This document shows, piece by piece, positions 1 through 64,000 of a stretch of 64,000 bases of DNA. The translations under genes were made by a program, and so were the position numbers. Within the stretch, counting starts at the first letter, position 1, and every line of letters begins with the position of its first letter. The DNA is from Thamnidium elegans (Eukaryota > Mucoromycota > Mucoromycetes > Mucorales > Mucoraceae), in assembly GCA_025201345.1 (NCBI GenBank), contig JAIXMG010000034.1:1-64000 (forward strand), in the 5' to 3' direction. Under the pieces are notes generated by a model. That model was not told where the DNA came from and did not search any database. It was given only the letters and a program-made list of their open reading frames with translations.

Positions 1-1451
1 AGAAATTGTTGTTTAATATTGTCATCAATTTCTCCCATTTGAATTTTTTCTTTTTGATCAACCGTTAGAATAGATCTTGAAGTTTCGCTTATATTTGAAT
101 CTTCAATTTTTGGTGGATCTATGTCGATTAGCGTTAGATCATATCCGTTAGCTTCCACATCATCGTCAGAACGTTGATAAGTTTCTATTTCAGGTTCAGG
201 GACGATAGTGAAAAGATCACCTTTAAAATTTCTTTCTACCATGCTAAACGATACTTTCTTGTTTGAGCTTTCAGCATCGTCGTTGAAATAAGCTTCGTCG
301 TCATCACTGGTTGAACTTTGTTCACTAATAGTATCATCATCTGTATATTCCTCAGTTGAATCAGTTTCAAAGTCGTCATGAGTATCATCTTCATCCTCTA
401 CAATAGTTTTTATTTGAGGTTCCATAACTTTTGTAGGTATTTTTGTTACAGCTTGAATAATAGGTCCTTTAGTTGTTTTAAAGAAATTAATGGGTATCTC
501 TGCCATTCTTCCTTTATATGTAACCGATAATAGTTTCTGTTTATAATCGACTACAGCCTTTGCACGGTTTAACCAGTTGTTTCCAATGATTAAAGGAGTT
601 GGTGTAGCAGGTAGAACTTCAATACTTCCAGGTATAGTAATAACACCTCCGGCTTTGATGGGTACATCGTAGATCAATCCAAGTCCACGTTGTTTGGTAC
701 TATTTCCTAGGGTAAATATACTTTGGCTAGGTGAATCGATTTGTAATCCAAGTTTTTCTACTAATTCTCGAGACATACAAGTCTTTGCAGCACCACCATC
801 AATTAGAGTTTTGATTTTAAATCCATTGATGACGAAATCAGTGTAAATAGCAGTAGTGTCTTCATCGTCATCTTCTACAAACGATAAATCTTGGATAGTA
901 GCTGTAGTTGATGAGGATCCAGGCGCAACTATTGATACTTTAGGTTGTCTTGGTGTTTTTAAAGCATTGACAAATTGACGTTTCACAATAGGTGAGATCT
1001 TGAGTAATTCACCAACTGGAATATTAGAATTTTGATCAAATACAGTAGAAACAATATCAAAATTTAATTTAGGAATTACTCTTTTCCTTCTTGGTTTAGC
1101 AGGTTTTATAATAGGTTGATTAGGAGATATAATTGTAGGGTTATCCATAGTCATATCCATATCGGCAATAGTTGAATCATAAGTAGGCAAAGGAGTTTCG
1201 CGTTCTTTCCCTTTTCGAGTAGGTGCAGGTTTTGAGGAGCTTGGACGAGCATAAGGTTTAGAAGTTTGTACCACAGGTGGATGTATAGCACGAACCGAAG
1301 CATAAAGATCTTGGTCATCTTCTTCGTTTTCATCAGTAAGCATTGTTGTAAGATGTGTCGAGGAAGAGTTCTCAAGGGGAATGGATTTTTTATTGTTGTT
1401 AGGGGCGTTCGACTGACCATTCGTAAGAGCAGCCGACCCGATTAGTTTTTT
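1..1451 (-). CDS. Gyp1 protease / start of Pol, reached by -1 frameshift (partial)
   Basis: I translated the minus strand from the slippery site at 1451 down to base 1 in the -1 frame relative to Gag and found no stop codon. The frame contains a retropepsin-like active site, LIDGGAAKTC, around 786-815 (usual consensus D-S/T-G-A; here the second residue is G) and the second flap-side motif LIIGNNWL around 566-589. Between and after these are Asp/Glu-rich linkers (about 200-420). It should be the aspartic protease that matures the polyprotein, followed off-window by RT-RNase H-integrase. There is no ATG close to the junction, so expression as a Gag-Pol fusion by frameshifting is the natural reading. 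The DGGA variant may be functional or may weaken the enzyme. Confidence 0.82.
1403..1451 (-). promoter_or_regulatory. Gyp1 programmed -1 frameshift site (slippery heptamer plus hairpin)
   Basis: On the minus strand the Gag frame ends TCA AAA AAC TAA. The heptamer A-AAA-AAC (1451-1445) is in the correct X-XXY-YYZ phase and lies directly before the stop (1444-1442). Eight bases downstream TCGGCTG (1436-1430) can pair with CAGTCGA (1415-1409), 7 bp including one G-U, with a 14-nt loop; GGG (1439-1437) could extend the stem with CCC (1405-1403) across a small bulge. The -1 frame is open for the rest of the window. Confidence 0.85.
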
Positions 1452-2623
1452 GACTGGTTGGTGTTGTCAGAGTTGGTGTTTGTATTTTCATTCCTCTGAT
1501 TGTTGCCATTGTCGTAATTGTTGTTATTATTTCTTTGGTTTTGATTACCATTGTTGTAGTTACGAGAATCACCTCCACGAGAATAATCATTTCTTCTTTC
1601 AGAATAATGGTCGTTGTTATACCGACGATTATTATAATTATTTCCTCTTTGATAATTATTATTATTAATATTGGTACCATTTTGTTTTTTGAATTCTTCT
1701 TGCATAACTTGTCTAATCATTTCTTTGATATCTAAATTCTCAGTCTGATGATTCGTGTTTTGAGAAGTTCCAGTCACTGTATTCTGACTTTCCATATGAT
1801 GAAGATCTAACGTTTGCAATGTAGCAATTACTTGCTTCAAAGCATTACGGTCACTTCCCAATTTGGATAAAGCAGTATTCAGTTGGCTAGAGACATCCAT
1901 AACAGAAAAATCAGTTCCTGAAGGTAGTTTACCAAAAGATAGAATAGGTTTAGCGGAAGTTTCAGCAACAAATGAATTATCAATGTCACGGGGCGAAAAA
2001 GGACTATTCTTCATAGAAATTGAGCGAGGTTTCTCAGCATTCCACCAGCCTTCAGCCTTAGTTAAATAATCATTAAAGGATACAGCAGAGTTCAAGATAC
2101 AAAATTTGCGGATTTCAGGTAAAAGTCCAACTTGGAATCGAATCTTGATTTGTTGTTCTGCATCTTCCAGTTCAGCTAATTCAGCAGCTTCTTGCAAGCG
2201 ACCCAGAAAAGTTTTTGGATGTTCTTCTTTTCCTTGAGCAAGCATGTTAAATCCAATAGTATAACGAGTAATAAGTTCAGTAGTAATATATTCCGCTTTG
2301 AGTAATTCAATAGCTTCTTGATAAGTAAGACCTTGTTCTAAAGTAGGTTCACGAGAGAGTCTTCTTTCGAAAAAGTTCTTAGCAGTTCTTCTAAGTTGAG
2401 CACGCAAAATAAGCAGTTTACGAGCATCGGCAGTAATATTTTGCATAGCAAAGTAAGATTCCAGAGTTTCTTCAAAATTTCTAAAGTCTTCACCTTCAGC
2501 ACCAGCGAATTCAATAATAGCCATCTTTCTTGAAGGGAAGAGATAACCAGAGTTAGTTTCAGCATACGCATTAGTTGAGTGGTTGAATGAATTGATGTTT
2601 GCCAACACAGCTTGATCGTTCAT
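1442..2623 (-). CDS. Gyp1 Gag (capsid/nucleocapsid) polyprotein
   Basis: This is a 393-residue frame from the ATG at 2623 to TAA at 1444-1442. An in-frame ATG 29 codons further upstream exists, but the leader it adds is hydrophobic and lies next to the primer-binding site, so I prefer MNDQAVLANIN as the start. The central part has the helical retrotransposon Gag pattern (LESYFAMQN, the FFERRLSREPT and FLGRLQEAAELAE stretches). The C-terminal 100 residues are Asn/Arg-rich and low complexity, with no CCHC zinc knuckle, so RNA binding probably depends on the basic tail. Gag packages the element RNA in cytoplasmic particles. The stop codon directly follows the slippery heptamer used to enter the protease frame. 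Confidence 0.85.
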   Translation of the reverse strand: MNDQAVLANINSFNHSTNAYAETNSGYLFPSRKMAIIEFAGAEGEDFRNFEETLESYFAMQNITADARKLLILRAQLRRTAKNFFERRLSREPTLEQGLTYQEAIELLKAEYITTELITRYTIGFNMLAQGKEEHPKTFLGRLQEAAELAELEDAEQQIKIRFQVGLLPEIRKFCILNSAVSFNDYLTKAEGWWNAEKPRSISMKNSPFSPRDIDNSFVAETSAKPILSFGKLPSGTDFSVMDVSSQLNTALSKLGSDRNALKQVIATLQTLDLHHMESQNTVTGTSQNTNHQTENLDIKEMIRQVMQEEFKKQNGTNINNNNYQRGNNYNNRRYNNDHYSERRNDYSRGGDSRNYNNGNQNQRNNNNNYDNGNNQRNENTNTNSDNTNQSKN

Positions 2624-2770
2624 TTTTGAGTTTTTGTAGTAGTTATGTAAGTAGATTATTAAAAGTAAAAAGTGTTCAAAGGTAGTAATATTGAAAAATG
2701 TACGACCCAAACGTAAAGTAAAAGTTCTTGAGATAGATTTGAATCAGAAATAGTAAATGAAATACCCTGT

Positions 2771-2782
2771 TAGTGAGCACCA
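2771..2782 (-). other. Gyp1 primer-binding site
   Basis: TGGTGCTCACTA lies two bases inside the 5' LTR end, where the minus-strand primer tRNA should anneal. It begins TGG, as expected for pairing with a CCA end. The same 12-mer occurs at three other LTR ends in this window (28041-28052, 29141-29152, 57082-57093), but the primer differs from that of the Gyp2-Gyp6 group. Confidence 0.75.
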
Positions 2783-2784
2783 CG

Positions 2785-3220
2785 TGTTAATCAATCGATA
2801 GTGTGGTAAAGTGTAAAAAGAGTATAATAAGGTAATAGTAAGAAAAGTGAGCACCAGTTCCTGTTTTATAAGTAGAACGACTTAAATAATAAAGTAGAAT
2901 AAAAGATTTAGGTAAAAAGTACAATGGAAAGTAAGATCCAAGGGAATTCAAGTACAAAATAAAATAAAGTAATAAAGATAAAATAAAAGAGCTTGATTTT
3001 AAAGGTCTTTTATAAAATAAAGGAAGTATAAGATTAAATTGTTTACAAAAAGTGAATTATATTTTATTAAATAAAAGTTGAAGGTATTTATATCATTTTT
3101 AGTTTTCTTAATTAGGTTTTTAAATTTATAACAACCATGGAGGTTTGATTTCTTGTGTTAGGACAACAAGGACGATCCTTGTTAACATTATTTTATCAGA
3201 AAGAGGTAGTTTGTGTAACA
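2785..3220 (-). repeat. Gyp1 5' LTR (436 bp)
   Basis: On the minus strand the LTR starts TGTTACAC at 3220 and ends TTAACA at 2785, giving the terminal inverted repeat TGTTA/TAACA. The inner border is set by the primer-binding site two bases away and the outer border by the jump into Mer-A sequence. The second LTR is outside the window, so the length is inferred from one copy. Confidence 0.75.
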
Positions 3221-4144
3221 CCCTCATATCTTGCTTGAAAAGAATTCAAATTTAAATCCGATTTTATTTTTGAATATTTATTATATCATAGTATAAACAT
3301 ACCAAATCTTAGAAGGTTTAACTTAGTAGGAAAAAAAGGTATAATATGTACTTAGCAAAATATGCATTAGAGGATATATATAAATAATACTTCAATTTTT
3401 TAAAATATTGACAGGTTTTAAAAAAATTACCTGAAAAGGAGTATAAATTTACTAGATTTTGACGCGTTTTTAGACAAGCTTAATGATATAATTATGGTGG
3501 AAATTGATCAATTATTCATGTAGCAATTAATGAAAATGTGAGATTTTGCATGAATTTTTTTCCTGATTTGGAAGCGAAATAATTTTGAGATCACTTTTAT
3601 ATTTTGTGAGCCGGTGCAAAAGTAAAATTTCGTTTTAATATAAAAATTTAAAAGCGTTTAACATAGTAGAACAAAATTACATTTGGCTTTTAAAATGTAC
3701 GCTTATCTTTTGTATAAATATTACAAATGACATGTTTCGACAAAAATTTACGCCGGTCTGGTAAAAATTGTATTTTATGAAAAGTTATCTACTGGAATTA
3801 ATGATTATGTTTTACTGACTGTGGAATTATACCGTTGGAACAAGTTTTAAAATTTTTTAAAACATCTTTTTTTTGGCTAGAAATTGCGCTAAAAAGAGAC
3901 ATTTTACATTTCAGTCGTGTAAATAAAAAAGTTTTATTTACAAGAGCATTAAATTCAGTTGCAAAATTATTTTTTCTATTGGATTCACACTTAAAGTTTG
4001 TCTCTATCTTGTAAAATGGGAGATATATAACTGATTTTGTACTGAAGTTCAAATTTTGATGACATCATTTAAATTGAAGGGGAGGCCTGGGCAAAATAAA
4101 AAGCTTTTTTTTTAAAAAAAAAGAAATCCCCCCTTTTTACTCAT

Positions 4145-4305
4145 GTAAGTAATTATTATGTATACTTTATTATATCTTTAAAACTAACGACCGAACCATT
4201 TTATTACCTTTTTTTTTATATTTATTATTATTTTCATCAACATTCAACACTTTTATTACATTGCTTCCTTTTTTTTCGCAACATTCCTTACATTAACTCA
4301 ATTAG
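4145..4305 (+). other. Putative leader (5' UTR) intron of the Mer-A transposase gene
   Basis: A GTAAGT donor at 4145 and an AATTAG acceptor ending at 4305 bracket 161 nt just upstream of the start codon. Equivalent donor/acceptor pairs occur at 41772-41856 in Mer-C and 46370-46457 in Mer-D, and a GTAAGT donor lies at the same place in Mer-F. Conservation across diverged families supports a real leader intron; there is no transcript evidence. Confidence 0.5.
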
Positions 4306-4334
4306 TATACGACATTTACGAAATCTACTTAACA

Positions 4335-5921
4335 ATGCCACCTCTCAATGTCAACACTGGTCGTAATCGTCGTGGTCGTCCTAGAAATATTTTACCAAAT
4401 AACGTTACCACTGAAACTCGTCGTCCTGGTCGTGCCTCTGGTCAAGTAGTTAGTGCTTGGGGCACACGTGTACCTACCGCTGGTGATCGTATTGAAGATG
4501 CCAGAATTATTGGGTCTCCTGAGACAACTTGGACGTAAGTTAGACTTCAATTATTACTTTAACCTGGTTCTGACAAATTATACATATATATTTATAGCCA
4601 TTTAAGAGAAAATATCGGCGCTTTTTACCGAGAAAGCGATGTCTGTGGCTTTAATGGATGTGCAAATGATATGACTTTAACATATAGAGTGCAGAAAAAA
4701 CAATTTTACTACCGATGTCGTTATCCAATCCCCCGTAATGCTCACAGCGATAGACAAGAATCAATTACTACAAATACTATATTTTACAATAGCAAGAAAT
4801 CAGTCAATGTCGTATATTGTATTTTATTGGAATACTTTCGTTCAGCTAAGGCCAATGATATCTATAGTACGATTAAAGTTCATGGTGTTACGATTTCCCA
4901 AATTTCAAAAGATTGTCAAGCAATGATGAATTCAGATTATATCCGGTATCATGGCACCTATCTTCTTGGTACAAATGAATTGTGTGATCACATCCAAATC
5001 GATGAGTCCAAATTTGGTAAGCGCAAGCATAATCGTGGTTCTCATATTGAAGGTGTATGGGTCTTCGGTATGGTCGAGGCTATAAAAACAGATGAGACTT
5101 ATTTGGCATATATCTCAGATGGCCAATATGAAATTAGACCCAAGTACAAGGCAGGTAAAGCATTTGTATGCACTGTACCTAATCGTTCTGCTGCTACTTT
5201 ACTTCCAATTATTCAAGCATATTGTGCGAGAGGTTCTGTAATTCGATCTGATGGTTGGTCTGCCTACTCTCGTCTTCATCCAAGTGACTTGATAAGAGAA
5301 GATGGTACTGTCGTTCCGGCTGATTATTCTGGGTTCTACTTCAGTAGACATCAAGTAGTTAATCATTCAATCAATTTTGCTACAGAAGATCAGGTTCGAG
5401 GTAACCAAACGGATGGGTTAATCCATACAAATGTGATTGAAGGTTTGTGGACACCCATGAAACGGTTTATTCATCCTCGTAACCGTACTATTAAGGATTG
5501 TCCTGGAAAACTTTTGGAAATTTTGTGGAGAAGAGAGAATCAAGGCCTTGGTCTTATTACAGGAATGGAAAGGTGTATCCGCGAGGTCCAATTGGAAAGT
5601 TTATCTAGCACTTTAGGTAGTTTTGATAGTTTTATTACGCGAGCTGAAGCATGGGATGAGGAGCAAGAAGTAGAGGTGGAAGCTCAACCATATGAATTTG
5701 AGGATAATTATAATTCTGAAGAAGAAAGTGACTATGATACCGACGATGAAGATTGGGTTCCCGAAGAAGGTAGCTCAAATCCAAATGAGGGACTCACTCT
5801 TTCACCTTCATTTCAGCCTTCCGTAGTTAGAGAAAATGTTACTAATACTAGTACCAGTAGTACTACTACCACTCCTACTCAGATTCGTTATAATAGTAGA
5901 CCTAGTAGAAACAATCGCTAA
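4335..5921 (+). CDS. Mer-A transposase (ISXO2-like / DDE_Tnp_IS1595 family)
   Basis: Exon 1 is 4335-4534 and exon 2 is 4598-5921, joined across a 63-nt intron (GTAAGT...TATAG); the spliced frame is 507 codons. The N terminus holds an AT-hook-like GRNRRGRPRN, then a Cys pattern C83-x4-C88...C107 where relatives carry a zinc ribbon. The catalytic core shows IQIDESKFGKRK (Asp202), IRSDGWSAY (Asp285) and HTNVIEGLW (Glu348), the DDE triad of the IS1595/Merlin superfamily. The C-terminal 90 residues are acidic, then Ser/Thr-rich. The enzyme should cut the element ends and insert it with 8-9 bp target duplications. The open spliced frame and the identical copy in Mer-B suggest recent activity. Confidence 0.88.
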
Positions 5922-6459
5922 TATAAACTACTTTAATATTGGTTTCACTTTTTTTCTTACATTAATAAACTTTTTTATAAAACCCACACTTTTATACTTG
6001 TAATAAATAATGACTCTTGTTATTATTGGCACATTTGAGCTTTTTAGATTAGATAATATCAGATAGATAGAAGTTAGAAACATTTTTTAGATCGATATAT
6101 GTACGGCACATCTATACTATATACGTAGTAGACTATACTGTGCAGTATATGAGATATCACAAGCTCAATTCTTGCTTAAACCACTTTAAATTGTGAAAAC
6201 ATGTAGAGTAAATTGTTATGAAAACGTTACCAAGCTTTCACGTTCTAATATTTACCTTTGTGAAAGTTATTAACCGAAAAGTGCCATATTGTAGGCTATA
6301 TCTAGTTTTTGTGACTGTTCTCCATCAAAAATTTACATCGGGCTTCCAAACCAATCTAGGTGGTTGCGTAGAATTTTTACGCATCTCTCTGCAAAATTTC
6401 AGACTCCTACTATCATTACTCCAATAGTTATTAGCTGGGACCTATCTTAAATATTAGCC

Positions 6460-6664
6460 TATATCTTTCAACAGAACGTATCCATCCATCAATTAAAAGA
6501 GCATCACGGGTACCATCATAAGTAGAGGGTTCTTTAACCCTGCTTGTATTTCTGTTTTCGGCCAATAAAGTAGAAAAATGCTTGATCAAATCAGTATAGT
6601 CATTGGTGTTGTTTCGTGCACCTGTGTCCATATTCACAGGCCCAGTCTTGTTAGTACCAGACAT
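6460..6664 (-). pseudogene. Gyp6 Gag, N-terminal fragment cut by a Merlin insertion
   Basis: The minus-strand frame starts at 6664 and encodes the start of a Gag closely related to that of Gyp2 (shared motifs KEPSTYDGTRD and DGWIRSVERY). At 6460-6468 the minus strand reads AAAGATATA and then passes into the Merlin terminus GGCTAATATTTAAG. The rest of the same Gag resumes at 22692 on the plus strand with another AAAGATATA. The frame carries about 11 further residues read from Merlin sequence before a stop. It is half of a gene split by a transposon and then carried away by an inversion. Confidence 0.85.
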
Positions 6665-6729
6665 AGCAATCGTGTGGTATTATATAAGTAAAAATAAAAA
6701 TAGTATAAAATAGGTAGTTCTTGAGTGTA

Positions 6730-6741
6730 CTGGTGCTACCA
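6730..6741 (-). other. Gyp6 primer-binding site
   Basis: TGGTAGCACCAG on the minus strand lies two bases inside the LTR end. The same 12-mer is used by Gyp2, Gyp3, Gyp4 and Gyp5. It resembles initiator-tRNA-Met primer sites of other Ty3/gypsy elements, although the host initiator tRNA is not in this window. Confidence 0.75.
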
Positions 6742-6743
6742 AA

Positions 6744-7222
6744 TGTAAGTTTCAAAAAGGTTCTAAATCAACTCTCAGTGGTTATTTAGATATTCAAGTT
6801 ATAAGGGAAATAAAAGATATCGATTTATTAATTATTGAAGAGGGGTATTTATAGTTGTATGAGATAATAGCATTAGTAATGAGGAATAAATATATATAGT
6901 ATGTAATATGATAATCATAAGTATTTGTAAGATATGTATCTGTTAAATATTCGGGAAAGAGGAAATAGGAACAATGTTGAATACTTAACGAGGTGACATT
7001 ATTTCGGGATCAATGTGTTACTGCTTAGCCTTTTTCCTTTTTGCATTATTTTTGATGGATGGCACAAACTTCCTTTTTTGGGTCTTGGTCTTCTTGAGCC
7101 TGAGTTCAATCTCTACAGGTATATCCATAAGGTCTTCAGTATGGGTCGGACCTACAGGACTGTTGCGGGCCGAACCTTCGATATCCGAGACATCCAAACC
7201 ATCAGTGTTTTTTGGAATGACA
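6744..7222 (-). repeat. Gyp6 5' LTR (479 bp)
   Basis: On the minus strand it runs from TGTCATTCC at 7222 to TTACA at 6744. It is clearly homologous to, but diverged from, the 510-bp Gyp2 LTR. The outer part (about 7018-7220) is open in the frame that encodes the integrase tail in Gyp2, and the protein is conserved (motifs DLMDIPVEIELRLKKTK and KRKKAKQ). Outside it lies the 4-bp GAAA flank and then the Gyp2 LTR. Confidence 0.8.
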
Positions 7223-7226
7223 GAAA

Positions 7227-7736
7227 TGTAAGTTTTGTAATAGTATTTATAGTAATTTAAGTGTAATTGATTCAACTCTCAGTGGTTAATCAATTAAGTA
7301 AGTAGTTATGTCAAATAGAAGATAATGTTTTATTAATCATTCAAGAGGGGTATTTATAGTTAAGTGGGATAATGGTATTAGTAATAAAGAATATATAAAT
7401 AGTAAAGTAATATGATAATCATAAGTAGCATGATTATCATAATGAGTATTTGTAATGTGTGCATCTGTTAAATATTCGGGAAAGAGGAATTAGGAATAAC
7501 ATTGAATACTTGAAGAGGTGACATTTATTCGTTACTGTTTAGCCTTTTTCCTTTTTAGATTATTCTTGATAGATGGTACAAACTTCCTTTTTTGGACCTT
7601 AGTCTTCTTAAGCCTAAGCTCGATTTCAACCGGGATATCCATGAGGTCTTCATCTTGATCCGGACAAACCGGACTGTTGCGGTCCGGACTATTAACTTCC
7701 GGGGCATCCAACCCATCTGCCTTTTTCAGATTGACA
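7227..7736 (-). repeat. Gyp2 3' LTR (510 bp), encodes the integrase tail
   Basis: The minus strand runs from TGTCAATC at 7736 to TTACA at 7227. The pol frame enters the LTR through the polypurine tract and ends at 7532, so about 67 codons of the polyprotein lie in U3. Confidence 0.88.
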
Positions 7737-10700
7737 TTACCCCCTTTCAAGCCTTGTGTTCGACCCTGAACACTCACAGTAGCGACGGGACTAGTTGGGC
7801 GGAAAAAAAAATCTTGATCACCGGGCGGGGACACGGAAGTAGACATTTCAACGTCCTCGGATAAGGATAACTCGGGAAGTAAAGGGGATACGATAATAGG
7901 GTTATTACTAATAGACTTATCAAGAGGTTCTTTAAATGGATGGTCTATTACTTGGTTATCATTAACGGTGTCAACAGGTTGCATAACAAGGTCTTCTTCA
8001 ATACTAGGATTATCATTTAGTGTGACATCAACAAGGTCAGAGTGCACAGTATCATCAATTTTTTCGGATAGTGAAGGTAGTACAGGATCGACATAATCAC
8101 CACATAAAGGAACAGGGACATTCTTCATAGCTTCATTATACTCTCGACGGGCCGCTGTAGGGTCATACCAGGGTTTAGAAGGGCGTTCACCATGAGCAGG
8201 ACGAAGTCTATCGACGTGAACAAGTGACTTCAAAGGTTCACCAGCTAAAGTTTGTAACTTGTAAGTACCATAATCAGGGAAAACTTCAACAACAATAAAA
8301 GGACCCTTAAACTGAGGTTCAAGACCATAACGACCTTCATGCGTTAGCATAACCATATCACCTAGTTCAAATGTAAGCTTCTTGATAGTTGCATCCCAAC
8401 GTATTTTATCTTTTTCGGCCATTGCCTTTAGCCTAAATTCGGCTGCCGCACGATGTTGACCTAACTTAGTTAATTCACGAGAAGTAATATCCGCAATAGT
8501 ACGAGGGTCTTCAAACGTAGCCGCATCAATATAAGGATGTAAAGTATCACCTGGTAATTTGGGTTCACGACCATAAGTAAGGTAAAACGGACTAAAACCT
8601 GTAGTAGAATGAATACGAACGCGACAAGCCCAAAGAGCAGCATGGACAAAATCGTCCCAACGATGAAGAGCACCATTTGTATACTTGCGAAGCATTTGTT
8701 TTATGACACCATTGAAGCGTTCTGCTTTTGAATTCGTTCTTGGATGGTACGCTGACGTAAGCTTAAATTTTGAACCAATACGTTTAACATATTCTTGAAC
8801 TAAAGCACTAGTGAAGTTGGCACCTCGATCAGTTTACAATTTCAGACATAACACCAAAATTCATAACGATTTCTTCATAAATAAAATCAGCAACTACTTC
8901 TTTTGAGGCGCTAGGAACCGCTCTGGCAACACACCAATTCGTAGCATAATCTACACCAATTAGTAACCAGCGATTACCTTTTAGGGTCATAGGTAAATCA
9001 AGGAAATCTAAATGCCATCTATCAAAGGCTGTAGGAACTTTTAAAGGGTGCATTTCATCTCTGTGAGCATTTCCGCGACGACTATTAATTTGACATTGAG
9101 GACAAGTGTTCAACCACTGTTGAATATCTAACCTAAGAGACGGCCACCAAAATCGAGAAAGTAATATATTTAACATTGTCTTGTAACCAGCATGACCAAA
9201 AGATTCATGATATTGACTAACAGTTTCAGCTCGTTTTGCAAAAGGTAAAAAAGGAACATTTTTTACACCAGAGTTAGCATCTATAGCAACCTTGCGATAA
9301 ACTTGATTAGCAGTAACATGAAAGTGTTTTTTCTTCTCTATTTAAAATCGATTTTATTTCAGCTGATTTTACCTTAATTCTATTTTCTGGAATTAATAAG
9401 AGAGGCCAATCGCTGCGTAATGTAGCAGGTAAGTGATTCCAAGTTGGCATACAGATATTCAGGCTCCATTGGTTTAACATCGGGATTTGGCTTAGCTGCA
9501 TTAAAGTCCATTCTTGATAAGATATCAGGTATTATGTTTTCTTTGCCAGGTTTATAACAAATATTTGGTGCATATAATTCTAATTCATTAATCCACCTTA
9601 TTAATCTACTTGGCGGGTTTTCTTTTGATCTAAAATACTCCAAAGGAAGGTGGTCAGAGAATACAGTATAACCTTTAGGACATCCATCAACATAACACCG
9701 CCAGGTACGTAGTGCATGTAGAATCCCAAGCAATTCTCTCTCTTGTGCAGGCAATTTAGTCTCTGAGTCAGCATATTTTTTTGATTCAAAGCAAAGTGGG
9801 TGCCATGGTAGTGTAGGGTCATCGTCAGGTTGTAGGAGGACCGCCCCGCAGCCTCGATCAGAAGCATCAACTTCAATTCTAAAAGGCTTATCCATACGAA
9901 CTACTTGAAGTACAGGACTTGATGATAACAATTTCTTTAATCTATCAAAACTATTTTGGCAGTCACTGGTCCAAACAATTGGTCTCGTTTTTATACCTGT
10001 CCCCCTTGTTAAATCTGTTAAAGGCGCAGCTATCGACGCAAAGTTTTTTATAAACCTTTTATAAAATTGAGCAAACCCAATAAATTGGCGAACTTCTTGT
10101 ACATTCCTCATTTGTGGCCAATGTTGAACAACTTTCACCTTTTCAGGACTTGGAGAGATACCATGAGCAGTTATTTTGAAACCCACAAAAGTTAATTCAC
10201 TCTTGCTAAATTCGCACTTCTTTAAGTTAGCAATCAGTTTTTCTTTTTTTAGTACATTCAGAATCTGTCGAACGTGGATCTTGTGTTCTTCAAGCGTTTT
10301 ACTAAAAATGAGAATATCGTCAAGGTATACAATAGTTGTTTTATCAATATATTCACCAAGAATCTTGTTCATTAACGATTGGAATACAGGTGGAGCATTG
10401 CAAAGTCCAAAAGGCAATACCAGCCATGAGTACTGACCGTACCGAGTGTTGAAAGCAGTTTTTGGAACATCATCAGGATGGATTCTGATTTGATGGTAAC
10501 CACTTCGTAAATCCAAACTTGTAAAATAACGTGCACCACTCATTTTGTCTAAGCATTCATCAATTCTAGGTATACTTGAACTATTTCGGATGGAAAGTTT
10601 ATTCAAAGATCGGTAATCAATACACATTCGAAGGCTTCCAGGTTTTGTTGATCCAGGATCAGGCTTCTTACGAACAAAAAGAACACCAGCACCCCACGGG

Positions 10701-10757
10701 GAAGAACTAGGTTTAATTAAGCCTAAACGAAGTAATTCAGTTAGTTGTTTTTTTTAG
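7532..10757 (-). pseudogene. Gyp2 RT-RNase H-integrase, broken by several frameshifts
   Basis: RT and RNase H occupy 9380-10627 (YLDDIL active-site box, [18 protein letters not shown]) and continue upstream to a T8/A8 run at 10748-10755 that breaks the frame from protease. Further breaks occur near 9457 and 9320 and at about 8834, where EIV-TDRGAN is interrupted by one extra base. Integrase follows as 8829-9176 (zinc-binding H/C part and WHLDFLDLP) and 7532-8695 (linker, GPF/Y-like FKGPFIVVEVFPDYG, then a long acidic region). The last 67 residues, Lys-rich and ending KRKKAKQ, are read from the LTR. No active enzyme is expected unless some breaks are sequencing errors in homopolymers. Confidence 0.85.
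7737..7747 (-). other. Gyp2 polypurine tract
   Basis: AAAGGGGGTAA on the minus strand directly abuts the start of the 3' LTR, the expected primer for plus-strand DNA synthesis. It lies inside the pol reading frame (codons for Lys-Gly-Gly-Asn). Confidence 0.75.
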
Positions 10758-11729
10758 TTCGTCTAATTCCAATGGACTCATTTTGTAGGGAGGACGGGAA
10801 ACAGGATCAGCATCGCCAGTGTCAATTAAATGGTGTATACCACGATCAGGTGGAAGACCAGGCAGTTCATCTTTAAAGACAGTAGAGAATTCTTGTACTA
10901 ATTGGCCCCAGTAGTCAGCAGTTTGGAGTTTTGGATTTGTGTACTTGTCATTTTCATCATTGGATTTAATAAAAAATAGAAAGCTTTCACCACCTTTTTT
11001 TATGAGGCGATCAGCTTGTTTATGGCTAATGAGATAACTAAGTTTAGGAAGAGAATGTGAATGTTTCTTTATATTCGTACACGGTTGTAGTTTGACACGT
11101 CCATTATTTAAATACCAAGTATCATTTTCCCAATCTGGAGAAGGTTGAGCTTGCTTTAACCAAGAACGTCCAAGGATGAGATCAAATTTGGTAGGGAAGA
11201 CAAAAGCGGTAATCTTGTTGCAAACACCATTCAAAGTTATATCCATTTCAACTTTATATTCAATTTGTGAGATATTCCCACTAGCAGTTTCGACTTGTCG
11301 ATTATTCACAGGAATAAGTCTTTTTTTATTTACGGACTGGATTACGTGAGGAGAGACATAGTTTTCGCTAGCACCTGAGTCAATAAGTACTTGGAGTTGT
11401 TGAGCACGATAGGAAGCAGGATAAAGAGGTAGAGTTGTGGCAATAGCATTCAGTTCAGTTAGGTATTGTAATTCATCATTTAGTGATTTTGGATACAAAA
11501 TAGGCAGTGTTTCAACAACTATATTTTGAGTTTGGAATTCATCTTCAACTATAGTTTGAGTAGTATAAGGTTTTGGGTTAAGTATAGGGAATTGAGCGCT
11601 ATCTAGTGAAATAGCATTAGAATAAAGGTCAAAATCAATTAAATTTTTATTGTTATCAGGAAAATTATCATCGTTATCTGATTCAAGTAGTTGAACTTCC
11701 TGTTCTTCAACTACGTGGAGTGAAAATCC
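10737..11729 (-). pseudogene. Gyp2 protease and RT N terminus (in -1 frame to Gag)
   Basis: The frame is open from the slippery region at 11729 to a stop at 10737. It contains the retropepsin site VLIDSGASENYVSP and the second motif LILGRSWL, then the tether leading to RT ([35 protein letters not shown]). It stops because an A-run at 10748-10755 seems one base too long compared with Gyp6, so RT is out of frame. No ATG is needed: the frame overlaps Gag and is reached by -1 frameshifting at 11687-11729. Confidence 0.8.
11687..11729 (-). promoter_or_regulatory. Gyp2 -1 frameshift region, hairpin kept, heptamer altered
   Basis: On the minus strand GGATTTT (11729-11723) is followed by an 8-nt spacer and the perfect 9-bp hairpin GTAGTTGAA (11714-11706) / TTCAACTAC (11695-11687). 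In Gyp6 the heptamer reads GGGTTTT, so one base differs from the simultaneous-slippage consensus here. Confidence 0.7.
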
Positions 11730-12619
11730 TTCTTGTAATGTTGATCATCCAATCTCTTGATGTCAGACAACCTAGTACGACAATTTCGTTTCAAATGACC
11801 AGTTTTGTGACAGTAATAGCAAGAAGCAGCAGACCCACCAGAATTATTACGAGAATAATTGTTAGTACGATAGTTTTTTTCACGAGAATAACCAGAAGAG
11901 TAATTTTGACTGCGAGAGTAGTTGTTGTTAGGTCTTGAACTTGACCTTTGATAATTTCTATTATCAATAGCATCCAATTCCATGGGATCATCAACCACTT
12001 GTTGTTTAGGGCGTGCCCTAAAAGTAGAACTAGTAGATGAATCTTCTTCATGTTGAGCACTATCAAAAGCTAAAGCTGCATGAATAGCTTCTTTCAAAGT
12101 ATTTGCTTCATATTGACGAATGTGAGAACGCATTTGTTTGTTGACCAAACCTCTAACAAACTTGTCACAACCTTCATCGTCAGTCATACCAGGAATAGCT
12201 AATTTAATATCCATAAAATTGTTAATATAAGTCACCAAGTCACTTGTTTGCTTTAATATAGCTAAACGATCACGAGCAATTCTGACAGAATTATCAGGTC
12301 TAAAAAATTCCGTAATTAACCTTTTTAATTCCAACCAAGTAGTAGGGGCTTCATCAGTTAATTCAATGGTTCTAAACCATGCATCAGCCCTATCACGCAA
12401 TAAAGTAGTACCAAATAAATAACTTCTTTCAGCATTCCAGCCTTGAAAGTTTACATATCTTTCAACCGATCTAATCCAACCATCAATTAGAAGTGCGTCT
12501 CTTGTACCATCATAAGTATTAGGTTCTTTCACCCTAATTTGTTTGTTATCACCCAAAGCCGTAGTGAACCTCTTTATAAGTTCAGCCATTTCATTATTGT
12601 AATCTTCTTTTCCTGTCAT
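11711..12619 (-). CDS. Gyp2 Gag
   Basis: A 302-residue frame from ATG at 12619. It has the retrotransposon Gag core (STYDGTRDALLIDGWIRS near the N terminus, then RADAWFRTIEL, LITEFFRPDN, KFVRGLVNKQMRSH), an Arg/Asn/Ser-rich linker, and near the C terminus a CCHC zinc knuckle CYYCHKTGHLKRNC for RNA binding. The start is supported by the primer-binding site only 10 bases upstream. The stop overlaps the hairpin that directs -1 entry into protease. Gag forms the particle that packages the element RNA; the frame looks intact although the downstream pol is broken. Confidence 0.88.
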   Translation of the reverse strand: MTGKEDYNNEMAELIKRFTTALGDNKQIRVKEPNTYDGTRDALLIDGWIRSVERYVNFQGWNAERSYLFGTTLLRDRADAWFRTIELTDEAPTTWLELKRLITEFFRPDNSVRIARDRLAILKQTSDLVTYINNFMDIKLAIPGMTDDEGCDKFVRGLVNKQMRSHIRQYEANTLKEAIHAALAFDSAQHEEDSSTSSTFRARPKQQVVDDPMELDAIDNRNYQRSSSRPNNNYSRSQNYSSGYSREKNYRTNNYSRNNSGGSAASCYYCHKTGHLKRNCRTRLSDIKRLDDQHYKKDFHST

Positions 12620-12628
12620 CTTGAGAAA

Positions 12629-12640
12629 CTGGTGCTACCA
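12629..12640 (-). other. Gyp2 primer-binding site
   Basis: TGGTAGCACCAG on the minus strand, two bases inside the 5' LTR, identical to the sites of Gyp3-Gyp6. Confidence 0.78.
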
Positions 12641-12642
12641 AA

Positions 12643-13152
12643 TGTAAGTTTTGTAATAGTATTTATAGTAATTTAAGTGTAATTGATTCAACTCTCAGTG
12701 GTTAATCAATTAAGTAAGTAGTTATGTCAAATAGAAGATAATGTTTTATTAATCATTCAAGAGGGGTATTTATAGTTAAGTGGGATAATGGTATTAGTAA
12801 TAAAGAATATATAAATAGTAAAGTAATATGATAATCATAAGTAGCATGATTATCATAATGAGTATTTGTAATGTGTGCATCTGTTAAATATTCGGGAAAG
12901 AGGAATTAGGAATAACATTGAATACTTGAAGAGGTGACATTTATTCGTTACTGTTTAGCCTTTTTCCTTTTTAGATTATTCTTGATAGATGGTACAAACT
13001 TCCTTTTTTGGACCTTAGTCTTCTTAAGCCTAAGCTCGATTTCAACCGGGATATCCATGAGGTCTTCATCTTGATCCGGACAAACCGGACTGTTGCGGTC
13101 CGGACTATTAACTTCCGGGGCATCCAACCCATCTGCCTTTTTCAGATTGACA
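12643..13152 (-). repeat. Gyp2 5' LTR (510 bp)
   Basis: Same borders and same length as the 3' LTR. Its outer end (13152) is followed by GAAA and the tRNA-Met gene. Confidence 0.9.
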
Positions 13153-13162
13153 GAAAGAGCAT

Positions 13163-13235
13163 GCTTCCTTGGCTCAGTCGGTAGAGCGTTAGTCTCATAA
13201 TCTGAAGGTCGCCAGTTCGATCCTGGCAGGGAGCA
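13163..13235 (+). tRNA. tRNA-Met (CAT), elongator type
   Basis: A 73-nt cloverleaf without intron or encoded CCA. The acceptor stem GCTTCCT pairs with AGGGAGC (one G-U). The D arm is GCTC...GAGC, the anticodon loop CTCATAA gives CAT, and the T arm GCCAG-TTCGATC-CTGGC is perfect. The internal promoter boxes are canonical. One anticodon-stem pair (T-T next to the loop) is mismatched. An oligo-T terminator follows immediately. Gypsy elements abut it upstream (10 bases) and downstream (75 bases). Confidence 0.95.
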
Positions 13236-13240
13236 TTTTT
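13236..13240 (+). terminator. RNA polymerase III terminator of tRNA-Met
   Basis: Five T residues directly after the discriminator base. Confidence 0.8.
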
Positions 13241-13310
13241 GTTTTTACTTTCACTATTCTTTTAGTCAAAATTGTATCTCAATTTTGTATTACTTTATTT
13301 TCATATATAA

Positions 13311-13451
13311 TGTCAGAGTTATTTTAATAGACAATACTTTTAGTTGTAAATATATAGTGGTAAAAAGATGACCTTTTATTGAGTTTATATTTTAAAGTAA
13401 TTTATATCTAAATTGAAGTAGTACACAGCTTATTCTATTTTAGCTGTGACA
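13311..13451 (-). repeat. Gyp3 3' LTR (141 bp)
   Basis: Runs TGTCACAG...CTCTGACA on the minus strand and matches 18646-18786 base for base by eye. It is unusually short for a gypsy LTR. Confidence 0.92.
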
Positions 13452-13464
13452 ATATCCCCTCCCT
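13452..13464 (-). other. Gyp3 polypurine tract
   Basis: AGGGAGGGGATAT on the minus strand abuts the 3' LTR; the same tract precedes the 3' LTR position in Gyp4. Confidence 0.78.
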
Positions 13465-13668
13465 AAAGTTTTACTAGTCTAAAGTCAAGTGTTGGATAAC
13501 AGAGGAAAAAAAAAAAATACAAAAGATTAGGTTAGAGTGATAATATAATGAAGAGTAAAGAATCTTTGAGTATTGTTTTGATAATAAATTGCTGTTTGAT
13601 TGAATTAATTTGACTGAATTGAATTTTTGTTTTTTTTTTTTTTTTTTTTTTTTATAGTTGTTTCATTG

Positions 13669-16600
13669 TTATTGTGCTCTTGCAATACGTGGAATATACC
13701 AACTAGTTGTTAAGTTGTTATTATTGATTGATATTGGTTTTAATCGGTCTGTATGTACCCATGAGTTATAAACTTTTCCTTCTAATTCTTTGATCTGGTA
13801 GACATTGAAATCCAGATTGCAGTTAATAATTTGATAAGGTCCCATCCAGTTGTATTCCAGACCTTTTTTAGATTCATGTCGTAATAGTACAAAATCGTTT
13901 TTACTAAATACTTGTGTTTCTTTACCCTTTATTATTTTATCCCATCTTTCCTTATCCTTTATATCTTGGTTCCGTAAATTTTCTTCTGCTAAGAATCTAG
14001 CTTCTCTAAGGTTACGAATACGAGTTAAAGCATCTTCAGTTATCAGGTTGGCATCAAATTCGGTTATATCATTCATATAAGGTCTATGAAAGTCTCCAGG
14101 AATCCTTGGCTGAGTACCATATACGAGGAAAAATGGACTATATCCCGTTGTAGTATGTTTTCGAATACGGCAAGCAAACGTAACTGTATCAATATATTCG
14201 TCCCAGCTATGAACATCACCATTAACATACTTCTTTAACATATTCTTGATTACTTGGTTAAGTCTTTCACACTTTGAATTACTTCTTGGATGAAAAGCAC
14301 TCGTAAAGGTATGCTTTGACCTGATTTTATTCATGTATTGCTTCAATACTTTAGACATAAAGTTGGCACCTCTATCTGTAAAGATCTCTACGGGGTTACC
14401 AAATTTTAGTACAATTTCTTCATATATAAATCGTACGATTTCATCACCAGTTGCATTTTTTAATGCACGTATAATAGGCCAATTAGTCGAATAATCAACA
14501 GCCACAAGTATCCATCTATTTTCATTTTTTGTTGTTGGTAATTCTCCTATAAAATCAAGATGCCAACGCGAAAAAGCAGGAAGAATATCAAGAGGTTTCA
14601 TTGGTGAATGGTGAATATTCTTTTCCGAACGACTTGCGAGTTGACATTGAGCACAGGATTTCAAGTATTCAATTATATCTTGTTGTATACCCGGCCACCA
14701 AATTCTATTTTTTAATTGGTGGTATATTGACAGTTGACTAAGATGACCGTATGCTATGTGGAAATTGTTAATAAAATCAGCACGTTGATGAAAAGGTATA
14801 AACTTTAATTCCATGCTTTCATTTGTTTTTGAATTTTTGATTAGTTTATATATATGTTGATTTTTGACTATAAATTTTTCTTTGTTTTGTTGGAGTTCTT
14901 TCTGTAGTAGTTGAGGCCATTGGTTTTCATTACGAAAATATTGTAAGGGCCAGTCTTGAATAGGGTCATCCCTGATTGACTGAACTGGTTTACTTAAAGA
15001 ATGTTTAGTATTATTATTGTTATTATTAATTTCAGAGTTATATAAATATTTTGGTTGTACTGATGTGGATGCAGGATTGCAATCGGGTCCATCGCGACGA
15101 GATAATAAATCGGGTATAATATTCTCTTTACCAGGTTTATATTGAATATTAGGGTTATATAATTCTATTTCTGACATCCATCGTACTAAACGAGGTACTG
15201 GATGTTTTTGATCTCTGTAATATTTAAGTGGGAGATGGTCAGTATATACAACATAATCTTTACCATCAATGAAACATCTCCATTTTCTTAATGCAATCAG
15301 AATGGCTAACATTTCACGTTCCTGAGCGGGGTATACTCTTTCTTCTTTACTATATCTTTTACTTTCAAAAGCCAATGGTTTCCAATTATTATCTTGATCT
15401 TGTTGAAGTAACACCGCACCTGCCGTAAAATCAGAGCTATCACATTCAATTCGGAATGGTTTGTTCATATCTGGAGTAAGTAATATTGGAGCAGAGGACA
15501 ATTTTTGTTTTAATAAATCGAAAGCATTTTGACATTGTGGTGTCCATTCTATAGCACGTGTTTTATAACCAGTACCCGCCGTTAAATCTGTAAGGGGAGA
15601 CGCAATATGCGCAAACTTTGGAATGAATCTGCGATAATATTGGGTAAGCCCAAGGAATTGACGTACTTGTTGAACATTAGTGGAAATAGGCCATAAACTA
15701 ATAGCTTCTGTTTTTTGTTGCGAAGGAGAGATACCATTTTTTGATATATGATAACCTAAAAATGTCAGTTCTTTCATATTGAAATGTGATTTCTTTATAT
15801 TTATAACAAATTTAGCTTCATCAAGTTTTTGTAAAACCTGTTTTACATGCTCTTTGTGTTCACTTTCATTTTTTGAATATACTAATAAATCATCAACATA
15901 TATTATTACAAATTTATCTACGAATGACTTCAGAACTTTGTTGATGACATCTTGAAAATATGGACCAGAATTCTTTAATCCAAAAGGGGCAACTAAAAAT
16001 CTATGCTGACCGAAACGATGCGATATTGTTGCTTTCATTGAATCTGATTCAGATAAACGAACTTGATTAAAAGCTCCAATTAAATCAATTTGTGAGAAAC
16101 AAGTACTGTTATGCAATTGATCCAGACACTCATCTATTCTTGGTATTGGTATTCTTTGAGCAATGGTAATTTTGTTAATACTGCGAAAATCACAACACAT
16201 TCTTAATTTTGGTGTTCCATCAGCGTTATTTGATCCTGCTTTTCGAACAAATAAAATAGGGAACCCATAAGGTGATGCAGTTGGTACTATCAACCCTTTT
16301 TCTTCTAAATTCATTAATTGCTTTTTGAGTTCCGCTAATTCTAGAGGACTCATTCGATACGGTTGGTGAAAAATAGGAGGAGCGTCTTTAGGGTCAGTTA
16401 CAATTATATCTCTGGTATGTCTATTCGGTGGTAATTCAGTTATTTCGCCTTTGAATGCATAAGGAAATAATTTTGCAAATTCTTCTTTCCATTCTTTATC
16501 AAGTTGAATGTCTTTCATATCAATAGGTGATATTGGTGTAATTGTTGCGTGGTTACCTGTACTTTCATCTATAAAATTTACTACAAAACATTCAGTTATT

Positions 16601-16815
16601 TGGTCTTTTTTAAGCCATCTAGCTACTTGCGTAGCTGATGCTAGATAATCAATATTAGTTGTCTCCTTTGTTTTTAATTGTGGATTAATTGTATTGATAT
16701 TATGTAATGCTTTTGGCGGTGATACAGGATATATTTTGGTGACAATAGTTGTATTTTTATCAGTAACTTCCCATGTGTCATCAAACCAGTCAGGTTTAGG
16801 CTTAGTTTCTTTCAA
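13669..16815 (-). CDS. Gyp3 RT-RNase H-integrase polyprotein
   Basis: An uninterrupted 1048-residue frame. RT covers roughly residues 140-340 with YVDD at 306-309. RNase H has Asp459, Glu484 and Asp526 (YTDHLPLKYY). Integrase shows the zinc module H686-x4-H691...C721-x2-C724 and a DD35E core: Asp754 in WHLDFIG, Asp814 in FTDRGANF, Glu850. A GPY-type C-terminal module (NWMGPYQII, SWVHTDRLKP) ends the protein; no chromodomain is seen. Upstream, the frame is separated from Gag-protease by one extra base within protease, so translation may need recoding or help in trans. The first ATG is probably not the true start: the frame continues Gag-Pro. Confidence 0.9.
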   Translation of the reverse strand: MKETKPKPDWFDDTWEVTDKNTTIVTKIYPVSPPKALHNINTINPQLKTKETTNIDYLASATQVARWLKKDQITECFVVNFIDESTGNHATITPISPIDMKDIQLDKEWKEEFAKLFPYAFKGEITELPPNRHTRDIIVTDPKDAPPIFHQPYRMSPLELAELKKQLMNLEEKGLIVPTASPYGFPILFVRKAGSNNADGTPKLRMCCDFRSINKITIAQRIPIPRIDECLDQLHNSTCFSQIDLIGAFNQVRLSESDSMKATISHRFGQHRFLVAPFGLKNSGPYFQDVINKVLKSFVDKFVIIYVDDLLVYSKNESEHKEHVKQVLQKLDEAKFVINIKKSHFNMKELTFLGYHISKNGISPSQQKTEAISLWPISTNVQQVRQFLGLTQYYRRFIPKFAHIASPLTDLTAGTGYKTRAIEWTPQCQNAFDLLKQKLSSAPILLTPDMNKPFRIECDSSDFTAGAVLLQQDQDNNWKPLAFESKRYSKEERVYPAQEREMLAILIALRKWRCFIDGKDYVVYTDHLPLKYYRDQKHPVPRLVRWMSEIELYNPNIQYKPGKENIIPDLLSRRDGPDCNPASTSVQPKYLYNSEINNNNNNTKHSLSKPVQSIRDDPIQDWPLQYFRNENQWPQLLQKELQQNKEKFIVKNQHIYKLIKNSKTNESMELKFIPFHQRADFINNFHIAYGHLSQLSIYHQLKNRIWWPGIQQDIIEYLKSCAQCQLASRSEKNIHHSPMKPLDILPAFSRWHLDFIGELPTTKNENRWILVAVDYSTNWPIIRALKNATGDEIVRFIYEEIVLKFGNPVEIFTDRGANFMSKVLKQYMNKIRSKHTFTSAFHPRSNSKCERLNQVIKNMLKKYVNGDVHSWDEYIDTVTFACRIRKHTTTGYSPFFLVYGTQPRIPGDFHRPYMNDITEFDANLITEDALTRIRNLREARFLAEENLRNQDIKDKERWDKIIKGKETQVFSKNDFVLLRHESKKGLEYNWMGPYQIINCNLDFNVYQIKELEGKVYNSWVHTDRLKPISINNNNLTTSWYIPRIARAQ

Positions 16816-16939
16816 CCAGTTACGACCGAGGATAATATCAAATTTTGATTCAAAAACATATGCAGTGATTACTTCTTGGTGTTCATGGTTATTTCCTAAA
16901 AATAATCTAAAAGTAATTTTTTTGTTTATGTTCGTCTTG

Positions 16940-18598
16940 TTACCATCTGCAGTTTTGTACTGCCTGATTGACTACTTCCCTTTCTGTCAAAGCGTGCGAA
17001 AGTAATTTAGGATGTACATAATTTGTACTGGCACCACTGTCGATTAATATTTTGAAATTAGATCCACCCACCATAGTTTTGTATAAAGGTAACGCATTGG
17101 ATGAATTATCAACATTGTTTAAAAATGACTTTTCAGCAGATGACAAAGTATGTGTTTCCGGCGCAATGTTAGGTGACAATATAGGATAAGAGTAGTAGTC
17201 TTGATTATCACAAGATGATAGATCAATTAGGTTTTTATTATCGTTATCATTGTTAGTATTAGTTTGATAACTATTTGTGTTATTGCTTAATGGATCATAA
17301 CTATCTAATAATGCGTTGATCTGCTGACGAAAATTGTTAGGTTTTCGGTAGTTATTATTATTATTAGTGCTGTAATTATTAGTAGTATTACTATTATAAT
17401 TATTGCGAGGTTTTTGTGTACGATAGTCACTACGATTATTTCGTTTAGATTGAAAAATACCTCTATCCTCATCCCATTTTTTATTTCTACATTCAGCCTT
17501 TTTATGTCCAATCTTATCGCAATAAAAACAGTTATTATTACTTCTTTGTCCAGAACTATTGTTGTTAGAACCTTGTTGTTGCTTTAATAAATTTAGAAGT
17601 AGTTGATTTTGTTTTTTAATTTCAATAACCGATAAATCCATGGGATCATCGATAGCTGATGTTGTTGGGTTAAAACTATTTGTTGATTTACCATATTGTG
17701 TGGCAGACTCAAACGTTCGTGCACAATGAAACATACTTTCTAAATCAATGGGGTCTTTTAGTAATATATGTGCCCTAGCACGATCTTTCAATCCTCTTGC
17801 AAACTTATCCATAGCTTCATCTTCTGTGATATCTAATTCGAGTAATACATCTTGAAATTCTTTAATGTAATGTTGTACAGATGAAGTTTGTTTTAACTCA
17901 AATAATCTATCTCTTGTTGATTGTAATGTATACTTTGGTTTGAATTCCATATCCATACTAATTTTAAATACTTCCCAGTCGGATAAATCGTGAGAAGATC
18001 GTTGCGCCATACGGTAGTACCATAATCGAGCATGATCTGTTAATAATGATATCGCATAGGATACCCAACGCGCTCTTTCAAAATTATAAAAACTTAAATA
18101 ATGTTCCACCGAAGTGTACCAATTATTTATTTTTGTAATATCTCTACTACCATCATATGTAGGGGGGGTAGGAATTCGTACTTGATTACTGAATTGTTGT
18201 TGATGTTGTTGTGGTTGTTGCTGCTGTTGTTGTATAGCTGCAGAAATTAAACGTAAAACTTCTTCTTCAGAGAAAGTTTTATTACTTGTTGTTGTTGAAT
18301 TATTTTCTGTATTCATTTCAATATCTTCTTCTATTACAGTGTTTTTATTTTTATTTTTATATACTTTGAATTGATCTATTAATGTTCTTGATCCTTGATA
18401 TATTGTTACTTTTTCTGATTTTGTATAATTTATGTATGTTTTTGGTGTATCTATTAAAATTCCTCTGGATGTTATAAATTCCACTAATTCCTTTTGCTCT
18501 TCTGGTTTTAACTTTCTTTTTGCTGATTTAATTATTTCTTGAATGATGTGTGTCGGATGATCCAGTATTTCTTTCTGAATACAGTCGTCTGATGACAT
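16940..18598 (-). CDS. Gyp3 Gag-protease (frame ends inside protease)
   Basis: A 552-residue frame from ATG at 18598, 33 bases after the primer-binding site. It contains a Gln-rich tract, the Gag core (TPPTYDGSRD, RARLWYYRMAQ-like HARLWYYRM, KFARGLKDRARAHI), a CCHC knuckle CFYCDKIGHKKAEC, Asn-rich linkers and the retropepsin active site ILIDSGASTNY (Asp520). In Gyp5 this frame continues through the rest of protease, showing that the family normally makes one Gag-Pro-Pol polyprotein. Here AVQNCRW-stop results from one inserted base compared with Gyp5; Gyp4 has the same insertion. Confidence 0.88.
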   Translation of the reverse strand: MSSDDCIQKEILDHPTHIIQEIIKSAKRKLKPEEQKELVEFITSRGILIDTPKTYINYTKSEKVTIYQGSRTLIDQFKVYKNKNKNTVIEEDIEMNTENNSTTTSNKTFSEEEVLRLISAAIQQQQQQPQQHQQQFSNQVRIPTPPTYDGSRDITKINNWYTSVEHYLSFYNFERARWVSYAISLLTDHARLWYYRMAQRSSHDLSDWEVFKISMDMEFKPKYTLQSTRDRLFELKQTSSVQHYIKEFQDVLLELDITEDEAMDKFARGLKDRARAHILLKDPIDLESMFHCARTFESATQYGKSTNSFNPTTSAIDDPMDLSVIEIKKQNQLLLNLLKQQQGSNNNSSGQRSNNNCFYCDKIGHKKAECRNKKWDEDRGIFQSKRNNRSDYRTQKPRNNYNSNTTNNYSTNNNNNYRKPNNFRQQINALLDSYDPLSNNTNSYQTNTNNDNDNKNLIDLSSCDNQDYYSYPILSPNIAPETHTLSSAEKSFLNNVDNSSNALPLYKTMVGGSNFKILIDSGASTNYVHPKLLSHALTEREVVNQAVQNCRW

Positions 18599-18631
18599 TC
18601 ACAATACTTAGTTAATTTGTGTTTTTAACTA

Positions 18632-18643
18632 CTGGTGCTACCA
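18632..18643 (-). other. Gyp3 primer-binding site
   Basis: TGGTAGCACCAG on the minus strand, two bases after the LTR end. Confidence 0.78.
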
Positions 18644-18645
18644 AT

Positions 18646-18786
18646 TGTCAGAGTTATTTTAATAGACAATACTTTTAGTTGTAAATATATAGTGGTAAAA
18701 AGATGACCTTTTATTGAGTTTATATTTTAAAGTAATTTATATCTAAATTGAAGTAGTACACAGCTTATTCTATTTTAGCTGTGACA
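18646..18786 (-). repeat. Gyp3 5' LTR (141 bp)
   Basis: Same sequence and borders as 13311-13451. Outside it, 18787-18831 is a short unannotated piece of older sequence ending at the Mer-B terminus. Confidence 0.92.
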
Positions 18787-19369
18787 ATAAATCATATTCT
18801 ATTGCAATTAATAAAAAGGGAACTCTTTTACGGCTAATATTTAAGATAGGTCCCAGCTAATAACTATTGGAGTAATGATAGTAGGAGTCTGAAATTTTGC
18901 AGAGAGATGCGTAAAAATTCTACGCAACCACCTAGATTGGTTTGGAAGCCCGATGTAAATTTTTGATGGAGAACAGTCACAAAAACTAGATATAGCCTAC
19001 AATATGGCACTTTTCGGTTAATAACTTTCACAAAGGTAAATATTAGAACGTGAAAGCTTGGTAACGTTTTCATAACAATTTACTCTACATGTTTTCACAA
19101 TTTAAAGTGGTTTAAGCAAGAATTGAGCTTGTGATATCTCATATACTGCACAGTATAGTCTACTACGTATATAGTATAGATGTGCCGTACATATATCGAT
19201 CTAAAAAATGTTTCTAACTTCTATCTATCTGATATTATCTAATCTAAAAAGCTCAAATGTGCCAATAATAACAAGAGTCATTATTTATTACAAGTATAAA
19301 AGTGTGGGTTTTATAAAAAAGTTTATTAATGTAAGAAAAAAAGTGAAACCAATATTAAAGTAGTTTATA

Positions 19370-20956
19370 TTAGCGATTGTTTCTACTAGGTCTACTATTA
19401 TAACGAATCTGAGTAGGAGTGGTAGTAGTACTACTGGTACTAGTATTAGTAACATTTTCTCTAACTACGGAAGGCTGAAATGAAGGTGAAAGAGTGAGTC
19501 CCTCATTTGGATTTGAGCTACCTTCTTCGGGAACCCAATCTTCATCGTCGGTATCATAGTCACTTTCTTCTTCAGAATTATAATTATCCTCAAATTCATA
19601 TGGTTGAGCTTCCACCTCTACTTCTTGCTCCTCATCCCATGCTTCAGCTCGCGTAATAAAACTATCAAAACTACCTAAAGTGCTAGATAAACTTTCCAAT
19701 TGGACCTCGCGGATACACCTTTCCATTCCTGTAATAAGACCAAGGCCTTGATTCTCTCTTCTCCACAAAATTTCCAAAAGTTTTCCAGGACAATCCTTAA
19801 TAGTACGGTTACGAGGATGAATAAACCGTTTCATGGGTGTCCACAAACCTTCAATCACATTTGTATGGATTAACCCATCCGTTTGGTTACCTCGAACCTG
19901 ATCTTCTGTAGCAAAATTGATTGAATGATTAACTACTTGATGTCTACTGAAGTAGAACCCAGAATAATCAGCCGGAACGACAGTACCATCTTCTCTTATC
20001 AAGTCACTTGGATGAAGACGAGAGTAGGCAGACCAACCATCAGATCGAATTACAGAACCTCTCGCACAATATGCTTGAATAATTGGAAGTAAAGTAGCAG
20101 CAGAACGATTAGGTACAGTGCATACAAATGCTTTACCTGCCTTGTACTTGGGTCTAATTTCATATTGGCCATCTGAGATATATGCCAAATAAGTCTCATC
20201 TGTTTTTATAGCCTCGACCATACCGAAGACCCATACACCTTCAATATGAGAACCACGATTATGCTTGCGCTTACCAAATTTGGACTCATCGATTTGGATG
20301 TGATCACACAATTCATTTGTACCAAGAAGATAGGTGCCATGATACCGGATATAATCTGAATTCATCATTGCTTGACAATCTTTTGAAATTTGGGAAATCG
20401 TAACACCATGAACTTTAATCGTACTATAGATATCATTGGCCTTAGCTGAACGAAAGTATTCCAATAAAATACAATATACGACATTGACTGATTTCTTGCT
20501 ATTGTAAAATATAGTATTTGTAGTAATTGATTCTTGTCTATCGCTGTGAGCATTACGGGGGATTGGATAACGACATCGGTAGTAAAATTGTTTTTTCTGC
20601 ACTCTATATGTTAAAGTCATATCATTTGCACATCCATTAAAGCCACAGACATCGCTTTCTCGGTAAAAAGCGCCGATATTTTCTCTTAAATGGCTATAAA
20701 TATATATGTATAATTTGTCAGAACCAGGTTAAAGTAATAATTGAAGTCTAACTTACGTCCAAGTTGTCTCAGGAGACCCAATAATTCTGGCATCTTCAAT
20801 ACGATCACCAGCGGTAGGTACACGTGTGCCCCAAGCACTAACTACTTGACCAGAGGCACGACCAGGACGACGAGTTTCAGTGGTAACGTTATTTGGTAAA
20901 ATATTTCTAGGACGACCACGACGATTACGACCAGTGTTGACATTGAGAGGTGGCAT
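19370..20956 (-). CDS. Mer-B transposase (ISXO2-like / DDE_Tnp_IS1595 family)
   Basis: Exon 1 is 20757-20956, the intron 20694-20756 (63 nt), exon 2 19370-20693. The predicted 507-residue product is identical to that of Mer-A as far as I can compare: AT-hook-like N terminus, Cys motif, DDE residues Asp202, Asp285 and Glu348, acidic C terminus. Together with full-length termini and a perfect target duplication, this makes Mer-B the best candidate for an autonomous copy in the window. A 161-nt leader intron is predicted at 20986-21146, mirroring Mer-A. Confidence 0.88.
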
Positions 20957-22140
20957 TGTTAAGTAGATTTCGTAAATGTCGTATACTAATTGAGTTAATG
21001 TAAGGAATGTTGCGAAAAAAAAGGAAGCAATGTAATAAAAGTGTTGAATGTTGATGAAAATAATAATAAATATAAAAAAAAAGGTAATAAAATGGTTCGG
21101 TCGTTAGTTTTAAAGATATAATAAAGTATACATAATAATTACTTACATGAGTAAAAAGGGGGGATTTCTTTTTTTTTAAAAAAAAAGCTTTTTATTTTGC
21201 CCAGGCCTCCCCTTCAATTTAAATGATGTCATCAAAATTTGAACTTCAGTACAAAATCAGTTATATATCTCCCATTTTACAAGATAGAGACAAACTTTAA
21301 GTGTGAATCCAATAGAAAAAATAATTTTGCAACTGAATTTAATGCTCTTGTAAATAAAACTTTTTTATTTACACGACTGAAATGTAAAATGTCTCTTTTT
21401 AGCGCAATTTCTAGCCAAAAAAAAGATGTTTTAAAAAATTTTAAAACTTGTTCCAACGGTATAATTCCACAGTCAGTAAAACATAATCATTAATTCCAGT
21501 AGATAACTTTTCATAAAATACAATTTTTACCAGACCGGCGTAAATTTTTGTCGAAACATGTCATTTGTAATATTTATACAAAAGATAAGCGTACATTTTA
21601 AAAGCCAAATGTAATTTTGTTCTACTATGTTAAACGCTTTTAAATTTTTATATTAAAACGAAATTTTACTTTTGCACCGGCTCACAAAATATAAAAGTGA
21701 TCTCAAAATTATTTCGCTTCCAAATCAGGAAAAAAATTCATGCAAAATCTCACATTTTCATTAATTGCTACATGAATAATTGATCAATTTCCACCATAAT
21801 TATATCATTAAGCTTGTCTAAAAACGCGTCAAAATCTAGTAAATTTATACTCCTTTTCAGGTAATTTTTTTAAAACCTGTCAATATTTTAAAAAATTGAA
21901 GTATTATTTATATATATCCTCTAATGCATATTTTGCTAAGTACATATTATACCTTTTTTTCCTACTAAGTTAAACCTTCTAAGATTTGGTATGTTTATAC
22001 TATGATATAATAAATATTCAAAAATAAAATCGGATTTAAATTTGAATTCTTTTCAAGCAAGATATGAGGGTTTAAAGTCAAAATAAAGAAGGCTATATAC
22101 ACTACATAATCAAAAAAAAAGTTTAACAAAAGCATTTATA

Positions 22141-22207
22141 CCGGAGTTGAACCTGCGTCATAACGGATGTTAAACGAGCAACTAACCACTAGACCAGTGA
22201 GATGGTG
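22141..22207 (-). other. tRNA-like (A box/B box) module in Mer-B
   Basis: On the minus strand an A-box TGGTCTAGTGG (22196-22186) and B-box GGTTCAACTCC (22153-22143) have tRNA-like spacing, followed by nine T residues at 22120-22112. The acceptor and T stems pair poorly, so this is a tRNA relic or Pol III-type promoter, not a working tRNA. It lies 484 bp from the transposon's 5' end and points in the transposase direction. Confidence 0.65.
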
Positions 22208-22691
22208 ATAGTTTTTTCTTTTTCATTAGTATAACAGTGACATATGCAGAATAATAAATCTTGAATTCCTCTCTTCCTAATGATCATAAACAGTTGAAAT
22301 TAATTTTATATCTAAATGTAGCTTTATTCAAGACCATAATTTTTATAGTTTGCCAAAATCTAAGTTTTACCGAAAGTTATAGCGCTGTTTGAAAATGACT
22401 GAATTAAAGCAATTTATTGGCTGTAAAATATATTTAAAAGGATGTGAACCTAATGCCACATTAGATTTAAATTTGTATGAATTAATTTTTATAACGATAT
22501 CTACGATATTGGCAGCGATATTATCATATCGGTCCATTTTTACTAAGCCATCTTGCGCAGTTTTAAAGATCAAACTTCCAAACCTTTTTAGGTGGCTGCG
22601 TAGAATTTTTACGCATCTCTCTGCAAAATTTCAGGCTCCTAATACCATTATTCCAATAGTTATTAGCTGGGACCTATCTTAAATGGTGGCC

Positions 22692-23446
22692 AAAGATATA
22701 TCAACTTTCATAATTGGACTCCTGAAAGAAGTTATTTATTCGCTGCTACTTTATTACGTGATCGCGCCGACGCCTGGTTTCGTACAATTGAACTAACTGA
22801 TGAAGCACCAACTACATGGTTAGAACTGAAAAGATTGATTACGGAATTCTTCCGTCCTGATAATGCTGCTCGTATTGCGCGTGATAAATTTGCTGCCTTA
22901 AAACAAACCGGAGATTTGGTAACATATATTAATGAACTTATGGATATTAAACTTGCTATCCCTACTAGGACAGATGAAGAAGCCTATGACAAGTTTATTC
23001 GTGGTTTATCGCTGAAGGCTATGCGCGCTCATATTCGTCAATATGAAGCTAACAATCTAAAGGAAGCCATTCACGCTGCATTGTCTTATGATAGCGCTCA
23101 AAAAGAAGAAGACTTTTACGCAAGGCCGCCACCAACCGCTAATCGTCGTGTTATTGATGATCCCATGGAACTTGACGCCATCGACCAAGGAAGATACAGT
23201 AATAACAATAACAACAACAGACAATATAACAATTACTCAAGATCAAATAATTATAACAACCCTCCTCGTTATAATAGCTACAGAAATAATAATAATGGAG
23301 GTGGTTCATATCGTAATAATAATAACTCTAGCTCTTTTACCTGTCATTATTGTCAAAAGGTGGGTCATATTAAACGAAATTGTCGTACTCGTATCGCTGA
23401 CATTAAACGATTGGATGATCAACACTCCAAGAAGGGTTTTCAGTGA
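22692..23446 (+). pseudogene. Gyp6 Gag, C-terminal part
   Basis: The reading frame enters at the Merlin junction (22692) and runs to TGA at 23444-23446. It shows RADAWFRTIEL, LITEFFRPDN, YDKFIRGLSLKAMRAHIRQ, an Asn/Tyr/Arg-rich linker and the CCHC knuckle CHYCQKVGHIKRNC. The upstream third of the gene is at 6469-6664 on the other strand. Only the separation from its start makes it a pseudogene; this part has no internal stop. Confidence 0.87.
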
Positions 23447-23476
23447 ACGTAGTTGAAGAACGGGAAGTTCAACTAC
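23434..23476 (+). promoter_or_regulatory. Gyp6 -1 frameshift signal (GGGTTTT plus hairpin)
   Basis: The heptamer G-GGT-TTT (23434-23440) is in the Gag frame with X-XXY-YYZ phasing, one codon before the Gag stop. After an 8-nt spacer, GTAGTTGAA (23449-23457) pairs perfectly with TTCAACTAC (23468-23476) around a 10-nt loop. The -1 frame opens into protease. Confidence 0.85.
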
Positions 23477-24236
23477 AAGATAACGTTTTCAATAGCGACA
23501 ATTTTCCTGATAATAAAGATTTAATCGATTTTGACCCTTACTCTAAAAATTCTCCACATAACCTCGATAACCTTTACCCAATTTTAAATCCTCTAACTTA
23601 CAACTCTAGTAGTGCTCTAAATATTACGGTTGAAACAATTCCTATTATTTATCCAAAGGCTCTGACAGAAGAGTTACAGTATTTAAGTGAACTCAATGCT
23701 ATATCCACCACTTTACCTCTATATTCGGTCTCTCATAATGGCAACGAAATCCACACTCTAATTGACTCTGGCGCCAGTGAAAATTATGTATCACCTGAAA
23801 TTATCAAAGCCCTACCCAAGGATAAATTTACATTGGTACAAGATAAGCACGTTGAAACAGCTGGTGGAAATATCTCTCAAATTAAATACAAGGTGCAACT
23901 ATCTATCGATATCTCTGGATTTAAACAAACTATTACTGCTTATGTTTTTGGCACAAAATTTGATCTTATACTCGGACGTGCTTGGCTAAAAAAGGTTCAA
24001 CCACTACCTGACTGGAAAACTGATTGCTGGTATTTAAATAATGGACGTATTAAATTACAATCCATTCAGCCTCGTATACACTCACATAACAACTCTTATA
24101 GACCTATAAATTTGAATTACTTAATCACACATAAACAAGCCGATAGATGTATTAAGAAAGGATCTGATAACTTTTTATTTTTTATTAAACCAGTTGATGA
24201 TGTTAATGGTTACAAGTTGACACTTATTGGGATGAT
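23443..24236 (+). pseudogene. Gyp6 protease
   Basis: The -1 frame relative to Gag encodes an Asp/Asn-rich linker and a retropepsin: TLIDSGASENYVSP with active Asp, the AGGNISQIKYK flap region and LILGRAWLKK. The frame reaches HKQADRCIKKG and is then lost near 24215-24225, where one base appears missing before the sequence encoding YWDDMVKEF. It has no convincing start codon of its own and would be made by frameshifting from Gag. Confidence 0.8.
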
Positions 24237-26850
24237 ATGGTTAAAGAATTTTGCTCTGTTTTCAAGGATGAATTACCTGGGTTACCTCCGGATAGAGGTA
24301 TACACCATTTAATTGACACCGGTGATGCAAAACCTATATCTCGGCCACCATACAAAATGAGCCCACTGGAATTAGATGAATTACAAAAGCAACTGAAAGA
24401 ATTACTCAAGCTAGGTTTGATTCGACCCAGTTCATCTCCTTGGGGGGCAGGTGTGTTATTTGTGAGAAAGAAGCCTGATCCTGGATCGAACAAACCGGGT
24501 ACTTTACGAATGTGTATTGATTATCGTGCTGTGAACAAGTATACAACCCGAAATAGCTCAAGTCTACCAAGAATAGATGAATGTTTAGAAAGATTAGGTG
24601 GTGCAAAATATTTCACTTCTTTAGATTTGAAGTCTGGTTATCATCAAATAAGGATATCTCCAGAAGACGTACCAAAAACCGCATTCAACACTCGCTACGG
24701 CCAGTACTCCTGGTTGGTACTACCTTTTGGACTTTGCAACGCTCCTCCTGTGTTCCAATCTTTAATGAACTCTTTACTGGCTAAATACGTAGATAAAACG
24801 GTCTTGGTTTATTTGGATGATATATTGATTTATAGCAAGACTTATGAGGAACACAAGATTCATGTCCGACAAGTACTAGACATCCTAAAAAAAGAAAATC
24901 TTATAGCTAATTTAAAGAAATGTGAATTTGGAAAAAAGACATTAACTTTTGTTGGATTTAGAATTTCTGAAGATGGAATCTCACCAAGTCCTGATAAAGT
25001 GAAAGCAGTACAAAATTGGCCAAGAATGAATAATGTACAAGAAGTAAGACAATTTATTGGTTTTGCTCAATTCTATAAAAGGTTTATTAAGGACTTTGCA
25101 TCTATTGCCGCACCTTTAACGGATTTAACTAGAGGAACAGGTATTAAAACTAGACCCATCATATGGACTAATGAATGCCAAAATAGTTTTGAGCGTTTAA
25201 AACAACTGTTGTCATCAAGCCCTATATTACAAGTAGTAGACATGAACAAACCTTTCCATATTGAAGTTGACGCCTCTGATAGAGGATGCGGTGCGGTGCT
25301 CCTTCAACCTTCAGATGATCCCCTTTTACAGTGGCACCCAATATGTTTTGAATCAAAGAAGTACGCTGACTCTGAATCTAAATTACCTGCCCAAGAAAAA
25401 GAACTACTTGCTATTTTACATGCATTACGTGTCTGGCGATGTTACGTCGAAGGTTGCCCTGCTGGTTATACTATATTCTCGGATCATTTACCTTTAGAAT
25501 ATTTTCAAGCAAAAGAAAACCCCCCTAATAGATTGGTAAGATGGATAAATGAACTAGAGTTATACTCACCAAAAATTGTTTATAAACCTGGCAAGGAGAA
25601 TCAAGTACCTGATGCTTTATCAAGATTACCTTTCGACTCAGTACCTGAACCAAAACCTATGGAACCTGATTATCTTTATGCCGTATGGGATAAGTTTCCT
25701 ACAAGTATACGTTATGACTGGCCTCTTCTATTGATCCCTGAAAGTCGCGCAAGAGTACAATCGGATGAGTTAAAAGCACTACTTGACAAAGAAGCTATAA
25801 ACTTTCATATTACTACTAATCGAGTTTTTAGAAAAGTGGTTACTGATCCTATTGCTAAAGAAACAAAAATTGTACCTTTCTTACCATTTTCCGAACGTGC
25901 TGATACTGTTGCTAATTATCATAATTCTTTTGGCCATGCTGGTTTTAAATCTATGATGAAGTTTATTAATCCTCGGTTTTGGTGGCCTACATTAAAAAAC
26001 GATTTACAACACTGGTTAAGCATTTGCCCTTCATGTCAAGTTAACAGTCGCAAACCTCATGCACCCTTTAAAGATTCCCACAGCCTTTGATAGATGGCAC
26101 CTAGATTTCTTAGATCTCCCCTTAACTACAAAAGGTAACCGTTGGCTCCTAATTGGTGTTGACTATGCTACAAATTGGTGCGTTGCTCGTGCAGTCCCTG
26201 TGGCATCAAAAGAGTCTGTTGCCGATTTTATTTATACCGAAATTGTAATGAATTTTGGTGCTATGTCTGAAATAGTAACAGATCGTGGTGCAAACTTCAA
26301 TAGTGAATTAGTTAAAGCATATTTAAAACGTATAGGTACTCACCTTAAGCTAACATCTGCATATCATCCTCGCTCGAACTCAAAAGTAGAAAGATTCAAT
26401 GGTGTAATCAAACAAATGTTACGTAAATATACTAACGGCGCTCTTCATCGTTGGGACGATTTTGTACAAGCTGCTCTTTGGGCCTGTCGTATCCGTGTGC
26501 ATACTACCACTGGTTTTAGTCCGTTCTATCTTACATACGGCCGTGAGCCTCGTTTACCTGGTGATGTCCTCCAACCTTATATCGATGATGCTACTTTTAA
26601 AGATCCACGTACAATTGCAGATATAACCTCTCGCGAACTCGCTAAACTTGGTCAACACCGTGCTGCAGCTGAATTCCGTTTAAAAGCCATGGGTGAAAAA
26701 AATAAGTTACGGTGGGATGCTACAGTTAAAAAAGTTACTTTTGAACCTGGTGATTTAGTTCTACTCACTCATGAAGGCCGTTATGGTTTGGAACCTCGCT
26801 TTAAGGGTCCTTTTGTTGTTGTCGAAGTTTTCCCAGATTATGGTACATGA
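24237..26850 (+). pseudogene. Gyp6 RT-RNase H-integrase, frameshifted and 3' truncated
   Basis: The first frame, 24237-26090, carries the RT N-terminal tether (ELPGLPPDRGIHHL), RT with YLDDILIYSK, and RNase H ([20 protein letters not shown]). It also has the integrase zinc module (HNSFGHAGF...CPSCQ). A small deletion near 26065 shifts the frame; the second frame, 26059-26850, holds the integrase core: WHLDFLDLP, VTDRGANFNSE and NSKVERFNGVIK, then FKGPFVVVEVFPDYG. The sequence departs from Gyp2 directly after the Gly-Thr codons, so the basic tail and the 3' LTR are gone. Confidence 0.85.
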
Positions 26851-28040
26851 AATATACAATAGAAAATAAGTCCTTTAGAGTATTGATAAAAGTCTTAGTT
26901 GTGATTGTTTTTATTTTAGATGAAAAAGAAGGATGTATTTATACTAAAGGGGTTATACAATTAGCCATTCTAATTGTAGAGTAATAAAAGTCAGTTTTAA
27001 ATATCATAAGTATTATGGTTAATCCTTATTGATAATCCGATTGGTTTAAGCATTTATGCGCATTGTGTTTAATTGGTAGTTCTTATTATTAAATGGCAGT
27101 TGCCCTGTCATTGATAATAATAATGGATGATTGTTTAGGATAATTCTATATTGTATTATTAATCGTTTATGTTTAATAATGTTTAGTTTTGATGTGCTAT
27201 ATCGTAATAATAACGAAGATGAAGAGGGATATATAGTCTGTATATATCATATACCAGCATTTTAAATCATTAAAGTACACTTTAAATCACCCAAAATGCC
27301 TAGAATCAAGTAAAAATCGAATAAATTCAAAATGCACTAAAAGCTACCAGAATCAATTTAAAATGGTAAGGCTTTTACTTTAATATACCTGTGCATAAAG
27401 TACGTATATTTCTAAAAGAAAATATAGTTGTATCATCTATAGTTTTAAAGATATCGAATAAAGTAATTTACTTTGACACATTTTAGACGTCAACTGTGAG
27501 CTCCGATCATAAGATATAGACATATAAACTGCAGTTTATTAGTGCTGTTTTTTATTCCCTTTTCAATGATAGTAATTTGGAAACATTATCGGCATATTTG
27601 ACGAAGTTATGATTTTTTCGGAGAGCGAAAAAACAAACAAAATTATCGATATCAAGGTTAATAATTCATATAAATGTAAAATATTTATATCATATAAAAG
27701 ACAAAAACTAGCCGCTTAATATATATTTATTGTATGCTTATTAAAAGCTATTTACGAAATTATACTTTAATTTATCGTAATAATAAACAAAATTAGATAT
27801 ATACCTTTTCGTTGTAATTTTTATTTTGTAATTATAAAATTATTTTTCTACTAAGTAAAAACGTTTAAAATTTATTTCAATAGAATATACTGCGTTTTTC
27901 TTTTAAAATATATAAAATATATACCTCTAGCACATTTAGATTGAAAGTTGATACAATGTGGTTCCGTTGTGATAGATAATTTATAAGTTCTTTTAAAAGA
28001 GGAGATAGCCAGAGAATCTTCTAGTATATCCAGTTTTAAT
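26851..28040. other. AT-rich stretch without recognisable gene
   Basis: Begins TGAAATATAC right after the broken Gyp6 integrase, with TACA before it, and so may start with an LTR of an unrecognised element. No protein domain, tRNA or repeat pair is evident. I can only describe it as unclassified sequence, probably transposon-derived. Confidence 0.4.
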
Positions 28041-28530
28041 TAGTGAGCACCACGTCGTTTTTATATAAATATATATTATAAATATAAGGAGACGAATCCA
28101 AAGAGAGAGAAAATATAGTAAAGAAAAAAATATAATTGATAAAATAAAATATAAAAGTACAATGAAATATAGTATTAATATACTTGTTTTCAAGGGAATC
28201 AAAGGGAAAATAAAGTTACAAAAGTTATTATAAAGAAAAAATAATAGTATACTTGGTATAATACTTCAAGTTATAGTCAGTGAATTTATGTTATAATATG
28301 ATTGATTTTTATTTAAAATAATTTTTTTGGGGTTTTTATATCTGAATATATGTAATGGGATCGGTTATTCTTACCCATGATTTCTCGGAAAGAGAATAGA
28401 TGATACTAAGATTTTAATTCTATAATTTGTTTTGATAAAAAGAGTAAAGTATAATGAAAAAAATACTAAAGTTTTAGAATAAGATAATGTTACGAGCTGT
28501 GTTTTTCACACTCAATAAAGCACTTTTGTC
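28041..28530 (-). repeat. Degenerate Gyp1-type LTR with primer-binding site
   Basis: TGGTGCTCACTA (28052-28041, minus strand) marks the inner border. The adjoining sequence resembles the Gyp1 LTR in patches (a CAAGGGAAT motif, the TTTATATC region). The outer border near 28500-28530 is uncertain. Confidence 0.45.
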
Positions 28531-28559
28531 ACTGCTATTCTTGACTCTACTTACCCTGT

Positions 28560-29152
28560 TATAACAAGTATCCTTATTTTTATCTCTGTGTTACCTCTTT
28601 CTCTAAAAATCTGTTCTTGTACCTGAAACCTATACCGTTATACTTTCTATTTATATCTTCGCATATGTTACTCTTATTATTTACTTTTATATTCACTCTG
28701 CATATTTCTATATTGCTGTTACTCTTATCATTTACTTTTTTATTCTTTCTACATATTTCTATAACACTATTTTTAACATTGGACTACCTAGAACATAATG
28801 ATAGCAATCAATTTTATATCACTAACATTTATTCTAAATGTTTACCTTTTTGCCGAAAATTCACGGTTACTTCAATTTATATTTCATGGATACCTTGACA
28901 GGTATCGAAGGACGCTAATACCGAACCTTTTTAATATAAATACTCTTATTTTTATCTACTTAAATAAAACTTATCTATCTCTTATCTTATTTTCTGACTA
29001 TAAAACTATTCTATTAGTTTAAGTATTCTGTTTAATAGATCCCTTGAATTATTTAAATTGTACAATTCATTGTAAAGTTTTCCTTTCTCGTATTATAAAC
29101 CTTTTTATAATACTACACTACAGTTGGACAACTCAAAACCTGGTGCTCACTA
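28560..29152 (+). repeat. Degenerate Gyp8-type LTR with primer-binding site
   Basis: Ends at the primer-binding site TGGTGCTCACTA (29141-29152). It shares GATCCCTTGAAT and the ATTCATTGTAA region with the Gyp8 LTR at 56471-57079. The 5' border is unclear. Confidence 0.45.
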
Positions 29153-29486
29153 CATTTATTATTGAACTTTTCGTAAAATAATACTTTATAGTTTTTATTT
29201 TATTCCTATTATTTTCTACCTCTTTATTTACAAGCCACTACAAATCTAACTTGTAACAATAATTTAGTTTATCTGAAAGTCAAAAAAAAGTCGGAAGTGT
29301 TGTAAAAAGAATTATTAAAAAGTCAGAATTTGTCAGATTGTAACAAAGTGTCAGGTTCTCAGACACAAGTGTAACCTCAAATTATATTATAAATATTAAT
29401 TGTATACAAAATAAATAAAGATCATCTTTTATTCTCTTAATCAAATCTATTGTATATCCTATTTCAACTATTGTACCTTTAACTAT
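29153..29486. other. Retroelement leader / LTR remnant left of Gyp4
   Basis: Contains TCAGGTTCTCAGACACAAGTG (about 29351-29371), very like the start of the Gyp8 LTR at 56477 (one base different), so another LTR of that family probably begins here and is cut by Gyp4 at 29486. No open gene. Confidence 0.35.
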
Positions 29487-29627
29487 TGTCACAGCTAAAA
29501 TAGAATAAGCTGTGTACTACTTCAATTTAGATATAAATTACTTTAAAATATAAACTCAATAAAAGGTCATCTTTTTACCACTATATATTTACAACTAAAA
29601 GTATTGTCTATTAAAATAACTCTGACA
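29487..29627 (+). repeat. Gyp4 5' LTR (141 bp)
   Basis: TGTCACAG...CTCTGACA, same as the Gyp3 LTR. Confidence 0.92.
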
Positions 29628-29629
29628 AT

Positions 29630-29641
29630 TGGTAGCACCAG
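29630..29641 (+). other. Gyp4 primer-binding site
   Basis: TGGTAGCACCAG, two bases after the LTR. Confidence 0.78.
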
Positions 29642-29674
29642 TAGTTAAAAACACAAATTAACTAAGTATTGTGA

Positions 29675-32607
29675 ATGTCATCAGACGACTGTATTCAGAA
29701 AGAAATACTGGATCATCCGACACACATCATTCAAGAAATAATTAAATCAGCAAAAAGAAAGTTAAAACCAGAAGAGCAAAAGGAATTAGTGGAATTTATA
29801 ACATCCAGAGGAATTTTAATAGATACACCAAAAACATACATAAATTATACAAAATCAGAAAAAGTAACAATATATCAAGGATCAAGAACATTAATAGATC
29901 AATTCAAAGTATATAAAAATAAAAATAAAAACACTGTAATAGAAGAAGATATTGAAATGAATACAGAAAATAATTCAACAACAACAAGTAATAAAACTTT
30001 CTCTGAAGAAGAAGTTTTACGTTTAATTTCTGCAGCTATACAACAACAGCAGCAACAACCACAACAACATCAACAACAATTCAGTAATCAAGTACGAATT
30101 CCTACCCCCCTACATATGATGGTAGTAGAGATATTACAAAAATAAATAATTGGTACACTTCGGTGGAACATTATTTAAGTTTTTATAATTTTGAAAGAGC
30201 GCGTTGGGTATCCTATGCGATATCATTATTAACAGATCATGCTCGATTATGGTACTACCGTATGGCGCAACGATCTTCTCACGATTTATCCGACTGGGAA
30301 GTATTTAAAATTAGTATGGATATGGAATTCAAACCAAAGTATACATTACAATCAACAAGAGATAGATTATTTGAGTTAAAACAAACTTCATCTGTACAAC
30401 ATTACATTAAAGAATTTCAAGATGTATTACTCGAATTAGATATCACAGAAGATGAAGCTATGGATAAGTTTGCAAGAGGATTGAAAGATCGTGCTAGGGC
30501 ACATATATTACTAAAAGACCCCATTGATTTAGAAAGTATGTTTCATTGTGCACGAACGTTTGAGTCTGCCACACAATATGGTAAATCAACAAATAGTTTT
30601 AACCCAACAACATCAGCTATCGATGATCCCATGGATTTATCGGTTATTGAAATTAAAAAACAAAATCAACTACTTCTAAATTTATTAAAGCAACAACAAG
30701 GTTCTAACAACAATAGTTCTGGACAAAGAAGTAATAATAACTGTTTTTATTGCGATAAGATTGGACATAAAAAGGCTGAATGTAGAAATAAAAAATGGGA
30801 TGAGGATAGAGGTATTTTTCAATCTAAACGAAATAATCGTAATGACTATCGTACACAAAAACCTCGCAATAATTATAATAGTAACACTACTAATAATAAT
30901 AATAACTACCGAAAACCTAACAATTTTCGTCAGCAGATCAACGCATTATTAGATAGTTATGATCCATTAAGCAATAACACAAATAGTTATCAAACTAATA
31001 CTAACAATGATAACGATAATAAAAACCTAATTGATCTATCATCTTGTGATAATCAAGACTACTACTCTTATCCTATATTGTCACCACTATGGCCAGATAT
31101 TTAGTAAATGATACTGTTATTAGTGGACATAGTTACTAAATACGGAATATATTCCGCTATTTTCAGTAGAAAATACTCTTCCCCTTTTTTTTAGATTTTT
31201 TCTTTACCCGGGAATTAAAATATTAAAAAGGTGCATATCAATGTTCTATAACATATAGGTATATTACAGCGTCATGGTCGTTTAGATCTTAGTACTTACA
31301 TGTATAGAGGAATAAGTTAATTATCAAAGTACAAATAATATAGACAAATATATAAATTTATTTAAAGAAAAAAAAAAGAAAAAAAGACACTGCCACGTTA
31401 TCCAAAAAAAAAAAAAAAAATAGAGACGCTACGATAATAAAAAAAATTGATTTACTACATATATTCGTGCTTTCTTTTTTTCAGTATACTTAGGACTTAC
31501 TATATAAATTTCAGAATCACGTATAAAAAAAGAGGTCGTTTAGCCAAGCAGAAGGTGACTTTTTTTTTTCAACCACAGACGTAAGCGACCTTGCCTTTCC
31601 CCCCCCCCCTTTTTTTTTTCTTTTCCTTTTTTATATATACTTTTACTTCACTTTATACATAAAAGACTAATCTCAATGGTAACAATAAACTGAATCTCTT
31701 GAAATGGAACATAACTGTTTTTCTTCTTCTATAGTTCATTCGCCTCTATTGTATCCCTAAACGCTAAGTAAAGTATTTTTTTTTATTTTATTCCACTGCT
31801 AAAACATTTTTTTTTTTGTTCGTTTGCTTTTAGATATTTAACCATTGAATACTATTATGGTTCACCTTAAGGTACACATCTTTTAGTTATTTTTATTTAC
31901 CACCTATTAATATCTACAAACGTTTATATATTTACAGAGAAGAAACCGTTTAACCATATGTCTTGGTTTTTTATTTACTTGTAAGTTTGATAATAACACT
32001 ATTTATGTAAAACAGATTTTAACCATATATTATGTAGAAGTAAGTTGTTATAAATGGCTACTGAATAAAGAACAACGGCTACTAAATAAAAATCAATGGC
32101 TACTAAATAAAGAGCAATGGCTACTGAATAAACAGACTCATGGCGTATTTTTTAGTGGAATTTCTACTAAATAGGGTATATAAGATACCATTTCAATTTC
32201 AGTATCCAACTTACTGCGTTCAGTGGAAAATATACTGCATAATAAATCCAGTATACATGGATACTAAATTCAGTAACCATACTATCTCATAGTTTCCGAA
32301 TTTACAGTGTGCATATTTAGAAACACTTCTACTGTTATTAGTATAAAAAACAACTTTATCTGGCCACAGTGCACCTAACATTGCGCCGGAAACACATACT
32401 TTGTCATCTGCTGAAAAGTCATTTTTAAACAATGTTGATAATTCATCCAATGCGTTACCTTTATACAAAACTATGGTGGGTGGATCTAATTTCAAAATAT
32501 TAATCGACAGTGGTGCCAGTACAAATTATGTACATCCTAAATTACTTTCGCACGCTTTGACAGAAAGGGAAGTAGTCAATCAGGCAGTACAAAACTGCAG
32601 ATGGTAA
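29675..32607 (+). pseudogene. Gyp4 Gag-protease, frameshifted and interrupted
   Basis: The first frame, 29675-30145, is the Gag N terminus; it fails because a C-run at 30105-30110 has six Cs where Gyp3 and Gyp5 have seven. Gag resumes in frame at about 30112 (open to 31104 across the insertion edge), with the HARLWYYRM core and the knuckle CFYCDKIGHKKAEC. The coding sequence is then split by the 1287-bp CACTA-like element at 31085-32371 and continues at 32372-32607 with the retropepsin site ILIDSGASTNY. It ends at AVQNCRW-stop, the same one-base insertion as in Gyp3. Confidence 0.87.
31085..32371. mobile_element. CACTA-like non-autonomous DNA transposon, copy 1 (1287 bp)
   Basis: It starts CACTATGGCCAGATA and ends TATCTGGCCACAGTG, within Gyp4 Gag-protease. 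The 3-bp target duplication is CAC (31082-31084 and 32372-32374), and removing one copy restores the Gyp3 sequence. CACTA termini with a 3-bp duplication fit the CACTA/EnSpm superfamily. Inside are subterminal tandem repeats built on GGCTACTGAATAAA/GGCTACTAAATAAA (about 32050-32130), typical transposase-binding arrays, and long homopolymer tracts. No transposase is encoded. Confidence 0.8.
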
Positions 32608-32731
32608 CAAGACGAACATAAACAAAAAAATTACTTTTAGATTATTTTTAGGAAATAACCATGAACACCAAGAAGTAATCACTGCATATGTTTTTGAATC
32701 AAAATTTGATATTATCCTCGGTCGTAACTGG

Positions 32732-35700
32732 TTGAAAGAAACTAAGCCTAAACCTGACTGGTTTGATGACACATGGGAAGTTACTGATAAAAATACAACT
32801 ATTGTCACCAAAATATATCCTGTATCACCGCCAAAAGCATTACATAATATCAATACAATTAATCCACAATTAAAAACAAAGGAGACAACTAATATTGATT
32901 ATCTAGCATCAGCTACGCAAGTAGCTAGATGGCTTAAAAAAGACCAAATAACTGAATGTTTTGTAGTAAATTTTATAGATGAAAGTACAGGTAACCACGC
33001 AACAATTACACCAATATCACCTATTGATATGAAAGACATTCAACTTGATAAAGAATGGAAAGAAGAATTTGCAAAATTATTTCCTTATGCATTCAAAGGC
33101 GAAATAACTGAATTACCACCGAATAGACATACCAGAGATATAATTGTAACTGACCCTAAAGACGCTCCTCCTATTTTTCACCAACCGTATCGAATGAGTC
33201 CTCTAGAATTAGCGGAACTCAAAAAGCAATTAATGAATTTAGAAGAAAAAGGGTTGATAGTACCAACTGCATCACCTTATGGGTTCCCTATTTTATTTGT
33301 TCGAAAAGCAGGATCAAATAACGCTGATGGAACACCAAAATTAAGAATGTGTTGTGATTTTCGCAGTATTAACAAAATTACCATTGCTCAAAGAATACCA
33401 ATACCAAGAATAGATGAGTGTCTGGATCAATTGCATAACAGTACTTGTTTCTCACAAATTGATTTAATTGGAGCTTTTAATCAAGTTCGTTTATCTGAAT
33501 CAGATTCAATGAAAGCAACAATATCGCATCGTTTCGGTCAGCATAGATTTTTAGTTGCCCCTTTTGGATTAAAGAATTCTGGTCCATATTTTCAAGATGT
33601 CATCAACAAAGTTCTGAAGTCATTCGTAGATAAATTTGTAATAATATATGTTGATGATTTATTAGTATATTCAAAAAATGAAAGTGAACACAAAGAGCAT
33701 GTAAAACAGGTTTTACAAAAACTTGATGAAGCTAAATTTGTTATAAATATAAAGAAATCACATTTCAATATGAAAGAACTGACATTTTTAGGTTATCATA
33801 TATCAAAAAATGGTATCTCTCCTTCGCAACAAAAAACAGAAGCTATTAGTTTATGGCCTATTTCCACTAATGTTCAACAAGTACGTCAATTCCTTGGGCT
33901 TACCCAATATTATCGCAGATTCATTCCAAAGTTTGCGCATATTGCGTCTCCCCTTACAGATTTAACGGCGGGTACTGGTTATAAAACACGTGCTATAGAA
34001 TGGACACCACAATGTCAAAATGCTTTCGATTTATTAAAACAAAAATTGTCCTCTGCTCCAATATTACTTACTCCAGATATGAACAAACCATTCCGAATTG
34101 AATGTGATAGCTCTGATTTTACGGCAGGTGCGGTGTTACTTCAACAAGATCAAGATAATAATTGGAAACCATTGGCTTTTGAAAGTAAAAGATATAGTAA
34201 AGAAGAAAGAGTATACCCCGCTCAGGAACGTGAAATGTTAGCCATTCTGATTGCATTAAGAAAATGGAGATGTTTCATTGATGGTAAAGATTATGTTGTA
34301 TATACTGACCATCTCCCACTTAAATATTACAGAGATCAAAAACATCCAGTACCTCGTTTAGTACGATGGATGTCAGAAATAGAATTATATAACCCTAATA
34401 TTCAATATAAACCTGGTAAAGAGAATATTATACCCGATTTATTATCTCGTCGCGATGGACCCGATTGCGATCCTGCATCCACATCAGTACAACCAAAATA
34501 TTTATATAACTCTGAAATTAATAATAACAATAATAATACTAAACATTCTTTAAGTAAACCAGTTCAGTCAATCAGGGATGACCCTATTCAAGACTGGCCC
34601 TTACAATATTTTCGTAATGAAAACCAATGGCCTCAACTACTACAGAAAGAAAAATTTATAGTCAAAAATCAACATATATATAAACTAGTCAAAAATTCAA
34701 AAACAAATGAAAGCATGGAATTAAAGTTTATATCTTTTCATCAACGTGCTGATTTTATTAACAATTTCCACATAGCATACGGTCATCTTAGTCAACTGTC
34801 AATATACCACCAATTAAAAAATAGAATTTGGTGGCCGGGTATACAACAAGATATAATTGAATACTTGAAATCCTGTGCTCAATGTCAACTCGCAAGTCGT
34901 TCGGAAAAGAATATTCACCATTCACCAATGAAACCTCTTGATATTCTTCCTGCTTTTTCGCGTTGGCATCTTGATTTTATAGGAGAATTACCAACAACAA
35001 AAAATGAAAATAGATGGATACTTGTGGCTGTTGATTATTCGACTAATTGGCCTATTATACGTGCATTAAAAAATGCAACTGGTGATGAAATCGTACGATT
35101 TATATATGAAGAAATTGTACTAAAATTTGGTAACCCCGTAGAGATCTTTACAGATAGAGGTGCCAACTTTATGTCTAAAGTATTGAAGCAATACATGAAT
35201 AAAATCAGGTCAAAGCATACCTTTACGAGTGCTTTTCATCCAAGAAGTAATTCAAAGTGTGAAAGACTTAACCAAGTAATCAAGAATATGTTAAAGAAGT
35301 ATGTTAATGGTGATGTTCATAGCTGGGACGAATATATTGATACAGTTACGTTTGCTTGCCGTATTCGAAAACATACTACAACGGGACATAGTCCATTTTT
35401 CCTCGTATATGGTACTCAGCCAAGGATTCCTGGAGACTTTCATAGACCTTATATGAATGATATAACCGAATTTGATGCCAACCTGATAACTGAAGATGCT
35501 TTAACTCGTATTCGTAACCTTAGAGAAGCTAGATTCTTAGCAGAAGAAAATTTACGGAACCAAGGTATAAAGGATAAGGAAAGATGGGATAAAATAATAA
35601 AGGGTAAAGAAACACAAGTATTTAGTAAAAACGATTTTGTACTATTACGACATGAATCTAAAAAAGGTCTGGAATACAACTGGATGGGACCTTATCAAAT

Positions 35701-35860
35701 TATTAACTGCAATCTGGATTTCAATGTCTACCAGGTCAAAGAATTAGAAGGAAAAGTTTATAACTCATGGGTACATACAGACCGATTAAAACCAATATCA
35801 ATCAATAATAACAACTTAACAACTAGTTGGTATATTCCACGTATTGCAAGAGCACAATAA
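32732..35860 (+). CDS. Gyp4 RT-RNase H-integrase polyprotein
   Basis: An intact 1042-residue frame, almost the same as in Gyp3 except for a six-residue deletion (around LQQNK) between RNase H and integrase and a few substitutions. Motifs in order: RT with IYVDDLLVYSK, RNase H with ECDSSDFTAG and YTDHLPLKYY, integrase zinc module ending CAQC, catalytic WHLDFIG, FTDRGANF and SKCERLN, and the GPY module. It lies one base out of frame with Gag-protease. The host element cannot currently complete replication because its polypurine tract and 3' LTR are split by an insertion. Confidence 0.9.
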   Translation: MKETKPKPDWFDDTWEVTDKNTTIVTKIYPVSPPKALHNINTINPQLKTKETTNIDYLASATQVARWLKKDQITECFVVNFIDESTGNHATITPISPIDMKDIQLDKEWKEEFAKLFPYAFKGEITELPPNRHTRDIIVTDPKDAPPIFHQPYRMSPLELAELKKQLMNLEEKGLIVPTASPYGFPILFVRKAGSNNADGTPKLRMCCDFRSINKITIAQRIPIPRIDECLDQLHNSTCFSQIDLIGAFNQVRLSESDSMKATISHRFGQHRFLVAPFGLKNSGPYFQDVINKVLKSFVDKFVIIYVDDLLVYSKNESEHKEHVKQVLQKLDEAKFVINIKKSHFNMKELTFLGYHISKNGISPSQQKTEAISLWPISTNVQQVRQFLGLTQYYRRFIPKFAHIASPLTDLTAGTGYKTRAIEWTPQCQNAFDLLKQKLSSAPILLTPDMNKPFRIECDSSDFTAGAVLLQQDQDNNWKPLAFESKRYSKEERVYPAQEREMLAILIALRKWRCFIDGKDYVVYTDHLPLKYYRDQKHPVPRLVRWMSEIELYNPNIQYKPGKENIIPDLLSRRDGPDCDPASTSVQPKYLYNSEINNNNNNTKHSLSKPVQSIRDDPIQDWPLQYFRNENQWPQLLQKEKFIVKNQHIYKLVKNSKTNESMELKFISFHQRADFINNFHIAYGHLSQLSIYHQLKNRIWWPGIQQDIIEYLKSCAQCQLASRSEKNIHHSPMKPLDILPAFSRWHLDFIGELPTTKNENRWILVAVDYSTNWPIIRALKNATGDEIVRFIYEEIVLKFGNPVEIFTDRGANFMSKVLKQYMNKIRSKHTFTSAFHPRSNSKCERLNQVIKNMLKKYVNGDVHSWDEYIDTVTFACRIRKHTTTGHSPFFLVYGTQPRIPGDFHRPYMNDITEFDANLITEDALTRIRNLREARFLAEENLRNQGIKDKERWDKIIKGKETQVFSKNDFVLLRHESKKGLEYNWMGPYQIINCNLDFNVYQVKELEGKVYNSWVHTDRLKPISINNNNLTTSWYIPRIARAQ

Positions 35861-35872
35861 CAATGAAACAAC

Positions 35873-35876
<4 letters not shown>

Positions 35877-35905
<29 letters not shown>
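35877..35905 (+). repeat. Oligo-A tract after Gyp4 pol
   Basis: About 29 A residues just past the pol stop; Gyp3 has the equivalent tract with a different length (13630-13653 on the plus strand as T). Confidence 0.8.
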
Positions 35906-35908
<3 letters not shown>

Positions 35909-36064
35909 AAAATTCAATTCAGTCAAATTAATTCAATCAAACAGCAATTTATTATCAAAACAATACTTAAAGATTCTTTACTCTTCGTTATATTATCACT
36001 CTAACCTAATCTTTTGTATTTTTTTTCCTCTGTTATCCAATACTTGACTTTAGACTAGTAAAAC

Positions 36065-36080
36065 TTTAGGGAGGGGATAT
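36065..36080 (+). other. Gyp4 polypurine tract
   Basis: TTTAGGGAGGGGATAT, which in Gyp3 directly abuts the 3' LTR. Here it is cut off from the LTR by the insertion at 36084. Confidence 0.75.
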
Positions 36081-36083
36081 TGT

Positions 36084-37147
36084 GGTTAAAAGGTCATATA
36101 TGGCCACCGCTGGATCTGGAATAATTGAGAGGGTTAAAAAATTACTATAAAAGGCGATTTTTCTTGTGTAACATAGTTTGTGTGACCATCGTGTAACATA
36201 CTGCCAGAATCATTTTTGAGAGTTTTTGGTTCATTTCAATTTTTTCGCTTATAGTCACATTATTTATAATCAACAGGCCTCTATCGTACGTCGTTTGTTA
36301 AAGAAGCCAATTAGAAACATAATACGCATCGCTGTTACAATTGACCTTCTAAAGAAACTATTTATATTTCCAAATTGCTCATCCACTATTAGATGGTTAA
36401 CATTGTCCATGTTTCATATTAAGTGGGTAAGCGCTTATTTAACTTATTTTGTATATAAGACACACACTTTTTCATTAATAAAAAAAACAATCGATTCCTA
36501 GTCTGATAATTATCTATTTATTTTACTTTTTTATTTTATTTTTTTGATATAACTTTTATTTTATAACCGTTAATATCACAGGCAACCTATTTTTATTCTG
36601 ATAACTATTTAGCTATATTACTTTTTTACTTCTGTTTTTAATACTACTTATTAGTAACTAATTCTAACTTTATTACTATTATTATTACTGTAATAGTATC
36701 TATATACAACGATAAAACAACTAACGAAATCGATAGAGCGGTTTTTAACCTGAAATAAATCCCGGGATTTGCCTCCGTTGTAAGTACTAATTAACAGCAA
36801 TACTTATTTTTAGCCAAGAACCACTATTTGCATATAAAAAGATGGCTTATACAAGTAGTCGATCAATCTACCATGTTTTACGATTTATTTGACGAAATCC
36901 TAACATCAAAACTCACTTATTTTGGCAAGACATCCATATAGAGGACTTCTGGGCTGATTTCAAGTAAGTCATGTGACTATAAGCGAAAAAATTGAAATGA
37001 ACCAAAAACTCTCAAAAATGATTCTGGCAGTATGTTACACGATGGTCACACAAACTATGTTACACAAGAAAAATCGCCTTGTATAGTAATTTTTTAACCC
37101 TCTCAATTATTCCAGATCCAGCGGTGGCCATATATGACCTAAGATCC
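36084..37147. mobile_element. Long-TIR non-autonomous DNA transposon, copy 1 (1064 bp)
   Basis: It begins GGTTAAAAGGTCATATATGG and ends, inverted, GGATCTTAGGTCATATATGG. The inverted repeats continue nearly perfectly for about 175 bp. The 8-bp target duplication is GATATTGT (36076-36083 and 37148-37155), and one copy restores the polypurine-LTR junction of Gyp3. No transposase motif is visible; short frames inside are AT-rich and unconvincing. The superfamily is open: hAT, P and Merlin all make 8-bp duplications. Confidence 0.85.
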
Positions 37148-37152
37148 GATAT

Positions 37153-37293
37153 TGTCACAGCTAAAATAGAATAAGCTGTGTACTACTTCAATTTAGATAT
37201 AAATTACTTTAAAATATAAACTCAATAAAAGGTCATCTTTTTGCCACTATATATTTACAACTAAAAGTGTTGTCTATTAAAATAACTCTGACA
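37153..37293 (+). repeat. Gyp4 3' LTR (141 bp)
   Basis: Same as the 5' LTR except for about two substitutions (TTTTTGCC for TTTTTACC; AAAGTGTTG for AAAGTATTG). Confidence 0.92.
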
Positions 37294-37297
37294 CTAT

Positions 37298-37608
37298 TAG
37301 CGTGAGCACGACAAAAGTTATAAGCAAAAAACCAAAATAAAAAATGCGAAAAAATAGCAAATTTTTTAAAAATAAAAAATTGATAAAACGTTTTCCGGGA
37401 ATTGAACCGGGACCATCATAATGCTGAGCTGATGCTCTACAGGTTGAACTAGGGAGACGAGTTGTTATTATTACGAATTTACCATCAATTAGATTATGTA
37501 CAATATTTTTACAATCTTTTGGGTTTTTGGTTAACTGTGGCCTAAGTAATCGGAAAAATTTATTTTTATTATTACGCACATTAGTGAGAATTAAATGTCT
37601 TGCAAATG
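37298..37608 (-). mobile_element. Mer-G, inner fragment with tRNA-like module
   Basis: Lies between the Gyp4 3' LTR and Mer-F. Assigned to a Merlin element because, with Mer-F removed, it joins the terminal fragment at 45979-46334 and places its tRNA-like module about 502 bp from that terminus, as in Mer-B, Mer-C and Mer-F. No transposase part survives here. Confidence 0.6.
37388..37462 (-). other. tRNA-like (A box/B box) module in Mer-G
   Basis: On the minus strand TAGTTCAACCTG (37451-37440) resembles an A box and GGTTCAATTCC (37408-37398) is a good B box. A 5-bp anticodon-like stem CATCA/TGATG encloses an oversized 11-nt loop, and T4 and T6 runs follow. Not a canonical tRNA. Confidence 0.6.
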
Positions 37609-38146
37609 GGCTAATGTATGAGATAGGTCCCAGGAGCCTAGAGGTCGTAATAATAAACCTAACGGAGTATAAATAATAGATTTATAGGTCAAAAAGTTTA
37701 TGCGGATGCAATGATAGTATTTATATCCTGCTATCTTTAAAACTCCGTCCGTGACGGCGGAATTCTGTGTAGTTGGTATACATATAGCATCATAACTCAT
37801 CTATTATAATTTCAATTTGGATGGGACTAGCACCATTCGAAAGAAAAAATGTTTTTATATTTATAACTAATTTTAAAATTTTAAGCTTATTAAATCAATG
37901 TGTAGTAAAATAAATTTGAAAATTGTCACACTAGTAAAACCCAATGCGAAAGACGTATGCGAGGTTATAAGCTTTCGGTAACGAGTCATCAGCTGCAATT
38001 AATTTATTAGATAAGAAGACTATAGCTAAATTGGTTTAAAGTGATTTTATTTAAAGTATAAAAGAAGTAGGAAAATTGGGAAATGATGTTTTTAGGTAGT
38101 TATTACAGTATATAAAAAAAAAAAAAGTAATTACATAGTTGTTTTA

Positions 38147-39749
38147 CTATTGTAAGTTACGGTTATTTGGTCTACGACGATGAGGTATTTCAACATAAGT
38201 AACATCATTAGTTTCGTCGTCTTCATCTTCTTCATTAATATCAAAGTTACGACGACGATCATTCCACACTTGAAAACTTCTCAATTCTCTTTGCTCACGT
38301 AATAGTTGTTCATCTGGTGTTTCACCTGTTTCTGCTTCTGTAAACATATACGGATCCAATTGGTCACTATTATTATCTGATGAGAATGATACCTCCTTCA
38401 TCATACGAAACATTCCTCCTATCAAATCATTTCTGTTTTCTACTGTCCATAAATGCTCCAATAATTTTCCAGGGGCATCTTTTTTATTACGATGACGAGG
38501 TGCAATGTTCGATTTCAAGTCTCTCCAAATACTTTCAATAACATTCGTATGTAGTCTTCCTGATGCTGGAACTTGGGTAATTCTACTACTAGTTGTATTT
38601 TGATCCAAAGTAGCAAATCCTTCCGAATGATTAACAACTTGATGACCACGAAAAAATAACTCATTACTGTCAATGCTTTCTTGTTCGAAATTAAATCCAT
38701 TTAAAGACATTCTAGAAACAACCCTGTTTTGAATATCAAGACTATGAAGACCATTGTAAGCTCTCCATCCATCTGATCTAATAATTGATCCAGGTTTACA
38801 ATACTTATAAATAAGTGGCAAAAGGGTAACAGCAGTACGGTCGGGAACAGTAATAAATATTCTTCTACCAGCCTTGTAACGGTACCTTTGTTCATTAATA
38901 CCAAGAGTGTTGTCAACATAGGTATATGTTTGAGGTTGACCTACGGGGTAGTTCAAACACTCTACCATACCAAAAATCCAGACACCTACGAATTAAAACA
39001 CATGTTAATTTATTTTTATTTTTATTTTACATGTTAAAATGTTACCTTCTACGCGACTTCCAGTTTCATTTTTTCTTTTACCAAGTTTAGATTCATCTAT
39101 CTGAATATGATGACAGTCAGGGGTACTACCAAGAAGATTATCACTGGTTAAAACATATTTGTTATAGTCTGAAAGCATGAGAACTTGAATATCCTTAAAT
39201 ATTTGACCTAGTGTAGTTGCAGCTAATGTTCTAGTATTGAATATTTTTTGCATATTTTCACCACGAATATAATCCATTGCTGCACCAAGAATTTTATGCG
39301 AGTCTGCCTTTCTTCTATACCAGAATGAATTTTTTGTAATAGTTGTTCTAATAGCATTAATGTGACCTCTACATTCATAGTAATACTGATTACGAGTTAC
39401 GCGATAATATCTCTGCAATTGCAATACACAACCACCACTTCCACATGTCATATCTTCTCTATCAAATACACCCTTAGTCTCGATAAGATATCTATGCGGT
39501 TGTAATATAAAAAAAATTCAGTATAATATTAAGCTATATTTTAAATAATACTAACTCCCAGGTGCTCTCTTCCGAAGATAAAAAATTGGCTTCAATATTT
39601 TTGTCACCAGAAATAGGTACACGTGATCCCCATTGACGTCTAGTTAAGGTTGTTGGTGCTTGAGGTATAGGTAAAATACCAGCAATGCTTGCTGCGCGAT
39701 TACGATTATTGCGAGTGCTACGACGAATGTTCGAATTAGAAGTTGACAT
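38147..39749 (-). CDS. Mer-F transposase (ISXO2-like / DDE_Tnp_IS1595 family), two introns
   Basis: Exons 39556-39749, 39046-39491 and 38147-38985 are separated by introns of 64 nt (GTTAGT...CATAG) and 60 nt (GTAACA...CGTAG); the spliced length is 1479 nt, 492 residues. The first intron is at the same place as in the other Merlin genes (after the conserved Thr-Trp codons); the second, inside the catalytic core after SRVEG, is unique here. The protein shows a Cys motif CGSGGC...YYYEC, catalytic IQIDESKLGKRK, IRSDGWRAY and HTNVIESIW, and an acidic C terminus. Intact frame, so possibly functional. Confidence 0.85.
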
Positions 39750-40559
39750 TACTGAATTAACAAGTTAAATGTCGGTCAAGATTAATTAAAGATGTGTAAT
39801 TGTAAATGGAATGTCGAAATGAATTGTCGAGTAGATTTAAAAAAATAAAAATAACAGAGTTTTAGTTCAAAGTATAAATGAATGTGAAAAAGTATGAATA
39901 AAAGTTAGACTTACCAGAAAGAAAACAATTTATTTATAATTAAGATTGAAGAAAAACTTTTCTTCTTTATTTTATTAAAGTAAAACGAGTCACATCGAAG
40001 TTTAAGCCAGGTAACTATTAATTGCAGTCAGTTTTGTCACTATTCTAGTCAAAAATTCCGGGTACCATTTAAGATAGGGATTAATTGTAGCCGTTTGGGA
40101 TATAAAAATAGTAGGGATTTGAAATTTGGAGAGATGATACATTGTAATTTTCCGCATCTTTTAAAGTAACTTTCGTGACTGTCAAATTATTATTGCGTGC
40201 GCTATAGGCCAAAATGTGTCAATTAAATAGGGTTAAATTCAAAAGCGCGTTAGGCTATGATTCAAAAAGCTTCAGATTTTCACACAATGCATTAATAAAG
40301 TTTCCACATATTCTCCAAAGTTTTCAAATTAATTCTAGCTATATTTCGGTCTCCGCGAGCGTTAAAAGTCTAAGATGCGCTGGGACAGCATAAAAACTAT
40401 TAAATACGGTTTGACAGTTAATTACGATAAAAATAGCTATATTTAAAATTATTAAATTTTAAGAAATTAATTTTATGTAATAAAAGAAGTCGTAATTGCC
40501 AAAAAACATTTTAACCAGCTTGGATATTTTTAATTTATTTTATAAGTTTCAAAAGTTTA

Positions 40560-40628
40560 TCTGTGTAGCTCGGTTTGTAGAGCGTCGAATTAGCAATCTT
40601 CGTGTCGCTGGTTCGACCCCGTACGTCA
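40560..40628 (+). other. tRNA-like (A box/B box) module in Mer-C
   Basis: TAGCTCGGTTTGTAGAGC (from 40566) gives an A box and a perfect GCTC/GAGC D stem. A loop containing AGC follows, then the B box GGTTCGACCCC (40610-40620), with T4 at 40631-40634 and a T8 run at 40652-40659. It resembles a tRNA-Ala(AGC), but acceptor and T stems are poor. It starts 500 bp from the transposon 5' end, in the transposase direction. Confidence 0.68.
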
Positions 40629-41890
40629 ACTTTTGTAAAAAAAAAATTTGCTTTTTTTTCTAAGATTTTTGATATATTTATTTTTTTGAACTGGTCATAA
40701 CTTTGCGAATTTTTATTTTTTTGAAATTCTGATTTGATATTCTTTTCTTTGGTAAAATTCTACATAAGTTCACATTAATAGTCTAGGTAATTTACTTGTA
40801 AAAAAAGAAATTGTTATTATTTTTCAAAAAAAGATGACATACTCAAATGATATTAAATTTACTTTGTATTTGCTTTAAAATGTGGAATAAATTTTAAAAA
40901 CTTTTTAAGGATAGCTGTAAATAATTTTGATAAAGCTATTAATAATTTTAACGCGATTTCTATTTATTTCAAGTTAGTATCATAATTTTTGGTGGAGATA
41001 TTAAGGTTTTAATCATTATCTTCATTTTTTTAAATGCAAATTACTCAATCAATTTTTAAGCTAAAGTCTTTTTTAAATGCTCAAATAAAAGAAAACAAAC
41101 TGATTAAGACAATGTTATATTTATAGCTGAGACAGTTGCGAATTAAGGTATTTAAATGCTATAAAAAATAAGCATTTTTTATTTTTGTTTCTGCTATGAA
41201 TTCTGAACAAACAGTCAGAACTACACAATTTTAGTTTTAAAACATGCGTAATTAACGGTTCTATTACGTATATAGGTTTTACTACGATTGAAAAAGGAAA
41301 TTGGTGCTGATATTACCAAAAATTAAAAATGACGGATAAAATATGGTCCGAACTTATGATACAATAACGATAGGCGAATTTTAAAAATAGTTTTAAAAAC
41401 TAAGCTAATTTTCATATATACTTATCACTAATACATTCTTTATTTTATTTATATAATTCACTGTAAAAAGCAAAAAATAGTTCACCCAATTTCTTAATTT
41501 CGTTCCTTTCGCAGTAAAAATCACATAATAACCCCTTTTTTTGGTCTATAAACTTATTTTTTGCTTACAGAGTGCTATATATAAGTTTAAAAACACTATA
41601 TTTAAGAGCTTTATTTTTTATAGCTCCTCAAAATATTGATTTTTCGGCTAGCGACAAGCATAATCAAATCCACGCAGTTTAAATTAAAGAGTGACTACTT
41701 TAAATTTATTTATTTAGGGTAGGGGGAGCCTAGATATTTTCTTCTTCTTTCTTTAACTTTTTATCAATCATGTAAGTGCCAAAAAAAAAAAAAAAACATA
41801 ATGCCATTAACCCATTGTTAATTTTATGTTTTGTTTATACATTTACTATACATTAGTTTTTTGTCGTTAATCTTAAGCATCTTATTTTAA

Positions 41891-43611
41891 ATGTCTTCAA
41901 TTATTCCTCGCTCTCGTGGTCGTGTTACTGGTCAAGTAGTTTCCACTTATCGTAGTCGCGTTTTAGATGGTGATGTCTTGGAATTAGCAAGAATGATTAC
42001 TCTCGAAAGAGGTGACATCTGGACGTAAGTTATTTTAAGCTACTATTATACCTACTTTAACAACTAACATTAAAATTTTCCGTGTTTAGTGTTCTTAAGG
42101 ACCATTTTAGGGCATTCGATAGACAACCTGACGCTCGCTGTGGTATTCAAGGCTGTATTCACTACCCTACCTTATGGTGGCGAGAGGAAAGAGAGCAATG
42201 GTACTTGTATTGTGGCGGAGGTTACTCTATCGGCGATGATGGTTCAACCGTTGGTCATAACGGACCTTTACGCCGTACTATTACGAACGGTTCAATGTTT
42301 TATCGTAAGAAAATGATCTTGCAGTACATGATATCTGCTATGTACCAATTCTTCCAAGGTGGGCGTATCACTGATGTTCTTAGAGGCCATAGTATCTCTC
42401 CTAACACGTTGTCTCAGCTATTGCTTGATTGCCAGCTTTTGATGTTATCTGATTATGAGAGCCATAATCTTGGTGAGAATCATCTTCTCGGAAACAACCC
42501 CAGGTGTCATCATATCCAGATCGACGAGTCAAAACTTGGTAAGCGTAAACATGGTCGTGGTCGTCCCGTCGAAGGTATCTGGGTGTTTGGAATGGTCGAA
42601 GCTCTTATTCCGGAGGATCCCAACGGACGTACGTATGAGTATACGGATTTTCGCACTGGTGCTACTGAGACTCGCTACCATTTTGAAGCTGGCAACCGCA
42701 TCTTTTTAACTGTACCTAACCGTACTGCTGCCACCCTCTTGCCAATTATTTACAAATTCTGTAAGTCCGGAACTGTTATCCGTTCCGATGGTTGGCGCGC
42801 TTATCGTAATCTTCATCGTCCTTCTCATGTAGACAATGGTCAATTGGACTTTAATGGCGAGAACAACCAGCTTTTTTTTAGAGCTCATCAAGTCGTTAAT
42901 CACAGTCAGGGATTTACTACAGTTGATCAAGTAACTACCAATCCGGACGTATCCTTAACTCCTGTTTCAGGTCATTTACACACAAACATAATTGAGTGTC
43001 TTTGGAGAGACTTGAAGGTCTTTATTGGGCCAAGATACCGTAACTCTAAGGATTGTCCTGGTAAGATTGTAGAGTATCTGTGGCGCTATGCCAATAGGGG
43101 TAGCTTCATCAATGGCATGAAGAGGTGTATTCGTGAGGTGCAGGTAGTACATGACGGTACTGTTGGTGGCGAAGGCTCGGTACCTTTTACAGCAGGTCAA
43201 GATGGCGAAGACCTTGAGGCTCAAGAGAGAAGGTTAAGACGAGAGGAACGTATGTTCGATCAGTGGGTTTCTAGAAGAAGAGAACGTGATGAAGACGAAG
43301 CAGTTCTATCAGAATCTGATGGTGATAATGATGACCCTCGCGCAGATGAGGATTATATCCCAGCAAGAGGAAGGGTGCCAAGACCTACCAATTTGGAGGA
43401 GCCCACTGGAGATGCAAACCAGCAGGTAGAAGACCAAAATGTTCGTCGTTCAAGCCGTGTTCCTGTTGCTGGTCGCGGTCGTGGTCGAGTAGGAAGACCA
43501 GCTCGTCAAGCAGCTAATCCTGCCAGTGTAGCTAGCCGTGGAAGACCTTCCAGAGGCTCCCGAGGTAGGGGCCGTCCTAGAGGCAGTGCTTCCCGTAATA
43601 CTCGCTCTTAA
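41891..43611 (+). CDS. Mer-C transposase (ISXO2-like / DDE_Tnp_IS1595 family)
   Basis: Exon 1 41891-42024, intron 42025-42089 (65 nt, GTAAGT...TTTAG), exon 2 42090-43611; 551 residues. The N terminus has SRGRVTGQV, then C-G-I-x-G-C with a distant Y-x-C-G that may bind zinc. The catalytic core has IQIDESKLGKRK (Asp190), IRSDGWRAY (Asp278) and HTNIIECLW (Glu347). The C terminus is acidic, then changes to basic RGRGR/GRPRG repeats, which are AT-hook-like and should bind AT-rich DNA. A leader intron (41772-41856) precedes the start. No defect is visible. Confidence 0.88.
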
Positions 43612-45417
43612 TCTACTTTTTTTTTCTAATAAAACAATGCTAAAACAACATTATATTATTTTTGGATCAATAAAACTTTATATATTTTTACATGTTAGTC
43701 GAGTAACTTTATACGGCGATCAATACCGCAACCTATTTTTTCAGGTATAATGCTAGCTGTATTAGGGCCTGTACTGCTACGTATACTACCTATAGTACAA
43801 CCTAAAAAGGGTCAATATAGCAGACCAAGCTGAGGACATATTGGGGTTTACTGTATGTACGCTAGTTTAACATATTAGGTACGGTGATTTATCTACCATT
43901 TAACTAACGAGTTTTTAAGTTAAACTAATTTTAAATTGCTCTAAAATAATCTAAAGATGTGTAGCTTTTCAAAAAATTAATTTATATTCTGATATTAGAA
44001 TTTTTTACATCGTCAAACTTCTATATCACGTGTTTTTCGGCCGTTTTTAAGTTATGTGCTGTTTTTAACGGCCCATATCTCCACCAATAATTAACATAAA
44101 AAGGCCGTTCTTACGTTATTTTTAGTTTCAAAGCATCTACTTTTAGATAAAAGGATATTTTTGCGGAACCCAAAATTTTTGTCAGGGGCCATATTATACA
44201 CAGTCATATTATACCTCAAAATAGGGGTATTTCGACATTTTGACGAACGATTACTCAGAAACTAGCTTATGAAAATTGCTCAAATTTAAAGATTAGTTTT
44301 TAAAAATACTAAACTAACGTTCATTAAAATTTCATATTGATCGGAGTTAAATTGAAACCACCACTGAATTTAAACCTATTTAATTGACACATTTTGGCCT
44401 ATAGCGCACGCAATAATAATTTGACAGTCACGAAAGTTACTTTAAAAGATGCGGAAAATTACAATGTATCATCTCTCCAAATTTCAAATTCCTACTATTT
44501 TTATATCCCAAACGGCTACAATTAATCCCTATCTTAATTATTAGCCAAAATTCCAGTTTTACAGGGTTTTTTTTTCGCTTAAAGTACTACAAAAGATATA
44601 TTTATTGCTTTTATAGGACTTTAGCTAAAGCAGCTGTATAAAATAACCATATTTGAGCCAATAGGAGTCAAAATTCACGCAAAAAGCAAGAGTTTACATC
44701 AAAAAAGCTTTTTTTTTATTTTGCGATATAGACGATAAGAAGCATTTCTGTAATATTTTCTAAATTGATATGCTTCTTATGTACGTTTTGATTATACTTT
44801 TACTAAATTTGCGTAAATATTGATTGATTTATTAGCTGTTCCATTTTCGCAAAATCTCACCCCTTTTTTTAAAAATATCAATTTCTTCGTCAATATTTCA
44901 GTTAGGATTAAACTTTAAGTATCTTTATGCTTCTTTTCTATAGTTCTTTTGGAAAAATTTTAATAGAACTTCAAAGACAGAAAACTGAGTAAGTTAACTA
45001 ACCCAAAAAAACGGCCAAAATCACGTGATTTTGTTATTACTCGCCAATAATGCCGCTAAACAGACCCTAAGTAAGATTATTCAAAAGATATTAGATTCGA
45101 ACATCCTGTTAGCTATTTTTATAATGCGTATATACATTTTTTAAAAAAAATTAATTATTTTGACATAGTTTTGTATAATATTTACTATATTGATAAAATA
45201 CGATTTACTATTTTAGTATATTAGGTACTTTTTTTTGTACTAAGTAAGTTTTCTTAAGAGTACTATATAATATAGTAGAGATAATATTAAACGTTTTCAT
45301 CAAAAAATAAAGAGGATAGATTAATTATTACAGGAGTAATTAAAGTTTTAGTTCAGAAAAAAAATTGAATTTAGAGAAAAAAAACGCAAATAAAAATATT
45401 TAGCAAAATGCTTTTAC

Positions 45418-45484
45418 GCGGATTCGAACGAGCAATATCGAGTTGATGAATCCAACGAATATACCACCGGACTATATGAGAGTT
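45418..45484 (-). other. tRNA-like (A box/B box) module in Mer-F
   Basis: On the minus strand TAGTCCGGTGG (45474-45464) is an A box and GTTCGAATCC (45429-45420) nearly a full B box; T8 at 45384-45377 could terminate transcription. The cloverleaf is degenerate. It lies 486 bp from the Mer-F 5' terminus. Confidence 0.62.
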
Positions 45485-45978
45485 GTTGGAATTTAGCACT
45501 TTATGTATTTAATGGCACATTTATGTTTTCAGTTTTTGAACAATATATGTACGAGGCGTAGCTAAGTTGGAATACTTGCAATTGAAAAGCAGAATAAAGC
45601 TTATTCTTTAGGGTATCGTATAATTTATTCTTATAGTTTTCACTTAAAAGTCGGAGATACAGTAAGTTTCATTTTAGTCGTTAATTAAAGCTCCGAGACA
45701 AACAAAAATTTGTTTACAGATTTATGAATTTAGCGTTCACTCGGTTGCAAAATTTGGAGTTCTTAGATGCATTTTTCACGGAGTTATGAGGATTATAACT
45801 TATTTTTAACCTATTCCACTTAATAAAAATCTCTGGGAATGAATTTTAAAAATTTCTAAATAATACCACCAAATCCGTAATTTTTTTCTGCACATTTTCA
45901 GTATTTTAATTTATCTCTAACTTTTCCTGGTCGCCCACAATCCTTACGGGACCTATCTCATACAAGACCCTTCAAATG

Positions 45979-46334
45979 AAGTATTAAATATGTCCTATGT
46001 GTATATATTCGAGAAGTAGAAGCCGGATGAAATCACAGAATTTTAATACTCATATAGTTATTGCTGTAGCTTGTTGAAAAAAGTAAAAAATTTATCATTC
46101 GATGCAGATTTTTTGTGGCTTTCTAATGATATATTTTTTGTCCGGGTCGGAGTCCATTTTATATTTAATTCGGTGTTTAAACGCTTTTCCGGGCCGGATT
46201 TTAATTATAGGGATTTTTGTATTAAGTAAAAAAGACGCGTAAAAATAGCGGTTGTAACTTTGTCACTTACATATTTTTAATTATTTCATTTCCCATCTAG
46301 TATTTCACGCTGGAACCTATCTTGTACCAGACCC
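45979..46334 (-). mobile_element. Mer-G, terminal fragment
   Basis: Ends at 46334 with, inverted, GGGTCTGGTACAAGATAGG, matching the Merlin terminus pattern (GG...AAGATAGG). It continues the Mer-G fragment left of Mer-F. Mer-D homology starts directly after it. Confidence 0.65.
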
Positions 46335-47551
46335 TTTTTTTCTTCTTTCTCTAACTTTTTAACAAACATGTAAGTACAAACTAAAATAAAAAGGAAACAT
46401 AATGCCATTGCCCCATTGCTAATGTTAACTTATACCTACTCATTAACTCTACATTAGTAAATATAGTTCATCTTAAGCATCTTATTTTAAATGTCTTCAA
46501 CTATTTCTCGTTCCCGTGGCCGTGTTACTGGTCAAGTAGTCTCTACTTATCGTAGTCGTGTTTTAGATGGTGATGTCCTGGAGTTAGCTAGAATAATTAC
46601 TCGTGAAAGAGGAGAACTCTGGACGTAAGTTACTTCCATTACTACCTACTTCTTCGAAGATAACTAATATCAAATATTCTTATTTCTAGTGTTCTCAAGG
46701 ATAATTTTCAAGCGTTTGATAGGGATCCAGAAGCTCGCTGTGGTATTAATGGGTGTACTGGATATCCTTATTTATGGTGGCGTGAAGAGAGAGACCAATG
46801 GTATTGGAAATGCAGTGGTGTGTTGTCTTTAAGTGATGATGGCGTAGTTCTCGGCCATTCTACTACTTTGCGTCGAAGCATTACTAAAGGCTCCATTTTC
46901 TATCGTAAGAAAATGATCTTGCAATATATGGTATCTGCTATGTATCAATTTTTTCAAGGTGTCCGCATTGCTGATGTGCTTAGAAATCATAGTATCTGCG
47001 CTAATACGCTGTCTCAATTATTGTATGATTGTCAAGTTATGATGTTGTCTGACTATGAGAGTCATAATCTCGGTGAGGACTATCTTCTTGGAAGTAACCC
47101 CCGGTGTCATCATATCCAGATCGACGAGTCGAAGCTCGGTAAGCGTAAGCATGGTCGTGGTCGTCCCGTAGAAGGTATCTGGGTATTTGGAATGGTCGAG
47201 GCTCTTGTTCCTGAAAATCCTAACAGACGTACATATGAGTATACGGACGTGCTCACTGGTATTACTGAGACTCGCCACCATTTCGAAGCTGGTAATCGTA
47301 TCTTCCTTACCGTTCCCAACCGTACTGCTGCCACTCTCTTGCCCATTATTTACCAGTTCTGTAAGCCTCAGACTGTTATCCGCTCTGATGGTTGGCGTGC
47401 GTACCGTAACCTTCATCGTACTTCCCACGTAGATGATGGTCAGTTGGACTTTGACGGTGAGAATAATCAGCTTTTTTTCCGTGCGCACCAGGTTGTTAAC
47501 CATAGCCGTGGGTTTACTACTGTTTACCAAGTGACTAACAATCCCGAGGTA

Positions 47552-49204
47552 CAGTGTCAAGCAAAACTGTTACAATGTTTTATAATTTCCCACTAAATAC
47601 GACCCTAAATCAAAACGAGCAATATAATATCCTACAATATATATACCATTTGAAAGCCTAGCTCATTGGCTACAAAAACTATATTGTAATTTTTTGTAGG
47701 TTACTTTAAATGGTAACTCTATCAGTCATCAAAGTTATGTAGTACATTGTAACAGTTTTGCGCGGTTAAAAAAAGGAGGCTTTTATTTATTATTTTAGCT
47801 TTAGTACTTCGTCCAATAGCCTTTGGCATTAATACATTGTTCAATACGATTAGGCATACTTTCAATTACTTTTTGGCATTCTTCTTTTGTAATGACATTA
47901 TACCATACTTCGGTTACACGCTCAAATAATTCTTGCATTCCTTTTGGCGGGATTTCATATTCGTTAAGTCGGATTTTTAATAAACGCCACATGTTTTCGA
48001 TTGGGTTTAAATCAGGTGACTGGGGTGGCCATTCCATAACTTGGTATTCTTGTGAATGTAAATAGTTTTTTACTAGATTTGATGTGTGCTTTATGTCGTT
48101 GTCGTGCTGAAATACAACTTGACTGCGATTAAGGTTTAATTTTTGACATAAAAAGTCAATTGTGGCATTCTGCTCGCCTTCCAAGATGCTTTTGTATAAG
48201 TCCTTATCCATGTTACCTTCAATCTTGCAAAGCCACCCAGTTCCTACATACGTAATTGCACTCCACAACATAATGCTGCCACCGCCATGCATGACGCTCA
48301 TCTTGACATGCTGAGGTTGAAGATGAGTACCTTCTCTAATCCAGGCCCAAACACGTCCGTCGGGGTTAAAGCGGTTAATCTTTGTTTCGTCAGACCATAC
48401 AATGCGTTTCCAGTCCTCTAATGTCCAATGTCGATGAGCATGACACCACTCTAATCTCTTCTTGACATTTTGAGCATTAAGTAAAGGTTTGGAAGGTTTC
48501 GGAATAGAGCCTAAGCCACTACTTTTGAGAGCACGCTTGATAGTATCAACACTAACAACCTTCTTATGATCGTTTCAAACTGTTTACGGACATTTGAAGC
48601 ACTATCAACACGACCTTTAGTCACCAAACGTACACAGTAACGCTTGTCAGCAGCCGATAATACCTCTCTTCTACCACCCTTGTCCTTTTCACGCTCCGAA
48701 CAGTACAATTTACCCACACGTGACACAGTCGCAGTACTTACACTGATTTTCTCAGCCACCTGTCTAATTGTTTGACCATCATTCAACATAGATATAATTT
48801 GATTCTTTTGATATTCTTGAATAGAACGCATAAGGCAATTTTTTAACAAAGTTTCAATAAAGTTGTATTAAAAATTAATTGGAAACCACAGAAAATATGA
48901 AGACCAATAAAATAACACATTTTTGTGTCGATTAAGACCATTCCTGGTTTTATTGCCAAGTTGTGGTATGAAATATTTTATTTTTTCTAACCGCGCAAAA
49001 CTGTTACAATGTACTACATAACTTTGATGACTGATAGAGTTACCATTTAAAGTAACCTACAAAAAATTACAATATAGTTTTTGTAGCCAATGAGCTAGGC
49101 TTTCAAATGGTATATATATTGTAGGATATTATATTGCTCGTTTTGATTTAGGGTCGTATTTAGTGGGAAATTATAAAACATTGTAACAGTTTTGCTTGAC
49201 ACTG
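47552..49204 (-). mobile_element. Tc1/mariner-type transposon (1653 bp)
   Basis: Both ends read CAGTGTCAAGCAAAACTG and the element is bounded by TA duplications (47550-47551, 49205-49206); Mer-E has the empty site GAGGTATCATT. The terminal inverted repeats are about 217 bp. Each repeat carries AAAACTGTTACAATG near its outer end and the inverted form near its inner end. It encodes one transposase on the minus strand. Confidence 0.93.
47801..48849 (-). pseudogene. Tc1 transposase with one frameshift
   Basis: The N-terminal frame (48511-48849) has a paired-type helix-turn-helix, IRQVAEKISVSTATVSRV, and a second basic segment. It shifts frame near 48560-48575, close to QFETI. The second frame carries WSDETKIN (first Asp) near 48395, VFQHDNDIKHTS (second Asp) and SPDLNPIENMW (Glu) with 34 residues between the last two, the Tc1 DD34E signature. 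The protein would cut at TA sites. One base change of length inactivates it; since only one copy is visible, a sequencing error cannot be excluded. Confidence 0.88.
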
Positions 49205-50719
49205 TATCATTAACACCTGTTTCTGGCCACTTGCACACGAATATCATTGAGTGTCTCTGGAGGGATTTGAAGGTGTTCATCGGCCCTAGATACCGTAACG
49301 CTAAGGATTGCCCTGGTAAGCTTTTAGAGTATCTCTGGCGTTATGCCAACCAAGGTGGCTTTATCAGCGGCATGAAGCGCTGTATTCGTGAGGTTGAGGT
49401 ATTGCCTAGTAATGCTGGCAATGACGAAGGACCTGTATTTTTTACGGCTGGTCGAGATGGTGAGGGTCCTGAAACACAAGCAAGAAGGTTGAGAAGGGAA
49501 GAGCAGTTGTTTGATCAGTGGATTAACAGAAGGAGATCCCGAGACGAAGATGAAGAAGTTCTTTCTGATTCCGACGGAGATAATGACGATCCTCGTGATC
49601 AGGATTATATTCCAGCATCTGTAAGGATCTCAAGGCCTCTCCCTTTTAGACAAACGTCTACTGAGGAAGACCCCCAGGAGGAAGAAGTAAGTGTACGTCG
49701 TTCTGGGCGTATTCCCACCACCCCTCGTCGTCGTGTAGGTAGGCCAGCAGGATCAACTGGTGGTACTAGAACAGCAGCAGGTCGCGGAAGACCATCTCGT
49801 GGACGTGGCCGCCCTAGAGGAAGTATTACCCGTGGCAATCGTTCTTGATTTACTTTCTCTTTACCTTTTTTTTTTTAAATAAAACAATATAAAATACTAT
49901 ATCATTTTTGTGATCTATTGAACTTACAGCTAGTTATACTTCTACTAAGTTTACCAGCTAGTAGAGTACCTTATTACAGCGGTCTTTACAGTACCGCGTG
50001 CTCAATATATGCTGTGATTTACGGTCTGCACGCTAACGCTCTACCATACTAGGTAACAGGGATTATTTGTCATTTAATTAATGAGTTTTTAAGCAAAATT
50101 AACTTTCAAACATACAAAAGTAGTCTAAAGACGTATCTCTTTCTAACTATATTACTCAAGTTTAGATACTATAACATTTTTCACAGTCAGATTTCTATAT
50201 TTGGTGTTTTTCGGCTATTTACATGGTAAAGTTTATCTTTCACTGTCTATAGCTCCATCAATAACTCACGTAGAAAGATCATTTTTACGTCATTTTTACT
50301 TCTAAAGTATGTACTCTTATATAAAAAATATTACTGCGGAATTCAAAATTTTTGACAATGGTCATAATATACAATATCATTTAATACCCTAAAATAGGCG
50401 TATTTTGAAAGTTTGAAGCTACGTTACGCAAAATATAGCTTATGAAAACGTTTGAAATTTTAAGATAAATTTTTTGAATATTATCTCTAACAACTCTATA
50501 AATTTGGACTACTATCTATTAAAATTGCGTCCGTGACTGAATTTAAACCTATTTAATTGATACTTATAACCCCGTATCTCACGCAATAATTACTCGACAG
50601 TCACAAAAAGTATACCAAAAGTTGCGGAAAATTACAATCTATTATCTCACCAAATTTCCAACCTCTACTATTATCCAGTCACCACCAATCAACAAGAGTC
50701 CCTATCTTAATTATTAGCC

Positions 50720-52193
50720 CTTGATTGATAGACTTTGACGCATATCCGATTACGGTTTCACCTTCTTCTTCACCAGTTGGAGATTGTGACAATATCGCCC
50801 CTAGACCTGTATATGATCCGTCAGTAGTTATAATTTTTACCTGTTCCCTTATTGGAAATGACAAGATTGGAGGACTCATTAGGGTGCTAATCAAATAGTT
50901 AAAGGCATCTTGTTGCTTTGAAGTCCATTCAAAAGGTACGTTTTTCTTCAATAATCTTGTCAAAGGTTCTGCCTTTCCTGCATAGTCTTCTATAAAACGA
51001 CGATAATATCCTGTAGTACCCAATAGCGATCTAACTTCATCACAACTTTTAGGTTCCTTCAATTCCAGTATCCGTTTGACGTTCGAATCGGCAGGTTGTA
51101 ATCCTCTTGCACCTACATCGTGACCCAAATATTCTACATGACTTTTCCCAAACTGGCATTTGGCCATTCTCAGTCTCAGGTTGCCTTCCATACATGCTTC
51201 AAATACTAGTTTAAGGTGCTCTTCATGTTCTTTTTCATTTCTAGAATAAATCAAAATATCATCGATAAAAATGTAAACGAACTTCCCAAGGTACTTGTGT
51301 AGCAGAGAATTCATCAAACGTTGGAAACAACTTGGCCCGTTGGTAAGCCCAAAGGCTACGACGTTAAAGATGTAGGTTCCGTACTTACATACAAAACCAG
51401 TTTTTTCACGACTATTCTCATCAATTTCAACTTGCCAAAATCCACTTGCAGCATCTAAAGTAGTAAAAACTATAGCACCAGCTAACGAATCTAGAACTTC
51501 TTCTATGTGTGGTACAGGATAATCATCCTTAACCGTTTTAGCATTTAATAAGGTATAATTTACCACGAGTCTTAATTTCTTGGTTCCTTTTTTTGACACG
51601 AAAAAGATAGGAGAAGTCCATTTTCCATCACTAGGGCTAATGATATCCAGTTCCAGGAGATCCTTCAGTTGTTCCTTTAAAGCTTCGTCTTCATCCACGG
51701 TAGTACGGTACGGTTTAGACTTGATAGGAATATCGTCCAGAGTTATTATTTCATGCTTAACTGTAGATACGCGACCTAATCCATTGTTTTCTACGAAACA
51801 TAATTTATTTTCCTCTATTACCTTTTTTAAATAAGAAGGTATATCATCTTCGCCTTCGTTTCCTGACAACTTCCTACCAGCACTATCTTGTATAAAAGAA
51901 CTATCTGAAACGATATCTTCTTGATAGGTAGCAAGATCCACAATAGCATTGTTAATGTCTACACCAGTTATATCTTCGTCGTCCATCCTCATCATTTGAA
52001 CTTGATAAATAGGTACTTCATTACCATTTCCTGCATCATCACCATCTTCAATACAGTTCACTTCTATATACCTTTTACCATTGTTAATCGGAACCATCAA
52101 AACACGACCGTTTTTGATCAAATTAATGTTGTGTGTCTTGATCCATGATCTTCCCAGCAGACAAAGTTCTCTCTTGGTATCGGTCTTATCCAC
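50720..52193 (-). pseudogene. Gyp7 protease C terminus, RT and partial RNase H
   Basis: The frame begins with the second retropepsin motif LLGRSWIKTHN. RT follows, with SPIFFVSKKGTKKLRLVVNY, FTTLDAASGFWQ and the active site FIDDILIYSR (first residue F where most have Y). It then has LGHDVGARG, and RNase H starts with TTDGSYTGLGAIL. After YASKSINQG the frame reads into the inverted repeat of Mer-D and stops at 50679. An upstream frame break near 52305 separates it from the protease active-site exon. The remainder of RNase H and all of integrase are missing. Confidence 0.85.
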
Positions 52194-52282
52194 ACAAAAA
52201 TGTTCAATTCTTTTTCTTCCTCCTATTCTAACTTCTACATTTGGTGCTATATTACAATAAACGTTTTTGTTACCAAATCCTG

Positions 52283-53482
52283 TCAGTTGTATTTTCTCAT
52301 CTGATCTATTTCTAATCCTAAACGCCTAGCAAGTTTAATACTACAAACAGAAACGGCGGCACCAGAATCTAAAACAGCTTCTACTAGTTGGTCATTGATA
52401 GAAATAAAAACACGAACTGGTTGAGCACTCTTCATTTTGGCACGACTATATGGATAAGAAACTTGTACTGAGTCGTCATCTTCCTCATCTTCTATATCAT
52501 CATCGTATTCAGAGTCCGAGCTCTCACTATTACTAGTATAGCTAGTTGAACTACCTGAATTACCATTATCTTCTTCACTGGAATCACTATTTGAGAAGTT
52601 ACCCAACGACGTATTAAATGTATTGACTGAATTTGCATAAGCCTGTTCGTCTAGTAATCCTCCTGATCTCAGCGCATTAATTACTACAGGATTATTGTTA
52701 GTAACGCTAGCTCTTGGTTGAGCAATTTTCCTGACTGAAGGTTTTCTTCGATGTATGTAAAGTAGCCCTTCTTTTACATCCCTCGATGTTTTCTTATTCA
52801 TGGCTAGATACTCCGCTACAGACATTGTTATTTGGGTTCTTCTTAATTTATCCCAGGTCTTCTCGATAGGTATTTCATCCGGATCCCGTTTCTTGGTTTG
52901 ACGCTTCTTCTTAAACTTTTTCACTACAGGAGGTACGTCTACTTGCATAGGTTGTGTAGCTTGTGGCATAGTTTGTTGAATTACAGCTTCTTGAGGTTGA
53001 AACATATTATGTTGTGGTGGTTGTAAGGCAAAACTAGTTCCTTGGTTAGTTTGTTGAGACTGTTGTCCCTGGAAAAAGGATTGTCCTGCTGGTTGCGAAT
53101 AGGTGTATTGTTGGTCCATTGTATTAACAGGATAACTTGTTCGATTATTATTACTACCTTCTGCAATATTCTTACCCTTCTTATTTGGCGTTGGATTCTT
53201 ACTATTGTTTGTATCGGTACTCCCGGCCGTTTTTCTTTTAACAGCATATACATCTATATTTTCGTCTTTTGTTGCAGGTGATACCTGAACTATACTTACT
53301 ACTCTTGGTTTATCGCTTTTCATGTTATCTTCTATATTATTTATTGTTTTTGTGTTTTCGTTGTTGTTTTCTGTTGTTTTTGTGTTATTGTGGTTACTTC
53401 CTATTGTATATTTAGAGGGTTCATTTGTTGGTTGTTGGACATCAGTATCCTCTTTAACTACTGTTGTCCCATATCTTTTCCC
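52283..53482 (-). pseudogene. Gyp7 Pro region with retropepsin active site (in -1 frame to Gag)
   Basis: The frame is open from the slippery site (53482) through an Asn/Thr-rich linker and the ATG at 53323. It then has a Gln-rich segment, a basic cluster KKFKKKRQTKKR, a Ser/Glu/Asp-rich acidic stretch, and near the end AVLDSGAAVSVC, the retropepsin active site. It ends at 52283 because of a one-base change near 52305; the adjacent frame carries on to LLGRSWI. The 300-residue linker between Gag and protease is unusually long; its role is unknown. Confidence 0.78.
53437..53482 (-). promoter_or_regulatory. Gyp7 -1 frameshift signal (GGGAAAA plus hairpin)
   Basis: In the Gag frame (CAG GGA AAA GAT) the heptamer G-GGA-AAA (53482-53476) lies 15 bases before the TAG stop. 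After 6 nt, GGACAACAGTA (53469-53459) pairs with TACTGATGTCC (53447-53437): ten base pairs with one A-A mismatch, 11-nt loop. The -1 frame is open into Pro. Confidence 0.82.
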
Positions 53483-54430
53483 TGGCCTTGGTAGTTGTTG
53501 TTGTTGCCATTATTCTGGGAATTGTAACGCTGTTGAGATTGAGGTGCCTCAGGACACATTCTACTTGGATGACCTTCCTTGTTGCAATTCCAGCATACTA
53601 AACGTCGTTCGGTAAATGGTGGTCGGTTGTAAGGTTGACGGTTGTTGTTACTATTAGAATTGTTTGCGTAACTACCTTGTTGCAATTGTTGTACTAGGTT
53701 AATGTTGAGCTGGTTCATCCCTTTTACAATTTCTGCTAAGGAATCTAAAGTAGATATTACAGAAGCTTTATCTTCGGTAACACCGTTAAATTTAGTGCCA
53801 CCAATACTATCTTGTGACCTATTACTATTATCTGCTAAGTTAAAAGAAACTCTTTTATCAGTATTAGTTGTATTTGTATTATTTATGGAATATTTAAAAA
53901 GGATATTTTCAAGGTTAACTGCTTCTTCGGTTACTTCACCATAAGTCTTGAACTCCTTTCTTTTTTTTTTCTAGATCGATAGCAATATTTTCTTTAATGG
54001 ACGAAATAAAAAACGAGATTTTCATCTTGTCGTCTGTTACACCAGCATTTACGAAAAGCTTATCCATATTACGAATGAAGTGATCCATATCAACACCATC
54101 ATCTTGCTTGATATTTCTTAACTTATTCCATGCTTCATCCTCATTAGTTTTGATGAATTTATCAGTAAATTCTGACTCAAACTTATCCCAAGTTTTTATA
54201 TCCTTGCCATTATTGTACCACCATGTGGTTGCACGATCCTTAAAAATACTGGATACTGCAGTGATAAATAAAAACTGGTTGTAATTAGCAGGAAAAAATG
54301 CAATGTACATCTTGATATTAGTTAACCATTCGCTTGCTACATCAGCATTCTTCATGCCATAATAAAGGGGTAATTTTCCAATTAGTTTCATGTAATCCAT
54401 AGGGTTACCTGCGCCTGTGTTATCAGTCAT
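53458..54430 (-). pseudogene. Gyp7 Gag, frameshifted at an A10 run
   Basis: The N-terminal frame (53936-54430) has a Gag core: MDYMKLIGKLPLYYG, FKDRATTWWYNNG, FESEFTDKFIKTNEDEAW. At the A-run in the LEKKKK codons (about 53961-53970) the frame fails; a one-base change continues as KRKEFKTYGEVTEEAVNL through to the CCHC knuckle CWNCNKEGHPSRMC and ends GKDMGQQ-TAG at 53458. A long A-run is a common site of sequencing error, so the gene could be intact. Confidence 0.82.
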
Positions 54431-54628
54431 AGTGTTACTAATATAATTTGTGGTACTTGATAAATTTTCAGTGCTTGTTGAATAGTTTTCTTCTGTTGTT
54501 ATTGATAGTCTTCTAAAATTCTCAATATCTTCTTCTGTTGCGGCTGATCTTCTCTTATTCAGCAGTTGCTTATTTTTACCCTTAATATTAAAAAAGTTGT
54601 TGCTACGGTAATTAAGTGTTTAAGTTTA

Positions 54629-55962
54629 CACTGTGGCCAGATAAAGTTGTTTTTTATACTAATAACAGTAGAATTGTTTCTAAATATGCACACTGTAAAT
54701 TCGGAAACTATGAGATAGTATGGTTACTGAATTTAGTATCCATGTATACTGGATTTATTATGCAGTATATTTTCCACTGAACGCAGTAAGTTGGATACTG
54801 AAATTGAAATGGTATCTTATATACCCTATTTAGTAGAAATTCCACTAAAAAATACGTCATGAGTCTGTTTATTCAGTAACCATTGCTCTTTATTCAGTAG
54901 CCATTGTTTTTTATTTAGTAAAATCTCTGTCTATTCAGTAGCCATTGCTCTTTATTTAGTAGCCATTGTTTTTTATTTAGTAGCCGTTGTTCTTTATTCA
55001 GTAGCCATTTATAACAACTTACTTCTACATAATATATATGGTTAAAATCTGTTTTACATAAATAGTGTTATTATCAAACTTACAAGTAAATAAAAAACCA
55101 AGACATATGGTTAAACGGTTTCTTCTCTGTAAATATATAAATGTTTGTAGATATTAATAGGTAGTAAATAAAAATAACTAAAAGATGTGTACCTTAAGGT
55201 GAACCATAATAGTATTCAATGGTTAAATATCTAAAAGCAAACGAACAAAAAAAAAATTGTTTTAGCGGTGGGAAAAAATAAAAAAAAATACTTTACTTAG
55301 CGTTTAGGGATACAATAGAGGCGAATGAACTAGAGAAGAAGAAAAACAGTTATGTTCCATTTCAAGAGATTCAGTTTATTGTTACCATTGAGATTAGTCT
55401 TTTGTGTATAAAGTGAAGTAAAAGTATATATAAAAAAGGAAAAGAAAAAAAAAGGGGGGGGGGGAAAGGCAAGGTCGCTTACGTCTGTGGTTGAAAAAAA
55501 AAGTCACCTTCTGCTTGGCTAAACGACCTCTTTTTTTATACGTGATTCTGAAATTTATATAGTAAGTCCTAAGTATACTGAAAAAAAGAAAGCACAAATA
55601 TATGTAGTAAATCAATTTTTTTTTTTTTTTTTTTTGGATAACGTGGCAGTGTCTTTTTTCTTTTTTTTTCTTTAAATAAATTTATATATTTGTCTATATT
55701 ATTTGTACTTTGATAATTAACTTATTCCTCTATACATGTAAGCACTAAGATCTAAACGACTATGACGCTGTAATATACGTATTTGTTATAGAACATTGGT
55801 ATGCACCTTTTTAATATTTTAATTCCCTGGTAAAGAAAAAATCTAAATTTAGAATAAAAAAAAGGGAAGAGTATTTTCTACTGAAAATAGCGGAATATAT
55901 TCCGTATTTAGTAACTATGTCCACTAATAACAGTATCATTTACTAAATATCTGGCCATAGTG
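54629..55962. mobile_element. CACTA-like non-autonomous DNA transposon, copy 2 (1334 bp)
   Basis: Inverse orientation to copy 1: it starts CACTGTGGCCAGATAAAG and ends ATCTGGCCATAGTG, with the 3-bp duplication TTA (54626-54628, 55963-55965). It lies in the Gyp7 leader between primer-binding site and Gag. The subterminal array of TTTATT(C/T)AGTAGCCATTG units (about 54865-55015) is longer than in copy 1. No coding capacity. Confidence 0.8.
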
Positions 55963-55974
55963 TTAACAAGTCTC

Positions 55975-55987
55975 GGCGAGACCTCCA
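55975..55987 (-). other. Putative Gyp7 primer-binding site
   Basis: TGGAGGTCTCGCC on the minus strand, one base after the LTR end. It starts TGG and lies in the right place, but the matching tRNA (discriminator T) is not in this window. Confidence 0.5.
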
Positions 55988-55988
55988 A

Positions 55989-56371
55989 TGATAAATTACG
56001 GTAGTTGTTTGTGAAATTGATAGCTGATTGTTCCTGATTTATCTATGCCCGAGACTTGAAGAAAGAATCGATAAATAGTATTATAGTTATATTTAGGTAG
56101 TGTTGGCTGTGGTAGTATTATTCCTGGTGTTAACGATTATCTTTTCAGATCCTAATATGTTTCCTTCCAAAAATGTTGTATCAAAACCAAGTTACAAAAA
56201 TAGTATTATAAGTAAAAGCTTATTTATTCAAAGTTAAAGTTAAAATGAAAGATATAATCATAAAATATATTTCTAGCCAATCAGAATCATTAAACGTGAT
56301 ATTCACGTGCTTGTCACGTTTCTTCATAATATGGTAATGGTAATATAATATCACACTCCGTATCAGACACA
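55989..56371 (-). repeat. Gyp7 5' LTR (about 383 bp, single copy)
   Basis: TGTGTCTGATACGG at 56371 to TATCA at 55989 on the minus strand. Borders rest on TG...CA ends, the primer-site position and the adjoining tRNA gene; the second LTR is absent. Confidence 0.55.
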
Positions 56372-56376
56372 TGCCT

Positions 56377-56449
56377 GGGAGATTGGCTCAATTGGTAGAG
56401 CGTCAGATTCCAAATCTGAAGGTCAAGAGTTCGATTCTCTTATTTCTCA
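56377..56449 (+). tRNA. tRNA-Trp (CCA)
   Basis: A 73-nt cloverleaf. The acceptor stem GGGAGAT/ATTTCTC pairs fully with two G-U. The D arm is GCTC...GAGC; the anticodon stem TCAGA/TCTGA is perfect with loop TTCCAAA (anticodon CCA); the T arm AAGAG-TTCGATT-CTCTT is perfect. No intron, no encoded CCA, T-run downstream. Confidence 0.95.
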
Positions 56450-56452
56450 TTT

Positions 56453-56459
56453 CTTTTTT
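56453..56459 (+). terminator. RNA polymerase III terminator of tRNA-Trp
   Basis: CTTTTTT four bases after the tRNA end. Confidence 0.7.
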
Positions 56460-56470
56460 ATAAAAAGAAA

Positions 56471-57079
56471 TGTTGTCAGGTTCACAGACACAAGTGTCAG
56501 CGTCTGAAGTGTATTGTTACGTGCTGAAAATTCCCTTGCAAGTTATAACTCAATTTTATCCGCCAACCACTTTTAATTTATTTTTCAACGTCAATCGATT
56601 ATTTCCTAAATATTATTCTTTCAAACACAGTATACTATATTTTAGTATTAACTTTATTTTATTATTTTATTATCGTACTTCTATAGTCGTGTTCAACAAA
56701 ACTAAAATGTTTTGTTCCGACTCAAGATTAGTATTATTATTTTGTTATTAGATGTTATACAATGCTAAAACATCTCATCTATATTAATTTTCTTTATCTT
56801 ATTCTATTATTTTCGAATTCAAGGGAACTACAAGGTCTATAAAAGCCTGAATTCCTATAACTAAATAAAAAAATCTTATCTTTCAACTGATTAAAAATCT
56901 ACTTAACAACTTTATTATAACAAACAACTTTTTATTCTATATTTTACTTTGATTGATCCCTTGAATATTCGATTGAATTCATTGTAACTTATTTTATTTT
57001 CTATCTATTTTAATTTTCTTTACTTTAACTTCTGGTTCGTTACCTACATTTATATTTTAACTAAGTATAATAACAATAA
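56471..57079 (+). repeat. Gyp8 5' LTR (Gyp1-like family), remainder displaced by Gyp5
   Basis: Starts TGTTGTCAGG 21 bases after tRNA-Trp and ends about two bases before the primer-binding site. Only about 100 bases of leader follow before the Gyp5 LTR at 57199. Confidence 0.6.
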
Positions 57080-57081
57080 CG

Positions 57082-57093
57082 TGGTGCTCACTA
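57082..57093 (+). other. Gyp8 primer-binding site
   Basis: TGGTGCTCACTA, same as Gyp1. Confidence 0.7.
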
Positions 57094-57198
57094 AAGTATA
57101 ATTTATTCTTTAAACTATACTACTCTGTCTTTATTTCCTTAAAAGCAATAAAACTATTATTAAACCGAACGTAACAGTATATTGTTTTGTTATTTAAT

Positions 57199-57339
57199 TG
57201 TCACAGCTAAAATAGAATAAGCTGTGTACTACTTCAATTTAGATATAAATTACTTTAAAATATAAACTCAATAAAAGGTTATCTTTTTACCACTATATAT
57301 TTACAACTAAAAGTATTGTCTATTAAAATAACTCTGACA
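57199..57339 (+). repeat. Gyp5 5' LTR (141 bp)
   Basis: TGTCACAG...CTCTGACA, nearly identical to the Gyp3/Gyp4 LTRs. Confidence 0.9.
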
Positions 57340-57341
57340 AT

Positions 57342-57353
57342 TGGTAGCACCAG
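57342..57353 (+). other. Gyp5 primer-binding site
   Basis: TGGTAGCACCAG, two bases after the LTR. Confidence 0.78.
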
Positions 57354-57386
57354 TAGTTAAAAACACAAATTAACTAAGTATTGTGA

Positions 57387-59330
57387 ATGTCATCAGACGA
57401 CTGTATTCAGAAAGAAATACTGGATCATCCGACACACATCATTCAAGAAATAATTAAATCAGCAAAAAGAAAGTTAAAACCAGAAGAGCAAAAGGAATTA
57501 GTGGAATTTATAACATCCAGAGGAATTTTAATAGATACACCAAAAACATACATAAATTATACAAAATCAGAAAAAGTAACAATATATCAAGGATCAAGAA
57601 CATTAATAGATCAATTCAAAGTATATAAAAATAAAAATAAAAACACTGTAATAGAAGAAGATATTGAAATGAATACAGAAAATAATTCAACAACAACAAG
57701 TAATAAAACTTTCTCTGAAGAAGAAGTTTTACGTTTAATTTCTGCAGCTATACAACAACAGCAGCAACAACCACAACAACATCAACAACAATTCAGTAAT
57801 CAAGTACGAATTCCTACCCCCCCTACATATGATGGTAGTAGAGATATTACAAAAATAAATAATTGGTACACTTCGGTGGAACATTATTTAAGTTTTTATA
57901 ATTTTGAAAGAGCGCGTTGGGTATCCTATGCGATATCATTATTAACAGATCGCGCTCGATTATGGTATTACCGTATGGCACAACAATCTTCTCACGATTT
58001 ATCCGACTGGGAAGTATTTAAAATAAATATGGATATGGAATTCAAACCAAAGTTTACGTTACAATCAACAAGAGACAGATTACTTGAATTAAAACAAACT
58101 TCATCTGTACAAAATTACATTAAAGAATTTCAGGATGTATTACTAGAATTAAATATAACAGAAGATGAAGCTATGGACAAGTTTGCAAGGGGATTAAAAG
58201 ATCGCGCCAGGGCACATATATTACTAAAGGATCCTCTTGATTTAGAAAGTATGTTTCATTGTGCTAGAACTTTTGAATCTGCTACACAGTACGGTAGGTC
58301 TTCAAATGGTTTGAATTCACCAGCCGCAATCATTGATGATCCTATGGATTTATCGGTTGTTGAACTTAAACAGCAAAATCAGCTATTATTGAATTTATTA
58401 AAGCAACAAGGAACTAGCAATAATTATGGACAACGAACCAACAATAATTATTTTTATTGTGATAAGATTGGACATATAAAGGCTGAATGTAGAAACAAAA
58501 AATGGGATGAAGATAGAGGCATATTTCAATCAAAAAGAAATAATCGTAATGACTATCGCACACAAAAGCCTCGTAGTAGTCATAATAGTAATACTAATAA
58601 CTATGGTAACAATAACAATAACTATAGAAAGCCTAACAATTTTCGTCAGCAACTTAATGCACTGTTAGATAGCTATGATCCATTAAGTGATAATACAAAG
58701 AACTATCAAACTAATACTAACAATGATCTTGATAATAAAAACCTAATTGATTTATCATCTTTTGATAATCAAGACTCCTACTCTTATCCCGTGTTATCAC
58801 CTAATATCGCTCCGGAAACACATACCTTATCATCTACCGAAAAATCATTTTTAAATAACGTGGATAACGCATCCAATGCATTACCATTATACAAAACCAT
58901 GGTGGGTGGATCTAAATTCAAAATACTAATCGATAGTGGTGCGAGTACAAACTACGTTCATCCTAAATTACTTTCACACGCTTTGACAGAAAAGGAAATT
59001 ATTAATCAAGCAGTAGAAACAGCCGATGGTAACAAAACAAATATAAACAAAAAAATTACCTTTAGATTATTTCTAGGTGATAGCCACGAATACCAAGAAG
59101 TGGTCACTGCTTATGCCTTTGAGTCAAAATTTGATATTATCCTGGGACGTAACTGGTTAAAAACCACTGCACCTAAACCGGACTGGTTTAATGATACATG
59201 GGAGGTTACAGATTCAAATACTAAGGTTGTCACTAAAATATACCCGGTATCAACATCAAAATCATTGAATAATATTAATACAACTAATCCGCACTTACAA
59301 ACAAAAGAACCAACTAATATTGATATCTAG
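57387..59330 (+). CDS. Gyp5 Gag-protease
   Basis: A 647-residue frame from the same start as Gyp3 (MSSDDCIQKE). It has the Gln-rich tract, Gag core with RARLWYYRMAQQ, a knuckle reading YFYCDKIGHIKAEC (first Cys replaced by Tyr), and Asn-rich linkers. Then comes a complete retropepsin: ILIDSGASTNY, the VETADGNKTNINKK flap region and IILGRNWLK. This is the copy that shows Gag and protease in a single frame with no recoding. The frame ends at 59330 because one T is missing in the codons for IDYLAS. The Cys-to-Tyr change should damage the zinc knuckle. Confidence 0.87.
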   Translation: MSSDDCIQKEILDHPTHIIQEIIKSAKRKLKPEEQKELVEFITSRGILIDTPKTYINYTKSEKVTIYQGSRTLIDQFKVYKNKNKNTVIEEDIEMNTENNSTTTSNKTFSEEEVLRLISAAIQQQQQQPQQHQQQFSNQVRIPTPPTYDGSRDITKINNWYTSVEHYLSFYNFERARWVSYAISLLTDRARLWYYRMAQQSSHDLSDWEVFKINMDMEFKPKFTLQSTRDRLLELKQTSSVQNYIKEFQDVLLELNITEDEAMDKFARGLKDRARAHILLKDPLDLESMFHCARTFESATQYGRSSNGLNSPAAIIDDPMDLSVVELKQQNQLLLNLLKQQGTSNNYGQRTNNNYFYCDKIGHIKAECRNKKWDEDRGIFQSKRNNRNDYRTQKPRSSHNSNTNNYGNNNNNYRKPNNFRQQLNALLDSYDPLSDNTKNYQTNTNNDLDNKNLIDLSSFDNQDSYSYPVLSPNIAPETHTLSSTEKSFLNNVDNASNALPLYKTMVGGSKFKILIDSGASTNYVHPKLLSHALTEKEIINQAVETADGNKTNINKKITFRLFLGDSHEYQEVVTAYAFESKFDIILGRNWLKTTAPKPDWFNDTWEVTDSNTKVVTKIYPVSTSKSLNNINTTNPHLQTKEPTNIDI

Positions 59331-60297
59331 CATCAGCTACACAAGTAGCTCGGTGGCTTAAAAAAGATCAAATAACCGAATGTTTTATAGTAAATTTTAT
59401 AGATGAAAGTACAGGAAATCACGCAACAATCACACCAGTATCACCTATAGACATGAAGGATATTCAACTTGATAAAGAATGGAAAGAAGAATTCTCAAAA
59501 TTATTCCCTTATGCATTCAAGGGAGAGGTAACCGAATTACCACCACATCGACATACCAGGGATATCATTGTAACGGATCCAAAAGATGCACCACCTATAT
59601 TTCATCAACCATATCGTATGAGCCCTCTTGAATTGAATGAATTAAAAAAACAACTTACAGAGCTTGAACAAAAAGGATTAATTGTACCTACCGCATCACC
59701 GTATGGATTTCCAATACTTTTTGTAAGAAAAGCTGGATCAAACAATGCTGATGGAACACCAAAACTACGAATGTGTTGTGACTTCAGAAGTATAAATAAG
59801 ATTACAATAGCTCAACGAATTCCTATTCCACGAATAGATGAATGCTTAGATCAACTTCACAATAGTACATGTTTTTAACAAATTGATTTGATAGGAGCAT
59901 TTAACAAAGTTCGACTATCAGAATCCGATTCAATGAAAGCAACGATATCACATCGTTTTGGACAACATAGATTTTTAGTAGCTCCATTTGGATTAAAGAA
60001 TTCGGGACCATATTTTCAAGATGTAATTAACAAAGTATTGAAACCATTTGTGGATAAATTTGTAATTATCTATGTTGATGATTTATTGATATACTCTAAA
60101 AATGAAATTGAACATAAAGAACATGTAAAACAAGTTTTACAAAAACTTGATGAAGCCAAATTTATTATTAATATAAAAAAATCGCATTTTAACATGAAAG
60201 AACTTACATTTTTAGGTTATCATATTTCAAAAGACGGTATTGCTCCTTCAAAACAAAAAACAGAAGCTATTCAAAAATGGCCTATACCAACAAATGT
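59331..60297 (+). pseudogene. Gyp5 reverse transcriptase fragment
   Basis: After the one-base deletion at about 59327 the frame continues (ASATQVARWLKKDQ). It runs through the RT palm to STCF, where a TCA-to-TAA change (59876-59878) creates a stop, and then on through IGAFNKVRLS and IIYVDDLLIYSK to WPIPTNV, where the long-TIR element begins. RNase H and integrase are missing. At least two disabling changes plus truncation make this a clear pseudogene. Confidence 0.88.
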
Positions 60298-61595
60298 GGA
60301 TCTTAGCTAATATATGGCCACCGCTGGATCTCGAATAATTGAGAGGGTTAAAAAATTACTATAAAAGGCGATTTTTCTTGTGTAACATAGTTTGTGTGAC
60401 ATTCGTGTAACATACTGCCAGAATCATTTTTGAGAGTTTTTGGTTGATTTCAATTTTTTCGCTTATAGTCACATGACTTACTTGAAATCAGCCCAGAAGT
60501 CCTCTATATGGATATCTTGCCAAAATAAGTGAGTTTTGATACGATTTCGTCAAATAAATCGTAAACCGTGGGAGATCGATCGAATACTTGTATAAGCCGT
60601 CTTTTTATATGGGAATGAGAAATATTTATGTTACAAATGTTTTTTTGATTTCAATGTATATTAAAATAATTATAAAAACAAGCTTCGCTACTTTTATTTA
60701 TTTTAATTACATATCATCAAAAACCATAAATACACAAATAAAAAATAAAGTAAAAATTACATTTTATTTTCAATTTTATCTATATATTTATTTATATTCG
60801 AAATATAAATGTTTCTCAATAGGGGTTCTTGACTAGAAATAATTATTGCTGTTAATTAGTGAGAAATGTTTCTGTTTATATTTTATATAATATATAATTT
60901 TAATTACTTGTTATTAAATTTAATTCTTATATTCAATTGTTTTGTTACATTTAAATAATATAATATAATTAATATTCTTGAACAAAGTCGTAAGTTTGAA
61001 CTTACTACGTGCTTTTTATTTAATTTTGAAAGAAAAAAATTATCGCAAATTGGGGTTTCGTTCCGTTGCGAAATTGAAATAGAAAATGAAAAGAATGATA
61101 CTATAATATTAGATCGTTTCTCAAAAGTTATATCAAAAAATAAAATAAAAGTAAAATTACTAGATAATTATCAGACTAAGAATAGATTGTTACTTTTATT
61201 AATGAAAAAGTGTGTGTCTTATATACATATTATGGGTTGAATAAGCGCTTATCATAATGTGAAACTTAGACAGTTTCAACAAGACATTAATGAATGAGCA
61301 ATTTGGAATAATAAATATACTTTTCAGAAAGTCAATTACAATAACAGTGATGCGTATTATGTTTCTAATTGACTTCTTAACAAACGACGTACGATAGAGG
61401 CTTGTTGATTATAAATAGTAAGACTATAAACGAAAAAATTGAAATCAACCAAAAACTCTCAAAAATGATTTTGGCGGTATGTTACACGAAGGTTATACAA
61501 ACTATGTTACACAAGAAAAAATCGCCTTTTATAGTAATTTTTTAACCCTCTCAATTATTCCAGATCCAGCGGTGGCCATATATTAGCTTTTAACC
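60298..61595. mobile_element. Long-TIR non-autonomous DNA transposon, copy 2 (1298 bp)
   Basis: Begins GGATCTTAGCTAATATATGG and ends, inverted, GGTTAAAAGCTAATATATGG, i.e. the reverse orientation of copy 1. Flanks ACAAATGT and ACAAATGG match over seven bases; the eighth is lost because Mer-E starts there. The subterminal repeats match copy 1; the centre differs in part. No transposase. Confidence 0.83.
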
Positions 61596-61602
61596 ACAAA
61601 TG

Positions 61603-64000
61603 GGCTAATAATTAAGATAGGGACTCTTGTTGATTGGTGGTGACTGGATAATAGTAGAGGTTTGAAATTTGGTGAAATGATAGATTGTAATTTTCCGCAA
61701 CTTTTGGTATACTTTTTGTAACTGTCGAGTAATTATTGCGTGAGATACGGGGTTATAAGTATCAATTAAATAGGTTTAAATTCAGTCACGGGCGCAATTT
61801 TAATAGATAGTAGCCCAAATTTATAGAGTTGTTAGAGATAATATTCAAAAATGTTATCTTAAAATTTCAAACGTTTTCATAAGCTATATTTTGCGTAACA
61901 TAGCTTCAAACTTTCAAAATACGCCTATTTTAGGGTATTAAATGATATTGTATATTATGACCATTGTCAAAAATTTTGAATTCCGCAGTAATATTTCTTT
62001 ATATAAGAGCACATACTTTAGAAGTAAAAATGACGTAAAAATGATCTTTCTACGTGAGTTATTGATGGAGCTATAGACAGTGAAAGATAAACTTTACCAT
62101 GTAAATAGCCGAAAACACCAAATATAGAAATATGACTGTGAAAAATGTTATAGTATCTAAACTTGAGTAATATAGTTAGAAAGAGATACGTCTTTAGACT
62201 ACTTTTGTATGTTTGAAAGTTAATTTTGCTTAAAAACTCATTAATTAAATGACAAATAATCCCTGTTACCTAGTATGGTACAGCGTTAGCGTGCAGACCG
62301 TAAATCACAGCATATATTGAGCACGCGGTACTGTAAAGACCGCTGTAATAAGGTACTCTACTAGCTGGTAAACTTAGTAGAAGTATAACTAGTTGTAAGT
62401 TCAATAGATCACAAAAATGATATAGTATTTTATATTGTTTTATTTAAAAAAAAAAAGGTAAAGAGAAAGTAAATCAAGAACGATTGCCACGGGTAATACT
62501 TCCTCTAGGGCGGCCACGTCCACGAGATGGTCTTCCGCGACCTGCTGCTGTTCTAGTACCACCAGTTGATCCTGCTGGCCTACCTACACGACGACGAGGG
62601 TTGGTGGGAATACGCCCAGAACGACGTACACTTACTTCTTCCTCCTGGGGGTCTTCCTCAGTAGACGTTTGTCTAAAAGGGAGAGGCCTTGAGATCCTTA
62701 CAGATGCTGGAATATAATCCTGATCACGAGGATCGTCATTATCTCCGTCGGAATCAGAAAGAACTTCTTCATCTTCGTCTCGGGATCTCCTTCTGTTAAT
62801 CCACTGATCAAACAACTGCTCTTCCCTTCTCAATCTTCTTGCTTGTGCTTCAGGACCCTCACCATCTCGACCAGCCGTAAAAAATACAGGTCCTTCGTCA
62901 TTGCCAGCATTACTAGGCAATACCTCAACCTCACGAATACAGCGCTTCATGCCGCTGATAAAGCCACCTTGGTTGGCATAACGCCAGAGATACTCTAAAA
63001 GCTTACCAGGGCAATCCTTAGCGTTACGGTATCTAGGGCCGATGAACACCTTCAAATCCCTCCAGAGACACTCAATGATATTCGTGTGCAAGTGGCCAGA
63101 AACAGGTGTTAATGATACCTCGGGATTGTTAGTCACTTGGTCAACAGTAGTAAATCCACGGCTATGGTTAACAACCTGGTGCGCACGGAAAAAAAGCTGA
63201 TTATTCTCACCGTCAAAGTCCAACTGACCATCATCTACGTGGGAAGTACGATGAAGGTTACGGTACGCACGCCAACCATCAGAGCGGATAACTGTCTGAG
63301 GCTTACAGAACTGGTAAATAATGGGCAAGAGAGTGGCAGCAGTACGGTTGGGAACGGTAAGGAAGATACGATTACCAGCTTCGAAATGGTGGCGAGTCTC
63401 AGTAATACCGGTGAGCACGTCCGTATACTCATATGTACGTCTGTTAGGATTTTCAGGGACAAGAGCCTCGACCATTCCAAATACCCAGATACCTTCTACG
63501 GGACGACCACGACCATGCTTACGCTTACCGAGCTTCGACTCGTCGATCTGGATATGATGACACCGGGGGTTACTTCCAAGAAGATAGTCCTCACCGAGAT
63601 TATGACTCTCATAGTCCGACAACATCATAACTTGACAATCATACAATAATTGAGACAGCGTATTAGCGCAGATACTATGATTTCTAAGCACATCAGCAAT
63701 GCGGACACCTTGAAAAAATTGATACATAGCAGATACCATATATTGCAAGATCATTTTCTTACGATAGAAAATGGAGCCTTTAGTAATGCTTCGACGCAAA
63801 GTAGTAGAATGGCCGAGAACTACGCCATCATCACTTAAAGACAACACACCACTGCATTTCCAATACCATTGGTCTCTCTCTTCACGCCACCATAAATAAG
63901 GATATCCAGTACACCCATTAATACCACAGCGAACTTCTGGATCCCTATCAAACGCTTGAAAATCATCCTTGAGAACACTAGAAATAAGAATATTTGATAT
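61603..64000 (-). mobile_element. Mer-E: Merlin-type transposon, 3' part (5' part off the right edge)
   Basis: The 3' terminus GGCTAATAATTAAGATAGGG starts at 61603, directly after the target duplication of the long-TIR element. 61603-62473 is the 3' region with no other gene. It is nearly identical to Mer-D and has the empty Tc1 site. Confidence 0.88.
62474..63977 (-). CDS. Mer-E transposase, exon 2 (ISXO2-like / DDE_Tnp_IS1595 family)
   Basis: Exon 2 starts after an intron acceptor TTTCTAG (63978-63984); exon 1, by comparison with Mer-D, lies just past the window. The 1504-nt exon is open. It shows CGINGC with a downstream Cys, IQIDESKLGKRK, IRSDGWRAY and HTNIIECLW, the catalytic DDE residues. 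The C terminus is an acidic block (DEDEEVLSDSDGDNDD) followed by RRSGRIP and GRGRPRG, AT-hook-like repeats. Compared with Mer-D only a few residues differ (for example VDQV versus VYQV). Probably functional if exon 1 is intact. Confidence 0.88.

Follow-up and report, generated by a model that had tools for sequence, protein, structure and literature searches.

The long Merlin transposons of Thamnidium elegans appear to carry an internal type 2 RNA polymerase III (Pol III) promoter of tRNA-gene origin, which would recruit Pol III factors and whose occupancy would benefit the transposon (we put the probability of this reading at roughly 0.8). An A-box/B-box pair is present in six related long Merlin families (B, C, DE, F, G, and H), in all of which the equivalent of tRNA position 1 lies 489–506 bp inside the 5' terminus and the pair points in the direction of the transposase, as the earlier note on this DNA had claimed for four of them (B, C, F, and G). 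This module sits ~1.7–2.1 kb ahead of the transposase domain and has the A/B-box spacing and T-run of a type 2 Pol III promoter.

Merlin Elements in the Window

The window is the whole stretch of DNA analyzed here, 64 kb in length. TIRs and a target duplication of 8–9 bp mark the Merlin superfamily, to which the elements belong: they have an IS1595-type DDE transposase, TIRs, and target duplications. PF12762 was found above the cut-off in the frames of Mer-A, Mer-C, Mer-F, and a DE-type copy at 46664; for Mer-B it was scanned in the identical Mer-A. Mer-B (18832..22691, minus strand) has TIRs at 22575–22684 and 18839–18948 (93%) and a transposase frame at 20728–19370, and no matching target duplication was found at its ends. 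Its copy Mer-A (3220..6459, plus strand; transposase frame 4563–5921, PF12762) has lost the 5' part including the module. Mer-C (40060..44546, plus strand) is a complete element with 188-bp TIRs, the 8-bp duplication AAAATTCC, and a transposase frame at 42061–43611 (PF12762), and is nested in Mer-F (37609..45970, minus strand), which is in turn inserted in Mer-G. The removal of Mer-F from Mer-G, on which the earlier note had relied, proved to be correct: the G-family sequence matches 46333–45971 (q1–363; the Mer-G 5' end, 45971..46333, minus strand) and 37608–37314 (q356–650; the middle part with the module, 37314..37608, minus strand), and the 8-bp overlap (q356–363) is that expected for a Merlin duplication. 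Mer-G is broken at q650 by LTR-type sequence and continues past LTR-type insertions at 27277..27949 (minus strand, q645–1317). Mer-E (61602..64000, minus strand), a member of the DE family, runs off the window, and its 5' end and module were read in L041 (contig C28:65446–65526).

The Box Pair and its Chance Level

The four tRNA-like modules, in Mer-B (22141..22207, minus strand), Mer-C (40560..40628, plus strand), Mer-F (45418..45484, minus strand), and Mer-G (37388..37462, minus strand), have the coordinates and strands previously assigned to them. Their position-1 equivalents were measured at 489, 499, 489 (486 from base 45966), and 506 bp from the terminus, respectively, and position 8 of the A box at 493–513 bp, which upholds the fixed distance (484–502 bp) of the earlier note. 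Descent from a common ancestor, with few indels since, may account for a distance that varies so little. The A/B-box scores were, in the same order, 35.0, 24.0, 20.6, and 24.8, and the pair found beyond the window in the DE family (L041) scored 31.9. These five families have strong pairs with a tRNA-like spacing of 43–44 bp between the boxes, whereas the pair of family H is degenerate (score 10.6 in L003 and 6.0 in L045), with a spacing of 35 bp and a degenerate B box. The downstream T-runs were also confirmed, the first run of ≥5 starting 19–32 bp after the B box in six of six families, which is weak evidence in AT-rich DNA.

As a chance control, the same 900 bp of each family was resampled 1000 times with a first-order Markov model. 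With the A box 400–600 bp from the terminus, the observed score was matched by none of the 1000 resamples in B, C, G, and DE and by one in F. The best pair in ten resampled 64-kb windows reached 25.2, and one inside retrotransposon coding sequence at 8266 reaches 23.2, so the scores of Mer-C, Mer-G, and Mer-F are unremarkable taken alone across 64 kb; these modules are significant because the pair recurs at one place in several families.

No tRNA cloverleaf was found in any module by ARAGORN, and the covariance model Rfam RF00005 (cmscan) did not detect the modules, with E-value ceilings of 10 for the window and 0.5 for 17 loci. They are 48–62% identical to the best-matching host tRNA in a comparison set of 45 partly redundant sequences that covers part of the isotypes. 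We agree with the earlier note that they are not host tRNAs. Real tRNA genes or pseudogenes outside the elements are ruled out, because TIRs enclose the modules and the copies carry them along. Neither are they SINEs in the sense of non-coding retroposons without TIRs, as they lie inside TIR elements with a transposase.

Copies Across the Genome

The genome contains at least 39 module copies. Among uninterrupted 5' ends that aligned across the module, it was present in 8/8 of family C, 6/6 of DE, 6/6 of F, and 5/5 of G, and terminus and module are both present in three B copies (one with ~220 extra bp elsewhere) and two H copies as well. The earlier statement that every Merlin element with a visible 5' end has the module is true of the window but not of the genome: two short families, the 298-aa family (1,982 bp; 8-bp target duplications) and the 302-aa family (~1.9 kb), are without it, which rules out a universal Merlin trait. 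PF12762 matched 77 times genome-wide, and for 24 of the 51 transposase hits of the module-bearing lineage the 2.6 kb upstream contains none of the listed modules; for some of the 24 the explanation is that the 5' part is absent, lost, or interrupted. In a piece at C32:289672, the B-type 5' end measures only 117 bp and the module is missing. In a B copy at C1, LTR3 is joined at the 5' edge of the expected module site and the module is lost together with ~400 bp, for which reason this copy was left out of the five upstream insertions described below. Relatives of the Mer-C transposase were found in Thamnidium, Mucor, and Rhizopus, and a scan of viral_contigs for close relatives confirmed none.

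Retrotransposon Footprints

A host tRNA-Met gene in the window (13163..13235, plus strand) served as the control. The 5' LTR end of an LTR1 retrotransposon (7224..13152, minus strand; 513-bp LTRs) lies 10 bp upstream of it and an LTR2 retrotransposon (13311..18789, minus strand) 75 bp downstream, giving yardsticks for upstream and downstream targeting, respectively. Preference for tRNA genes was examined for LTR1, LTR2, LTR3 relatives, LTR4, and LTR5. LTR1 is placed 9–18 bp upstream of tRNA genes: a tRNA was 9–13 bp away in 13 of 20 fetched flanks, one more was 10 bp away on the opposite side, and seven further copies are 10–18 bp from a tRNA by coordinates. LTR2 is placed 43–128 bp downstream of tRNA genes. 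A tRNA was ~12–14 bp away in two of the four LTR3 relatives examined and ~7–12 bp away in 3/16 scanned LTR5 flanks, the other 13 having no nearby tRNA and many of them abutting other repeats; for LTR4, such a preference was looked for and not seen.

Five independent LTR insertions were found ~10–15 bp upstream of modules, in DE, F, and three G copies. Measured to the position-1 equivalent, LTR1 lies at 11 bp in the DE copy at C41 (a palindromic pair, counted once) and at 12 bp in the G copy at C32, LTR5 at 10 bp in the G copy at C41:114k, LTR4 at ~13–15 bp in the G copy at C34, and an LTR3-like solo LTR at 10 bp in the F copy at C17. Three further insertions are located 21–84 bp past G-family B boxes (C32, q587–590; C34, q624–628; window, q645–650), and the downstream insert at C32 begins with sequence that also directly follows several host tRNA genes. 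In the window, LTR6 (27950..37313; edges TGTCGTGC and TGTATCA in module sense) interrupts Mer-G 79–84 bp past the B box, and an LTR2 retrotransposon (29484..37293, plus strand; 144-bp LTRs) is nested inside LTR6, its 3' LTR end being 94 bp from the Mer-G module and 20 bp inside LTR6; because LTR6 sequence lies between, this footprint is credited to LTR6 and not to LTR2. Six of the eight footprints fall in four G copies, and an upstream insertion was seen in 0/9 C copies and 1/7 F copies.

These insertions amount to a natural assay and carry the most weight: LTR retrotransposons that favor tRNA genes have landed next to the modules with the spacing seen at tRNA genes, so it is very probable that TFIIIC and TFIIIB assemble there. 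The "Pol III start" of the earlier note, read as the assembly of these factors, is well, if indirectly, supported by the insertions, and its view of a retained functional module is supported by them together with box scores that remain high despite divergence.

Drift of the Modules

The modules are 46–62% identical to each other, and the best-matching host tRNA varies by family; recent capture of a different host tRNA by each family is unsupported at the low identities to host tRNAs given above. Host tRNAs with 40% random substitutions reach the module scores at frequencies of 0 (B), 0.004 (C), 0.018 (F), 0.004 (G), and 0 (DE). In the comparison of C with DE, the A box (12/19 identical) and the B box (8/11) are no more conserved per base than the preceding 490 bp (72–74%), and the between-box stretch is 14/25 identical. 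Neutral divergence of 15% + 15% yields a pair as good as that of C/DE in 32 of 1200 trials, so the C/DE pair by itself is weak evidence of retention. ACTTTTG(T/C)AAAAAA right after the module is common to C and DE; beyond C/DE, no similarity between the 5' regions of different families was found in a self-comparison of the window (E up to 1e-10). The predicted module RNAs show no folding advantage over Markov resamples (z ~0 to −1.3), and a structured RNA is thus unsupported.

Proposed Mechanism and Alternatives

Starting from the box pair at one place in six families, we propose that TFIIIC and TFIIIB assemble on the module, a step strongly indicated by the retrotransposon footprints, and that Pol III would then be recruited to make a short RNA of ~85–110 nt ending in the T-run. 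The gain, which is the least certain step, would be the occupied promoter as a nucleosome-free boundary for the transposase gene, shielding that gene from silencing or from flank read-through. Promoter occupancy would be a likelier function than the RNA sequence, given that the boxes persist around a drifting interior and that no structure is predicted for the RNA. A TFIIIC-bound insulator, which the earlier note had offered, is a possible role and close to this boundary use.

It is unlikely, in our view, that the short Pol III RNA itself acts in trans as a tRNA mimic, antisense, or regulatory RNA, e.g., on transposase expression or against silencing. The T-runs of all six families, the orientation shared with the transposase, and the post-module stretch common to C and DE would be consistent with such an RNA, but the between-box drift of C/DE against the better kept sequence ahead, the folding, and the different best host tRNA match of each family argue against it, and the tRNA-mimic RNA of the earlier note has gained no support from conservation or folding. 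We also doubt that the module is a passenger, i.e., a tRNA gene that was picked up by a Merlin ancestor and whose boxes still recruit TFIIIB to no benefit of the transposon. The tRNA likeness beyond the boxes in several families, the decay of family H, and the insertions at the module, which resemble a cost, would suit a passenger; against it, B, C, G, and DE score far higher than a remnant with 40% substitutions would, while the 5' regions beyond C/DE are otherwise dissimilar, and every uninterrupted 5' end has the module.

B boxes are used as insulators in other systems, and with a B box conserved in five families around a drifting interior, a site of the extra-TFIIIC (ETC) type, where TFIIIC alone insulates without TFIIIB and Pol III, comes to mind. 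We consider it very unlikely, since the LTR insertions lie ~10–15 bp upstream as at tRNA genes and an A box is also present; moreover, according to PMC5391098, TRE5-A targets a solo B box very inefficiently, and Ty3 was used to confirm that TFIIIB is absent there. Highly improbable, too, is a targeting device, as the earlier note had suggested, here read as one that leads the element itself to Pol III genes or to the modules of other Merlin copies. Three nested insertions are near a module (F in G ~145 bp upstream, G in DE ~50 bp upstream, and B in H ~88 bp past the B box), but others are farther away (C in F at ~865 bp; the 298-aa Merlin in F at q1007–1014), and none of the 18 termini that show their flank, out of 22 fetched 5' stretches, abuts a tRNA gene; a tRNA-Pro lies ~209 bp away in L112, but the Merlin there sits within an LTR1 copy. 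Chance box matches in AT-rich repeats have next to no probability: the scores of C, G, and F do overlap the top of the resampled 64-kb windows, but six families have the pair at one place, five of them at no more than 1/1000 resamples each, the prediction was borne out beyond the window in DE, and short of coincidence the integration footprints refute it.

Relation to Known Systems and Significance

Pol III promoters are, to our knowledge, typical of retroposons such as SINEs and not of transposase-coding DNA transposons. The tRNA-derived SINEs are mobile elements with an internal A/B-box promoter of tRNA origin that move via RNA and have neither TIRs nor a transposase, whereas the predicted promoter of Merlin lies within a transposase-coding DNA element. 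With Merlin/IS1016-type elements (DDE_Tnp_IS1595, PF12762) the present ones share the transposase domain, TIRs, and 8-bp target duplications, but they are long (Mer-B 3.9 kb, Mer-C 4.5 kb) and have the predicted internal Pol III promoter. In agreement with the earlier note, which knew of no described Merlin with such a module, none was found in the literature in titles and abstract openings among the matches listed, subscription papers being mostly outside. Merlin is recorded in Mucoromycota (PMC8101967, partial text), and the words tRNA, polymerase III, and promoter are absent from the main text of that paper.

The closest likeness is to loci of the Dictyostelium rDNA element, where A/B-box pairs without tRNA context were detected through integration of the tRNA-targeting retrotransposon TRE5-A upstream at tRNA-gene distance (PMC5391098). 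Those loci are on the rDNA palindrome, whereas the modules here belong to the constant makeup of a DNA transposon and are hit by several LTR families. A known host locus is similar, being an ex-tRNA gene retained for the binding of Pol III factors and targeted by retrotransposons, whereas the Merlin modules are mobile and multicopy with a set place in the element. LTR1, mostly 9–13 bp upstream, resembles Ty3 and DGLT-A, and LTR2, 43–128 bp downstream, resembles Skipper-2 (PMC5911963, PMC5006619; both in part); such elements serve here as reporters and are not the finding.

Tentatively, a whole Merlin lineage, of the cut-and-paste type, may have adopted a tRNA gene and made it a mobile chromatin boundary before the transposase gene, with tRNA-seeking retrotransposons using Merlins as spare tRNA genes. 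The persistence of a box pair across diverged families, amid drift in the rest of the module, indicates that factor binding and not an RNA is under selection, and the modules offer a defined multicopy setting for asking whether a transposon is protected from silencing by Pol III complexes. The archived insertions may also be used as a sequence-only assay of TFIIIB occupancy in fungi without ChIP data. If our reading is true, one class of mobile element furnishes landing sites to another, and a safe haven that one element targets can be replicated and amplified by a different transposon.

tRNA-Like Modules in Long Merlin Elements

The four tRNA-like sequences that the earlier note had read in Merlin transposons of the window are present, with position and strand confirmed, and reading frames near them contain matches to PF12762, the transposase domain of the Merlin type. 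The elements carry inverted repeats, with 8-bp duplications where these are seen. The view that the four are not host tRNAs is also supported: within the window, ARAGORN and the Rfam tRNA model recognise only tRNA-Met (13163-13235) and tRNA-Trp (56377-56449), missing all four even at E up to 10. A DE-type Merlin in the window has a Tc1/mariner-type element (47550-49206; DDE_3, HTH_Tnp_Tc3_2; 225-bp inverted repeats) nested within it. The window also holds a repeat of ~1.1-1.3 kb with inverted ends of ~170 bp (36080-37147 and 60298-61596), which occurs in several loci.

With an A-box/B-box scorer built on consensus motifs, the modules of families B, G, C, and F scored 35.0, 24.8, 24.0, and 20.6, respectively, and the two real tRNA genes 23.8 and 22.2. 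Single scores are not decisive, because resampling the window ten times (first-order Markov) gave a top score of 25.2 somewhere. With the A box placed 400-600 bp from the terminus on the sense strand, in resamples of the same 900 bp, the observed score was reached in 0 (B), 0 (C), 1 (F), 0 (G), and 0 (DE) of 1000, so the box pairs at this place do stand out from the resampled control. The window cuts the DE element off; its module (score 31.9), seen at the same distance in the next contig stretch (L041), is a prediction borne out beyond the window. Family H has the module at the same place in degenerate form, with a poor B box (L003, L045). Measured from the equivalent of tRNA position 1, the distance to the terminus is 489 (B), 499 (C), 489 (F), 506 (G), 500 (DE), and 494 bp (H), so that the near-constant spacing claimed by the earlier note for four elements extends across six families (489-506 bp).

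A single search of the genome with the six modules located 39 module places. In searches with the 5' regions, every copy unbroken from its 5' end carried the module (C 8/8, DE 6/6, F 6/6, G 5/5). A module was listed within 2.6 kb upstream in 27 of the 51 transposase hits of the module-bearing lineage. The other 24 include four C copies whose match starts only at q805 (q, position in the family's 5'-region query), two C-like copies matching only from q1776, with the 5' half absent or different, the copy at 47204 in the window (matching no earlier than q1676), Mer-A (5' part missing), the window F copy, interrupted by Mer-C, an F copy on contig C45 starting just past the module at q591, and a B copy at C1 that has lost its module. 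The claim that Merlin elements carry the module thus stands for the six long families (degenerate in H) and fails for two short ones (298 and 302 aa), in which no module was found; these two match PF12762 best, and the 298-aa family measures 1,982 bp with 8-bp duplications. A strong box pair (score 26.7) from ~123 of C3:907604-907863 (L083) has a repeat on one side and an LTR2 copy on the other and gives no ARAGORN tRNA; it may belong to an additional Merlin family as its module, or be a different Pol III gene.

Relatives of the C transposase occur in Thamnidium elegans (70-71% identical across roughly half the protein) and, more distantly, in Mucor and Rhizopus, which points to a probable Mucorales host. 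Merlin has been recorded in Mucoromycota (PMC8101967), and the available part of that study's main text, on Merlin distribution, lacks the words tRNA, polymerase III, and promoter. No Pol III module in Merlin was reported among the matches listed in our literature search, which, as far as the available parts of the sources go, agrees with the earlier note, which knew of no described Merlin element with one.

LTR Retrotransposons Beside tRNA Genes

In the window, the LTR retrotransposon LTR1 sits 10 bp upstream of the tRNA-Met gene. Among 20 further 5' flanks fetched (46 matches listed, counting both LTRs of one element), 13 had a tRNA gene 9-13 bp away. The other seven comprise one that has tRNA-Glu on the opposite side, at 10 bp, one that sits inside a G-family Merlin, one tentatively placed ~12 bp upstream of a weak box pair (L052, C17:407879-408119), and four where a Pol III gene was not seen (one read on one side only, two partial LTRs). 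The L052 pair (score 16.2), with LTR2 on its other side, is not recognised as a tRNA, has no Rfam match, and is possibly a non-tRNA Pol III gene. By coordinates alone, seven LTR1 copies including the window copy are placed upstream of tRNA genes at distances of 10-18 bp.

LTR2, with 144-bp LTRs, was found downstream of a tRNA gene at 43-107 bp in 10 of 20 fetched flanks (one tRNA with unassigned anticodon) and, by coordinates, at up to 128 bp in further copies; those at 43-128 bp include the window copy (13311-18789) and L069-L074, L081, L082, L084, and L088. According to a 2018 review (PMC5911963), downstream insertion occurs in dictyostelids alone, so this fungal case may be new. A tRNA gene lay ~12-14 bp from LTR3 relatives in 2 of 4 copies examined and near LTR5 in 3 of 16 scanned flanks; a preference for tRNA genes was not seen for LTR4 and would be hypothetical for LTR6. 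The AT-rich stretch CACTATTCTTTTAGTCAAAATTG... is repeated directly 3' of several tRNA genes (window 13243-13307; L061, L065, L082, L088, L112, L078, L007) and also borders a 5.4-kb insertion that lies downstream of a module of Merlin G (L091). It is probably the end of another element, one that targets Pol III genes on their 3' side.

LTR Insertions at Merlin Modules

At Merlin modules, LTR retrotransposons of this kind behave as they do at tRNA genes. From LTR edge to position-1 equivalent, upstream insertions lie at 11 bp (LTR1, DE at C41, present in each arm of an inverted duplication but taken as one event), 12 bp (LTR1, G at C32), 10 bp (LTR5, G at C41:114k), about 13-15 bp (LTR4, G at C34), and 10 bp (LTR3-like solo LTR, F at C17). 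Merlin sequence was read on both sides for F C17, G C32, and G C34, where overlaps fit a 4-5 bp duplication; both sides of the C41 insertions are known from alignment ends. Downstream events in G lie at q587-590 (C32), q624-628 (C34), and q645-650 (window), and six G insertions fall within q488-q650, ~160 bp around the box pair in a query of 1,398 bp; the Mer-F insertion is at q356-363, and matches of three broken G copies also stop at q1317-1366. Near flanks were read for 33 of the 39 module copies, six of which (two being the C41 palindrome) had an upstream insertion; five further C copies align unbroken, and C31:18617 (C) is truncated at q368. No further break was seen in the upstream stretch read in 20 loci.

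The C41 duplication spans ~14.7-25 kb, is centred near 19842, and holds the DE element with LTR1 at the module in both arms. Contigs C9 and C25 both end at F-element position 476, the site of the C17 LTR insertion, possibly through an unassembled insertion at the module. Three of five Merlin-in-Merlin insertions seen lie no more than ~150 bp from a module (B in H, L003; G in DE, L042; F in G, window 37608 and 45971), hinting that nested Merlin insertions prefer open DNA there.

In Dictyostelium, TRE5-A integration has been used as a sign that box pairs lying apart from tRNA genes hold Pol III complexes (PMC5391098, seen in part), and the Merlin modules resemble these in that integration of a tRNA-gene-seeking element would reveal the complex. 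By this logic, because LTR elements insert at them, the modules very probably have assembled TFIIIC and TFIIIB, and the inserting elements would use the same factors as Ty3.

Proposed Selection and Use of the Module

Compared with 45 partly redundant host tRNA sequences, the modules have best matches of 48-62% identity; shuffles with the boxes kept reached the observed best match in 5 (B), 0 (C), 40 (F), 1 (G), 1 (DE), and 3 (H) of 100. Six host tRNAs given 40% random substitutions reached the observed scores at frequencies of 0 (B), 0.004 (C), 0.018 (F), 0.004 (G), 0 (DE), and 0.18 (H). Between C and DE the between-box stretch is identical at 14/25 positions and the 490 bp ahead at 72-74%, and the boxes (12/19 and 8/11) are not more conserved base by base. 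The predicted module RNAs show no clear gain in stability over resamples. Because scores are kept while the between-box stretch drifts, we read this as selection that would act on promoter binding, not on RNA. What fits best is that the module would serve as a boundary, or keep chromatin open, ahead of the transposase gene.
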